Of a stretch of DNA of 55,149 nt, positions 1 to 55,149 are shown one piece after another. Numbering within the stretch: position 1 is the first letter of the stretch; each line of letters starts with the position of its first letter. Position numbers and translations under genes: made by a program. The stretch covers positions 1 through 55,149 of the forward strand of contig JAAZJL010000090.1 in NCBI GenBank assembly GCA_012800355.1. The letters run 5' to 3'. The notes below the pieces were generated by a model that did no database searches, had not been told where the DNA came from, and saw only the letters and a list, made by a program, of their open reading frames with translations. The DNA is from Erysipelotrichia bacterium (GTDB lineage: Bacteria; Bacillota_I; Bacilli_A; Erysipelotrichales; Erysipelotrichaceae).

Positions 1-1
1 A

Positions 2-2164
2 AATGGTAAGTTACAACAATTCAACTGTGAAAAGATTTATGATGCTATTTGTGCTGCTTTAAACAGTGCTAATGTAACTGATAAAAATCACGTAGCCTGG
101 GAAATTGCTAGTGAAATAAAACAAGAACTAATTTTAAACAACACAAAAATAATTGAAATTGAAACATTACAAGATTTAGTTGAGGCTAAACTAATGACTT
201 CGGGATTAACAGATGTTGCTAGAAAATATATTCGCTATCGTTATGATAGAGAAAGAATTAGACAAAGCAAGTCTAAATTAATGATTGATATTTCCGAGAA
301 ATTAAATGCGACTAATGTAGAAAATCAAAATGCTAACTTAGATGAAAAGTCTTTTTCAGGTAGAATGAATGAAGCCAATAGAGTCGTAATGAAAGACTAT
401 GCTTTATATAATTGTATGAGTGAAATGGCTAGAAACAATCATTTAAACAACGAAATCTATATTCATGACTTAGATTCATACGCTGTTGGTATGCATAATT
501 GTTTATCAATTCCTTTCGATAAGCTTTTAGCAACTGGTTTTACTACTAGACAATGTGATGTCAGACCACCAAAATCAATTAATACCGCTATGCAGTTAGT
601 AGCTGTTATTATGCAACTGCAGTCTTTACAACAATTTGGTGGAGTAAGTGCTACTCATTTAGATTGGACAATGGTTCCTTTTGTAAGATACTCTTTCTAT
701 AAACACTTTAAAAACGGACTTAAATACATTGAAGAAGGTTCTTTAGATTTTGGAAAAGATGAAGCAAAAGATGTTTCTATCAATGATGAAAGATATAAAA
801 AATACCCTAAAGCATATAAATATGCTTATGAAATGACTGAAAAAGAAACTCATCAAGCAGTCGAAGCTATGTATCATAACTTAAATACTTTACAATCAAG
901 AAGTGGTCAGCAATTACCATTTTCTTCAATAAACTATGGTACTTGTACTTTAGAAGAAGGTAGAATGGTTACTAAAGCTTTATTAGAAGTTTCTATTGAA
1001 GGTTTAGGAGCTTTACATAAAACTCCAATTTTCCCTTGTGGAATCTTCCAATGTATGAAGGGAGTCAACAGAAAACCTGGTGAACCTAACTATGATTTAT
1101 TTAAACTGGCATTAAAATCAACTTCTTTAAGACTTTACCCTAACTACGTTAATGTCGATTGGTCAAACAATGCTGGCTATGACATTAATGATCCTAAAAC
1201 ATATTTAAGTACTATGGGTTGTCGAACAAGTAATGGATATGACATCAATGGTTTAGAACAAACAAAAGATGGAAGAGGTAATATCTGTCCTGTCACAATA
1301 ATTATGCCTACTTTAGCTATGCAAGTTAAAGGAGATGTTGAAAAATTCATGGAATTGTTGGATAAAAAAATACATGAAGCTAGAGACATGTTATTAGAAA
1401 GATTTGAATGGATTGCTTCTCAACCAGCATCTAGTGCTAACTTCATGTATGAAAACAACACTATGGAAGGCTATATACCAGAAGAAGGTATTAGAAGTGC
1501 TTTAAAACATGGCACCATTGTTATTGGACAATTGGGACTAGCGGAAACACTTCAACTTCTTATTGGAAAAGATCATACTGAACCAGAGGGTATGCAGCTG
1601 GCAAAACGTATTGAGCAATTATTTAAAGATAGATGTGATCAGTTTAAACAACAATATAAACTTAACTTTGGGGTTTATTATACTCCTGCTGAAAATTTAT
1701 GTTACACAGCTTTAAATAAGTTTGTTGAAAAATATGGTGTGATTAAAGATGTCAGTGATCGAGAATTCTTTACTAACTCAATGCATGTTCCTGTTTATAA
1801 AGAGATGACTCCATTTGAAAAAATTGATATTGAAGCTCAGTTAACTGGTTATTCAAATGCTGGTTGTATTACTTATGTTGAACTAGAAAGCACTAGTAAG
1901 CACAATATTGAAGCCTTAGAAACTTTGGTTAACTATGCAATGGATAAAGATATTCCTTACTTTGCGATTAATATTCCTAATGACACCTGTTTAAAATGTG
2001 GTTTTACTGATGAATTTAATGATTGTTGTCCAATGTGTGGCAGTCAAGAAATTCAACAGTTAAGAAGAGTTACAGGATATTTAACTGGCAACTATAAAAC
2101 AGCTTTCAACAAAGGGAAAATAGAGGAAACTGAAATGCGTGTTAAGCATAATAAGATTTACTAG
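2..2164 (+). CDS. nrdD: Anaerobic ribonucleoside-triphosphate reductase, 5'-truncated by window edge
   Basis: Frame is open from base 2 (NGKLQQFNCEKIYDAICAAL..., ATP-cone-like) into the 194..2164 ORF. C-terminal CxxC/CPMCGS zinc motif and RVTGYLTG glycyl-radical-like tail. Confidence 0.95.
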   Translation, partial: NGKLQQFNCEKIYDAICAALNSANVTDKNHVAWEIASEIKQELILNNTKIIEIETLQDLVEAKLMTSGLTDVARKYIRYRYDRERIRQSKSKLMIDISEKLNATNVENQNANLDEKSFSGRMNEANRVVMKDYALYNCMSEMARNNHLNNEIYIHDLDSYAVGMHNCLSIPFDKLLATGFTTRQCDVRPPKSINTAMQLVAVIMQLQSLQQFGGVSATHLDWTMVPFVRYSFYKHFKNGLKYIEEGSLDFGKDEAKDVSINDERYKKYPKAYKYAYEMTEKETHQAVEAMYHNLNTLQSRSGQQLPFSSINYGTCTLEEGRMVTKALLEVSIEGLGALHKTPIFPCGIFQCMKGVNRKPGEPNYDLFKLALKSTSLRLYPNYVNVDWSNNAGYDINDPKTYLSTMGCRTSNGYDINGLEQTKDGRGNICPVTIIMPTLAMQVKGDVEKFMELLDKKIHEARDMLLERFEWIASQPASSANFMYENNTMEGYIPEEGIRSALKHGTIVIGQLGLAETLQLLIGKDHTEPEGMQLAKRIEQLFKDRCDQFKQQYKLNFGVYYTPAENLCYTALNKFVEKYGVIKDVSDREFFTNSMHVPVYKEMTPFEKIDIEAQLTGYSNAGCITYVELESTSKHNIEALETLVNYAMDKDIPYFAINIPNDTCLKCGFTDEFNDCCPMCGSQEIQQLRRVTGYLTGNYKTAFNKGKIEETEMRVKHNKIY

Positions 2165-2173
2165 AGGTAAAAT

Positions 2174-2665
2174 ATGAATTATTTAAAAATTGAAAGTTCA
2201 TCATTATCTAACGGCTTAGGTTGGCGTGTTGTTTTATGGGTTAGTGGTTGTAGTCATAACTGCCCTTTTTGCCAAAATCCAGAGACTTGGGACAGTAAAG
2301 CTGGTAAAAAATTTACTGCTAAAGAAAAACAATTGCTTATTGAATTATTAAAACCAGATTATATTAATGGTTTAACTTTATCTGGTGGTGATCCTCTATT
2401 TGAAACAAATAGAGATGATATCTTGAAGCTAGTAAAAGAATTAAAAGCTGTTTATCCAAATAAAGACATCTGGTTATACACCGGTTATACCTTTGAAGAA
2501 ATTAAAGACTTAGAGTTGTTAAACTATGTTGATGTCTTAATTGATGGAAAATTTATCAATGAAGATAGAGATATTACCCTTGCCTTTAGAGGTTCAAGTA
2601 ATCAAAAAATAATTGATGTAAATAAGTCATTAAAAAATGATAAAACCGTAGAACTAAACTTGTAA
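2174..2665 (+). CDS. nrdG: Anaerobic ribonucleotide reductase activating protein (radical SAM)
   Basis: WVSGCSHNCPFCQNPETW (CxxxxxxCxxC variant typical of NrdG), TLSGGDPL; immediately downstream of nrdD. Confidence 0.93.
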   Translation: MNYLKIESSSLSNGLGWRVVLWVSGCSHNCPFCQNPETWDSKAGKKFTAKEKQLLIELLKPDYINGLTLSGGDPLFETNRDDILKLVKELKAVYPNKDIWLYTGYTFEEIKDLELLNYVDVLIDGKFINEDRDITLAFRGSSNQKIIDVNKSLKNDKTVELNL

Positions 2666-2688
2666 ATCATTTTTTAATCTTCCATACG

Positions 2689-2713
2689 AAAAAAGCAGTA
2701 ACACTGCTTTTTT
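2689..2713 (+). terminator. Intrinsic terminator after nrdG
   Basis: aaaaaagcag-taaca-ctgctttttt perfect stem with T tract. Confidence 0.8.
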
Positions 2714-2735
2714 CATTTGATTTTTCTGTATTTAA

Positions 2736-3944
2736 TTAATCAGCTGCCTTAAAGTTATAAACTGGTTTTATAATATCAATTATATCCACACATCCTTGAA
2801 TATCTTCAATAATATTATCAATTGATTTATAAGCCATTGGAGCTTCATCAAGTGTTGATTTATTAATAGAAGTTGAATATATTCCTTCCATAGTTTTTTT
2901 ATAAGCATTTAAATCAAAAGTTTGTTTAGCTTGTGTTCTAGACATAATTCTACCAGCACCATGAGGGGCAGAATAATTCCATTCTGGATTACCCTTTCCC
3001 TTTGCTAGGATACTACCATCTCTCATGTTAATTGGTATTAACACCAACTCATCTTTATGGGCAGAAATAGCACCTTTACGTAGAATCATTTCTTTTATAT
3101 TTATATAGTTGTGAATAGTATGAAAAGTAGACAATGGTTTCATACTTGTTTTTTCTAATATAATCTCGGCAATTTTTTCACGGTTTCTTTGAGCAAACTT
3201 TTGACAAATTTCTATATCATGTAGATAATCATCTAAATAAGAACCATAAAGATAACAAAGATCTTTTGGAATATTACTTTCTTTGGTTTCCCAATTTTTT
3301 TCTAAGTTTTTTAGAGCTTTTTGTATTTCATTGCGACGTCCCTGTTTTTTATAAGATTCAATCAATTTATCTTTTTGAACAAAAAATTCTTCTTTGCCTC
3401 TGTGTAAATCAATAGCTAATTTTTGATAATATTCAGCTACTTGTTTTCCTAAATTTCTACTACCTGAATGTATTACTAGATATTTATTACCATCACTAGC
3501 AACCCCTATTTCAATAAAGTGATTACCACCACCTAATGTTCCTAGACTTCTTTCTAAACGTTTTGTATCTTTCAAGTTACGATAGCAGCGAAGTGAAGCC
3601 AAATCAAAATGTTCTGTTTTACTTTGCCAGACACTTCTGCCACTAGGAATATAGTTAGCAGCTTTATCTACTTTTTCAAAATTAATATCGATATTACCTA
3701 ATTTAACTGTATACATACCACAGCCAATATCTACACCAACAATGTTCGGTACAACTTTATCGACAATTGTCATTGTTGTACCAATTGTACATCCCTTACC
3801 AGCATGGACATCAGGCATTATTCGTATTTTTGAATCTTTTGTAAACTCTTGATCACACATTCTTTGAATTTGTTGTATTGCTTCATCTTCAACTACCGAA
3901 GCATAGCAGATAGCTGTGTTTACTTTTCCTTTAATTTTTATCAT
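2736..3944 (-). CDS. rtcB: RtcB-family RNA ligase
   Basis: MPDVHAGKGCTIGTTM, GVDIGCGM, GGGNHFIEIG, HSGSRNLG, APHGAGRIMSR motifs of RtcB. Confidence 0.93.
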   Translation of the reverse strand: MIKIKGKVNTAICYASVVEDEAIQQIQRMCDQEFTKDSKIRIMPDVHAGKGCTIGTTMTIVDKVVPNIVGVDIGCGMYTVKLGNIDINFEKVDKAANYIPSGRSVWQSKTEHFDLASLRCYRNLKDTKRLERSLGTLGGGNHFIEIGVASDGNKYLVIHSGSRNLGKQVAEYYQKLAIDLHRGKEEFFVQKDKLIESYKKQGRRNEIQKALKNLEKNWETKESNIPKDLCYLYGSYLDDYLHDIEICQKFAQRNREKIAEIILEKTSMKPLSTFHTIHNYINIKEMILRKGAISAHKDELVLIPINMRDGSILAKGKGNPEWNYSAPHGAGRIMSRTQAKQTFDLNAYKKTMEGIYSTSINKSTLDEAPMAYKSIDNIIEDIQGCVDIIDIIKPVYNFKAAD

Positions 3945-4034
3945 TGTACCTACTCCTTTCCTTTTTAATAAGATATTAAATTTTATTTAAAATTACTATC
4001 TTAATCATAATACATTAAAAATAAGACTAATAAA

Positions 4035-4061
4035 AACTTTGGCTATATTAAAGCCAAAGTT
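4035..4061 (-). terminator. Intrinsic terminator downstream of SDR gene
   Basis: aactttggct-atattaa-agccaaagtt stem between the SDR stop and rtcB. Confidence 0.6.
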
Positions 4062-4088
4062 CTTGTTATTACTTTTCTTTCTAGTTAA

Positions 4089-4880
4089 TTAGATACAAGT
4101 ATAACCACCATCAATTGCGATGATTTGTCCTGTAACATAACTTGATTCTTCAGCTGCTAAGAAAATAGCTGCAGAATTTAATTCGCCTTCGTTACCATAA
4201 CGTCCCATTGGAACTGTTCTGTTAGCAAATTCTTGGAAGTATTCAGTATTTAATGTTTCTGTAGTTAATTCAGTGTAGAAATAACCTGGACAGATTGCAT
4301 TAACTGTAATACCAGCTTTAGCTAATTCAGCTGCAGCACCTTTTGTAAAGTTAACAACTGCACCCTTTGTTGCATGATAAGCAATTGTAGGAATAGCTAA
4401 GTTTCCAACTATACCGTAAATAGAAGAGATATTAATAACACGACCAAATTTTTGGTTTCCAGCTTCAATATTTTCTTTCATATATCCAGCAAATGCTTTT
4501 GTAACTTCAAATACTGAAGTTAAGTCTAAACCAATTGTGAAATCCCAGTCTTCTTTTTTGAAATCAACAAGTGGTGTTCCTGTTCCTCTTTCTCCACCAG
4601 CATTGTTAATGATTACTTCACAATGACCAAATGTTTCTTTAGTTTTAGCAACTGCATTAGCAATTGATTCTGCATTTGTAATGTCACATGCTACTGGAAG
4701 AACTTTAACTCCATATTTTTCTGACCATTCTTTAGCACTTGCTTCTAAACGTTCTAATCTTCTTGCCATGATAACAAGATTTGCTCCGCATTTTGCAAAA
4801 CCTTCAGCCATCTGTTTTCCTAAACCAGATGATGCACCAGTGATTGCAACTACTTTGCCTTTAAAATCAAACATATACAA
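4089..4880 (-). CDS. SDR-family oxidoreductase (gluconate 5-dehydrogenase/hydroxysteroid dehydrogenase-like)
   Basis: TGASSGLG Rossmann motif, NNAGG, YHATKGAV catalytic YxxxK, C-terminal SSYVTGQIIAIDGGYTCI. Confidence 0.9.
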   Translation of the reverse strand: MYMFDFKGKVVAITGASSGLGKQMAEGFAKCGANLVIMARRLERLEASAKEWSEKYGVKVLPVACDITNAESIANAVAKTKETFGHCEVIINNAGGERGTGTPLVDFKKEDWDFTIGLDLTSVFEVTKAFAGYMKENIEAGNQKFGRVINISSIYGIVGNLAIPTIAYHATKGAVVNFTKGAAAELAKAGITVNAICPGYFYTELTTETLNTEYFQEFANRTVPMGRYGNEGELNSAAIFLAAEESSYVTGQIIAIDGGYTCI

Positions 4881-5088
4881 TAACCTCCTTTAGTATAAAA
4901 CTACTTTTATCATACGTTCGTAGATATTGTACCTTTTTTTGTCGCTAATTTCAATCTTTCCAAGGCATTTTATGCCCACTTGTGAAATTTTTAGCTTTTA
5001 AAACTAACTTGTGAAATTATTTAATATTTAAAGTTGTGAATAAGTTATTAATCGTTGTACAATTAAATTAGAGGTTGGAGGTATAATT

Positions 5089-7026
5089 ATGAAATATGAA
5101 AAATTATTTACTCCTATGAAAATAGGAAAAATGGAAGTAAAGAATAGGTTTGTTATGTCTCCTATGGGAACAAACTCAGCCTTTACTAGTGGTCGTAAAG
5201 ATGCCCAAGAAATCGACTACTTTGTACGTCGTGCTAAAGGTGGAGTTGGTATGATCATCAATGGATGTCAAATGCTTAACGAAGCTATTGCTCAAGGCTC
5301 AATGGAAGGATATTTGGATAGTTATAGTGTTTTGCCAGCTTTAACTTCAATGGTTGATGCTGTTCATCGCTATGGCACTAAAATTGTTTGTCAAATCTCA
5401 CCAGGTACTGGTAGAAATGCTTACCCTGACACTTTAGGGCAACCACCAATTAGTGCTTCAGCAATTCCAAGTGCTTTTGATCCTAATGTGATTTGTCATG
5501 CTCTAACAAAAGAAGAAATTCAAGAAATCATGAAAGGAACTGAATTTGCTGCAGGTCTAGCTAGAGATGCTGGTTATGATGCCATTGAAATTCATGCTCA
5601 TGCTGGTTACTTAATTGACCAGTTTATGAGTGCTTGCTGGAATTTACGTGAAGATGAATATGGTGGCAGTCCAGAAAACAGAGCTCGTTTTGCTAGAGAA
5701 ATGGTAGCTGCTTGTCGCAGAGCTGTAGGACCTGATATGCCAATTTTATTCCGCATTGCTTTAGACCATCGTTTTGAAGGTGGTAGAACTATAGAAGAAT
5801 CAATGCAACTACTTGAAGCATTAGATGATGGCAACATTGATGCTTTTGATATCGATGCTGGATGTTATGATTCTCTAGACTATATCTTCCCTCCTTCATA
5901 TTTAGGAACTGCTTGTATGGATTATGTATGCAAAGAAGCAAGAAAGCATACTGATAAACCACTTTTAAATGCTGGTAACCATGATCCTGAATCAGCTCTT
6001 CGTTTAATTGAATCAAATGAAGCTGACTTTGTCATGATGGGTCGTCCATTAATCGCTGATCCAGATTTGCCAAATAAACTAATGAATGGTTTAAGAGATG
6101 AAATTCGTCCTTGTATCCGTTGTAATGAATTCTGTATTGGACGTATCTGGAACAATCATACTAAATTAAGCTGTGCAGTTAATGTTGAAGCGATGGAAGA
6201 AGTCCGTTTCCAAATTAAGAAAACAGAAAATCCATTAAATGTTGTTGTAGTAGGTGCTGGTCCTGGTGGTTTGGAAGCTGCAAGAGTTGCTGCTACTGCA
6301 GGTCATAAGGTAGCTATCTATGATAAAGGTGCTGTACTAGGTGGAACAATGCGTACTATTGCAACTGCAAACTTCAAAATTAAAATCGCTGAACTCGCTA
6401 AATATTATGAAGTAATGCTTAATAAATTAGGGGTTGAAATTCACTTAAATACTGAAGTAAAAGGTGATGAAGACTTCTTAGAAAAAGCTGACAGAATTAT
6501 TGTTGGTACAGGTGCAGTACCATTTAAACCAAAAATTGAAGGTGTAGATTGTGACAAAGTCATTGACATTGTTAGTGCTCATGTTGATGAACAGTTAGTT
6601 AAAGGCGATAACATCGTTGTTTGTGGTGGTGGTTTATCTGGATGTGAAATTGCCCTTGAATTAGCAGAAGAAAAAGGTAAAAAAGTTACGGTTGTTGAAA
6701 TGTTAGATGAGTTTGCAAAAGATGCAATGTTTATTAATAAAATTACTTTATTTAATAAGCTAGCAGCTAATAATGTCACCTTATTAGCTAATACTAAGGT
6801 TGTAGGCATTACTGATAAAGGTGTTGAAGTTGAAACAACAGAAGGTAAAAAAGTACTACCTGCAGATACTATCATTTCAGCATTTGGTATGAAAGCTGTT
6901 ACTGATGTTGCTGATAAGATTAGTGCAAAATATCATACTAAAACAAGAAAAGTTGGAGACTTATATAAAATCGGTAAGATTGGCGATGCAATTCGCGAAG
7001 GTTACTACGCTGGCTCTTCAATTTAA
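5089..7026 (+). CDS. NADH:flavin oxidoreductase / 2-enoate reductase-like (FMN barrel, Fe-S cluster, FAD/NAD domain)
   Basis: NRFVMSPMGT; HAHAGYLIDQFMSACWNLREDEYGGSPENRARF; CIRCNEFCIGRIWNNHTKLSC Fe-S motif; VVVGAGPGGLEAAR dinucleotide fold. Confidence 0.92.
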   Translation: MKYEKLFTPMKIGKMEVKNRFVMSPMGTNSAFTSGRKDAQEIDYFVRRAKGGVGMIINGCQMLNEAIAQGSMEGYLDSYSVLPALTSMVDAVHRYGTKIVCQISPGTGRNAYPDTLGQPPISASAIPSAFDPNVICHALTKEEIQEIMKGTEFAAGLARDAGYDAIEIHAHAGYLIDQFMSACWNLREDEYGGSPENRARFAREMVAACRRAVGPDMPILFRIALDHRFEGGRTIEESMQLLEALDDGNIDAFDIDAGCYDSLDYIFPPSYLGTACMDYVCKEARKHTDKPLLNAGNHDPESALRLIESNEADFVMMGRPLIADPDLPNKLMNGLRDEIRPCIRCNEFCIGRIWNNHTKLSCAVNVEAMEEVRFQIKKTENPLNVVVVGAGPGGLEAARVAATAGHKVAIYDKGAVLGGTMRTIATANFKIKIAELAKYYEVMLNKLGVEIHLNTEVKGDEDFLEKADRIIVGTGAVPFKPKIEGVDCDKVIDIVSAHVDEQLVKGDNIVVCGGGLSGCEIALELAEEKGKKVTVVEMLDEFAKDAMFINKITLFNKLAANNVTLLANTKVVGITDKGVEVETTEGKKVLPADTIISAFGMKAVTDVADKISAKYHTKTRKVGDLYKIGKIGDAIREGYYAGSSI

Positions 7027-7097
7027 AAAACTAAAAGGTTGTAAACTACTCGTCAAATATGACAAGGGCTTACAGCCTTTTTTAATTGCGTAAAAAA

Positions 7098-7123
7098 GAA
7101 GCGATTGTTAAATGAATCGCTTC
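7098..7123 (-). terminator. Intrinsic terminator downstream of large surface protein
   Basis: gaagcgatt-gttaaatg-aatcgcttc perfect 9-bp stem; A-rich plus-strand flank gives a U tract on the minus strand. Confidence 0.7.
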
Positions 7124-7135
7124 TCTTAATTAGCC

Positions 7136-10100
7136 TTATATTTTAAAGTAGTATTGTTTTTCAGACTCTTCTTCTTTCAAAATTAGAGCGATAAACAGTA
7201 ACAATAAGCCAGAAATAATAGACATACTTATTGGAATAGCAATATTGATTCTATCTCCAGTAAAAGGTAAATCCGATTTATTTTTTGGAACTGAGTTTTT
7301 ATCTTTTGGATTTGAACCTTCTTCTATTTCGCCCACATCAGGATAACCATCTCCATCATCATCCAAATCTATTGTATCTGGTATTCCATCACCATCGGTA
7401 TCTCGTAAAACATTTACTGTAACTGTTCTTTTTAACGTTTCTACCTCAATTGAGTTTAAACTTGTTACCGTTACTGAAATTTCAATTACTCTTTCTTCTT
7501 CGACTAATCCCCAATCAAATCCAGTTGGTGTACCAACTAAGTCACCATTTTCATTCACTGATAAGCCCTTTACTACATCAGATTCTACTCTACATGGCTT
7601 ATTTAACTCTAAGACTTTTGTAGAAGCTGCTACTGCTTGACCTTCTATTACTGTTTCTGTAATTGTTGTCGCTGTTAAGTCATCAAATGATTTCGGATTA
7701 AGATCATTATCATCTAAAATACCATCTCCATCATCATCATCATCTAAATAATCTGGTATTCCATCACCATCGGTATCTCTTAAAATGTTTACTGTAACTG
7801 TTTTTTCTAATGTTTCTTCTTGACCTGAAGCAGTACTTGTAACTGTTATTGGAATTTCTATTATTATTCCTTCTTCATCCACACCCCAAGCAATTACTGT
7901 TGGCGTACCTACTAAATTACCACTTTCATCAACTGATAAACCATTAACTGTTGAAGATGCAATTGTAGATGGCTTATTTGTTTCTACTATTTTTGTAGAT
8001 GCTGGTACTAATTGATTTTCCGTTACTGTTATAATAAATGATGTCGCTGTTAATTCATCAAATGATTTTGGATTAAGATCTTCGACATCTAAAATGCCAT
8101 CTCCATCATCATCATCGTCTGAATAATCTGGTGTTCCATCACCATCAGTATCTCTTAAAACGTTTACTTTAACTATTCCTTGTAAGGTTTCTGTTTGACC
8201 AGAAGCATTACTTGTCACTGTTGCTGGAATTTCGATTATTGTTCCTTCTTCACTAGCACCCCAATCAAATCCTGTTGGCGTACCTACTAAATTACCATCT
8301 TCATCAATTGATAAGCCATTGACTTCTGAAGAAACCACTACAGATGTTTTATTTGCTTTTAATACTTTTGTAGAAGCTGCTACTGCTTGACCTTCTACTA
8401 CCGTTTTAGTAATTGTTGATACTATTAAGTCATCAAATGATTTTGGATTAGGATCTACTTCATCCAAAATACCATCTCCATCATCATCTGTATCCATTGA
8501 ATCTGGTGTTCCATCACCATCAGTATCTCTTAAAACATTTACTGTAACTGTTTTTTGGACAGTTTCTGTTTGACCTGAAGCAGTACTTGTAACTGTTACC
8601 GAAATTTGAACTATTGTTCCTTCTTGATTAGCACCCCAATCAAATCCTGTTGGCGTACCTACTAAGTTACCATTTTCATCAATTGATAAGCCTTTTACTA
8701 CTGCAGATTCTATTGTAGATGTCTTATTTATTTTTAATACTTTTGTAGAAGCTGCTACTGCTTGACCTTCTATTACTGTTTCTGTAATTGTTGTCACTGT
8801 TAAGGCATCAAATGATTTTGGATTAAGGTCTTCGGTATCCAAAATACCATCTCCATCATCATCATTATCCAAGTAATCTGGTGTTCCATCACCATCAGTA
8901 TCTCTTAAAACATTTACTTTAACTGTCCTTTGTAAGGTTTCTGTTTGACCTGAGGCATTACTTGTCACTGTTACTGGAATTTCAACTAATGTTCCTTCTT
9001 CATTTGAAACCCAAACAATTCCTGTTGGTGTACCTACTAAGTTACCAGATTCATCAACTGATAAACCATTAACTGCTGAAGATGCAACTGTAGATGTTTT
9101 ATTTGTTTCAACTACTTTTGTAGAAGCAGCTACTGCTTGACCTTCTATTACTGTTTCTGTAATTGTTGTCGCTGTTAAGTCGTCAAATGATTTTGGATTA
9201 GAATCTTCTTCATCCAAAATACCATCACCATCATCATCATTATCCAAATAATCTGGTGTTCCATCTCTATCGGTATCTCTTAAAACCGTAATACCTATTA
9301 ATTTAGTAGTACTTGAACCATCTTGATTATTTACTCTTACTATGATAGAAAAACTCTTTGTTTCCTCATCTAAAACCCAGTTATCAATAACTGGTTTACC
9401 TGAGTAAGTCAAATTTGCTTCATCAAAAGTCACACCATTAGGTTTGTTAGTTTCATCACGTGTTAATGTTGCTCCCTCTGGCGGAGAAATTACAACATTA
9501 CTAATATTTTCCCCTTCAACTATTGTTTGGGTTTGATTAGTAATTTCAGTATTTTGAACTGGATTATAAACTGTTCCAGGAATTGAATTTTCATCTTTTG
9601 GATTTGAACCTGCTTCTATTTCAGCCACATCACTATAGCCATCACCATCATCATCCAAATCTATTGTGTCTGGCGTTCCATCGCCATCAGTATCTCTTAA
9701 AACTTTTACTTCAACTGTTTTTTGGACAGTTTCTACTTCACCTGAAGCATTACTTGTCACCGTTACTGAAATTTCAATTATTTTTTCTTCTTCCATTGCA
9801 CCCCAGTCAATTCCTGTTGGCGTACCTGTTAAGTCGCCATCTTCATCCACTGTTAAACCTTTAACTGTTGAAGATGCAACTGTAAATGTCTTGTTTGCTT
9901 CTACTACTTTGGTAGAGGCTGGTACTACTTGACCTTCTATTACCGTTTTGGTAAGTGGTGTTGCTGTTAAAGCATCAAATGATTTTGGATTAAGGTCTTT
10001 GTTATCTAAAATGCCATCGCCATCATCATCATTATCCAAGTAATCTGGCGTTCCATCGCCATCGGTATCTCTTAAAACATTTACTTGAACTGTTTTTTGG

Positions 10101-12991
10101 ACAGTTTCTGTTTGACCTGAAGCAGTACTTGTCACTGTTAGCGAAATCTCAACTATCGTTCCTTCTTCCATTGCACCCCAGTCAATTCCTGTTGGTGTAC
10201 CTACTAAATTACCAGATTCATCTACTGATAAACCATTAACCATTGAAGATGCAACTGTAGATGTTTTATTTGTTTCTACTACTTTTGTAGAAGCTGCTAC
10301 TGCTTGACCTTCAATTACTGTTTTGGTAAGTGTTGTTGCAGTTAAGCCATCAAATGATTTTGGATTAAGATCTTCGCCGTCCAAAATACCATCACCATCA
10401 TCATCATTATCCAAGTAATCTGGTGTTCCATCTCCATCAGTATCTCTTAAGATGTTTACGATAACTATTTTTTCTAATGTTTCTGTTTGACCTGAAGCGG
10501 TGCTTGTCACTGTTATTGGAATTTCAACTAAAGTTCCTTCTTCATTTGAAACCCAGACAATTCCCGTTGGTATACCTATTAAGTCACCATCTTCATCCAC
10601 TGTTAAACCATTTACTGTTGAAGATGCAACCGTAAATGTCTTGTTTGCTTCTACTACTTTGGTAGAGGCTGGTACTTCTTGACCTTCTATTACTGTTTTG
10701 GTAAGCGGTGTTGCCATTAAGTCATCAAATGATTTTGGATTAAGGTCTTGTTCATCTAAAATGCCATCGCCATCATCATCATTATCCAAGTAATCTGGCG
10801 TTCCATCGCCATCAGTGTCTCTTAAAACATTTACCAGAACTGTTTTTAGTACGGTTTCTGTTTGACCTGAAGCATTACTTGTCACTGTTACTGGAATTTC
10901 GATTACTGTTCCTTCTTCACTAGCACCCCAATCAAATCCTGTTGGTGTACCTATTAAGTCACCAGATCCATCTACTGAAAGACCTTTTACCACTGAAGAA
11001 GTTACTATAGATGTTTTATTTGTTTTTAATACTTTGGTAGAGGCTGGTACTTCTTGACCTTCTACTACTGTTTTGGTAAATGGTGTAGCAGTTAAGTCAT
11101 CAAATGATTTTGGATTAAGGTCTTCGATGTCCAAAATACCATCGTTATCATCATCATCATCTAAGTGATCTGGTATTCCATCACCATCAGTATCTCTTAA
11201 AATGTTTACTGTAACTGTTTTTTCCAATGTTTCTATTTTATCTGAAGCATTGCTTGTCACTGTTATTGGAATTTCAATAATTCTTCCTTCTTCATCAGCA
11301 CCCCAAACAATTCCTGTTGGCGTACCTATTAAGTCACCATCTTCATCTACTGATAAGCCATTGACTGTTGAAGATGCAACTGTAAATGTCTTATTTGCTT
11401 CTACTACTTTGGTAGAGGCTGGTACTTCTTGACCTTCTGTTACTGTTTTGGTAAGTGGTGCCACAGTTAATTTTTCATGCACCACCACATTTCTAGTTGC
11501 TGTTGTTCTATTTCCTACAGAATCGATTGCTGTATATGTTACTGTATGTGTTCCAGGACTTGTCGTATCAATTGTTTCTGGAGAAACTGTAATTCTTTCT
11601 GAAGGTATTGTTATATCTTCATCGTCAGTCGCCGTTACACCTTTAAACAAATTATATTCTGTTTCATCACATATCAAAATCAAATCGTTTTCAATGTTAA
11701 TTATAGGTGCCTCATCAATATAGTAATAATTGATGATATTAGTTCCAGAAACAAGATTTACAACTGTATTTTGTTCAGGAACTAAAACATATTTATCTAC
11801 AATTGGTAGTGGACCAAAATCGATGCTTCCAATAGGAGCACTTCCTGTTATTGGATTTTTGCTGATACCAGGAACAGCTATTTCAGTCGTTTCACCATTT
11901 TCACGTTGAATATAATAATTAATTGTGTAAGTAGTAACAGCAGGAGCACTGAATGATTGTCTTTTTCTTCCAGCACCTCCAGTAGAACCAGACAAAGCAA
12001 AATTAACATATTCAGATCCAAAACGATCTAAAATATCTTGATAAGTAAAATCTACAGATCCTGTTGCTGTTGGAGCTCCAAGAGTAGATGTAGTACCTTG
12101 AAAGTATTCATATTTTAAGGTATAAATATTATCTGAAGTATCAGATTTTGTTCCTGGATCAGTTAATGTCCATGAAATTCTAATCACATTATCATCATTA
12201 TTCCATACAGGATTTGATAAAATGCTTATTGCATCATGAGGAATTCTATAGTCTTCTTCTGAAATCCCTTGTGGATTAGTAATAGCAATATGTGGACTGT
12301 ATTCCTTATAGGTTAAAACAGCATCATAATCTTGTCTCCAAGCTATTTTAGTTGTAAGAGGATAAGACCAGTTAATGTTATCAAATTCTACTGTTACTCC
12401 ATTTTTTATACCCTCAGCACCTTTATCTGATGCATTATCTACGTGTCTTTTTCTATAAATAGCTAACCCACCATAATCTGAATATTTATTAGGTATAAAG
12501 CTAGAATCATTATATAAAGTAAAAGCAGCACCACCATTTCTCATGTTATTATTACCTGGACTATCAGGAGGAGCTGTAAAAATAAATGTCCAGACATAGT
12601 CTTTATTAGCAAGATTAATTACATCTACAGATTTAGCAAAACCCATTTCATCATAAGGAGTGCTGTTACCTGGAGTTACAGCTAATTCATTACCCCAAAG
12701 TTCCGCTAATTGTGAATCACCTTCACCTCCTGCAGGAATTGTAAACATTAAATCCATTGTTGTGGCAGTTTCATTTGATGGATAATAAACTGTATCTCTA
12801 TTTTCCATCTCTGTAGATGTTGTTTCGGCCTTTATAGGCGTAAATCTAAAATTAATAGATGAAAATATAAATGCTACTACTAAAATTCGCAATAAAAAAC
12901 CTACTGTTATTTTTTTTAACAGTTTGTTTTGTGTTTTTTTAATATTCTTAACTTTTAGTTTTGACTCAACAAAACTTCCTAAACAATCCAT
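7136..12991 (-). CDS. Giant LPXTG-like anchored surface protein: lectin-like N-terminus, MucBP/DUF5011-like region, tandem 125-aa repeats each with TSP3-like Ca-binding motif
   Basis: Signal-like N-terminus; GGAAFTLYND...VTVEFDNINW resembles L-type lectin domains; 11 DTDGDG(T/I)PDYLDNDDDGDGILD-type motifs; C-terminal LPFTGD + TM + charged tail; RBS GGAGGTGCTAAAATG. Confidence 0.88.
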   Translation of the reverse strand: MDCLGSFVESKLKVKNIKKTQNKLLKKITVGFLLRILVVAFIFSSINFRFTPIKAETTSTEMENRDTVYYPSNETATTMDLMFTIPAGGEGDSQLAELWGNELAVTPGNSTPYDEMGFAKSVDVINLANKDYVWTFIFTAPPDSPGNNNMRNGGAAFTLYNDSSFIPNKYSDYGGLAIYRKRHVDNASDKGAEGIKNGVTVEFDNINWSYPLTTKIAWRQDYDAVLTYKEYSPHIAITNPQGISEEDYRIPHDAISILSNPVWNNDDNVIRISWTLTDPGTKSDTSDNIYTLKYEYFQGTTSTLGAPTATGSVDFTYQDILDRFGSEYVNFALSGSTGGAGRKRQSFSAPAVTTYTINYYIQRENGETTEIAVPGISKNPITGSAPIGSIDFGPLPIVDKYVLVPEQNTVVNLVSGTNIINYYYIDEAPIINIENDLILICDETEYNLFKGVTATDDEDITIPSERITVSPETIDTTSPGTHTVTYTAIDSVGNRTTATRNVVVHEKLTVAPLTKTVTEGQEVPASTKVVEANKTFTVASSTVNGLSVDEDGDLIGTPTGIVWGADEEGRIIEIPITVTSNASDKIETLEKTVTVNILRDTDGDGIPDHLDDDDDNDGILDIEDLNPKSFDDLTATPFTKTVVEGQEVPASTKVLKTNKTSIVTSSVVKGLSVDGSGDLIGTPTGFDWGASEEGTVIEIPVTVTSNASGQTETVLKTVLVNVLRDTDGDGTPDYLDNDDDGDGILDEQDLNPKSFDDLMATPLTKTVIEGQEVPASTKVVEANKTFTVASSTVNGLTVDEDGDLIGIPTGIVWVSNEEGTLVEIPITVTSTASGQTETLEKIVIVNILRDTDGDGTPDYLDNDDDGDGILDGEDLNPKSFDGLTATTLTKTVIEGQAVAASTKVVETNKTSTVASSMVNGLSVDESGNLVGTPTGIDWGAMEEGTIVEISLTVTSTASGQTETVQKTVQVNVLRDTDGDGTPDYLDNDDDGDGILDNKDLNPKSFDALTATPLTKTVIEGQVVPASTKVVEANKTFTVASSTVKGLTVDEDGDLTGTPTGIDWGAMEEEKIIEISVTVTSNASGEVETVQKTVEVKVLRDTDGDGTPDTIDLDDDGDGYSDVAEIEAGSNPKDENSIPGTVYNPVQNTEITNQTQTIVEGENISNVVISPPEGATLTRDETNKPNGVTFDEANLTYSGKPVIDNWVLDEETKSFSIIVRVNNQDGSSTTKLIGITVLRDTDRDGTPDYLDNDDDGDGILDEEDSNPKSFDDLTATTITETVIEGQAVAASTKVVETNKTSTVASSAVNGLSVDESGNLVGTPTGIVWVSNEEGTLVEIPVTVTSNASGQTETLQRTVKVNVLRDTDGDGTPDYLDNDDDGDGILDTEDLNPKSFDALTVTTITETVIEGQAVAASTKVLKINKTSTIESAVVKGLSIDENGNLVGTPTGFDWGANQEGTIVQISVTVTSTASGQTETVQKTVTVNVLRDTDGDGTPDSMDTDDDGDGILDEVDPNPKSFDDLIVSTITKTVVEGQAVAASTKVLKANKTSVVVSSEVNGLSIDEDGNLVGTPTGFDWGASEEGTIIEIPATVTSNASGQTETLQGIVKVNVLRDTDGDGTPDYSDDDDDGDGILDVEDLNPKSFDELTATSFIITVTENQLVPASTKIVETNKPSTIASSTVNGLSVDESGNLVGTPTVIAWGVDEEGIIIEIPITVTSTASGQEETLEKTVTVNILRDTDGDGIPDYLDDDDDGDGILDDNDLNPKSFDDLTATTITETVIEGQAVAASTKVLELNKPCRVESDVVKGLSVNENGDLVGTPTGFDWGLVEEERVIEISVTVTSLNSIEVETLKRTVTVNVLRDTDGDGIPDTIDLDDDGDGYPDVGEIEEGSNPKDKNSVPKNKSDLPFTGDRINIAIPISMSIISGLLLLFIALILKEEESEKQYYFKI
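7681..11475 (-). repeat. Tandem 375-bp (125-aa) coding repeats within the surface protein
   Basis: The 'ca/gtcaaatgattttgg' landmark recurs at 7681, 8056, 8431, 8806, 9181, then 9973, 10348, 10723, 11098: exact 375-bp spacing in each run, with one 792-bp interval. Confidence 0.9.
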
Positions 12992-13592
12992 TTTAGCACC
13001 TCCATCAAACCCTTTGATGTGTTAATCATCAAGTAAGCATTAACTTTTGTTATTTAAAAGTTTGCCCAACTAAAACTTTACTTGAGGGTAGTTTTTGTAA
13101 TTTAACAAATCACAAAATAGTCTAATAAAGATGTCACACTACAAAATAAGCTCCCCCATTTAAGCAGTAATACATAATATCACATTTTTAGGCTCAAATC
13201 AATAAATACATACATATTTTTCAATATAATTAAGACATTTTTTAAATAAATCCTAATAAATATACTAAAACTTTCTTTTTTTTACATTAAACCATCAAAT
13301 ATTGTGAAATACACTTAAGTAGACAATAATATTTTTAACTTTTTTTCTTTTTCTTTTAAATAAGTAATCCCCCTATTATTTACCTATATCAAAGTGATTA
13401 AAAACTTTTTTAGATTAATTTTAATCATCGATACAAATATAAATTAAAATAATATTCTTTTCGGTGATAATATCACAAAATAATATTGTTATATCTTAAT
13501 GAATATTTTTTATTTTAAATAAAATAGTAATTTTTTTCTATTTTTTTTATATTTTCAAAAATAATTATCTGTTTTTTAACATATATTAATAA

Positions 13593-13622
13593 AAAAGAAG
13601 CAATTTTTTTATCGCTTCTTTT
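13593..13622 (-). terminator. Intrinsic terminator downstream of the second surface-protein gene
   Basis: aaaagaagc-loop-gcttctttt hairpin just beyond the ancestral stop at 13644. Confidence 0.6.
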
Positions 13623-13643
13623 CATGTTGTATACATTTATGTT

Positions 13644-16325
13644 TTAATTTAATATTGTTTCTTTATCTTCTTTTTTTTCTTTTAGAATAATAAGCAATAT
13701 TAATAATCCTGAAATTAATGCTAAACTCAATGGAACAACAATATTAGTATTATCTCCAGCATTAGGTAAGTCATCATTTGGCCCTGTATCTTGTAAAGCT
13801 TCAGGTATTGAATCTGGATCTTTTGGATCTGTTCCAGCATCATCTTCTTCAATATCTGTAAAACCATCATTATCATCATCTTCATCTTAAATATCTGGTT
13901 GTCCATCACCATCTGTATCTCTTAGTACTGTGATTTTTACTGTTTCTGTTTGTTTTGAACCATCTGAGTTTTCAATTATTACTCCAATTTCATAAATCCT
14001 TACTTCTTCTTCTTTTTCCCAGTCAGTTACATTTGCTACTCCTGAAATAGTCTTTGTATTTTCATCATAACTAACATCATTAGGAAGTTTGTCTGTTTCT
14101 ACTGTAATTGTTGCTGCTGGATCACCTAAAACAATAACAACATCATCAATTAATTTACCATCAATTACTGTTTGTTCTTTATTTTCGATCATATATCGAA
14201 AATAAAGAACAAAATATGAAGGAATTACTTTCCACACTGCATATACATCTTTTGGATCTGTTAAGTTCGTTAAGATTCCAGTTTCTGGAGCTTGAGCATC
14301 AGCTGTTGAAGCCCATCCTAGGAAAATGAAGCCTTTTCTTTGCGGAACTTCTGGTTGAGTAGCAGTTCCATTAATGATATCAGCTTTTTTATCTTCATTT
14401 GTTCCATCACTCCAAATACCGCCATTTGTCTTAAAGGTAACTTTCAAGGTACCCACTAAAACAGTTTTATCTGAAATCATTGGATATTTTCCATTTGGAG
14501 CATAAGCAACGACAACAATTCTATCTTCATCATTAAATGTGTTTGCTGGTACATGAAGTTCGAAGTTTCCATCTACTAAATCAGCGAAAGGAATTTTTGT
14601 TTCAAGCCTTACTTCGTTATCAGAATAATCTGTATCACCTTCAACATATAAGAATGCTTTAACAATAACATTACCTGCTTCTTCATTTGTAGCAACTAAT
14701 TGCTCTGTTGGATTAGCTGGATCATTGTAAATAGTTTTTGGAACTGAACCAAAAATTATTCTATCAACATCTGGTTCAATTTGAGTTGTAGTTAGTATTG
14801 GAGCTACCACTAGGTATGATGTAGCATCTACTGGAGAAGTATTATCAGTTAACACTTCAACATTATCAGGTACTCCATCTCCATCGGTATCTACATCAAA
14901 CTTATTTGAACCGATTGCATCTTCAACAAAATCGTATAATCCATCTTTATCAGTATCTTTTATTTCTAAGAAACCATTAGCATATGAATCATATATCATT
15001 TTATTAGCTTTACCACCATCTGGATATCTAATACCTTTTGAAATATCTGTATAGTCAACAAAATCTGCTTCTAACCATGATTCAAAGTTCATGTGGTTTT
15101 TATTTTGTTTTATATATTCATTTAGTTTTGCTGCTAAATAAACATTATTATATTGAGGCTTAATATTATATTGGATTGTATATGATCTTCTTTGACCTAT
15201 TAAACCTGAAAAAACATAATCAGCCAATAAATCTCTAACTTCTTCAACCTTATCCCAGTCGCCACCAATAATACTTAATTCTGGAGTATCTTTAGTTGAA
15301 ATATGACCGTTTCCGTTTGGATCAACTACAATTTTAAGCGGATTTGAAGTTTTAAAATTACCATATGAATCAGAAACGCCTAAATATACATTGTTTGTGT
15401 CAATATATTTTAATAACTCTTGTGGAATTACTTCATTTATATATAAAACCCAACCACTATTACATTGTCTAAAGTTTTCTTGTGGTTTAAAAGATACAGT
15501 TGACTTGATAATCATATTTTTAGCATCATAGTAAACAACCTTTGTTAAACTTCCTTGGCTAAACAATCCATCAGATGACTTTGTTCCATCAGTAATGCCA
15601 ACATTCAATGCTGAACCTTTATGAGGCAAATAATATTCGTTGCCTTTTCTTGGATCAGCTGGCATAGGTTTAATATATGGATTGTTTTTTAAGATAAAGC
15701 CATTATCATAACCACCAAGTTCAGCATAACCATCACCTCTAACCCAAACAGTAGTAAATGATATTTTAACATTAGCTAAACCTAAACTATTTAATGAAGC
15801 ACCATTTTTAAGTTTAATTACTACATCATGGTTAGTGATTACACCAATAAGGAGTGATTTGAAAGTAGTGTCATTAATTGCAACTTTCCATAATGCGCCA
15901 TCAGCTTCTTTTTCAAATCTAACACCATTAACAGAAACAGATTCAATTTGAGTATAAAACTCGCGTAAAAAGAAATTCAATATGTATCTGCCATTATATG
16001 GACCAGCTTTGGTATTTCCCCAAAGATGAGAAAATTTTGCCCTTTTAGTAACATTTAAATGAATTCCTGAACCATCTTCATAAGCAAAGTCCGTTCTAGC
16101 ATAATCTAAAGCATAATTAACTTCACCTCTAATGGTATAATGTACTTCATCATCAATTGTTAATGATGATGAATCAGCAGCAAAAGCTGGAACATACGAT
16201 AATAACAATGAAAAAATAAAAAAGCTAGTCATCATACGAATTGATAATTTTTTCAGTATACTGCTATCCCCATTTTTATTATTTTTTCTTTTTTTACCGC
16301 AATTAAAACACTTTAAGCAATTCAT
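13644..16325 (-). pseudogene. Surface protein with TSP3-like and Listeria/Bacteroides-type repeats; C-terminal LPNAGD anchor separated by an in-frame TAA at 13887-13889
   Basis: GTGGAGGTGTTAAAA RBS before MNCLKCFNCGKKRK (start 16325). Translating past TAA in the same frame gives DEDDDNDGFTDIEEDDAGTDPKDPDSIPEALQDTGPNDDLPNAGDNTNIVVPLSLALISGLLILLLIILKEKKEDKETILN*. May still encode a secreted, unanchored protein. Confidence 0.75.
14171..14213. repeat. 19-bp perfect inverted repeat (5-nt loop) inside the surface-protein ORF
   Basis: tttgttctttattttcgat-catat-atcgaaaataaagaacaaa. Confidence 0.95.
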
Positions 16326-16558
16326 TTTTAACACCTCCACAAAACTTCTTGCTCTCATTAAAAGCATACTATATATATTTACATGTGTCAATAAAAAAAG
16401 AGAAATATTTAAATAATTTAATCTACATAAAAAATATTCTAAATAGTATTCTTAAAATCTGGTAAAATACTCAATATTTTACTAAATTATTAATATAAAA
16501 CTATACTTGTAGTATGTTTCATTTATAAAAAAACTTCGTTTTTATAAGTACGAAGTTT

Positions 16559-17116
16559 TTACTTAATCATATCAATTCCACGTTTTAAAGTTGCTAAATC
16601 AATAGCACCAGTAGCATAAGCTACAAGATAACCTTCAGCATCTATAAAGAAGGTTGTTGGCATTGAGCGTACACCATAAACAGTAGCTGCATCTGACTTT
16701 AAATCAAACAATACTGTGAAAGTATACTCATTATCAGCAATATAATTTGAAGCAGTTACAACTGTTTCTTTGTAACCATCAGTAATATTAATCATTAAAA
16801 ACTGAATATCTTCACCTAACTCTAAATGCATATCATGAAAATCTGGCATTTCCATTTTACATGGTGGACACCAACTAGCCCAGAAATTAAGTACGATAGG
16901 TTTTCCGATATAAGCAGCCAATTGCACTTCATTACCTTGTCTGTCATAAACAACAAAATCTGGAGCTTTTTCCAACTTTTCTTTATCTTTATTTTGTTGA
17001 TTATTTAATTGATTTGTATTAGTATTTGATGCTAAATTTTTATAAAGCACACTTGCTACACCAATAAATAATGCTAATACCAGTAATATTTTTAATATTT
17101 TTTTCTTGTCATTCAT
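16559..17116 (-). CDS. TlpA-like thioredoxin-fold lipoprotein/membrane-anchored protein
   Basis: PIVLNFWASWCPPCKMEMPDF CxxC motif; N-terminal TM. Confidence 0.9.
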   Translation of the reverse strand: MNDKKKILKILLVLALFIGVASVLYKNLASNTNTNQLNNQQNKDKEKLEKAPDFVVYDRQGNEVQLAAYIGKPIVLNFWASWCPPCKMEMPDFHDMHLELGEDIQFLMINITDGYKETVVTASNYIADNEYTFTVLFDLKSDAATVYGVRSMPTTFFIDAEGYLVAYATGAIDLATLKRGIDMIK

Positions 17117-17128
17117 AATTTTTTCTCC

Positions 17129-17791
17129 TTAACCTAGTAATCCTAAAAATTTTCCCATCATACCTGTTGCCATAAGTATACCAATTAAAACCAGCATAAT
17201 ACCACTAATAGTATTGATAACTTTATAGTTTTTCTTAATCCAATCAAATGCACCTTTTAAATAATCTATTAATATAGCACTTAAAATAAAAGGTATTCCT
17301 AGTCCCAAAGAATACAATAACAGCATTAACATTCCTTCTACAACATGTCCTTGTTGAGAAGCAAGCATTAAGGCAGAACCAAGAAATGCTCCCACACAAG
17401 GAGTCCATCCAATTGAAAACACTACCCCAAATAACATTGCAGAGAAAAATCCCATATTGTCAACATTAATAGATTTTTGACCATCTTTGAATATATTAAG
17501 ATTGAAAACTCCTAAAAAGTTTAAACCAAAAATAATTACTATTAAACCTGAAACAAGATTGACTACTGTTTGATATTCTTTAAGAAAACTACCAACTGTT
17601 CCAGCTAATGCTCCTAATATTACAAAGACAATGGTAAAGCCAGTAACAAATCCAATAGCACCTTTAAGTGTCTTTGATATAGTTCTTTGTTCTCCACCAG
17701 CAAAATAGGAAATATAAATTGGTAGCATCGGCAATAAGCAAGGAGAAATAAAGGTAATTATTCCTTCAAGAAAAGAAATTACATATTGCAT
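17129..17791 (-). CDS. ccdA: CcdA-like cytochrome c biogenesis / thiol-disulfide transmembrane protein
   Basis: EGIITFISPCLLPMLPIYISYFAGG and GWTPCVGAFLGSALMLA, multiple TM helices, next to TlpA-like gene. Confidence 0.88.
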   Translation of the reverse strand: MQYVISFLEGIITFISPCLLPMLPIYISYFAGGEQRTISKTLKGAIGFVTGFTIVFVILGALAGTVGSFLKEYQTVVNLVSGLIVIIFGLNFLGVFNLNIFKDGQKSINVDNMGFFSAMLFGVVFSIGWTPCVGAFLGSALMLASQQGHVVEGMLMLLLYSLGLGIPFILSAILIDYLKGAFDWIKKNYKVINTISGIMLVLIGILMATGMMGKFLGLLG

Positions 17792-17991
17792 CCTCTACCA
17801 CCATCCTTATCAAATGCACCCGATAACAAAAATCCCATTACTCCCATATAAGCCATTGAAGTATATGGGTTTGATGTAATTATACACCCTCCTGTTGGAC
17901 AACCAACCAATTTATAATATATATATCCAACTAATGCCCCTACAGCAGTAAACAATGCAGTCCTTAGCCATTTTTTCTTTTTGTTACTCAT
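17779..17991 (-). CDS. Small membrane protein resembling DUF6132 family
   Basis: GCPTGGCIITSNPYTSMAYMGVMGFLLSG; overlaps the ccdA start, same strand. Confidence 0.65.
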   Translation of the reverse strand: MSNKKKKWLRTALFTAVGALVGYIYYKLVGCPTGGCIITSNPYTSMAYMGVMGFLLSGAFDKDGGRGCNM

Positions 17992-18204
17992 ACAAGTATC
18001 CTCCTTTAGCTATAACTATTGCAAGAATATTATATTATAGATATATCCTAACTTCTGTGATAATATCACCTTTTATGATTATCTGACAAATCATTTGTCA
18101 CTAGTAATTATATGTACTATAATCAATACAATGCATAAAAAAAGTAACCCTATTATTTAACTTTTAAGCATTACGAAAATTATCATTTTTAAAATAGGAA
18201 AAAC

Positions 18205-18477
18205 ATGGAACTTGTACTTATTATTTTTAATCAATTAATCTTTATGCTTATTCTTATACTTATCAGGTTTTTGTTAGTTAAAACTAAACTTTTAAGTGAT
18301 GAAGGAGCTAAGTCTTTAACTAATATTATTTTATATGTTAGTAGTCCAATAATAATTATTAGTTCATACCATAGTTCATTTGATATGATAAAACTTAAAA
18401 AAAACTATTACTAAGCTTTGCAGTCGCAATTTTTAAACCAAATTACACTGTATTTTGTAGTTTCGATATTTAACAAA
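18205..18477 (+). pseudogene. AEC-family (auxin efflux carrier-like) transporter N-terminal remnant
   Basis: MELVLIIFNQLIFMLILILIRFLLVKTKLLSDEGAKSLTNIILYVSSPIIIISSY; a frameshift at the A-run near 18400 would continue KKLLLSFAVAIFKPN...; then truncated. Confidence 0.6.
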
Positions 18478-18492
18478 AAAAGGAGAATTAAA

Positions 18493-19089
18493 GTGATTTC
18501 TGCATTAACATTTAAAGAATTGAATAAAAAAATACAAAAACGATACGATTACGGTGAACAGCGTGTTGTTGGAATAATATTAGCTAGGTATGATATAGAT
18601 GTTACAAAAAGAATGATAGAACAATGTTATAACTATTGGCATCTAAATTCTAAAAAATATTTCGACATATTTTGGGCTGGTTATGGAGAATATCTTGCTC
18701 CAAATGAAGAATCATCAACCAAAATAATTCTTAAATATCTAGAAAACAAAAATAATGCTTACTTTGACTTAAAAGCATTTATAGAATTCAAAGAACAATT
18801 TAACATGCATTTCAAAAAAACTCCATATGAAGATAGGATAGTATTAGCACTGATAAACTATAGAAATGGAAAATTACATTTTGATGAATCGATAAAAATC
18901 GACTTGGAAGAAAATATTGATAACAATTATGCAAAAATACGTAAAATTATAGAATTCATAACTATGGAATGTCGTTATCAGCATCAAGTAGAACCTATTG
19001 CGAAAAAAATATTGTTAGATCGTTTCAAAAACTTTATTAAAGGAATTACTATCAGTGAAATAATCAATTTAATCGTAAGTGCAAAATAA
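18493..19089 (+). CDS. Hypothetical protein (GTG start preferred)
   Basis: AGGAG RBS 7 nt before GTG at 18493, in frame with ORF 18418..19089; FDIFWAGYGEYL motif, no family recognised. Confidence 0.55.
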   Translation: MISALTFKELNKKIQKRYDYGEQRVVGIILARYDIDVTKRMIEQCYNYWHLNSKKYFDIFWAGYGEYLAPNEESSTKIILKYLENKNNAYFDLKAFIEFKEQFNMHFKKTPYEDRIVLALINYRNGKLHFDESIKIDLEENIDNNYAKIRKIIEFITMECRYQHQVEPIAKKILLDRFKNFIKGITISEIINLIVSAK

Positions 19090-19165
19090 ATCTTTCAGTA
19101 TCAAAACATTTGGTGCTATTAATAATTTTGTGTAGACTCAACTTTGTTTATTAGTTAAATTTAGT

Positions 19166-19860
19166 TTAACTTCTTGGATAAAGTGAATCGAACATTTCTA
19201 TTAATTCACTTTGCACCAGATTGAATCCTTTATGAATTCGATTTGAAAATTTCAAATTATATTGAATCATATGATCGCATACAAAACACTCAAGTGATTC
19301 CTCATTAGGAAACTGTTCCTTTTTCTTAGCCTGTTTCTTAAACTACATGTTATATCCTTCAACGATATTGGTTGAATAGATTGAACGTCTTATTGCTTTA
19401 GGAAACCTGAAGAAGGTAAACAGATTTTCTTATCTCATAAGCAGACTCCTGACTTTAGGATATTTGAAAGTTACATCTTCAATGAACTTCTCCTGGAGAA
19501 GTTGGGCTTCTTCAGTTAAGCTCGCTTGATAAATAGAATGTATATTTGAAGATGTTTCCAAGTCATTTGTCTGTCGCTTATATGGTGATATTGTCTGATG
19601 GCTTAATTCTCCATTACGATCTCGTGATATTTCCACCTGAATTTAACCATACTTCATTTTCAGTTTGCGGATATAATAACTATTTCTTGAGTTGCCAGAA
19701 TTAAACCTAAAGAATCATATTTCTCGTAATTGAGAAATGAAGTCAGTTCATTCTTTAAAAGGTCGTTAATGGCTATATCCAGGTCTTTATAAAACAGCTC
19801 ATCAATATTTTGTCCTGATGCTGTTGCAACAAACAATTTTGTGGTAAAATCAGTCGTGGG
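19166..19860 (-). pseudogene. Decayed IS256/mutator-family transposase
   Basis: Same-frame segments KYG*IQVEISRDRNGELSHQTISPYKRQTND, ...LLMR*ENLFTFFRFPKAIRRSIYSTNIVEGYNM*FKKQAKKKEQFPNEESL...; TAAs at 19643 and 19430 and a TAG at 19343. Confidence 0.85.
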
Positions 19861-19911
19861 AAACTCTACTTTGTTTGTAGTTTTTCTAAAACTAATTTTA
19901 CAAATTTTAGT

Positions 19912-19946
19912 TTTCTTTTTTTATGTTTATACATATAAAAAGAAAA
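19912..19946 (-). terminator. Hairpin downstream of SIR2-domain gene
   Basis: ttttcttttt...aaaaagaaaa 10-bp stem, AT-only, 3' of the minus-strand gene. Confidence 0.35.
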
Positions 19947-19985
19947 TTAAACTTTACTAGTTATCTCTTAACCTTTTTAATTGCT

Positions 19986-21464
19986 TTATTTTATTTGCTT
20001 TAAAATTTCAGGGATTTCAGAAAAATCATTAATCCAAATTATTTTGACTCCAATAGCATTAAAGAGGTGTTCTTGCATTATATCGTTAATTTTTTCAAAT
20101 CTTTCAATTGGCTCTATATTTTTTATTCTTTTTTTATCAATTTTAAACTTCCTCATTATTGCATAATGATTTATTTCACTACCAGATACTAATCTTTTAT
20201 CATTAGCAATTTTTAATAATTTTCTTAAATTTGGATCGGTCATTGATAATCCAATAAATAAACAAGATTTATTAATGAGATAGTCTAATTGAATCAAATT
20301 CGACCAATTATATGGTTCTTGATTAAGAGTATGATATCCATCTTCAGAAAAAACTAACATAGAATCTGAAACTCTATCATAATCATCTTCGTTTTGGGGA
20401 ATAAAACCATGCACATGATATACTCCAATTTCACTATCATTAGGCTTCATGCCTTCTCCATACACTGAGCAATATTCTATACTTTGTTCTTTTAAATTTA
20501 TTTCAATTAAATCATCGAAATTATAATTAACTATTGCTTGTATACCTATTTTTTTTCTATTTGGTATACATAGTTTTGCAATTTCAGTTAACAAAGCAGA
20601 AGAATTCGAAGATTTTTTATATAAAATATCAGAAACATTTTTCTTTAAATTTCCTTTATATGCTTCTTGTAAATATCTTACTTGTATTAAGGGCCAACTT
20701 TCATTCTGTTTTATAATACTAGAAACTATCCTATCTTTTGATCTTCCCATTTTAGTTTTAGTCTCATTCATTTTACCTTCTACCATTTTAACAAACAGTT
20801 CAGTAATAAGATCGTTCCAAGATGGAATTCCAGCATCAACAGAAATTCCTGCTCCTAAAAACAGCACTAATTTTTCATTTGCATATTCAGTTTTAATTCT
20901 ATTTATATATTCACTGTTTCTCACATTATAACTATCATTTTCTTCAGTAAAGCTATTGTTTAATGTGTCATCTAATAGAAACATATTAATATTATTATAT
21001 ATTTTTTTGAATTTTTCTTCATATTTATTGCATATTTCAGCAACTTTATTAATATCCCATATTTTTATATCAAAATTTTGATTCTCTTTTAATGAAATTA
21101 TTTTATCATTTATACTTAAAGGAACTTCATTTACTATAATGACTAATAGGATATCTATGGCTTTTCTTTTATTACTTATCTTATTTATCTTAGTAATTAA
21201 ATTTTTTATTGATCGAGGTATAGAATCAATATATATAGTGTTTTTAATTTCAACTGCAATTTTTCCTTTTAAATCATCAACTCCATTTGGGAAAAACGCA
21301 TCATAAACGAAATTTTTATTTGTTACATTTGTTTTTATTTCTTTACCCTGCTCTTTTGAGTATTCCTTTAACATTGTTAAAACTAATCTCTCAATTGCAT
21401 AAAATAAATATGAATCATATTGAGCATTAGCTATTAAATTTAATATATTTTTTTTAACATCCAT
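19986..21464 (-). CDS. Putative defence protein: N-terminal PD-(D/E)XK-like domain fused to SIR2-like domain
   Basis: N-term NGVDDLKGKIAVEIKN (D...ExK); C-term LFLGAGISVDAGIPSW, NYNFDDLIE, YHVHGF, VFSEDGYH, LFIGLSMTDPNLRKLL typical of SIR2-like defence domains. Confidence 0.8.
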   Translation of the reverse strand: MDVKKNILNLIANAQYDSYLFYAIERLVLTMLKEYSKEQGKEIKTNVTNKNFVYDAFFPNGVDDLKGKIAVEIKNTIYIDSIPRSIKNLITKINKISNKRKAIDILLVIIVNEVPLSINDKIISLKENQNFDIKIWDINKVAEICNKYEEKFKKIYNNINMFLLDDTLNNSFTEENDSYNVRNSEYINRIKTEYANEKLVLFLGAGISVDAGIPSWNDLITELFVKMVEGKMNETKTKMGRSKDRIVSSIIKQNESWPLIQVRYLQEAYKGNLKKNVSDILYKKSSNSSALLTEIAKLCIPNRKKIGIQAIVNYNFDDLIEINLKEQSIEYCSVYGEGMKPNDSEIGVYHVHGFIPQNEDDYDRVSDSMLVFSEDGYHTLNQEPYNWSNLIQLDYLINKSCLFIGLSMTDPNLRKLLKIANDKRLVSGSEINHYAIMRKFKIDKKRIKNIEPIERFEKINDIMQEHLFNAIGVKIIWINDFSEIPEILKQIK

Positions 21465-21548
21465 TATAATCTCCTTTATTCAATTTGTAATATTATATTT
21501 GGGACAAATTATTTTAACTAAATCAATAATTTTCTTAACCAATAAAAA

Positions 21549-21684
21549 CTACTCCCACTCAGCCACAAGTTTTGTCTCTTAATTCCCTATAGTCCCAAAT
21601 AGAGGGAAATTAGCCATTGTTTTTCCCAGCATTCCCCCTATTCCCGTGGTTCCCAGACTTTTTGACATCACTTTGACATCACTT
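21549..21684. other. guaA-type att/left-end-like sequence (outer copy)
   Basis: ctactcccactc (as at the guaA 3' end) followed by ttgacatcactttgacatcactt; alignable by eye to the 24.03 kb left end. Confidence 0.6.
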
Positions 21685-21965
21685 AATTCTTCTATAACAT
21701 GACATAAAAAACAACTTATACGAATTTGTCACTATTTCAAGTCAAATTACATAGAAACTAGCGATGAGGAAAACATACGCTTTAAACTGTGTCTCAACTA
21801 CCGCCTCATGCATCATCGCAAAATGAGCCGACGGTCACCCATACGCAAAGAACCCCAGTTAAGAAATACAGCCATCAACTCTTTATATATTTGCTTCATC
21901 CCACACCTCATTAATTATAATTATAGGCATGAAAACACGATATAACACTAACCATGCTCATAAAA

Positions 21966-21997
21966 AAAAGAGATTTACACGCAATGTAAATCTCTTT
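21966..21997 (-). terminator. Intrinsic terminator downstream of epimerase remnant
   Basis: aaaagagatttac-acgcaat-gtaaatctctttt. Confidence 0.65.
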
Positions 21998-22013
21998 TAG
22001 TTTCAACTAATTA

Positions 22014-22508
22014 TTAAACACACAGTTTCAAGGATTCTTTAATAGAAGCCTCAACATCGTGTTCCTTAATACCTAATACAGGCATCGTATCCTTAGGATC
22101 CAAGAATAAGTCCTCAGTTTGCAACTTACCACTTACAACCATATGCATACCGTGTTCCTTTCCTTCAGCCTTAGCATGTGCATCAATAGCTTGGTATGTT
22201 GGTAACATTTGTTCATACTCAACAACCGGGACTTGCTCCTGTAATAAACGCGTATTAGGGTATGCTTGTTTTCTCAATTCATATTCAGGTAATCTTTCCG
22301 CAAACTCCGCAAAATACGAACCAAATACCACAAACTTCTTAACACCCGCTTCTTTAGCTAAACGCGCAATACGTTGTGTTGGCAACACATTGGCCTCATA
22401 AAAGAACTTAACAACTGGACTTTCAGGAATCACACGCTCATCAGCCCCAGCAGCATAAATAAATCCATAGCAATCACTCAATAGTGCTACAATTTCAGCA
22501 TCCCTCAA
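22014..22508 (-). pseudogene. NAD-dependent epimerase/dehydratase remnant
   Basis: GFIYAAGADERVIPESPVVKFFYEANVLPTQRIARLAKEAGVKKFVVFGSYFAEFAERLP; 5' end abuts IS256 remnant; the short length and abrupt LLQEQV-PVVEYEQML join suggest an internal deletion. Confidence 0.7.
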
Positions 22509-22893
22509 AAAAGTATATGGAGCCCCTTCTCTTCAAGCGAGTCGGACAGCTTTTGATGCTTTTAAGAAACAATGGTCTTCCTATCCAGAAGCCATTGAAG
22601 TATGGGATCGAAACTTTAATCACGTAGAACAATTATTTGATTACGGTAGTGATATTAGACGTATTATATATACTACCAACGCAGTTGAAAGTGTTCATTC
22701 TAGTTTTAGAAAGGTCACAAAAAAAGGAGCGTTCCCTAATGAGAATGCACTCCTTAAACTACTTTATTCACGAACTCAAGAACTCCAAACTAAGTGGAAT
22801 GGTGGTACTATTAGAAACTGGTCCATGGTTCTCAATCAACTCATGATTAATGATAAATTCAAGGACCGTATAGAAAAATATCAAAGGGTCTAA
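22507..22893 (+). pseudogene. IS256-family transposase C-terminal fragment
   Basis: In-frame KVYGAPSLQASRTAFDAFKKQWSSYPEAIEVWDRNFNHVEQLFDYGSDIRRIIYTTNAVESVHSSFRKVTKKGAFPNENALLKLLYSRTQELQTKWNGGTIRNWSMVLNQLMINDKFKDRIEKYQRV*; no N-terminal half. Confidence 0.85.
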
Positions 22894-23012
22894 AAATAAC
22901 TTACACACTTAGGTTGACAAACCCAGTATCAATTTTACTCTTCATAGTTCCCTCCAAATTTTGTAGTTAGAGAGTAACTTTTCACAAGCTACTCTCCAAA
23001 TTTAATTTTTAT

Positions 23013-23321
23013 CTATTCGTAATCATTAAAATCAATTTTCTGATGAGTAATAATATCATCTAGCATAGATGCTCCTGTCTGAAAATGATTATGACTCTCA
23101 GCATACTCAAATGCTGTTAATGTTTCTCTGGCATATTTAGCTTGAACGCCCCCATCAAGAATTTCCTCTAACTTTCTTTTTGCTACAACCACAAGGTTAT
23201 GATGAGCTAGATTTTTTCTTTCTCTTATTTTCTTTTCTTGCTCATGTACCTTTCTGATAACTCTTTCTGACCATTGACCTTTTAAAAGTCTATCCACTAT
23301 TTTTTCAAACTTCTCATTCAT
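23013..23321 (-). CDS. Hypothetical protein (small, possibly TA-like)
   Basis: Strong RBS AAAGGAGGTGAAGATAG-ATG; promoter and flanking palindrome upstream. Confidence 0.55.
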   Translation of the reverse strand: MNEKFEKIVDRLLKGQWSERVIRKVHEQEKKIRERKNLAHHNLVVVAKRKLEEILDGGVQAKYARETLTAFEYAESHNHFQTGASMLDDIITHQKIDFNDYE

Positions 23322-23347
23322 CTATCTTCACCTCCTTTTCTTCAATA

Positions 23348-23416
23348 GTGTTCATCATCGATTAACACTCAATCAATAATATAGCATCTTTTATTGTGTT
23401 AGTCAATGATGAACAC
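23348..23416 (-). promoter_or_regulatory. Sigma-A-like promoter embedded in a long imperfect inverted repeat
   Basis: Minus strand: gtgttcatcattgactaacac...gtgttaatcgatgatgaacac (21-nt arms, 2 mismatches); TTGACT-17 nt-TATATT lies across the arms/spacer. Confidence 0.7.
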
Positions 23417-23465
23417 GATGAAATGGCAAAAAAAAGTAAGGCAATTTATCCTTACTTAAAATCAA

Positions 23466-23873
23466 TTAAATTAGATAATTATCTAATAAATCATTACATT
23501 CAAGAATTGCTGAAAACATAATGGTTTTAATAACATAAGAAAAAAATATTCTGCTACCTGCTGATTCAATCATTTTATTTTGCAACTTTTTTAAATCCTC
23601 TAATATTTCAATGTTAATAGCCAAAGTTGTACGAAGGGCTGTACTTGGATCGTCACTATTGGTTACATTTGGAATAATGGTATCTTTATCATTAATTGCA
23701 ACCCAATCAATCGAGTCTATTTTACTGGAAATCTTCTTATAGGCCTCCTCAATAAGGAAACTATCAGGAACTGGAATATTAGAATCACCATACATACATA
23801 CTTTAAATTCTTTCAATGCTATTACAGTCAAACGATTTAATTTTATTCCTATACGTTCACTTTTTTCACTCAT
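23466..23873 (-). CDS. Hypothetical protein
   Basis: GAGAGGAG RBS upstream of MSEKSERIGIKLNRL; no family recognised. Confidence 0.5.
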   Translation of the reverse strand: MSEKSERIGIKLNRLTVIALKEFKVCMYGDSNIPVPDSFLIEEAYKKISSKIDSIDWVAINDKDTIIPNVTNSDDPSTALRTTLAINIEILEDLKKLQNKMIESAGSRIFFSYVIKTIMFSAILECNDLLDNYLI

Positions 23874-24024
23874 TATTCATTTAACTCCTCTCTTACAAAT
23901 AAATTATTGGTGGGGTTGGTGGGGGGCATTACTTTAAATCCAGCCTATCTTACCAATTCTATTTCTATATAGATCATATAGATCATGTAAAATAGGCTTT
24001 AACAATCCAAATCATACTTAGTTC

Positions 24025-24142
24025 TTATTCCCACTCGACGACCTATTTTGTCTTTCCATTCCCCTCATTCCTAAACAGAGGGGTATTTGACCCAGCTTTT
24101 CCCATGATTCCCAGACATTTTGACATCAGTTTGACATCACTT
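24025..24142. other. ICE left end (attL-like) with arm-type repeats
   Basis: ttattcccactcgacgacc core-like sequence, then ttttgacatcagtttgacatcactt at 24118-24142. Confidence 0.6.
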
Positions 24143-24430
24143 GATGGTTTTTTAGGGTAAAACTTTCAAAATTTATTTGAATTTTTCTAATTATATCAGA
24201 AACTGACAAAAGTCCATTACTCATGAACATCCCCTCCTATAATTATGTGTTAACACTATCATACATTTTAAAGTAAGATACTACAATACTTGTTGGAATT
24301 ATTGATATTATTGATCTAAAATTCAGAAAGTAATTATGCACGATAATCTAAAATACGATTTTACAAAAAAAGCAATCCATTTGATATCACTCTACAATTA
24401 ATTTTGTAAACGTAAACATTTATGCAAAGT

Positions 24431-24691
24431 CTATGATGGATTAAACCAGCTCACTATGTTTAATATAAGCAAAACTAGCGAAAGGATAATGTACGAGATT
24501 GTATAGATTAAAAATATTAGCTTAGTGAAAGCAACATTAAATAATAGGAGTGCTATAGCAAGGATGGCCAAAAAACCGAAATAGTTGATAATTAAACTAA
24601 CAAGCAACGAAAAAAAACTCATATTATGTGATGCTTTACTATTACCTTCTTTTAAAAGATACCTTAACAGTAAAAATTCCCAAAAATTCAT
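24431..24691 (-). CDS. Small membrane protein, unknown
   Basis: Hydrophobic 86-aa ORF with AAAGGGTGG RBS-like sequence upstream. Confidence 0.4.
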   Translation of the reverse strand: MNFWEFLLLRYLLKEGNSKASHNMSFFSLLVSLIINYFGFLAILAIALLLFNVAFTKLIFLIYTISYIILSLVLLILNIVSWFNPS

Positions 24692-25255
24692 CTTACCACC
24701 CTTTGAAATTATTTTATGATGTACTCTTCTGTTTTTAATTGATTTTTATTTTATCTGAGATTTCATCGAACAGGAATATGATTTCAGATAATCCTAAGAA
24801 TATCAGGCCAGATAAAACTAGAACTCCAGACATTAATTACAACTTCCATGTAGAAGAATTCTTTCATTTCATATTATCTACTTATTAGTGAGTATTCCAT
24901 TTCAGTTGCATAACCTAAATAAGGCCAGCAAAAAAAACTATTATAATTATTACAAGTCCCAGTAATCTCAACCATTTTCCAACAATATTTTTTTTCATTT
25001 CACACACTTAAAAGATAATATTTGGATCCCTTTCATACATTTATAACATTATATCATATAAGTGAAAATTTAACAGTTTCCTTAATTTCAAGTCTTTTTC
25101 TTATCTATATCCTACACTACATTTTTGTTCAAAAAGATGCTAGCATGAAACTATTATAGAATCTATAGATACATTTACCAATAAAACTGAACTTGTAGTG
25201 GCCAAGCTGTCTTCAAGTACCAGTGTATAAATGAATGTAGATATATTAAATTTTG

Positions 25256-26017
25256 TCAGGGATTTTCTACCCATTTATATCCTACACTTCGTATAGTCAC
25301 TATCCCATTATTATCTAATTTCTCTCTTATCCTCCTAATATGAACATCGACAGTTCTTGGATCAATTGATTCGTAATGAACATCCCAAATTTGATTAATT
25401 ATCTCTTCACGGGAAAACACATTATTCTTATTTGTTAAAAGAAATTTCAAAATTTGAAACTCTTTATAAGTGAAATTAATTTCTTTATCTTTTTGATAAA
25501 CAACGAAGGTTGTATCATTCAATGCTATATCGTACTCAAGAGAAGTATATTTGTCAGTTGATATAGGACTAATTGAATTGAACGATCTCTCCAAGCATAA
25601 ATGGTTTATTTTAGAGTAAATGGCTCCATCAAGTATAAGGTCTATTCCTTCAACCAAAGCTTTATATACCTTATCTTCATCAAACTGATTAAGATAAAGA
25701 ATAGTTATAATACTATTAATACTTTTACAAATTTTCAAAAATTGTATTGCTTCTATTAGTTCAATAGATTCATTGCAAATAACAACTCCACTTTTCATTA
25801 ATTTGATTCCCTGTATAGCACTTATAGGATCATCAAAATTTAAAATTCTCGTATCAGCATTTGAATCGATTATCATATCTAATAAATCTCGCTTCACATG
25901 ACCAACGCACATTACATTATACATACTACCACTCCCTATTACTGGTATGTAAGCATGGGTTTGCATGTATAACAAGTGGTTTTGTAAAATATTATTCTTA
26001 TTTGTATGGACTATCAC
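25256..26017 (-). CDS. OmpR/PhoB-type winged-helix regulator with degenerate receiver-like N-terminus
   Basis: C-term FTYKEFQILKFLLTNKNNVFSREEIINQIWDVHYESIDPRTVDVHIRRIREKLDNNGIVTIRSVGYKW; phospho-Asp position not evident. Confidence 0.8.
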   Translation of the reverse strand: MIVHTNKNNILQNHLLYMQTHAYIPVIGSGSMYNVMCVGHVKRDLLDMIIDSNADTRILNFDDPISAIQGIKLMKSGVVICNESIELIEAIQFLKICKSINSIITILYLNQFDEDKVYKALVEGIDLILDGAIYSKINHLCLERSFNSISPISTDKYTSLEYDIALNDTTFVVYQKDKEINFTYKEFQILKFLLTNKNNVFSREEIINQIWDVHYESIDPRTVDVHIRRIREKLDNNGIVTIRSVGYKWVENP

Positions 26018-26058
26018 CTAATATTTTGATATTAGTGTAGAAAGGAAGGTGTTTTTTT

Positions 26059-26880
26059 ATGAGAAGGTATATATTAATCATACTAATCTCTATATTGTTA
26101 GTTTCCTGTTCTAAAACTAGTCAAGGTGCTTTGAATCTTAATGACGATTCTAGCAAAACATATGTCATATTAAACGAGAATCTTATGAATGAAGAGAAGA
26201 ACAATATTAACAAAAACAAAGAAACTCTCGATAATGAAAGTGAGGTATTGACCAACCCAGATACTGATGAGAAAGAGAATATTTCTCATAACAAACTCAC
26301 CACTTCAGAAAACAAGCACACAACAGATACACACATTAGTCAAATCAAAATATACAGGGATTCTACTAAGATTAAGACCGAAACGTACACAGAAGAAATC
26401 ACGTACAAAACTGAGCAAAGATACGATGCATCTCTACATAAAGGTCAAACGAAAATTAAACAGGTTGGGAAAAATGGTCAACGTGAAGTATTAATCGAGG
26501 TTTCCTACACAAACAATAAGGAAACAAGCAGAAAAATAATAAGTAATACCGTTATTGAAGAACCAATAAATGAAATCATACTTATTGGAACGAAAGAAGA
26601 AGAAAGTACACCGACCCATGTATGCACCAACGGAAAAGATAAAAATAAACCGTGTGATGATAGAATCTATAATTCAGATTTGGATACTGCTTATCGAATT
26701 ATAAAGGGTAATGAATTGTCACTTTGTCAAAAAGAAGGACAAAAAATCGGCGGTCAAACAATCGATGGAAAATTTGTTGGAAGATGGAGTTGTCATGCAA
26801 TTCTACACAATGATACATCTCTTGGTCAATGGGGATACGCATTATATCTTTATGATGATAACGATGATCCGATAAAGTAA
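26059..26880 (+). CDS. Putative lipoprotein with G5-like domain
   Basis: Lipobox LLVSCSKT; TKIKTETYTEEITYKTEQRYDASLHKGQTKIKQVGKNGQREVLIEVSYTNNKE resembles G5 domain. Confidence 0.7.
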   Translation: MRRYILIILISILLVSCSKTSQGALNLNDDSSKTYVILNENLMNEEKNNINKNKETLDNESEVLTNPDTDEKENISHNKLTTSENKHTTDTHISQIKIYRDSTKIKTETYTEEITYKTEQRYDASLHKGQTKIKQVGKNGQREVLIEVSYTNNKETSRKIISNTVIEEPINEIILIGTKEEESTPTHVCTNGKDKNKPCDDRIYNSDLDTAYRIIKGNELSLCQKEGQKIGGQTIDGKFVGRWSCHAILHNDTSLGQWGYALYLYDDNDDPIK

Positions 26881-26903
26881 ATAACAGCTAAATATTTCGT
26901 CCA

Positions 26904-26928
26904 AAGATACATTAACGTGTATCTTTTT
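26904..26928 (+). terminator. Intrinsic terminator after lipoprotein gene
   Basis: aaagatac-attaacgt-gtatcttttttt. Confidence 0.7.
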
Positions 26929-27023
26929 TTGTTGGAAAAAGGAGCATATCATGAACTTAAGAGTTAGGTCACCATGAATAAATCATTTGTTTATAAAATT
27001 CAATTCAAAGGAGGTAAACACAT

Positions 27024-30000
27024 ATGAATTTGAATTCAATTAGAAAATCACCAAAGAAATTCGTACTTATCAGTGCAATAGTTTCATTAATTCTTACAGG
27101 CTTTAGCTTAAAAACTATTTCAGCCAATGCATCAACAGTTAATGTTGTAGTTGGTAAAAATTATTATGTAACTTATGATTTCGAAAGATCAACACGTCAT
27201 CCAAACTATCATCCCAGTTATCAATATTATAATTGGCACTGGGGTGATTTACATGTAGATGGTCAAATCGTTTACTGTTTGGATCCAGAAACTAAAATTC
27301 CTAGCCCGAATGGTTATACTTCTTCCAACTGGAATGACTATACAAAGGCTCAGCAAGATCGAATGATACTAATCGCTAACTATGGAGCTGGGTATGATGG
27401 CAATAACAGCGCTAAGATGCGATTCGCTACTCAAGTCATGATATGGGATGTTGCAGGATGGAATGTTAAAAATATAAGAGTATTTGGTAGTCAATCATCA
27501 TTTGATATTTCAAATGAGATTGCTTTAATTAATAGCCGTATCGCCAATCATACTAAAAGACCAGCGTTTCATAACACTACCCAATCAGTTAAAGTAGGAG
27601 AAACCTTCACTTTAACCGATTCTACACTATCAAGTTTTGATGTTAACAGTCTACCAAACGGACTCAAATTAGTTAACAAATCGGGCAACTCCTTAACGCT
27701 AGAAGTCACATCAAATGCGATAGATAATGGATCACTATCATTAATAAAAAAAGCAGCTAACAAAGAAGGTTCTTCGATTGTTTATAAAAAACCAGGTAAT
27801 CAAACATTTGCAATGTTTAAAAATGATGATCCTGTCTATGCTACATTACATTTTGAACTTGCCTTCGGAAATATTGAGATCTCAAAGAAAGACACGAATG
27901 GGAACATCATCTCGAATGCTGTTTTTGAACTTTCTAATGATAAATCAAATATCATAGGTACTTACACAACAGATTCAAATGGAAAAGCAACTATCAATGA
28001 TTTAATCGAAGGTACATACTATATAAGAGAGAAATCTGTCCCTTCTCCTTTAATCGTTGATACATCGTGGAAAGAGATAAAAGTTACTGCTGGTCAAACT
28101 GCTACATTATCCGCAACAAATAGTATTGCAGTGGGTAAAATTGAAGTCACTAAAAAATCGATTCATGGAGACCTCATCCCAGGTGCGAGTTTTGAAATAA
28201 GAGATAAAAACAGTAAACTAGTTGATGAACTTATTACTGATACAAATGGATATGCTCAATCAAAAGATTTAATTTTAGGAAGTTATTCCGTTACAGAAGT
28301 TAATGTTCCTGAACCGCTTGTTTTAGATACAACTCCAATCAATGTTACGATTCAATATAAAGATCAAATTACACCTATTGTAGTAGAAGGAGTTGAAAAA
28401 GTTAATGATTACCAACGTAGTGATTTAACACTTAACAAAGTTGAAAATGACTGGGATACATTACAACCAGAAAATAATGGGCTCATTTTAAGTGGTGCGA
28501 TGATTGAACTTTACGCTAAAGAAGACATTAAAGAAGGTAGTAAACTTATCTATAGAAGCGGAGAGCTTATTGGCAAAGAAGTTACCAATACAGTAGGTCA
28601 GGTAAAATTCCATAATCTACCACTGGGTGAATACTTTGCAAAAGAAACTGTTGCTCCTGAAGGCTACATCTTGTCCGATAACATATGGAATATTTCATTG
28701 AAATATGATAGTGGAAAAATGACAACTGAAGTAATCAGTAATGAATCTACCCTAACCAATCAAACTGTCTATGGTAAATCAAAAATCCATAAGACATCAA
28801 ATGGAGGCAAAGAGTTTTTACAAGGAGCTATCTTTGGTCTATTTACTGATTCTGGTGAAAGCTTGGGTGAATTTATTACCGATAGTAAAGGCGAACTTGT
28901 ATCCCCTAACTTACGGTATGGTTCATACTATTGGCAAGAGTTAAAAGCTCCTACTGGATATTACTTAGATAATACCAAGCATTACTTTGAGATAACACTG
29001 GATGATCATCAAGATATCGTTCATCTTCCAATAACAAACGAGTACATCGAGATGAAACTACAAATCATCAAAACAGATGCAGAAACAAGTATTCCTCTAC
29101 AAGGAGCAGTCTTTGAAATCTATGATGAAAACGATGAGCTCGTAACATTTAGTTTCTTAGATGAGAACTATGAAACTCAAGTACAAAATCAATTCATTAC
29201 AAATGTTAATGGTGTTGCCTTTACTCGCGGTAATTTAAAATATGGAAACTATACATTAGTGGAAGTAGAAGCTCCTAAGGGTTACATAAGACAAGAACCA
29301 GTCGAATTTTCAATTGATGAAAAAACAACTTCAATTGAATTACCCGTTATTGGTCGAACAAAAGTTCAAGAAGTTAGCAATCAGCCCACCACTACTGAAA
29401 TAGTTAAATTATCAGAGAACTCTGGCGAACCTTTAGAGGGTGCTCACTTACAACTTATTCACAAAGAGACAAATGAAATTTTGCTTGATTGGATTAGCGA
29501 TGGCGAACCTGTTGTCTTTAAGGGGTTATATATTGGTGAACCCTACGTTCTTAAAGAAGTAAAAGCTCCAAATGAATACTTTGCAGCTGATCCCATAGAA
29601 TTTGTAGTTAAGGAAACAACTGAAATACAAACTATCATTATGCTTAATGAACTCATTCCTGAGATTAAAACACAAGCGTTCTATGAAGATGGTGATAAGG
29701 TAAATTTAGTCAAAGAAGAAATGACTGTTATTGATACCGTAACTTATGAAAACCTAGTAGTTGGAAAAGAATACACTCTTAGAGGAAAACTCTTAACTAT
29801 CAATACACAAGAGAGCATTGCAGAATCAGAAATTACTTTCACTGCAGGAAATCCAAATGGAACTATTGACTTAACTTTTAAATTTGACGCTTCACTCCTT
29901 TTTGGGAAAACCCTGGTTGTCTTTGAAGATTTATATCGTGACGAACGCCTTGTTGCGACACACTCAGATTTAACAGATAAGGATCAAACTATTTATATTC

Positions 30001-30761
30001 CAAATATTAAAACAAGCGCAAGTGCGAATGAGTACACATCTAATTCTAAGGGATTTGTTACAATCAATGATATTATTCGATACGAAGGCTTAGAACCTAA
30101 TAGAGAATATCAAGCTATTGGTTGGTTAATGATAGATATGGAGAACGAGTTATTAAATAGTGATGGGGAACGGTATGAAGCATCAATAGTATTTACTCCA
30201 ACGTCAACAAATGGTACAGTCGAAGTATCATTTAATATTCCGATTAAACTTCTTACAAAAGGTAATCTTGTTATCTTTGAAGAGTTATATATTGAAGATA
30301 AATTGATTGCAGAACACAAGGACTTTCATGATCCAGAACAAACCGTTTCATTTATTAAAATTGTTATCCAAAAAATTGATGTAGACACTCATTTACCATT
30401 AGAGGGTGTTGAATTTACACTATATGATGTGAATGGTAATCCACTAGAAATACTAAAGACTGACGAGCATGGATTGGCTCGTTTTTTAGTTCCAAAAGGT
30501 AACTATTACACTAAAGAAACAAAAGCACTTGAGGGTTATATCTCGAGTGGTGAGACATATGACTTTAAAATATTGGGTAACGAAGAGAATCATGAAGTCG
30601 TTCTAAAAATTGAGAACAAAAAAATTCCAGAACTACCTAAAACAGGAACTGGTATCACAAAGAATGAAATAATAACGATAGCATTGTTATCAACTGGAAT
30701 ATTCCTCATATTCTTACACTTGAAAAAGAAGGAATCAGAGAATGAAGAAAATAAAGATTAA
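27024..30761 (+). CDS. LPXTG-anchored thioester/SpaA(Cna-B)/VaFE-type adhesin
   Basis: N-term VYCLDPE...ATQVMIWDV (thioester-domain Cys/Gln motifs); multiple SpaA-like repeats (GAVFEIYD.., Y.L.E..AP.GY); two VaFE-like blocks; LPKTG + TM + charged tail. Confidence 0.87.
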   Translation: MNLNSIRKSPKKFVLISAIVSLILTGFSLKTISANASTVNVVVGKNYYVTYDFERSTRHPNYHPSYQYYNWHWGDLHVDGQIVYCLDPETKIPSPNGYTSSNWNDYTKAQQDRMILIANYGAGYDGNNSAKMRFATQVMIWDVAGWNVKNIRVFGSQSSFDISNEIALINSRIANHTKRPAFHNTTQSVKVGETFTLTDSTLSSFDVNSLPNGLKLVNKSGNSLTLEVTSNAIDNGSLSLIKKAANKEGSSIVYKKPGNQTFAMFKNDDPVYATLHFELAFGNIEISKKDTNGNIISNAVFELSNDKSNIIGTYTTDSNGKATINDLIEGTYYIREKSVPSPLIVDTSWKEIKVTAGQTATLSATNSIAVGKIEVTKKSIHGDLIPGASFEIRDKNSKLVDELITDTNGYAQSKDLILGSYSVTEVNVPEPLVLDTTPINVTIQYKDQITPIVVEGVEKVNDYQRSDLTLNKVENDWDTLQPENNGLILSGAMIELYAKEDIKEGSKLIYRSGELIGKEVTNTVGQVKFHNLPLGEYFAKETVAPEGYILSDNIWNISLKYDSGKMTTEVISNESTLTNQTVYGKSKIHKTSNGGKEFLQGAIFGLFTDSGESLGEFITDSKGELVSPNLRYGSYYWQELKAPTGYYLDNTKHYFEITLDDHQDIVHLPITNEYIEMKLQIIKTDAETSIPLQGAVFEIYDENDELVTFSFLDENYETQVQNQFITNVNGVAFTRGNLKYGNYTLVEVEAPKGYIRQEPVEFSIDEKTTSIELPVIGRTKVQEVSNQPTTTEIVKLSENSGEPLEGAHLQLIHKETNEILLDWISDGEPVVFKGLYIGEPYVLKEVKAPNEYFAADPIEFVVKETTEIQTIIMLNELIPEIKTQAFYEDGDKVNLVKEEMTVIDTVTYENLVVGKEYTLRGKLLTINTQESIAESEITFTAGNPNGTIDLTFKFDASLLFGKTLVVFEDLYRDERLVATHSDLTDKDQTIYIPNIKTSASANEYTSNSKGFVTINDIIRYEGLEPNREYQAIGWLMIDMENELLNSDGERYEASIVFTPTSTNGTVEVSFNIPIKLLTKGNLVIFEELYIEDKLIAEHKDFHDPEQTVSFIKIVIQKIDVDTHLPLEGVEFTLYDVNGNPLEILKTDEHGLARFLVPKGNYYTKETKALEGYISSGETYDFKILGNEENHEVVLKIENKKIPELPKTGTGITKNEIITIALLSTGIFLIFLHLKKKESENEENKD

Positions 30762-30867
30762 ACGAAAAACTCTCAAATTTGCATATATTGCATTTCTAAT
30801 AATACTCTTGTTGATCGTCTATATAGTTCTAGAAACCATGTCATATTCACAGTATGTACATGTATAA
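30742..30867 (+). CDS. Small single-TM peptide overlapping the adhesin stop
   Basis: MKKIKIKRKTLKFAYIAFLIILLLIVYIVLETMSYSQYVHV*; tightly packed in operon. Confidence 0.45.
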   Translation: MKKIKIKRKTLKFAYIAFLIILLLIVYIVLETMSYSQYVHV

Positions 30868-30881
30868 ATATCGGAGGGAAA

Positions 30882-31238
30882 ATGGAACAAGAAAAGTATA
30901 TGACTGCCGTTGTAGAAGACAAACTTGTCTTACTATCCTATGGCAGACTAAAACGATCACAATTTGACTCATCATTATTCATTTATGATATTGGTTCTTT
31001 AGATAATGGCTTCGAGCCTCTACTTATTAAAAATCAAGTCATTGTTAATCATTACGGGACACTCATTTCAAGTGTCCCTTTATTAAGCGAAGATAGGATT
31101 ATTATTTTATTAGATGATGACAACTTTAGAGAACTTGATGACTATTTAAGTGTCGAAGAATATCAACAAATTGATGCTAAAGAAAATAATCTTTTATTGA
31201 AACAAAGGGAAACTTTTGACATTAACCAAGATATGTGA
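30882..31238 (+). CDS. ICE-associated hypothetical protein
   Basis: RBS GGAGGG; overlaps the next gene by 4 nt. Confidence 0.65.
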   Translation: MEQEKYMTAVVEDKLVLLSYGRLKRSQFDSSLFIYDIGSLDNGFEPLLIKNQVIVNHYGTLISSVPLLSEDRIIILLDDDNFRELDDYLSVEEYQQIDAKENNLLLKQRETFDINQDM

Positions 31239-32182
31239 AGAAAGGAGGTTTTATTTTGAAGTCCCCCATACCTTATATCGGAGGGAAAAGAGCACTCCTT
31301 CACGAGATATTACCCTTAATCCCCGACAAGTACTATAGATATGTTGAGGTGTTTGGTGGTGGAGCATCAGTTCTATTTGCCAAACCTCCTACCCGATTTG
31401 AAGTATATAATGATGTTCAAGATAACTTAGTTAATTTGTTTTTAGTATTAAAAGAACGTCATTTCTCATTTTTAAACGAGTTAAATGTACTGAGCCTTAA
31501 CTCTAGAACAGAATTTAATATCCTCAAAAAGATTGTTAGTGGTGATTATACACCCTACGCATATATAGAGGATGAACTTAATGTTGCCAAGGTAACCTTA
31601 AAACCACTAGAATATAAAGAAATCAAAGAAATATTAACTACAAAGGCTCGAATGCATGATGTGAATCGAGCTGTCTCTTACTATCGATTACTAAGAACAA
31701 GTTATGGTGCTGGTGGAACATCTTTTGGTGCAAGACCCATTGAGGTGCATACATTAAAAATATACCGTGATATTTCAAAAGCACATCACAGACTTAAGCG
31801 TGTTGTTGTTGAAAATAAGGACTTTGAAGATCTTATAAAACAATATGATGCGGAAGATTCATTTTTCTATTGTGATCCTCCCTACTTTGGTACTGAACAA
31901 ACATACGATGCGCCATTTTATTCAAATGATCATGAACGATTATTTCATGTCTTAGATAATATAAAAGGACAGTTTCTTTTGTCATATGATGACAGCGAAT
32001 ATATTAGAGATTTGTATAAAGACTACCACATCGTATCGGTAACAAGATTGAATAACTTAAAGCAGAGGTATGATCCTGGAAGCGAGTTTAAAGAAGTCTT
32101 AATTGCTAACTACGACATTTCAAAAATCAAAAAAGAAAAAACAGTTCAATTGGAGCTATGGAGCGAGGAAAATGAATTATAA
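31235..32182 (+). CDS. Dam-type (D12 class) N6-adenine DNA methyltransferase
   Basis: SPIPYIGGKRALLHEILPLIP, FGGGASVLF, YCDPPYFGTEQTYDAPF. Confidence 0.9.
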   Translation: MKKGGFILKSPIPYIGGKRALLHEILPLIPDKYYRYVEVFGGGASVLFAKPPTRFEVYNDVQDNLVNLFLVLKERHFSFLNELNVLSLNSRTEFNILKKIVSGDYTPYAYIEDELNVAKVTLKPLEYKEIKEILTTKARMHDVNRAVSYYRLLRTSYGAGGTSFGARPIEVHTLKIYRDISKAHHRLKRVVVENKDFEDLIKQYDAEDSFFYCDPPYFGTEQTYDAPFYSNDHERLFHVLDNIKGQFLLSYDDSEYIRDLYKDYHIVSVTRLNNLKQRYDPGSEFKEVLIANYDISKIKKEKTVQLELWSEENEL

Positions 32183-32450
32183 ATCAGAAGTTAAAATACT
32201 GGATGACAAAGGTCGCATCAGTATATCTAAGGAACTCAGAGATTCACTGCAATTTGAAAAGGGGGCTGTATTAAAACTGCAAATTAAGGATGGGAACTTA
32301 CTCATCAGGAAAGTTGGTATTCTTGACCACGAAGGAAACTCTGATAAAGAAATTATGAACAATATTCAAAACGCTTTTAATGCACTTTCAAAAAAAGAAA
32401 AGCTTAGAATCGCAAAACAGATCATCAGTATGATAGAAGGAGTTGATTAA
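32172..32450 (+). CDS. AbrB/SpoVT-like regulator (ORF start refined from 32103)
   Basis: GCGAGGAAA RBS before MNYKSEVKILDDKGRISISKELRDSLQFEKGAVLKLQIKDGNLLIRK (swapped-hairpin AbrB pattern). Confidence 0.75.
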   Translation: MNYKSEVKILDDKGRISISKELRDSLQFEKGAVLKLQIKDGNLLIRKVGILDHEGNSDKEIMNNIQNAFNALSKKEKLRIAKQIISMIEGVD

Positions 32451-32784
32451 AGTGAAATTTAAAAAGGTGAAAAATACAGTCTTATTTGTGACAATATATT
32501 TATCAAGTACGTTACTATTTCCAATTCATGCTGCAGGTAATGTGTCGGGAGTAATTGAAGAAACATGGAAGAATGCAGAGAGTCAAATAAGACAGGTAGT
32601 GGATAATGTTATCTTCCCTGCTCTCAGTGTATTGCTAGCAATTTTCTTTTTTGTTAAGTTAGGAAGTGCATATTTTGATTACAAGAAAAATAATGATCGT
32701 TTCGAATGGACTGCCCCAGCGATCTTATTTGTTGCGTTAGTATTCACACTAACTGCACCAAGTTATATTTGGAAAGTTTTATAA
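32443..32784 (+). CDS. Small T4SS membrane protein (DUF3852/VirB2-like)
   Basis: Signal-like N-term plus two hydrophobic segments; directly before VirB6-like gene. Confidence 0.6.
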   Translation: MIKVKFKKVKNTVLFVTIYLSSTLLFPIHAAGNVSGVIEETWKNAESQIRQVVDNVIFPALSVLLAIFFFVKLGSAYFDYKKNNDRFEWTAPAILFVALVFTLTAPSYIWKVL

Positions 32785-32785
32785 G

Positions 32786-33631
32786 ATGTTTATATGGGAT
32801 TTTGTTGTAGACAAACTATTCGATCAAGTAACAGATTGGATTCATGGGCAGATTGTCGCATTTTTAGGAGAGTTCTTCGGTATGATCAACAACATGGGTG
32901 CTGAGTTATTCGACTTTGTTTGGGTTAAAGCCATTGTACTTTTCTTTAATTACTTCGCATGGGCAATGTTCACCGTGGGGTTAATTCTAGCTGTATTTGA
33001 AACTGCCCTCGCTTATCAAAATGGCCAAGGTAATATTGGCAATACTTTTATCAATATTCTGAAGGGATTTATTGCAACATCCCTAATAACAGTACTTCCA
33101 ATTGAACTTTTTAAGTTTGCTGTTTCGATGCAAATTATTCTATCTAAAAGTATTGCTGGATTACAAGGTGGAGAAGCAGGCATTGGTGCTATGGCCACCA
33201 ATACAATGTCTACCATTAACAAATCTGGTTTATCGATCATATTCAGCATTTTTCTTTTAATTGCTGTTGGGTATTCTGTCATCAAAATATTTTTTACTAA
33301 TCTCAAAAGAGGTGGTATATTACTAACTCAAATTGCCGTAGGAAGTCTATATATGATATCTGTTCCAAGAGGCTATATTGATGGATTTACAGGTTGGAGT
33401 AAACAAATCATCGCACTATGTTTAACCACATTTTTGCAATCAGTATTCCTGGTAGCAGGACTCATGGTTTTTCAAGACAGTTTACTATTAGGCATAGGAT
33501 TAATGCTGAGCGCAAACGAAATACCTCGCATTGCTGAACAGTTTGGACTGGACTCATCAACACGAGGTAATATGATGGGCACTATTTATGCAACACAAAG
33601 TGCTCTAAATATCGTAAAATCATTTAAATAA
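32786..33631 (+). CDS. VirB6/TrbL-like conjugal transfer membrane protein
   Basis: Polytopic ~280-aa protein in T4SS gene order. Confidence 0.75.
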   Translation: MFIWDFVVDKLFDQVTDWIHGQIVAFLGEFFGMINNMGAELFDFVWVKAIVLFFNYFAWAMFTVGLILAVFETALAYQNGQGNIGNTFINILKGFIATSLITVLPIELFKFAVSMQIILSKSIAGLQGGEAGIGAMATNTMSTINKSGLSIIFSIFLLIAVGYSVIKIFFTNLKRGGILLTQIAVGSLYMISVPRGYIDGFTGWSKQIIALCLTTFLQSVFLVAGLMVFQDSLLLGIGLMLSANEIPRIAEQFGLDSSTRGNMMGTIYATQSALNIVKSFK

Positions 33632-33644
33632 TTATGGAGGAATT

Positions 33645-33923
33645 ATGTATCTATACCCAAACAACCTAAGAGCTAGACCGATGCTTTGGCTTTGGTACCT
33701 AAAGGATATCGTGGTCATCGGGGTGATCACACTAATTGCGGTATTCGTTTATGCACAATTTAGTAACATTAATCTTCTGCTAGGAGTAGCAGTTTATTCA
33801 ATTTTATCATTAAGATTTGACGACTTAAGTATCTTGGATATTCTAACTCACTTATGTCGTTTTTTTATACTCGAACAACAAACTTTTATTTGGAAAAACG
33901 AAAGGATTATAAATCATGAATAA
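33645..33923 (+). CDS. PrgI/VirB3-like small membrane protein
   Basis: Two N-terminal hydrophobic helices, T4SS gene order upstream of VirB4. Confidence 0.55.
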   Translation: MYLYPNNLRARPMLWLWYLKDIVVIGVITLIAVFVYAQFSNINLLLGVAVYSILSLRFDDLSILDILTHLCRFFILEQQTFIWKNERIINHE

Positions 33924-34236
33924 AAATAGAAATCTAGCATATGGCTATGTTTATGACATTGATGGAATGTATGACGAGATATTTGTGTTTGAAAACACCC
34001 CAATAAATGTTGCAAGTTTCATCACCATTAACAACATGAATGAATGTACTATCACAAATGAAGCAGATACCTTAATCTTAACGTCAATTACTGGAGGTTT
34101 TGTTGATACATGTCCTGATCAAGATTATCTAACAAGAGTTCTATTTCCTGTGCTACTCCCCATGCAGACAGGGCAAACAGATCCTATTGAAATAGAATTC
34201 ATTCAGGATCACTTTACATATGAAATGGAGATGTAA
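33916..34236 (+). CDS. ICE-associated hypothetical protein
   Basis: Overlapping ORFs in operon. Confidence 0.55.
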   Translation: MNKNRNLAYGYVYDIDGMYDEIFVFENTPINVASFITINNMNECTITNEADTLILTSITGGFVDTCPDQDYLTRVLFPVLLPMQTGQTDPIEIEFIQDHFTYEMEM

Positions 34237-34237
34237 A

Positions 34238-34810
34238 ATGTTTCGTAAAAATAAAAAATCTACGAGAAAGCTTTTGAATCTTAAAAAACTTGATACCTCG
34301 CGTATCATTGGATACAACGGTCATCAGTTACTTTATTACTCCGTTGTTCCCTATAACTTATCTGTTTTATCAAATGAAAATATTGAATCAAAGATATTTG
34401 AACTTATGAACTTGATAAGAGGTACAGAGAGTGTTGAAATACTTTGTTTGAATAACAGAGAAAATTTTAGGTTTAACAAAGACTACCTTGTTAAACGAAT
34501 TCAAGATGAAACTATTAGCAGTATTAAAAGATTGAATAAATTGGAATTAGAATTTATTGATAGTATTCAAATCAAGACCGCAACTGCACGGTCTTTTTTA
34601 ATTGGTATACGCATACGAAAAGATGATGAAAAAATCGTGGAACACGAAGTAAATATGTTAGAGAAAACATTTAAACATCGTGGATTTACTATGCAAAAGC
34701 TAAGTCCTGATGAACTTAAAACCTTATTGGCGGTTTACTTTGAACAAAATGTGACATCAGATACTTTTGAAGATATAGATGGAGAGAGGTGGCTAATAGA
34801 TGAATTTTAG
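34238..34810 (+). CDS. ICE-associated hypothetical protein (start refined)
   Basis: GGAGATGTAAA-ATG; overlaps virB4-like start. Confidence 0.6.
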   Translation: MFRKNKKSTRKLLNLKKLDTSRIIGYNGHQLLYYSVVPYNLSVLSNENIESKIFELMNLIRGTESVEILCLNNRENFRFNKDYLVKRIQDETISSIKRLNKLELEFIDSIQIKTATARSFLIGIRIRKDDEKIVEHEVNMLEKTFKHRGFTMQKLSPDELKTLLAVYFEQNVTSDTFEDIDGERWLIDEF

Positions 34811-36644
34811 AAGAAGACCTAAAAATAAACAAGGTCATACTGAACAAAAGAAGATGCATGACTTTCTGGACATGATATCACCTTCAACTATAAAGTTTTA
34901 CACCGATTACTACATATGTGGTAACACTTATAGGTCAGTATGGGCTATAAGACAGTATCCTACATCGACGGAAGAGCTTGCCCTACTTCGTTATTTGGGA
35001 GAAAAAGAAAATGTCACCTTAAAAATTTATTCGAGAATTGTAACACCTGTCGAGGAAAGGAAGATCATCTCTAATGCAACTAACAAACAAAAAATGAAAA
35101 CAGTATCTTCATCTCAAATGCAAGAAACAATTGAAGCACAGGTAGATATACAAGATTTAAATACATTAATTGCTAATATGCATAGGTCAAAAGAACCTTT
35201 AGTTCATACTGCAGTGTATATAGAAATGATCGCAAATGATTTGGAATCCTTAAATGTTCTCCAATCAAGTGTGTTTGCAGAACTAACACGTTCGAAGATG
35301 AATATAGATAAACTATTCTTAAGACAAAAGGAAGGTTTTATTTCCGTAATGCCATCTGGATTTAATGCTTTTAGAGAAGAATTTGAAAGGGTACTTCCTG
35401 CATCATCAGTTGCTAATTTATTTCCATTTAACTATTCAGGTAAAACTGATCCTAATGGTTTCTATATTGGAACTGATAAATACGGTTCTAATATCATCGT
35501 TGATTTTAATAGAAGAACTGAGGATATCACAAATTCAAATATCATCATTCTTGGTAATTCAGGGCAAGGTAAATCTTACTTACTAAAAAGTATAATTCTA
35601 ATTCACCTCCAATCAAATATGAATGTCATTGTCCTTGATCCTGAAAGTGAGTATATAGATTTAACACAAAATGTCGAAGGTGATTACATTGACTTAACGA
35701 GTGGCCAATACATTATCAATGTACTCGAACCGAAATTATGGACAGATGAAGTATTGATTGAGGATCTCTACGATGAATATACTCCTGCTGCATTTAAAAC
35801 TTCTAATGCATTGTCTCAGCATATTTCATTCTTGAAAGACTTTTTTAAAACCTATAAAGACCTGAGTAATGCACACATTGATACTTTGGAAATCATGTTA
35901 AAAAAACTATATGACAAGTTTGAAATCACCGATCGAACAGATTTATCTAAACTTAAAAGAGAAAATTATCCTATCTTAGAAGATTTATACAATTTGATAG
36001 ACCTTGAATACAAAACATACAATCCTGAAGAAAAGGAATTATATGATGAGAATATTCTTAGAGAAATTTTACTTGCAATCTATTCAATATGCAAAGGTTC
36101 TGAATCAAGATACTTCAATGGATATACAAACATCCAAGACGGAAGACTTGTAACATTTGGTGTTAAAGGTTTACTCAATTCGAATGAAAACTTAAGAAAT
36201 GCATTACTCTTCAATGTTTTATCGTATATGTCTAACGAACTCTTAACAAAAGGAAAAACAGTTGGTGCTTTGGATGAGTTCTATTTATTTTTAACGAACC
36301 TAACCGCTGTTGAATATATTAGAAACTTTATGAAACGAGTACGAAAAAAAGACAGTTCAATCATTCTTGCCTCTCAAAACTTAGAAGATTTTAATATTCC
36401 TAAGATAAGAGAGTATACCAAACCACTCTTCTCAATCCCATCTCATCAATTTTTATTTAACGCTGGAAGTATCGATGTACAGTTTTATATGGATACATTA
36501 CAACTTGAAAAATCAGAGTTTGAGTTAATTAGATATCCACAGCGTGGTGTTTGCTTATACAAATGTGGAAATGAAAGGTACAACCTAAAGGTTGAAGTTC
36601 CTGAGTACAAATCAAAATTATTTGGTGAAGGTGGCGGACGCTAA
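34800..36644 (+). CDS. VirB4/TraE-like conjugative ATPase
   Basis: Walker A ILGNSGQGKSYLLK, Walker B-like VGALDEFYLFL, RKKDSSIILASQNLEDF. Confidence 0.9.
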   Translation: MNFRRRPKNKQGHTEQKKMHDFLDMISPSTIKFYTDYYICGNTYRSVWAIRQYPTSTEELALLRYLGEKENVTLKIYSRIVTPVEERKIISNATNKQKMKTVSSSQMQETIEAQVDIQDLNTLIANMHRSKEPLVHTAVYIEMIANDLESLNVLQSSVFAELTRSKMNIDKLFLRQKEGFISVMPSGFNAFREEFERVLPASSVANLFPFNYSGKTDPNGFYIGTDKYGSNIIVDFNRRTEDITNSNIIILGNSGQGKSYLLKSIILIHLQSNMNVIVLDPESEYIDLTQNVEGDYIDLTSGQYIINVLEPKLWTDEVLIEDLYDEYTPAAFKTSNALSQHISFLKDFFKTYKDLSNAHIDTLEIMLKKLYDKFEITDRTDLSKLKRENYPILEDLYNLIDLEYKTYNPEEKELYDENILREILLAIYSICKGSESRYFNGYTNIQDGRLVTFGVKGLLNSNENLRNALLFNVLSYMSNELLTKGKTVGALDEFYLFLTNLTAVEYIRNFMKRVRKKDSSIILASQNLEDFNIPKIREYTKPLFSIPSHQFLFNAGSIDVQFYMDTLQLEKSEFELIRYPQRGVCLYKCGNERYNLKVEVPEYKSKLFGEGGGR

Positions 36645-37720
36645 TGTTCAAAGGAAGCAAGATACTTCTATCTCTAATTACTACAGAAAATGGTAGAAAA
36701 ACACTTAAAAATATATTACTTATAACACTCTCTCCTTTAATAATTATTGTTCTATTTATAGCTGTTTTAGGAGATGCGACTTCAAAACACAACCATGAAA
36801 TTATCGATGTTTTATTCCATAATAAAGAAATATGGTCTGATGTTCCATCTGAGTTCTCACAGTCCATTAGTACAATCAAGAATACCTTTGAACAAATTGA
36901 TACTGAAATTGCATTATTAGAAAATGTTAAGGGAAAAATTGATGACACTTTTATTAAATCAATCTTACTCTCTCTTTCATTGAACAAAGAAAACGAAAAT
37001 GTGGTTGATCAACTTAACATTCACGAATATACTAAACTTTTCTATACATTAGAAATAGAATCAAACAATGACGATGAATCATTCGAAGACAATATAAGCA
37101 CTGTTATAATACCAATTAAATCATCGAACCACTCCATAAAAAATGTACAGTCTTTTTTTGGTATAGATTTAACTCCCTACTACGATATGATATTTGAAAT
37201 TTACCACGTCGCCTTGACAGGGAAAAATAAAGGTTTAGATACAAACGTATCGCCTCATTATTTACTGACTGAACACTTTGATAATTCGGAGATGACACAG
37301 TTTGTTGGTGGGACGTTTGGACAAATGTTTGATAATGATTGGAAACAACATGTTACCTCAGAGTTCGGTTATCGTGAACCAATAAAACTACCAGATGGAA
37401 CTTATACAGGTAACTATCATTATGGTATTGACTTTGGATATGAAAAAGGCACACCAATTTATGCTCCACTAGACGGAAAGGTTGTGCTTTCAAAATATAC
37501 TGAAGGAGATTTTGGATTCTACGTTGTTATGGATCATGGTGGTGGTATTCTTACTCTCTATGCACACTTATCAAGAATTCATGTTGATGAAGGTGAAGAA
37601 GTCACTCAAGGTGAAACTGTTGGAGAAGTGGGATCATCTGGTGCTAGTACAGGCAATCACCTACATTTTGAAATAATAGAAGATAGAGTACGTATTGATC
37701 CTAGAAAATATTTAAAATAA
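36644..37720 (+). CDS. M23-family peptidoglycan peptidase (T4SS-associated)
   Basis: YHYGIDFGYEKGTPIYAPLDGKVV...GGGILTLYAHLSRIHVDEGEEVTQGETVGEVGSSGASTGNHLHFEI. Confidence 0.92.
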   Translation: MFKGSKILLSLITTENGRKTLKNILLITLSPLIIIVLFIAVLGDATSKHNHEIIDVLFHNKEIWSDVPSEFSQSISTIKNTFEQIDTEIALLENVKGKIDDTFIKSILLSLSLNKENENVVDQLNIHEYTKLFYTLEIESNNDDESFEDNISTVIIPIKSSNHSIKNVQSFFGIDLTPYYDMIFEIYHVALTGKNKGLDTNVSPHYLLTEHFDNSEMTQFVGGTFGQMFDNDWKQHVTSEFGYREPIKLPDGTYTGNYHYGIDFGYEKGTPIYAPLDGKVVLSKYTEGDFGFYVVMDHGGGILTLYAHLSRIHVDEGEEVTQGETVGEVGSSGASTGNHLHFEIIEDRVRIDPRKYLK

Positions 37721-37733
37721 AGGAGCTTAGTAA

Positions 37734-38057
37734 ATGTCAGAACATTATGAAACAATCGCTAATTTAATTTATAAAGAATGCATACGTTGGGTAGTGGATT
37801 TTATCGAAGAAGAAATCTCATTCTCAACTTTGTTGGATCGATTTCAAGAGAACTATAACAAGTTTTCTGTACTGGAAGATATTGATCTATTGGACTTATT
37901 GAATGATGAAAAAGAAATTCAATTACTTGAAATAAACATTGCACTTGAAGATAGAGTCGTAGCGATTCAATTTGACGACGATACTTACAGTGAAAGACAT
38001 CTAAAAGAAATACTCATTGAAATTATTAAAATTGAAGAGAAACTAGGCGCAAATTAG
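37734..38057 (+). CDS. Hypothetical protein
   Basis: RBS AAAGGAG; in tra operon. Confidence 0.6.
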   Translation: MSEHYETIANLIYKECIRWVVDFIEEEISFSTLLDRFQENYNKFSVLEDIDLLDLLNDEKEIQLLEINIALEDRVVAIQFDDDTYSERHLKEILIEIIKIEEKLGAN

Positions 38058-38083
38058 CGCATTTTGTATAGGAAGGAATCAAA

Positions 38084-39004
38084 ATGAATATTAATAGAAT
38101 TAAATCATTGTACCCTACTGGTACACGTTTAAAGTGTGTTGAAATGAACGATACCCAAGCAGTCCCAACAGGAACTCTTGGAACAGTAGAGTTTGTTGAT
38201 GACATGGGAACCATACATGTAAATTGGGATAATGGCAGTTCACTTGGGCTAATTGTTGGAGAAGATTCGTTTGAAATAATTCAACATCAAGATTTAAATT
38301 ATGAAGTAATACCAGTAAACATCACGCTGTATGCTCCTGTATTAGCAAAGCAGAAGTTAGATCCCAAAGAACATCAAATTAAAAAAGCAATTAAAGTATC
38401 TCACCTAGAGTACTTAAACCTCTTAGATGATCCAATGAAAAATCGAGAGTATATCAAAAACCATATTGAAGATATGTATACTGAAGATGATGTTTATCAT
38501 AGTATATTAGTATATTGTGATGAAGAACAATCGGGAATTTTAATTGAATCAGAAGGATATGAGTATGCACGATATCAAGGTTTTATCGATGACGTTCATA
38601 AACTTTTAGAAACTGGAATCGTACATGTAGAAGATAATACACTGCATACAAAGATAAGAGTTTTGGTTGTTGAACCAGAGAATAAACCCTATGTTGCAAT
38701 TATAGATAATTCGTTAGAATCATCGCAAGCTATGGTTGGAGGCTATATTGAAACAGTTTATCTCAGTGACTCTGCAGAAATAATTTGTAACGAAGAAGGT
38801 AAGCTTATGAACTTACCTGCAAATAGAAGGGTTGGAAACGATATTATCGCTGGTCGTTTTATTATCGTTGGAGTAGATGATGGCGAACACTTTAAGTCAT
38901 TAAGTCCAGATGACATTAAAAAATATAGTCAACAATTTAATGATATTGAAATGATTGATCAAAAAGAAACTCAAAAATTATTGGATTATGAAATCAGATT
39001 TTAG
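38084..39004 (+). CDS. DUF4314/DUF3846-like ICE protein
   Basis: N-term YPTGTRLKCVEMNDTQAVPTGTLGTVEFVDDMGTIHVNWDNGSSLGLI; C-term RVGNDIIAGRFIIVGVDDGEHFKSLSPDDIKKY. Confidence 0.7.
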   Translation: MNINRIKSLYPTGTRLKCVEMNDTQAVPTGTLGTVEFVDDMGTIHVNWDNGSSLGLIVGEDSFEIIQHQDLNYEVIPVNITLYAPVLAKQKLDPKEHQIKKAIKVSHLEYLNLLDDPMKNREYIKNHIEDMYTEDDVYHSILVYCDEEQSGILIESEGYEYARYQGFIDDVHKLLETGIVHVEDNTLHTKIRVLVVEPENKPYVAIIDNSLESSQAMVGGYIETVYLSDSAEIICNEEGKLMNLPANRRVGNDIIAGRFIIVGVDDGEHFKSLSPDDIKKYSQQFNDIEMIDQKETQKLLDYEIRF

Positions 39005-39013
39005 GAGGAAAAT

Positions 39014-39232
39014 ATGAAAACTAAAAAAGTAACAATTGAAGTTAGTGAATCCAAATTAAGTGCTTTAGAAGTATTTATTAAAAATAGAAACTCAACAGTC
39101 GAACTAGAACTTCAAGATACATTTAATAAACTGTATGAAAGGGTTGTTCCAAATCAAGTGAAGTTGTTTGTAAAAGAAACTTCCCCCTCTAAAAAAGATG
39201 ATGGTTTGAACATACCAAAAGTCGGTAAATAA
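39014..39232 (+). CDS. Small DUF6103-like ICE protein
   Basis: AGGAGG RBS; KKVTIEVSESKLSALEVFI. Confidence 0.5.
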   Translation: MKTKKVTIEVSESKLSALEVFIKNRNSTVELELQDTFNKLYERVVPNQVKLFVKETSPSKKDDGLNIPKVGK

Positions 39233-39274
39233 TCTCCTAATTGACCCAAATCTATAGATGATTTTTACTGAAAT

Positions 39275-39405
39275 AAAGCGGTACCGCTTTTATAAGCCAA
39301 ATTTGGGATCAAGTTTCGTAAAATTCTAACATTTTTTTCAATATTTTGCTTATCGCGCATATTAAAAGCCACAAACTCGAGGTGTGTGCCCGAATCGTGG
39401 CTTTT
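39275..39405. terminator. Convergent-junction hairpins (bidirectional terminator region)
   Basis: aaagcggtaccgcttt palindrome (39275-39290) and aaaagccac...gtggctttt (39364-39405) between plus-strand tra genes and the minus-strand RM operon. Confidence 0.65.
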
Positions 39406-39580
39406 GTGCGATTATATTTCCTAAATGGAGTAAATATAGCAGTCCCATCTAGTTTGACTGCGTGTGAGCCTGTGTTGGAATAATTGCATTTTCAGTAAAT
39501 TAACCCTATTTACCGCCAAATTGGGCTGTTTATCTGAAGGGATAATTTGAAGCAGGTTAAAGAGAGGTAGTGCATTACTT

Positions 39581-39599
39581 CTACGAGCAAAGCTCGTAG
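39581..39599. repeat. Perfect short hairpin adjacent to RM nuclease stop codon
   Basis: ctacgagc-aaa-gctcgtag, 2 nt from the stop at 39602. Confidence 0.8.
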
Positions 39600-39601
39600 A
39601 A

Positions 39602-40867
39602 CTATAAATCATTAGAGTTGATGACAGTCATATTACCTATCGAATATTCTTTAAAATCTACATCTTCAACAAATAAAATCCCTTCCACATTAAGTGAATT
39701 ATAAGGAATGTCATTTATTTCCATAAACTCTAAGTATTCAGCTAGTTCTTTAAATCCAGTATAAGCATACTCTATATCTCTAGTATATTTGATTTCTCCG
39801 ATTGTTATATTAATTAAGTAATCTTCATTAAATTCTAAGATTATTAAATCAGGTCTTCCCGCCCAAATAGTATTATTTGGCTTGGATTTTTGTAATTCTT
39901 TAAACTTATTTGTTATCTCTTTAATATTTTTAAGTTGTTGTAGATATTTATGGGTTCCAATGATATCTTCTAATGTTATATGGAAGTTTAAGTATTTTAC
40001 AGCAGACCTATTGTGATAAATTAAGACTCTATTATTATCAACTGTATGTGCTTTTGCAAAATAATCTTCAGTACCATCGATAATATTGAAAGTTACATTG
40101 TTAAATTTATTACGAATATATTTAATTATTACAAACAGTTCGAAAACCTCATCTACATCCTGAATTTCGATAAATGTTGTTTGAAGCAACGAGTTTATAG
40201 TATCCATATTTTCCGACATTATTAGATTATAATACTTTATTATTTGAGCTGCGTCTCTATAAATTTTTTTTCTACTTTTTAAAACATCGTTCAACATTTT
40301 AGTAGAAATGTCTATTTTCGAGGTATCTATTCTCTTAATATATATATTTCTATTAAGTAACTTTTTGACAGTACTCATAATAAATTCACCATTTTTAAAC
40401 CAATGGTATTTTTGAAATCTTGCCATTCCAACATCTTTGAAAATTATTTCTTCTAAAATTTCCAAAGATTTTTTTAACACAATATTCTCTTTAGTGTTAT
40501 ACAATTTGTCAGTACTTGCACAAACAAAAGTCATATTAGTCGTATTACCAGTTCTATACCTTTCTTGCATGGTTTCATTCCATATAATACGTCCTCTTAT
40601 TTCACCTTGTAACACGTCTTTTTTAGGCTCAGTAGAATGTCGTAACTGATCAATTGAAGTGTCTAGAGTTGTGATATAATCGTAAACAGCTGGTGAGATA
40701 ATAAAGTGAATGTTAAGTATTTCTTTCATATCATTGAATTTTACATCTTGAAATTCAAAGAAAAATTTGGGATTAATAAAACCATTTCTAAAATAATAGA
40801 TTAAATCATCCTTAATTTCTTTTATCATCTCGAATTTTATGTTGTTGTCATATAATTGTTCTTTCAT
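39602..40867 (-). CDS. LlaJI-like restriction subunit, PD-(D/E)XK nuclease
   Basis: GRPDLIILEFNEDYLINITIGEIKYT (D...ExK); directly follows the McrB-like gene. Confidence 0.7.
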   Translation of the reverse strand: MKEQLYDNNIKFEMIKEIKDDLIYYFRNGFINPKFFFEFQDVKFNDMKEILNIHFIISPAVYDYITTLDTSIDQLRHSTEPKKDVLQGEIRGRIIWNETMQERYRTGNTTNMTFVCASTDKLYNTKENIVLKKSLEILEEIIFKDVGMARFQKYHWFKNGEFIMSTVKKLLNRNIYIKRIDTSKIDISTKMLNDVLKSRKKIYRDAAQIIKYYNLIMSENMDTINSLLQTTFIEIQDVDEVFELFVIIKYIRNKFNNVTFNIIDGTEDYFAKAHTVDNNRVLIYHNRSAVKYLNFHITLEDIIGTHKYLQQLKNIKEITNKFKELQKSKPNNTIWAGRPDLIILEFNEDYLINITIGEIKYTRDIEYAYTGFKELAEYLEFMEINDIPYNSLNVEGILFVEDVDFKEYSIGNMTVINSNDL

Positions 40868-40870
40868 ATC

Positions 40871-42625
40871 TTACTCAATATTGATTCCGAAAAATGTTTG
40901 GATCGACAATTTCAATTTGTGCTTGTTTTCAATAGAAGCCAATGAAATTAGTTCTCTATAATACTTAATTAGTTCATCTTCATACAGTCCTTCTAACTGG
41001 GGTAGAATATACGATGATATCGCAGATATATAGTCACCACCATGGTAAATAAATTTAGCAATATCTTCGACCAATGCCGGTCCCATTTGTCTATACTTAT
41101 TAGTTAAAGTCCACAAATCAGTAATATTCGCTTCATCTACTTCATTGAGATTAATCTCCCATAGATTTAATAAAGTTCTTACAGTATCAATATCAATATT
41201 ATTTGGAACATTAATTTGAACGAACGCAAATCTTCTCATGAATGCATAACTCATCTCGTAAAGTGATGATTTATCAAAAGTATTCATTGTTCCAATCAAT
41301 CTCCAATCCTTAGGAACTATATAATTGTGACTTTGTGCTGGATAGTCTTCATCGGAGTTCTCAAGCGATATTTCAATTGGGTTACCATCTTTCACAAAAC
41401 CCAAATCCACATCATCACCTGATAAAATTGAAAAGAAAGATCCAAATGCTTTATCTATATCAGCACGATTTATTTCGTCAATGATTATCCATTGGTTTTT
41501 TTGATTATTATTATTATCTTTAAGTGAACTTAAAAATATGCCGTCGTCAAAGTATAATTGTCCAAAAACATCTGGCTTGTATCCTCCGATGGTATCATAA
41601 GTAGACCAATCTGACATTGCTGTAACCATCTTATAATCGGCTTTATAACTTTCAGCTATTAATTTTGCTATTTTACTTTTCCCTGTACCAGGCGGACCAA
41701 TTAATATTAGATGTTTTCCACTTTTGAAAATAGACCTAATACTGTTTTTTATAATTTTTTCATCCTCAAAGTACAAATTTTGGAAATCCAAAGTTGATTC
41801 AAAATCTATATTAAACATTTGTTTGTTTTTAGCTTTTATTTCAACATTTTGATGATTTCGGAAAAAGCTTAGGTCAGGAGCCGGTAATTCGGTCGATTTA
41901 TTTGGAACAAGTTTCTTAACTAACTCCTCCGTTTTCTCTTTTGCATCTTTTTCAAATTTGCCTAACTTCTCTATTACTTTCTCTCTATAACTTGGATTTT
42001 TCCATATATAGATAAACATATTAGGGTTACCCATTACAAACTGGCGGAGCCAATCATCACCATTTAAATCAATATATTCTTTAATGATATCTTCTATGTT
42101 CTCTAAAAAAAGTCTAGTTTCAGATGTTCTATTAACAAGGTGGAAATCATAATCTTCCTTTAGAACAGGATACAAAATAAATTTTGTTTCAGTTCTAACA
42201 ATATACAAATATGTAAGTTTGCCTAGCAATAAATCAATAAATGAACATGACTTTGGATCGCTTTTATCAAATTTTACATATCTTCCGCTTTCTGTGTAAT
42301 ACATAGGCTTGATTTTTATTTCTCTATCATTGGATCTTTCATATTTTTCTATGTTTTCCAGCTTACCTTTAAACATACTCTTAAAAGGCATAACATTTTT
42401 TACAACCAAATCAATATACTCATCCAATTTGTCACTATCTATTACAAATTCATGTGTGAAACCATCAAAAAAGTCTTCTATAGCTTTTTTGTCTTTAGGA
42501 ATATCACTTGCATAATAACTACCTACTTGACTATCTTTTATACTATTAAGTTGACTTTTTGTAACAGCCTCTGAATTAGGAATATCAATTATTATATAAT
42601 CTAGTTTATTTACATGAGTAGCCAT
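40871..42625 (-). CDS. McrB-like AAA+ NTPase, LlaJI-like restriction subunit
   Basis: LIGPPGTGKSKIAKLIAESY, QWIIIDEINRADIDKAFGSFFSIL, LIGTMNTFDKSSLYEMSYAFMRRFAFV. Confidence 0.85.
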   Translation of the reverse strand: MATHVNKLDYIIIDIPNSEAVTKSQLNSIKDSQVGSYYASDIPKDKKAIEDFFDGFTHEFVIDSDKLDEYIDLVVKNVMPFKSMFKGKLENIEKYERSNDREIKIKPMYYTESGRYVKFDKSDPKSCSFIDLLLGKLTYLYIVRTETKFILYPVLKEDYDFHLVNRTSETRLFLENIEDIIKEYIDLNGDDWLRQFVMGNPNMFIYIWKNPSYREKVIEKLGKFEKDAKEKTEELVKKLVPNKSTELPAPDLSFFRNHQNVEIKAKNKQMFNIDFESTLDFQNLYFEDEKIIKNSIRSIFKSGKHLILIGPPGTGKSKIAKLIAESYKADYKMVTAMSDWSTYDTIGGYKPDVFGQLYFDDGIFLSSLKDNNNNQKNQWIIIDEINRADIDKAFGSFFSILSGDDVDLGFVKDGNPIEISLENSDEDYPAQSHNYIVPKDWRLIGTMNTFDKSSLYEMSYAFMRRFAFVQINVPNNIDIDTVRTLLNLWEINLNEVDEANITDLWTLTNKYRQMGPALVEDIAKFIYHGGDYISAISSYILPQLEGLYEDELIKYYRELISLASIENKHKLKLSIQTFFGINIE

Positions 42626-42628
42626 AAT

Positions 42629-43750
42629 TTACCTCCATTGTATATATTCTAACATATCTTCCAAGATTTTAATTAAAACATCTACAACTATACTATTACC
42701 CGCCTGACGGTACCCTTGTGCTCTAGAAACCACTATTTTATAATCGTCAGGAAACCCCATTAATCTGTGTGCTTCTCTTTCAGTAAGCATTCTTATTGGA
42801 CCGAGATCCGTCATATAATTATCAACACCAGCTCTATGCCTGTTACCCATTGTAGCCAAAATAGTCCGAGCAATTGGCAAATCTATTTCTACTTTTTGAT
42901 AGAAACCTTTTGTACCCGTGCTCATGACGTATTTCTTCAACTTAGGCGAGAGTATATATTTTGGGTCCACATATCCTTCTTCAAAAGTCAGACTCAACTT
43001 ACTATTTATAGATTTAAAATTACCTAACTTAGTTTTACTTAATAAAAAATCTTGCATGGTAAATTTTAAATCTTCAACTTTAGGAGGAAAAGAATAATTT
43101 TTATCAATTTTAATATCCTTTCTAACACCAACAACAAATATTCTTCTTCTAGTTTGGGGAATACCGTAGTCCTTTGCATCTAGCACAGATTCAAAAATAT
43201 TATAGTTTAATTGACTGAAAACACCTTTCATGATTTCCCAGGTGTTTCCTTTATCGTGTGTAGTTAGGCCTCGAACATTTTCATATATAAACATTTTAGG
43301 ATGAATTTCATTTAATAATCTTGCATAATCATAAAAAAGTGTACCTCTTGTGTCTTCCAATCCTTCTTGAAATCCCACTGTAGAAAAACTTTGACAAGGA
43401 CTGCCTCCAACGAATAAATCTACTTCATTTTCGTAATCAGTACCATCGAGCATTCTAATATCTAAATAAAATTTGCTGGGATCAATATCGTAATTCGCTA
43501 AGTACGATTTCTTAACAAAATTGGTTCTTCTGGTTTTATTTGAATATAAGCTATCAACATACTCTTTTTTTGCAAGTACAGTCTCCATTTTCTTTATTTT
43601 TTTTAATTCCTCTTCAGGTTCTATATCAATTTCTATATCTCCATTATCACATGCAAAAACAATTTCGTGATCTATATTCATCCTTTTTAATGCTTGTTCT
43701 ACTGCACCTATTCCACTAAAAACAGTAGCAATTTTAAGTTTTTTATCCAC
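42629..43750 (-). CDS. DNA cytosine-C5 methyltransferase (GTG start refined)
   Basis: AAAGGAG-ATATTT-GTG; ATVFSGIGAVEQAL, GGSPCQSFSTVG, ENVRGLTTHDKG, YGIPQTRRRIFVVG, QAGNSIVV. Confidence 0.92.
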   Translation of the reverse strand: MDKKLKIATVFSGIGAVEQALKRMNIDHEIVFACDNGDIEIDIEPEEELKKIKKMETVLAKKEYVDSLYSNKTRRTNFVKKSYLANYDIDPSKFYLDIRMLDGTDYENEVDLFVGGSPCQSFSTVGFQEGLEDTRGTLFYDYARLLNEIHPKMFIYENVRGLTTHDKGNTWEIMKGVFSQLNYNIFESVLDAKDYGIPQTRRRIFVVGVRKDIKIDKNYSFPPKVEDLKFTMQDFLLSKTKLGNFKSINSKLSLTFEEGYVDPKYILSPKLKKYVMSTGTKGFYQKVEIDLPIARTILATMGNRHRAGVDNYMTDLGPIRMLTEREAHRLMGFPDDYKIVVSRAQGYRQAGNSIVVDVLIKILEDMLEYIQWR

Positions 43751-43763
43751 AAATATCTCCTTT

Positions 43764-44855
43764 TTATAAAATTTCGCAATTATATATTTCTTCAACTATT
43801 GCTTCTAAAACTGTAACCACTATTGAATTCCCTATTTGTCTATACGCTGGTACATTGGGTACAACTATTTTGAAATCATCGGGAAATCCCATAAGTCTAA
43901 TTGATTCTCTATACGTTAATTGTCTAATTGCTCCTCGTTCACCTTTAAATATACCAATATACGCTCTTTCTAGTATTTCTTTATTGTTTTTAATATCTTC
44001 ATAGGGTACAAATACAAAGTCACCATTCCAATTAAATTGCTGATTTGCTTTTTGAGTTTGAATTATTTCTTGATTTACTCGCGCTCTATTTTTATATTTT
44101 TCATTGGTTACAAATTCAAACCCTTTTTTACCTAAGAAATGTCTTGCTGCGACATTTTTTTCAAGATAATCAAACATAGTAGTTGTTAATTCTTTTCCTC
44201 TAGGAAAATAAAACTCTTTATTTTTGTCTTTCCATCCCACTACAAAGAGACGCTTTCTATTTTGCGGTATTCCAAAATCTTTCGAGTTTAAAACTGTATA
44301 TTTGAATTTGTAGTCAAGAGATTCAAATATTTCTTTAATTTGCTTCCAGGTTTTACCTTTATCATGAGTTAACATTCCCGGAACATTCTCAAATATAAAA
44401 ACTTTAGGTTTTGTTTCTTTAACTAATCTTGCGAAATCATAAAATAAAGTCCCTCGAGCATCATCTAAACCTGCCCTTTTGCCGATTATGGAAAAACTTT
44501 GACAAGGACTTCCTCCTACTAACATATCTACTTTACCTTCGTATTTTGTTCCGTCGATGAACCTAACATCTTCATACCATTGATCTTCTCTAATAGAATA
44601 ATTCGCAAAATAGCTTTGTTTTACGTAATTGGGTTTGCTTAAAGAATCATACTGATTTTTTACAAATTCAGAGATTGATTTCTTTTTGCTATCTTCGAAT
44701 TTAATTTTAAGTTCATCTAATGAACAAATTAGATCTCTTTCACCGTTATCCGAAGCAAAAATGATATTATAAGGAATTTTCTTTTTAATCAATGCTTGTT
44801 CTATTGCTCCAATACCGCTGAATATGGTAGCTAAATTTAATTTATCCATCAACAT
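43764..44855 (-). CDS. DNA cytosine-C5 methyltransferase (second copy)
   Basis: ATIFSGIGAIEQAL, GGSPCQSFSIIG, ENVPGMLTHDKG, FGIPQNRKRLFVVG, QIGNSIVV. Second ATG (44849) may be the better start. Confidence 0.92.
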   Translation of the reverse strand: MLMDKLNLATIFSGIGAIEQALIKKKIPYNIIFASDNGERDLICSLDELKIKFEDSKKKSISEFVKNQYDSLSKPNYVKQSYFANYSIREDQWYEDVRFIDGTKYEGKVDMLVGGSPCQSFSIIGKRAGLDDARGTLFYDFARLVKETKPKVFIFENVPGMLTHDKGKTWKQIKEIFESLDYKFKYTVLNSKDFGIPQNRKRLFVVGWKDKNKEFYFPRGKELTTTMFDYLEKNVAARHFLGKKGFEFVTNEKYKNRARVNQEIIQTQKANQQFNWNGDFVFVPYEDIKNNKEILERAYIGIFKGERGAIRQLTYRESIRLMGFPDDFKIVVPNVPAYRQIGNSIVVTVLEAIVEEIYNCEIL

Positions 44856-45053
44856 TTCCTCCTTAGCCAGCTTATTATAGCATATTAAAAATCTTCTGTC
44901 TGCTAATCAAAAAAGTTAACTTAAAATAACTCTTGAAACATAATAAACGCTTATCCACATGAAATAGTGACTACTGATAGACTTCATCATAGACCGTATC
45001 ACATAAATCAATATAATTCACAACTAATGGTTTTATTTATAGAAAGGAGATTC

Positions 45054-45467
45054 ATGGATAAAAGAATTAAAACAGGAACAATGATGTATCCAAGAATCAT
45101 AAAAATTTGTGATGATAATCTAGATATATCAAATGCGAGTTCTCGTAATGACTTTATAGAACAAGCAATTCAATTTTATGTTGGCTATTTGCACAAAGAT
45201 GATAATATTGATTACTTAAACTCGATAATTGACCAAACAATTAATAATAAAATAGATTTACTAGAAGAACAGTTATCGACTGTTCTTTTTAAACTAGCAG
45301 TTGAATTAAGTATGCTAATGAACATTGTTGCTGCAAACAATAAAATAGATTCAAACACACTAAATGCGTTAAGAAAAAAATGTATTAATGATGTTAGATC
45401 ATCAATAGGAAAAGTCAATTTTGAAGAAGTGATAAAATATCAAAACCAAGAAGGTAAGGAGGTATAA
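45054..45467 (+). CDS. Relaxosome accessory / RHH-like protein upstream of relaxase
   Basis: AAAGGAGATTC-ATG; short N-terminal DNA-binding-like region then coiled region; precedes relaxase. Confidence 0.6.
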   Translation: MDKRIKTGTMMYPRIIKICDDNLDISNASSRNDFIEQAIQFYVGYLHKDDNIDYLNSIIDQTINNKIDLLEEQLSTVLFKLAVELSMLMNIVAANNKIDSNTLNALRKKCINDVRSSIGKVNFEEVIKYQNQEGKEV

Positions 45468-45469
45468 AA

Positions 45470-46951
45470 ATGCCACGAATCATCGCAAAGTTTGGATATA
45501 TGAAACCAAGCAATGTAAAGAGATCTAGTTTTTTAGAATATATTGCCACAAGAGATGGTGTTCTAAAAAACATTGATAAGATAATAGATAAGCCACCCAC
45601 AACTAAGCAATTAGACTTAATGAAAAAACTGATAAATAAATATCCTGAAATTATGAAATATGAAACATATAAAACTTACGATGAAAATAAATCAGTCGGT
45701 AGTGCAAGCGAGTTTATTACTGAGGTTGAAGAATCTCATTATACGAGTTTAAATCGATCAAAAGAATATATTGAGTATATTGCGAAAAGACCACGAGTTG
45801 TTAAAGAAGGAACTCATGGTCTTTTTACTAATACCGATGAAAAAATAGTACTTGAACAATTGAAAAAGCGAATAGAAAAGCATCAAGGTAATATCTGGAC
45901 TGGAATCATATCACTAAAACGAGAAGATGCACATCGCTTAGGCTATGAAGATTTGAAGTCATGGAAAATACTAGTAAGAAGTCTTCAAAACGAACTCTCT
46001 AAAAACATTAAAATAAATCCCGTTAATTTTGAGTGGTATGCAGCGTTTCATAATGAGGCACACCATCCACATATCCATCTAATTATGTTCTCTAAAGATG
46101 AGAAACAAGGATATTTAAATAAAAAGTCAATTGATAAAATTCGCTCTGCATTTGCAAAAGAAATCTTTAAACAAGATTTACTACACATCTATAAATCCCA
46201 AACCCATTATAGAGATCAACTTAAACTATCCAGTGAAACCTACATCAAATCTAAAGTGTCAAAGATTTCAAGATCTTTTAAGCAAGACGAAATTATAGAT
46301 TTAAAACTCACTGAATTGGCAAAAATCTTGAAGAACACTCCAGGAAAGCATACCTATGGTTATCTTCCAAAATCCACAAAAGAACTCGTAGATGAAATTG
46401 TTAATCTCGTGTCGCATACTCCTGAGGTTAGAGAACTTTTGGATTTATGGTATCTTCAAAGACAAGAAATACTTTATACATACACTGATAAAAAAGAAAA
46501 AATTAAAAGCTTGGCAGATATCGATGCATTTAGGAGTGTTAAGAATATAATCATTAAGCATGCCGATAACATTATTATTCCGACAGGCACCACTCAAGAA
46601 AAAATCGCTACGAACACCAAAGAAGTTAGACCGATTTCTATAGATCAAAAAGCAAATACACTCGTTCCACAAGACACTCTAGATCAATTGGAAGAGCTAC
46701 TTGAAACCGGAAACTTGGATGTAGGTGAAGATGCAGTACCTACCAGTAAATCAGAAATCAAATTGAACCAAGAAAGAGGAAAGGAAGATCGCAATATAGT
46801 TCACTATTCTTTAAAATTATTTTATTCGATCAGTAACATGTTTGAATCATCTATGATATCTCAAGCACAAAAATATCATGCAGATCAAGAACTTTTAAAG
46901 AATATCAAGAAACAGAAAATTGCGTTAGGACATCGCTATGACGATAAATGA
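45470..46951 (+). CDS. MobP3-type relaxase
   Basis: MPRIIAKFGYMKPS..., HNEAHHPHIHLIMF HUH-like motif. Confidence 0.85.
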   Translation: MPRIIAKFGYMKPSNVKRSSFLEYIATRDGVLKNIDKIIDKPPTTKQLDLMKKLINKYPEIMKYETYKTYDENKSVGSASEFITEVEESHYTSLNRSKEYIEYIAKRPRVVKEGTHGLFTNTDEKIVLEQLKKRIEKHQGNIWTGIISLKREDAHRLGYEDLKSWKILVRSLQNELSKNIKINPVNFEWYAAFHNEAHHPHIHLIMFSKDEKQGYLNKKSIDKIRSAFAKEIFKQDLLHIYKSQTHYRDQLKLSSETYIKSKVSKISRSFKQDEIIDLKLTELAKILKNTPGKHTYGYLPKSTKELVDEIVNLVSHTPEVRELLDLWYLQRQEILYTYTDKKEKIKSLADIDAFRSVKNIIIKHADNIIIPTGTTQEKIATNTKEVRPISIDQKANTLVPQDTLDQLEELLETGNLDVGEDAVPTSKSEIKLNQERGKEDRNIVHYSLKLFYSISNMFESSMISQAQKYHADQELLKNIKKQKIALGHRYDDK

Positions 46952-48281
46952 TATTCACATCTTAGATATACTTGAGTCTCTTAATGAACCATTAATACAG
47001 AAAGGAAAAAAAGTAAAATGGGATAAACATCATTCAATAGATATTAATGATAACAAATGGTATCGACACTCAACACAAGAAGGCGGATACCCAATTCAAT
47101 TTATGATGAAGTTTTTTGATATGGACTATAAACAATCAGTTCAATATCTTTCAAAAACATTCAATGTTAGAAAAGACTTACCCAATAAATCAACAAAACA
47201 AAATCTAAAAATACCTTCGAGAAATCCATACAACACAAGAGTAGAAATTTACCTGAAACATTTTCGGTTTATTGACCAAGAAATTATTGATCATTTTATA
47301 AGTAATCTATTACTCTATGAATCAAGTAAATATAATAACTGTGTGTTTGTAGGAAAAGATAATCAAGAAAAAATAAGACACATACATGAAAGAAGCATTC
47401 ATACATCCGAATTTGAATATAAATCAAATGCTTATGGCTCAGACTCGCGATGGCCATTCAATCATATTGGAACAAACAACAAACTCTATGTATTCGAAAG
47501 CCCAATTGATATGTTGTCGTACATCACACTACATAAAGAAAATTGGCACAAAAACTCATATGTTGCATTATGTGGTCTATCAAATCGACCAGTCTTAAAT
47601 ATGATAGAGACTTATCCTTTCCTAAGTAATGTTATTTTATCGCTAGACAATGATATTCCAGGACAAGAAGCCTCTCTAGCAATTCTGGAAGATTTAGAGA
47701 AATTAAAAAATATCAAAATTGAGATTAAGACATCCACATTCAAAGACTTTAATGAGGACTTAAAATTTAAAAAAGGTATATCACCTATTGGAGGAATCAT
47801 TGATCCTTTTATCGGTTATAAAGATGAAATTCTTCATAACATAAGGAGTGATGTCGTAAAAAGAAAACAGTTAACATTGAGAGATTTATTAGACGCTTTT
47901 TCAATCTTTTTGTATACTTTTGAATCAACTTCAGTAAAACAAAGAGCGAAGGCACTCAATGCTCTAATTGAGAGCGCTACAATCGCGATTAAAATGGCGC
48001 ATCAACAAAGTACTCACTTAGAAAAAAATATAACATTGAATGAATTTATAGATAATCGTGTTTTTGAAAGTTTACCCTTTATAAAATACGTAGATAAAGG
48101 TCCCCACTTTAGTAAATTCATGCAAGAATTAAATTTTTTAAAAAAAGAGTTCAAACTGAAAATTTATCATACTTCAAATGATAAAGAAGAAATCATCGCA
48201 TCATTGATGCGATTCGCAAGAACATGTGTATATACGCATGTTCTTTTAATACTCAAAGAAAGGAAAAAACATTATGACTAA
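46938..48281 (+). CDS. DUF3991/TOPRIM-like (primase-related) conjugation protein
   Basis: WYRHSTQEGGYPIQFMMKFFDMDYKQSVQYL; TOPRIM-like YVFESPIDMLSY and ILSLDNDIPGQEAS. Confidence 0.8.
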   Translation: MTINDIHILDILESLNEPLIQKGKKVKWDKHHSIDINDNKWYRHSTQEGGYPIQFMMKFFDMDYKQSVQYLSKTFNVRKDLPNKSTKQNLKIPSRNPYNTRVEIYLKHFRFIDQEIIDHFISNLLLYESSKYNNCVFVGKDNQEKIRHIHERSIHTSEFEYKSNAYGSDSRWPFNHIGTNNKLYVFESPIDMLSYITLHKENWHKNSYVALCGLSNRPVLNMIETYPFLSNVILSLDNDIPGQEASLAILEDLEKLKNIKIEIKTSTFKDFNEDLKFKKGISPIGGIIDPFIGYKDEILHNIRSDVVKRKQLTLRDLLDAFSIFLYTFESTSVKQRAKALNALIESATIAIKMAHQQSTHLEKNITLNEFIDNRVFESLPFIKYVDKGPHFSKFMQELNFLKKEFKLKIYHTSNDKEEIIASLMRFARTCVYTHVLLILKERKKHYD

Positions 48282-48522
48282 AAAGTTTATCAAACCTGAA
48301 TCCCCACTTATTGGAGCAGACGGTAATATTTTTAATTTAATAGCCATAGCATCACGTTCTCTTAAGGAGAACAATTATAGCGAAGAAGCAGAAGAAATGA
48401 CTAAAAGAGTCATGCAATCATCAAGCTATGAAGAAGCATTAGGAATCATCAACGAGTATGTTGAACCTGTAAATGTGTATGAACATGAAATAAGTCAAAG
48501 AGACTATATAGATTATGAATAA
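48274..48522 (+). CDS. Small conserved-looking ICE protein
   Basis: Overlaps both neighbours; SPLIGADGNIFNLIAIASRSLKENNYSEEAEEMTKRV. Confidence 0.65.
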   Translation: MTKKFIKPESPLIGADGNIFNLIAIASRSLKENNYSEEAEEMTKRVMQSSSYEEALGIINEYVEPVNVYEHEISQRDYIDYE

Positions 48523-50221
48523 TGAGGCAATCATCATTCTAACTGTTATGGGATTAGGACTATTGTTCTTAATTATCATTACAAATAGAAACTACAATCT
48601 CAACAATATCAAAAGCAAGCGTGTAGGAGATGGACAGCACGGTACAGCGAAGTTTGCATCGAATGCGGAAATACGCTCAGCACTAAAAGAAGTCCCTTAC
48701 GAGCCGTCTAAATGGCGGCAGAAAACACGCTTACCACCTACTCAGGGAGTCATTATTGGCTATACTAAAAAGCATAACAAAGTCCACGCACTGGTTGATG
48801 ATTCGGATGTTAATACTTTGATGATTGGTGCTGCAGGGATTGGAAAAACCGCATACTTCTTATATCCAAATTTAGAATATGCATGTGCTTCAGGTATGTC
48901 TTTTATGACAACCGATACAAAGGGGGATTTGTTTCGTAACTATGCTACTATTGCTGAAAAGTATTATGGATATAAAGTATCAATTATAGATCTCAGGAAT
49001 CCTTTAAATAGTCACCATTTTAACTTACTTCATCTTGTCAATAAATACATGGAGTTGTATTATAAAAGTAAGAATAACTTAACCTATAAGGCAAAAGCAG
49101 AAAAATATGCAAAAATCATTTCTAGAACGATAATCTATTCAGGGGAGACTGACATGAACTTTGGGCAGAATCAGTTCTTTTATGACTCTGCTGAAGGACT
49201 ACTGACTGCAACAATCTTAATCGTTGCAGAATTTGCAGAGAAAAATAAAAGACATATTATATCTGTTTTTAAATTAATCCAAGATTTACTAGCGCCTGTT
49301 GGTCATAAATCCAATGAATTTAAGGTGCTTATGGAACAGTTACCAGAAAATCACAAGGCACGTTGGTTCGCGGGTGCTGCACTAAATACCTCTGATCAAT
49401 CCATGCAGGCAGTCATTTCAACTGCCCTTGCACGACTGAATGCTTTTATAGATTCGGAAATGGAACAAATATTATGTTTTGATACTGACTTAGATGCGGA
49501 GACTTTTTGTAATGAGAAGTCTGCGCTTTTTCTTGTTATGCCCGAAGAAGATAATACTAAGTACTTTATTATTTCTCTAATCATACAACAACTCTATCGC
49601 GAAATTCTGACGATTGCGGATGAAATGGGAGGAGCACTTAATAATAGGGTGGTGTTCTTTTTAGATGAAATTGGAACCATGCCCAAGATAGAAAATGCAG
49701 AGATGATGTTCAGTGCGTCTCGTTCTCGTAAATTATCCCTTGTGGCCATCATACAGTCTTTGGCACAGTTAGAAAGAAACTATGATGCTCAAGGTGCTGA
49801 GATTATCGTTGATAACTGTCAAAACTCAATCTTTGGTGGCTTTGCACCTAACTCAAAAACTGCTGACGTTTTATCTAACAATCTTGGCACACAAACCATT
49901 CTAAGTGGTTCAGTAAATAAAGGTAACGGTGAAACATCCCAAAGCTTACAAATGATAGAAAGACCCTTAATGACATCAGATGAACTCAAGTCTATGCCCA
50001 AAGGTGATTTCATTGTCATGAAGACCGGTTACAACCCTATGAAGATGAAATTAAAACTCTACAAAGAATGGGGAATCGAATTTGAGGAACCATATGTAGT
50101 AAATACAAAGGATCGAGGTGAAATAGAGTATACGAGTAAAGATGAAATCTTTAGTGCAGTAAGTGGCACAGATCTACATAACAAAATCAAACAAAAGAAA
50201 GGAAAAATGAGAGTTGAGTAG
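48515..50221 (+). CDS. VirD4/TraG-type coupling protein
   Basis: GTAKFAS; IGAAGIGKTAYFLYPNLEYA; TTDTKGDLFRNYA; FFLDEIGTMPKIENAEMMFSASRSRKLSLVAIIQSLAQL. Confidence 0.93.
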   Translation: MNNEAIIILTVMGLGLLFLIIITNRNYNLNNIKSKRVGDGQHGTAKFASNAEIRSALKEVPYEPSKWRQKTRLPPTQGVIIGYTKKHNKVHALVDDSDVNTLMIGAAGIGKTAYFLYPNLEYACASGMSFMTTDTKGDLFRNYATIAEKYYGYKVSIIDLRNPLNSHHFNLLHLVNKYMELYYKSKNNLTYKAKAEKYAKIISRTIIYSGETDMNFGQNQFFYDSAEGLLTATILIVAEFAEKNKRHIISVFKLIQDLLAPVGHKSNEFKVLMEQLPENHKARWFAGAALNTSDQSMQAVISTALARLNAFIDSEMEQILCFDTDLDAETFCNEKSALFLVMPEEDNTKYFIISLIIQQLYREILTIADEMGGALNNRVVFFLDEIGTMPKIENAEMMFSASRSRKLSLVAIIQSLAQLERNYDAQGAEIIVDNCQNSIFGGFAPNSKTADVLSNNLGTQTILSGSVNKGNGETSQSLQMIERPLMTSDELKSMPKGDFIVMKTGYNPMKMKLKLYKEWGIEFEEPYVVNTKDRGEIEYTSKDEIFSAVSGTDLHNKIKQKKGKMRVE

Positions 50222-50477
50222 TTTTCAATTTTTACAAATTTACACTTCCAATGTTAGTGCCAACGCAAAAAATGTATATCAATATTTAGAACGACATGGC
50301 GCACGCAAAGGGAGATGTTTCCACTCAACCGCTACAATTGCAAGTAATTTGAAATTATCTAGAAGAACCGTCAACAGAGTCCTAAACGAGCTTGAGTCAC
50401 AAGGGTTCATTTTGAGGACTCACCGATATAGAAAAAACGGTGGAAAATCAAGTAATCAATATGAAATTTTAAAATAA
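50214..50477 (+). CDS. Winged helix-turn-helix protein
   Basis: CFHSTATIASNLKLSRRTVNRVLNELESQGFI. Confidence 0.75.
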   Translation: MSSFQFLQIYTSNVSANAKNVYQYLERHGARKGRCFHSTATIASNLKLSRRTVNRVLNELESQGFILRTHRYRKNGGKSSNQYEILK

Positions 50478-50479
50478 TT

Positions 50480-50548
50480 TCTAGTTAATGCCCAATTACA
50501 AACTTTTGGTGTCGTATGGTATGCGACACAATGTCGCATCTAGTTAAT
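50480..50548. promoter_or_regulatory. Operator-like inverted/direct repeat cluster
   Basis: atgcgaca-caa-tgtcgcat perfect 8-bp IR (50521-50539), flanked by tctagttaat direct repeats (50480-50489, 50539-50548). Confidence 0.5.
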
Positions 50549-50640
50549 AGTATAACTTTAATACTTATAGCAGATAGTAGTAATAATAGTATTATCTTTT
50601 ATCTTCAAAAATTAAAACTTGTGACAACAATACAATCTGA

Positions 50641-50687
50641 GAAAAAACCGTATGAATAGCAAAGTTCTTTTCATGTACGCTTTTTTC
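50641..50687 (+). terminator. Terminator/attenuator-like hairpin in leader of sigma-like gene
   Basis: gaaaaaaccgta...tacgcttttttc (1 mismatch). Confidence 0.5.
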
Positions 50688-50722
50688 TTAGATTGGGGGC
50701 GAACATCAAATCAATCAGGAGC

Positions 50723-50768
50723 CCTCCTATTTTAAATCAATAATTTTTTTGATTACAAAAATAGGAGG
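50723..50768 (+). promoter_or_regulatory. RBS-sequestering hairpin upstream of sigma-like gene
   Basis: cctcctatttt+aatcaa pairs with ttgatt+aaaaataggagg; the 3' arm contains the AGGAGG Shine-Dalgarno of ATG 50775. Confidence 0.7.
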
Positions 50769-50774
50769 ATAATT

Positions 50775-51185
50775 ATGAAAAAAAATTATGTAATCTACGT
50801 TAATAATGTAGCCATAAAGGTTAGCCATGAAGTCTACAAAACTTATTGGAAAAGTGTAGAACGCGAAAGATACTTAGATAAACTTGCTCAGAAATATGAA
50901 CTCGAATTGGATCATGTATATGATGGATATGAAGCAAATACAATTGAATACAAGCTCATAGATGATAAAGATCCTACAAGGAGCGAAGCCATGAAATTAG
51001 AAATGATTGATTTATTGTTAAAACGAGTTAAAACATTACCTGTAGATGAGCAGCGATTAATTCAAGCAATTTACTTTGATGAATTAACACAAACTGAATA
51101 TGCACGAATAACAAATACTTCTCAACAGATCATAAGCTACAGGAACAAGAGAATTCTCAAGAAATTGAGAAAGTTGTTAGAATAA
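50775..51185 (+). CDS. Sigma-70 region-4-like ICE regulator
   Basis: LLLKRVKTLPVDEQRLIQAIYFDELTQTEYARITNTSQQIISYRNKRILKKLRK. Confidence 0.8.
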   Translation: MKKNYVIYVNNVAIKVSHEVYKTYWKSVERERYLDKLAQKYELELDHVYDGYEANTIEYKLIDDKDPTRSEAMKLEMIDLLLKRVKTLPVDEQRLIQAIYFDELTQTEYARITNTSQQIISYRNKRILKKLRKLLE

Positions 51186-51223
51186 ATGCATATTAACATA
51201 TAAATTTATGTTATTATTTCACT

Positions 51224-51260
51224 GGGCACAAGGTTTCTTCCCCTAATAAACCTTGTGCCC
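51224..51260 (+). terminator. Strong intrinsic terminator
   Basis: gggcacaaggttt-cttcccctaat-aaaccttgtgccc, 13-bp perfect stem followed by ttta. Confidence 0.8.
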
Positions 51261-51417
51261 TTTATCATGCAAACAAGATTAAATACCCAACTTAATGATT
51301 TAAAAAGAGCAAATCTCATATTATTTGATAAACCACTAAATCGCAGTTTTTCTTCAAAATAATGAGAAATAATGAAATAAAACGCAAAAACCATTTATTT
51401 ATCACATATTCTTTGTA

Positions 51418-51456
51418 AGACCCCTCGTAGATTCCTTATCTATATAGAAGGGTCTT
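51418..51456 (+). terminator. Second terminator-like hairpin
   Basis: aagaccc...gggtcttta. Confidence 0.55.
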
Positions 51457-51574
51457 TATTTTCCCTTCTCTCCTTGTTTTAAAAAAGGAGTTGTTCCTTG
51501 ACAATTAAATAACCATTATTATTACGTTATCTATCAATGTAGCACTTTTATCAATGCGCCATAACCAGATATAA

Positions 51575-51790
51575 AAACTGCGAGCGATTACCCATTGGAT
51601 AATAAAATAACCTTGATAAGTTATATGCGATGAGGTTGATAGTGATAATGATACTCCGCTTTCGGACGTCCGAGTATTTAAATATACCGCAGGCCAAGTA
51701 GCGTCTCCTTATGAGGGGGATGGATTAACATCCAGTGAAGCATAAATCAAAATGCGTTTAATAATGCTGCGAGATCAAAAACTCTCGTAG
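51575..51790 (+). ncRNA. Candidate structured non-coding region
   Basis: No supported plus-strand ORF; contains tcggacgtccga palindrome within tactc...gagta, ggatg-gattaa-catcc, tgcgaga-tcaaaaac-tctcgta, and aacct...aggtt stems. Confidence 0.4.
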
Positions 51791-51957
51791 ATAGGATAAA
51801 CTTAAAAAAATTATTAGATTTAAAATAGAATGAGTGATTAACTCTTTTTTTGATGGGTTAATCACTCTATTGTATCTTAAATTATAAATACTAGATAAGT
51901 ATAAAACTGTGTGGTAGTGTGTGCTTGTAAATGAGTGATAGCAGGAGGTGAGTATTA

Positions 51958-52221
51958 GTGAGTTCACAAATAGCACATCTAGACAAAGAGCACCAAGACT
52001 TTTTAAAGACACTTGGTAAAAATATAACGGAGATTCGAAGACAAAAAAGAATGAGTCGCTTAAAATTGTCAGAACTTTCTGGTCTACATACACAGTACTT
52101 GCTAGATGTTGAAGCAGGCAGAAAGAACCTTGGAATTTATATGATTGCTCAAATTGCACGTTCCTTGGACATTCCTCTTTCTGAACTTGTTCAAAACATA
52201 GATTTAAAACCAATGAAGTAA
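51958..52221 (+). CDS. XRE-family HTH regulator (GTG start)
   Basis: LGKNITEIRRQKRMSRLKLSELSGLHTQYLLDVEAGRKNLGIYMIAQIARSLDIPLSEL; AGGAGGTG upstream. Confidence 0.88.
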   Translation: MSSQIAHLDKEHQDFLKTLGKNITEIRRQKRMSRLKLSELSGLHTQYLLDVEAGRKNLGIYMIAQIARSLDIPLSELVQNIDLKPMK

Positions 52222-52267
52222 TTAGTTTTTTAAACATTGGTTTTTTAATATATCAAGGAGGTTAAGC

Positions 52268-52465
52268 ATGCTATTAAATGCATCAGATATTATGAATATT
52301 CTAGGAGTTAGTAAATCTTCTGCTTATAGAATAATTGATGATCTTAATAAAAAACTTGATAAACTAGGCTATTGCACCGTGAGAGGAAAGATATCTAAAA
52401 AATTTTTTTATGAAAATTATTACTTAACACGAAAGGAGGATAATTATGTCAGTCTACAAAGATAA
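52268..52465 (+). CDS. Excisionase-like HTH protein
   Basis: ASDIMNILGVSKSSAYRIIDDLNKKL; immediately upstream of and overlapping int. Confidence 0.7.
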   Translation: MLLNASDIMNILGVSKSSAYRIIDDLNKKLDKLGYCTVRGKISKKFFYENYYLTRKEDNYVSLQR

Positions 52466-53573
52466 GAAAACTAAAAACTGGGTTGTTACATTAAGGTATA
52501 CTGATGCAACAGGAAAAGAAAGACGTAGAGCAAAAAGAGGTTTTAGAACTAAGAAAGAAGCACAGGAATGGGAGATCGATTTTCTTGCAAATATTAATAA
52601 AGAAAATAATGACACAAATCTGGACATTACCTTCGATGAGTTCTATGAAACATACATGAATGATATTTCTAATAGACTTCGTTTCACAACAATACGGGGA
52701 AAAAGAACGCTTTATGAAACGTATCTCAAACCCTACTTTGGAAACTTATTAATGACTAGGATATCAGCCTCAAACATTATAAGATGGCAAAATGAAATTC
52801 TGGGAAAAAATCTCAAACCTACTTATGTTAGAACCATCAATAATCAGCTCAACGCTGTATTCAATCATGCTAACAGATACTACGGATTAAAAGATATACC
52901 AACTAAGGTGGTTTCTCCCATTGGAAAAAAATCCGCTGAAGCAATGGAGTTCTGGACAAAAGAAGAGTTCGATCGGTTCATTGCAGTTATAGATGATGAT
53001 AGTACACGACTTATTTTCTACACTTTATTCTATACTGGAATAAGAGTTGGAGAGCTGATGGGAATAAAACTTAAAAACATTAACTTTGATAGAGGTCATA
53101 TCGAAATTAGATCTACTGCAATATATGAAAAAGGAGAGTATATTTTTTCTAAACCCAAAACTCCTAAGGCTGAAAGAATCGTTACAATTCCAAATTTCTT
53201 AACTCAAATGATTTCTAATTATGTAGATAGCTTTTACTTTATTGATATGAATGAACAAATTTTTCCCACAACAAAAAATCGCCTGTACAAAGATATGAAA
53301 AAATATTGTAAAATTGCAAATGTGAAACGCATTCGTATACATGATTTAAGACACTCACATGCTTCCCTACTAATTGAACAAGGCATTCAACCCAACATTG
53401 TTCAAGAACGATTGGGTCATGAGAAAATCGAGACTACTTTAACAACTTACTCTCACCTTTATCCCAATAAACAATATCACTTAGCCGATTTCTTAAATCA
53501 AATTGCAAATGATACAGACGTAACCATCACCGAAACATCCCATAACCCATTGTTAATCTCAACCACGAAATAG
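52446..53573 (+). CDS. int: Tyrosine recombinase/integrase with AP2-like arm-binding N-terminus
   Basis: MSVYKDKKTKNWVVTLRYTDATGKERRRAKRGFRTKKEAQEWE; TGIRVGELMGI, HDLRHSHASLLIEQG, LGHEKIETTLTTYSHLYP. Confidence 0.95.
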   Translation: MSVYKDKKTKNWVVTLRYTDATGKERRRAKRGFRTKKEAQEWEIDFLANINKENNDTNLDITFDEFYETYMNDISNRLRFTTIRGKRTLYETYLKPYFGNLLMTRISASNIIRWQNEILGKNLKPTYVRTINNQLNAVFNHANRYYGLKDIPTKVVSPIGKKSAEAMEFWTKEEFDRFIAVIDDDSTRLIFYTLFYTGIRVGELMGIKLKNINFDRGHIEIRSTAIYEKGEYIFSKPKTPKAERIVTIPNFLTQMISNYVDSFYFIDMNEQIFPTTKNRLYKDMKKYCKIANVKRIRIHDLRHSHASLLIEQGIQPNIVQERLGHEKIETTLTTYSHLYPNKQYHLADFLNQIANDTDVTITETSHNPLLISTTK

Positions 53574-53575
53574 CA

Positions 53576-53722
53576 TTATGATTTTTTCTTGTTAGATTTC
53601 TGTTTAAAGTAATTATCAACATAACCCTGAACAAAAATCTGTAAAAGGTAACATGCTTGATCATGTGTCAATCCAGTTAATCTAAGTTCATCAACTAAAA
53701 GCAGCAAATCATTTCCATCCAT
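53576..53722 (-). CDS. 48-aa hypothetical protein convergent to int
   Basis: TTAGGAGGCGAGTTT-ATG; MDGNDLLLLVDELRLTGLTHDQACYLLQIFVQGYVDNYFKQKSNKKKS*. Confidence 0.65.
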   Translation of the reverse strand: MDGNDLLLLVDELRLTGLTHDQACYLLQIFVQGYVDNYFKQKSNKKKS

Positions 53723-53798
53723 AAACTCGCCTCCTAATATTAGATAGATGGTGAGTTTTGATTTCCCTAAAAATTAAAGAAAATCTTGGTTTTCTTAC

Positions 53799-53823
53799 TT
53801 TTTGACATCATTATGACATCACT
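53799..53823. repeat. Arm-type GACATCA repeat copy C
   Basis: tttttgacatcattatgacatcact. Confidence 0.8.
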
Positions 53824-54008
53824 AGAATATTTTTCATCAAAAAATAAGCAAAGAAATTTTGAAAGACTTACTATTCAGACGATTTCTTTATTGTTATATA
53901 AATCAAGAGCAACTATTCCCATCGAACAGTATTTTTCAGTTTCGGCATATATTAATAATAGTATCAAAATGCTATAATGAAGTTAATATATGATGTCTGG
54001 AGGCTATT

Positions 54009-54902
54009 ATGATTATTAGAAACAATAAAAAGCTCAAACGTGTTGGTTTTAAAAATGAAAGGGAACTTCAAAACTTTTTTGAAGAAAACTTAAATGAAAT
54101 ACTAAATATCGATTTTGTAAGTTCCGAATTTTCTGTTGATAAATACAGAATTGATACTGTTGGTTATGAGCCAGATAAAAATGCTTTTAGGATTATTGAG
54201 TACAAAAATGTTAAAAACAATAGTCTAGTTGATCAAGGATATGCTTACTTAAATTTACTACATACTAGAAAAGCAGATTTCGTTTTGAACTATAATGAAG
54301 TTACTGGGGATAATCTTCGTATTTCTGAAGTGGATTGGACTCAATCCCGAATCATTTTTGTCTCGACTCACTTTTCAAATTATCAAATCGATGCTACCTC
54401 TTTTAAAAATATGCCCTTTGATTTATGGGAAGTAGAGAAGTTTGAAGATGAAATAATAAGTATTGAGAATAAATCAAAACGAACAAACATCGCTGTTGAC
54501 GATTTTGTGAGTGATTCGGCAAAAGAAACTCTCAAAGAAATTATTGTATATGATGAGGCTTATCATTTAAATAATAAGCCAGAAGAAATTCAGGACATTT
54601 ATAACGTAATTAAATCTAGAATCCTTGAGCTTGGTGAAGGTGAAATAGACATTGATCCAAGAAAACTATATATAGCATTTAAAGGGTCGACGAATATTGT
54701 AGACATTGAGGTACAACAAAAACAATTAAAAATTCATTTGAACATGAAAAAAGGTACTTTAAATGATCCAGAGAACTTAACAATAGACCAGTCTAACATC
54801 GGTCGTTGGGGAAATGGAGATTATCGTATCGATTTGAATAATTTAGAAAACATTGAGTACATCATGTACCTATTTAAGCAATCATATGAAGTTAATCGAT
54901 AA
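54009..54902 (+). CDS. PD-(D/E)XK nuclease-like protein with DUF5655-like C-terminus
   Basis: YRIDTVGYEPDKNAFRIIEYKN (D...ExK); C-term RKLYIAFKGSTNIVDIEVQQKQLKIHLNMKKGTLNDP. Confidence 0.75.
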   Translation: MIIRNNKKLKRVGFKNERELQNFFEENLNEILNIDFVSSEFSVDKYRIDTVGYEPDKNAFRIIEYKNVKNNSLVDQGYAYLNLLHTRKADFVLNYNEVTGDNLRISEVDWTQSRIIFVSTHFSNYQIDATSFKNMPFDLWEVEKFEDEIISIENKSKRTNIAVDDFVSDSAKETLKEIIVYDEAYHLNNKPEEIQDIYNVIKSRILELGEGEIDIDPRKLYIAFKGSTNIVDIEVQQKQLKIHLNMKKGTLNDPENLTIDQSNIGRWGNGDYRIDLNNLENIEYIMYLFKQSYEVNR

Positions 54903-54912
54903 ATTGATTTAA

Positions 54913-54939
54913 TTTTTTGACATCAGTTTGACATCACTT
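54913..54939. repeat. Arm-type GACATCA repeat copy D (right end)
   Basis: ttttttgacatcagtttgacatcactt, about 92 bp from the tcccactc core in guaA. Confidence 0.8.
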
Positions 54940-55026
54940 GGCATTTATTCCCACCATTCCCAAAGAAAACATTTAAAAAATCCACTGTTTAGTGGACTTT
55001 TGTGTTTTGATATAGCCAAATGGTTA

Positions 55027-55149
55027 CTACTCCCACTCTATCGTCGCAATTGGTTTTGGACTTAAATCATACAGTACTCTACAAACACCATCTACTTCTG
55101 ATAGGATTCTATCAGTTATGTGTTTTAACACTTTATAATCAATCTCTGG
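55027..55149 (-). CDS. guaA: GMP synthase C-terminus, truncated by window edge
   Basis: Reverse translation [40 protein letters not shown]. Confidence 0.95.

Follow-up and report, generated by a model that had tools for sequence, protein, structure and literature searches.

Gene content and borders of the ICE

The window, the whole stretch of 55,149 nt that we analysed, is one entire contig (G000:C42); the genome it belongs to is ~81% complete. It carries the plus-strand transfer genes of an ICE (27024-50477), whose products include a SpaA/TED/TQ-domain adhesin, a Dam-type methylase, DUF3852, TrbL_5, a VirB4-like ATPase, an M23 peptidase, a MobL relaxase, a DUF3991/Toprim protein and a VirD4/TraG coupling protein. 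Further to the right, on the same strand, lie a sigma-70-like ORF related to Tn916 orf7 (50775-51185), a noncoding stretch that we assign to the canT family of RNAs and treat as a candidate processive antiterminator (51489-51738), an XRE-type helix-turn-helix ORF recognised by sequence and homologues (51958-52221), an excisionase-like ORF (52268-52465) and a tyrosine integrase (52446-53573; Pfam PF00589). Two minus-strand ORFs (24431-24691 and 25256-26017) separate the likely left end from the transfer operon, and an OmpR-like regulator gene is divergent from, and adjoins, the operon start.

The ends of the ICE were provisionally placed by a 13-bp repeat together with arm-like repeats. The 13-bp repeat, ACTACTCCCACTC, is present in exact copies at 21548 and 55026; the second of these (55026-55038) is the right attachment repeat, which, by its sequence, looks like the 3' end of guaA. 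A degenerate further copy at 24029-24045, with arm-like repeats from 24117, is the likely left attachment site. The arm-like repeats, TTTTTGACATCA, are located at 21659, 24117 (1 mismatch), 53799 and 54914. Both left-end-like repeats, the exact one at 21548 and the degenerate one at 24029, are followed by TGACATCA arm-like repeats, and the segment 21548-24130 possibly reflects tandem accretion of two elements at one site.

Several other genes lie in or beside the element. A minus-strand block inside the transfer region (39602-44855) probably encodes a McrBC-like restriction pair (an AAA_5 ATPase and its partner) and two C5-cytosine methylases; related ICEs keep the genes flanking this block, without the block itself. 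Immediately outside the first left repeat is a minus-strand gene for a SIR2-domain protein (19986-21464), possibly a defence gene at an integration hotspot, and a plus-strand gene for a DUF5655 protein (54009-54902), likely cargo, follows the integrase ahead of the right end.

The related ICEs used for comparison were drawn from the same order, including Stoquefichus, Faecalibacillus faecis and F. intestinalis genomes. Those of G100 and G102 are near-duplicates, and L002 has sites in common with G095. The operon starts near the element's left end in G100/G102 and G012, and the G100/G102 insertion adjoins ssrA. Homology in the VirB4 gene of the G012 ICE (13554-15866) is broken by ~2.3 kb, apparently an insertion.

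Terminator-like hairpins in the transfer genes

The initial annotation had described eight terminator-like hairpins inside the reading frames of the ICE, and all eight were recovered, to within a few bases, with RNAfold energies ranging from -8.4 to -17.2 kcal/mol. Strong sites, all on the plus strand as are the others, lie in ORF 30882 (LPD28; 31056-31078, -11.8 kcal/mol), ORF 45054 (45265-45287, -9.8 kcal/mol), the 3' end of the DUF3991/Toprim gene (48218-48246, -14.2 kcal/mol) and the TraG/VirD4 gene (49496-49526, -14.7 kcal/mol). The MobL relaxase gene holds the hairpin at 45784-45825 (-17.2 kcal/mol), and ORF 33645 one of marginal hairpin score at 33820-33860 (-11.5 kcal/mol); those in the adhesin gene (30462-30483, -9.3 kcal/mol) and in ORF 34238 (34574-34595, -8.4 kcal/mol) pass the looser threshold only. 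Two further plus-strand sites had been overlooked: a ninth intragenic hairpin, also in ORF 33645 (33777-33792, -6.5 kcal/mol, tail TTTATT), and an intergenic hairpin 5' of the adhesin gene (26904-26926) with the tail TTTTTTGTTGG (T6), which is possibly the equivalent of Tn916 T1.

Hairpin and T-tail were scored by an in-house TransTermHP-like scheme, and the null consisted of shuffles preserving protein, codon usage and codon-junction dinucleotides (100-200 shuffles for ICE sets, 24 for large sets). The ICE set (19 plus-strand genes, 17.4 kb) exhibited 9 sense sites vs 3.3 expected and 5 strong sense sites vs 0.25 expected (P ~0.005 for both, the floor of 200 shuffles), whereas its antisense strand was at expectation (9 vs 6.2; strong, 1 vs 0.3). 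The excess in the ICE genes was limited to T-tailed hairpins (5 vs 0.57 with a tail; 9 vs 8.5 without). Chromosomal controls, 509 kb in total, contained no sense excess, either in the host chromosome (20 contigs, 239 kb; 64 vs 63, strong 3 vs 3.25) or in the G012 chromosome (269 kb; 55 vs 62, strong 3 vs 3.6), and the remaining genes of the window were without sense enrichment in the initial scoring run. At the host rate, the strong sites of the ICE have a Poisson probability of 3e-6. The pLS20 conjugation operon (33.5 kb), taken as a positive control, yielded 10 strong sites vs 0.69 expected, a density of 0.30 per kb, vs 0.29 per kb for the ICE. The enrichment that the initial annotation had proposed to look for against codon-preserving shuffles is present (5 strong sites vs 0.25), and the antisense strand and the 509 kb of chromosome, which it had named for comparison, show no such excess. 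Separately, we observed significantly more T-tailed hairpins than expected on the antisense strand of chromosomal genes (host, 150 vs 113; G012, 148 vs 117), perhaps from convergent gene ends or antisense termination.

Strong intragenic sense sites were also found in related ICEs: 2 vs 0.21 in G095, 2 vs 0.18 in G100, 2 vs 0.11 in G102 and 1 vs 0.02 in L002. The single site in G012 (vs 0.23) is not significant alone, and G026 and G120 contained no strong intragenic sense sites and were without significant enrichment alone. Pooling the window with G095, G100 and G012 gave 10 strong sites vs 0.87. Richness in terminator-like hairpins recurs in two or three related ICE lineages, at mostly different positions. 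Some places do recur: the 3' part of the Toprim gene has sites in the window, G026, G100/G102 and G120; the 3' part of the MobL gene has sites in G095 and G012; the G012 homologue of ORF 33645 has a hairpin at the place matching window site 33820; and intergenic sites stand immediately before MobL in G095, G100, G102, G012 and G120, in some cases with a T-tract that extends into the ribosome-binding site. Conservation in related ICEs, which the initial annotation had made a test of its reading, holds for the enrichment in two or three lineages and for a few common positions; most individual positions differ. Mostly differing positions with some recurring would be the pattern expected from selection for terminators per se rather than for a single site.

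The tail motif TTTTTTATTGGA, which recurs in relatives, was considered as a possible binding site and rejected: the window has one occurrence, at chance level, and the motif of the relatives consists for the most part of a T-tract that leads into a ribosome-binding site.

The noncoding RNA near the right end

The RNA at 51489-51738 (plus strand) is located between the sigma-70-like gene, which is immediately 5' of it in every close relative, and the XRE-xis-integrase genes. Rfam at its gathering threshold gave no match in the window; in E-value mode, the 3' part of the RNA (51645-51738) matched pemK RNA (RF02913) at 32.3 bits (E = 8e-4), below the cut-off of 34.8 bits. A DNA search retrieved the RNA at 67-73% identity, and in the corresponding position, from G264 (two copies), G151 and G273, with fragments in others, and the RF02913 cut-off is passed by close relatives (G264b, 40 bits; G273, 37.9 bits; G151, 36.8 bits).

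We used Tn925 on pCF10 (tet(M), orf7- and orf8-like genes, annotated xis and int) as a stand-in for Tn916, with the borders of canT set by gene landmarks, the published sequence existing only as a figure. The orf8-xis interval of Tn925, which is the canT region, matched RF02913 at 55 bits and has 5' motifs in common with the window RNA. Furthermore, an independent nhmmer profile built from 21 pemK RNA loci, with Tn916-like and window-like rows left out, found both the Tn925 region (E = 9e-35) and window positions 51489-51657 (E = 3.4e-12). The same profile found one copy each in G120, G012, G095, G102 and G026:C52, and G100 also has the RNA; the best E-value in ~0.5 Mb of chromosomal controls was 0.9. 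Wherever the right end of a related ICE could be read, the RNA was present, on the strand of the transfer genes. Where neighbours were listed, a small sigma-like or similar ORF precedes it and recombinases follow it, tyrosine-type in the window and G120 and, on a look at the sequences, serine-type in G095, G102, G100 and G012. The homology to Tn925 was detectable only by covariance and profile models, and a blastn search of plasmid and phage sequences with the RNA returned no match. By its homology to the orf8-xis region, together with its location and strand, we assign the RNA to the canT type, and we regard it as a strong candidate for the factor that would allow read-through of the ICE terminators.

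Applied to the RNA as aligned by MAFFT, RNAalifold returned three invariant pairs only, because loop lengths vary. When hairpins were swapped, two hairpins of the 5' half paired better within their own sequence than between sequences.

Other structures surround the RNA on the plus strand. Between the sigma-like gene and the RNA are two hairpins with T-rich tails, at 51221-51262 (-21.3 kcal/mol) and 51417-51455 (-14.1 kcal/mol), the second with a loop, GAGATTCCTTATC, that is strongly conserved in G264, G151 and G273; they may halt transcripts ahead of the RNA or mark its promoter region. A hairpin at 51830-51880, GAGTGATTAAC/GTTAATCACTC, stands directly 5' of the XRE gene and appears to covary in relatives, and the repeat CCTCCTATTTT...AAAATAGGAGG at 50690-50790 could mask the ribosome-binding site of the sigma-like gene.

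Proposed read-through of the transfer operon, and the pemK RNA family

Two known systems bear comparison with the ICE. Tn916 has terminators T1-T3, with T3 inside orf15 (Wirachman and Grossman 2024, PMC11658703), and its antiterminator canT, located between orf8 and xis, is an RNA-based, processive, cis-acting element that works in one orientation only and is effective on foreign terminators too (PMC11658703). Like Tn916, the ICE has the homologous RNA on the same strand between a sigma-like gene and xis-int, and terminator-like sites both 5' of and inside its transfer genes. It differs from Tn916 in its unrelated transfer machine (MobL relaxase, TrbL_5), in the two minus-strand ORFs at its left end, and in having nine intragenic terminator-like sites, all predicted, vs one. 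For the conjugation operon of pLS20, processive antitermination by the bipartite conAn system is established (PMC8955417). Like the ICE, pLS20 has many predicted sense terminators inside its operon, at similar density, and its Toprim (E = 2e-14) and VirD4 (E = 3e-31) genes are related to those of the ICE; a MobL relaxase is annotated in both, with weak direct similarity (E = 0.065).

Candidates for an antitermination factor other than the RNA were also searched for. Six ORFs from the region where the conjugation genes of pLS20 begin, among which ConAn1 was not pinpointed, had no match in the window, and the canT profile found no match in the first 40 kb of pLS20. NusG paralogues of the RfaH/LoaP type also give processive antitermination of long operons. 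A single PF02357 match was present in the ~81% complete genome, and such a paralogue was accordingly set aside.

We consider it likely that the transfer operon is rich in terminators that are read through, in the excised circle, by means of the canT-family RNA at the right end. The hairpins would be intrinsic terminators retained in the conjugation genes, where they would stop stray transcripts from host promoters or from within the element. Once the ICE is excised and circular, productive transcripts would begin at its right end and include the RNA at 51489-51738, which would act in cis on RNA polymerase to cause read-through of terminators; the polymerase would then pass the joined ends and continue along the transfer operon, like canT in Tn916. 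The operon start near the left end in G100/G102 and G012 fits such a junction-crossing transcript. In the window, the minus-strand ORFs at 24431-24691 and 25256-26017 lie in between, and a transcript crossing the junction would be antisense to both. Further points counted against this mechanism are that transcription of the operon could start, with no RNA involved, from a promoter near 26030, that T-tailed hairpins (51221-51262, 51417-51455) precede the RNA, that its RF02913 score is just under the cut-off and that G012, G026 and G120 taken singly lack significant intragenic enrichment. The initial annotation had predicted attenuation or antitermination of these genes and had seen no factor for it: the enrichment, the related ICEs and the canT-family RNA support an operon in need of antitermination, whereas the protein-plus-RNA factor of conAn type that it had named as one option finds no counterpart in the window among the six pLS20 ORFs.

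It seems unlikely that real terminators act alone, with partial termination or ribosome masking setting the ratio of gene products, the RNA serving xis-int only and the operon having its own promoter near 26030. The divergent OmpR-like regulator gene adjoining the operon start would suit such an arrangement, as would several sites in relatives that stand, attenuator-like, directly before a ribosome-binding site. However, nine serial intragenic sites would leave little full-length transcript without antitermination, the operons of G100/G102 and G012 begin near the element's left end as in Tn916, and canT acts on genes past the junction (PMC11658703). Bypass of the terminators by another factor, either a protein or a second RNA near 26 kb, with the canT-like RNA unrelated to these sites, appears quite improbable: a short or divergent factor gene would evade the searches used, but the genome has a single NusG, the six pLS20 ORFs are without a match in the window, and an antiterminator RNA of known type already sits where Tn916 has canT. 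That the hairpins are functionless chance palindromes of AT-rich coding DNA we find hardly credible. Weak sites are frequent at the loose threshold (host genes have 64 in 239 kb), and it was the finding itself that led to the testing of this gene set; the strong sites, however, stand at 5 vs 0.25 (3e-6 at the host rate), are repeated in related ICEs and are matched by the pLS20 positive control.

Beyond this element, we lean towards the view that pemK RNA is the 3' core of a class of cis-acting processive antiterminators, ~250 nt in length and including Tn916 canT, which would serve a large number of unrelated mobile elements in Firmicutes, whose recombinases are of tyrosine or serine type and whose transfer machines differ, and would link excision to the read-through of transfer operons guarded by terminators. 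The 3' parts of the ICE RNA and of the Tn925 canT region match the same family, RF02913, whereas the conserved element of the canT-family RNA extends ~165 nt further 5'. In Rfam, RF02913 is a cis-regulatory RNA that takes its name from pemK; the neighbours of RF02913-type elements include xis-int, serine recombinases and only sometimes pemK. At 20 other pemK RNA loci, strong sense sites were raised (11 vs 5.2), but antisense sites were raised also (21 vs 10). The text of the 2024 Tn916 paper (PMC11658703) mentions neither pemK nor Rfam, and among openly accessible papers other than preprints we found none joining pemK RNA to canT.

The canT-family RNA would supply the likely missing factor of a terminator-rich ICE and suggest a function, open to experimental testing, for RF02913, an orphan RNA family that is common, with matches in 71 of the 295 genomes searched within the order. 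If this reading is true, a single type of RNA governs both stray transcription and gene expression after excision in many of the conjugative elements that carry genes between gut bacteria. Contigs of related elements carry other orphan RNAs as well, namely skipping-rope RNA and ssNA-helicase RNA (L126 4272-4351, minus strand; L123 11741-11786, plus strand).
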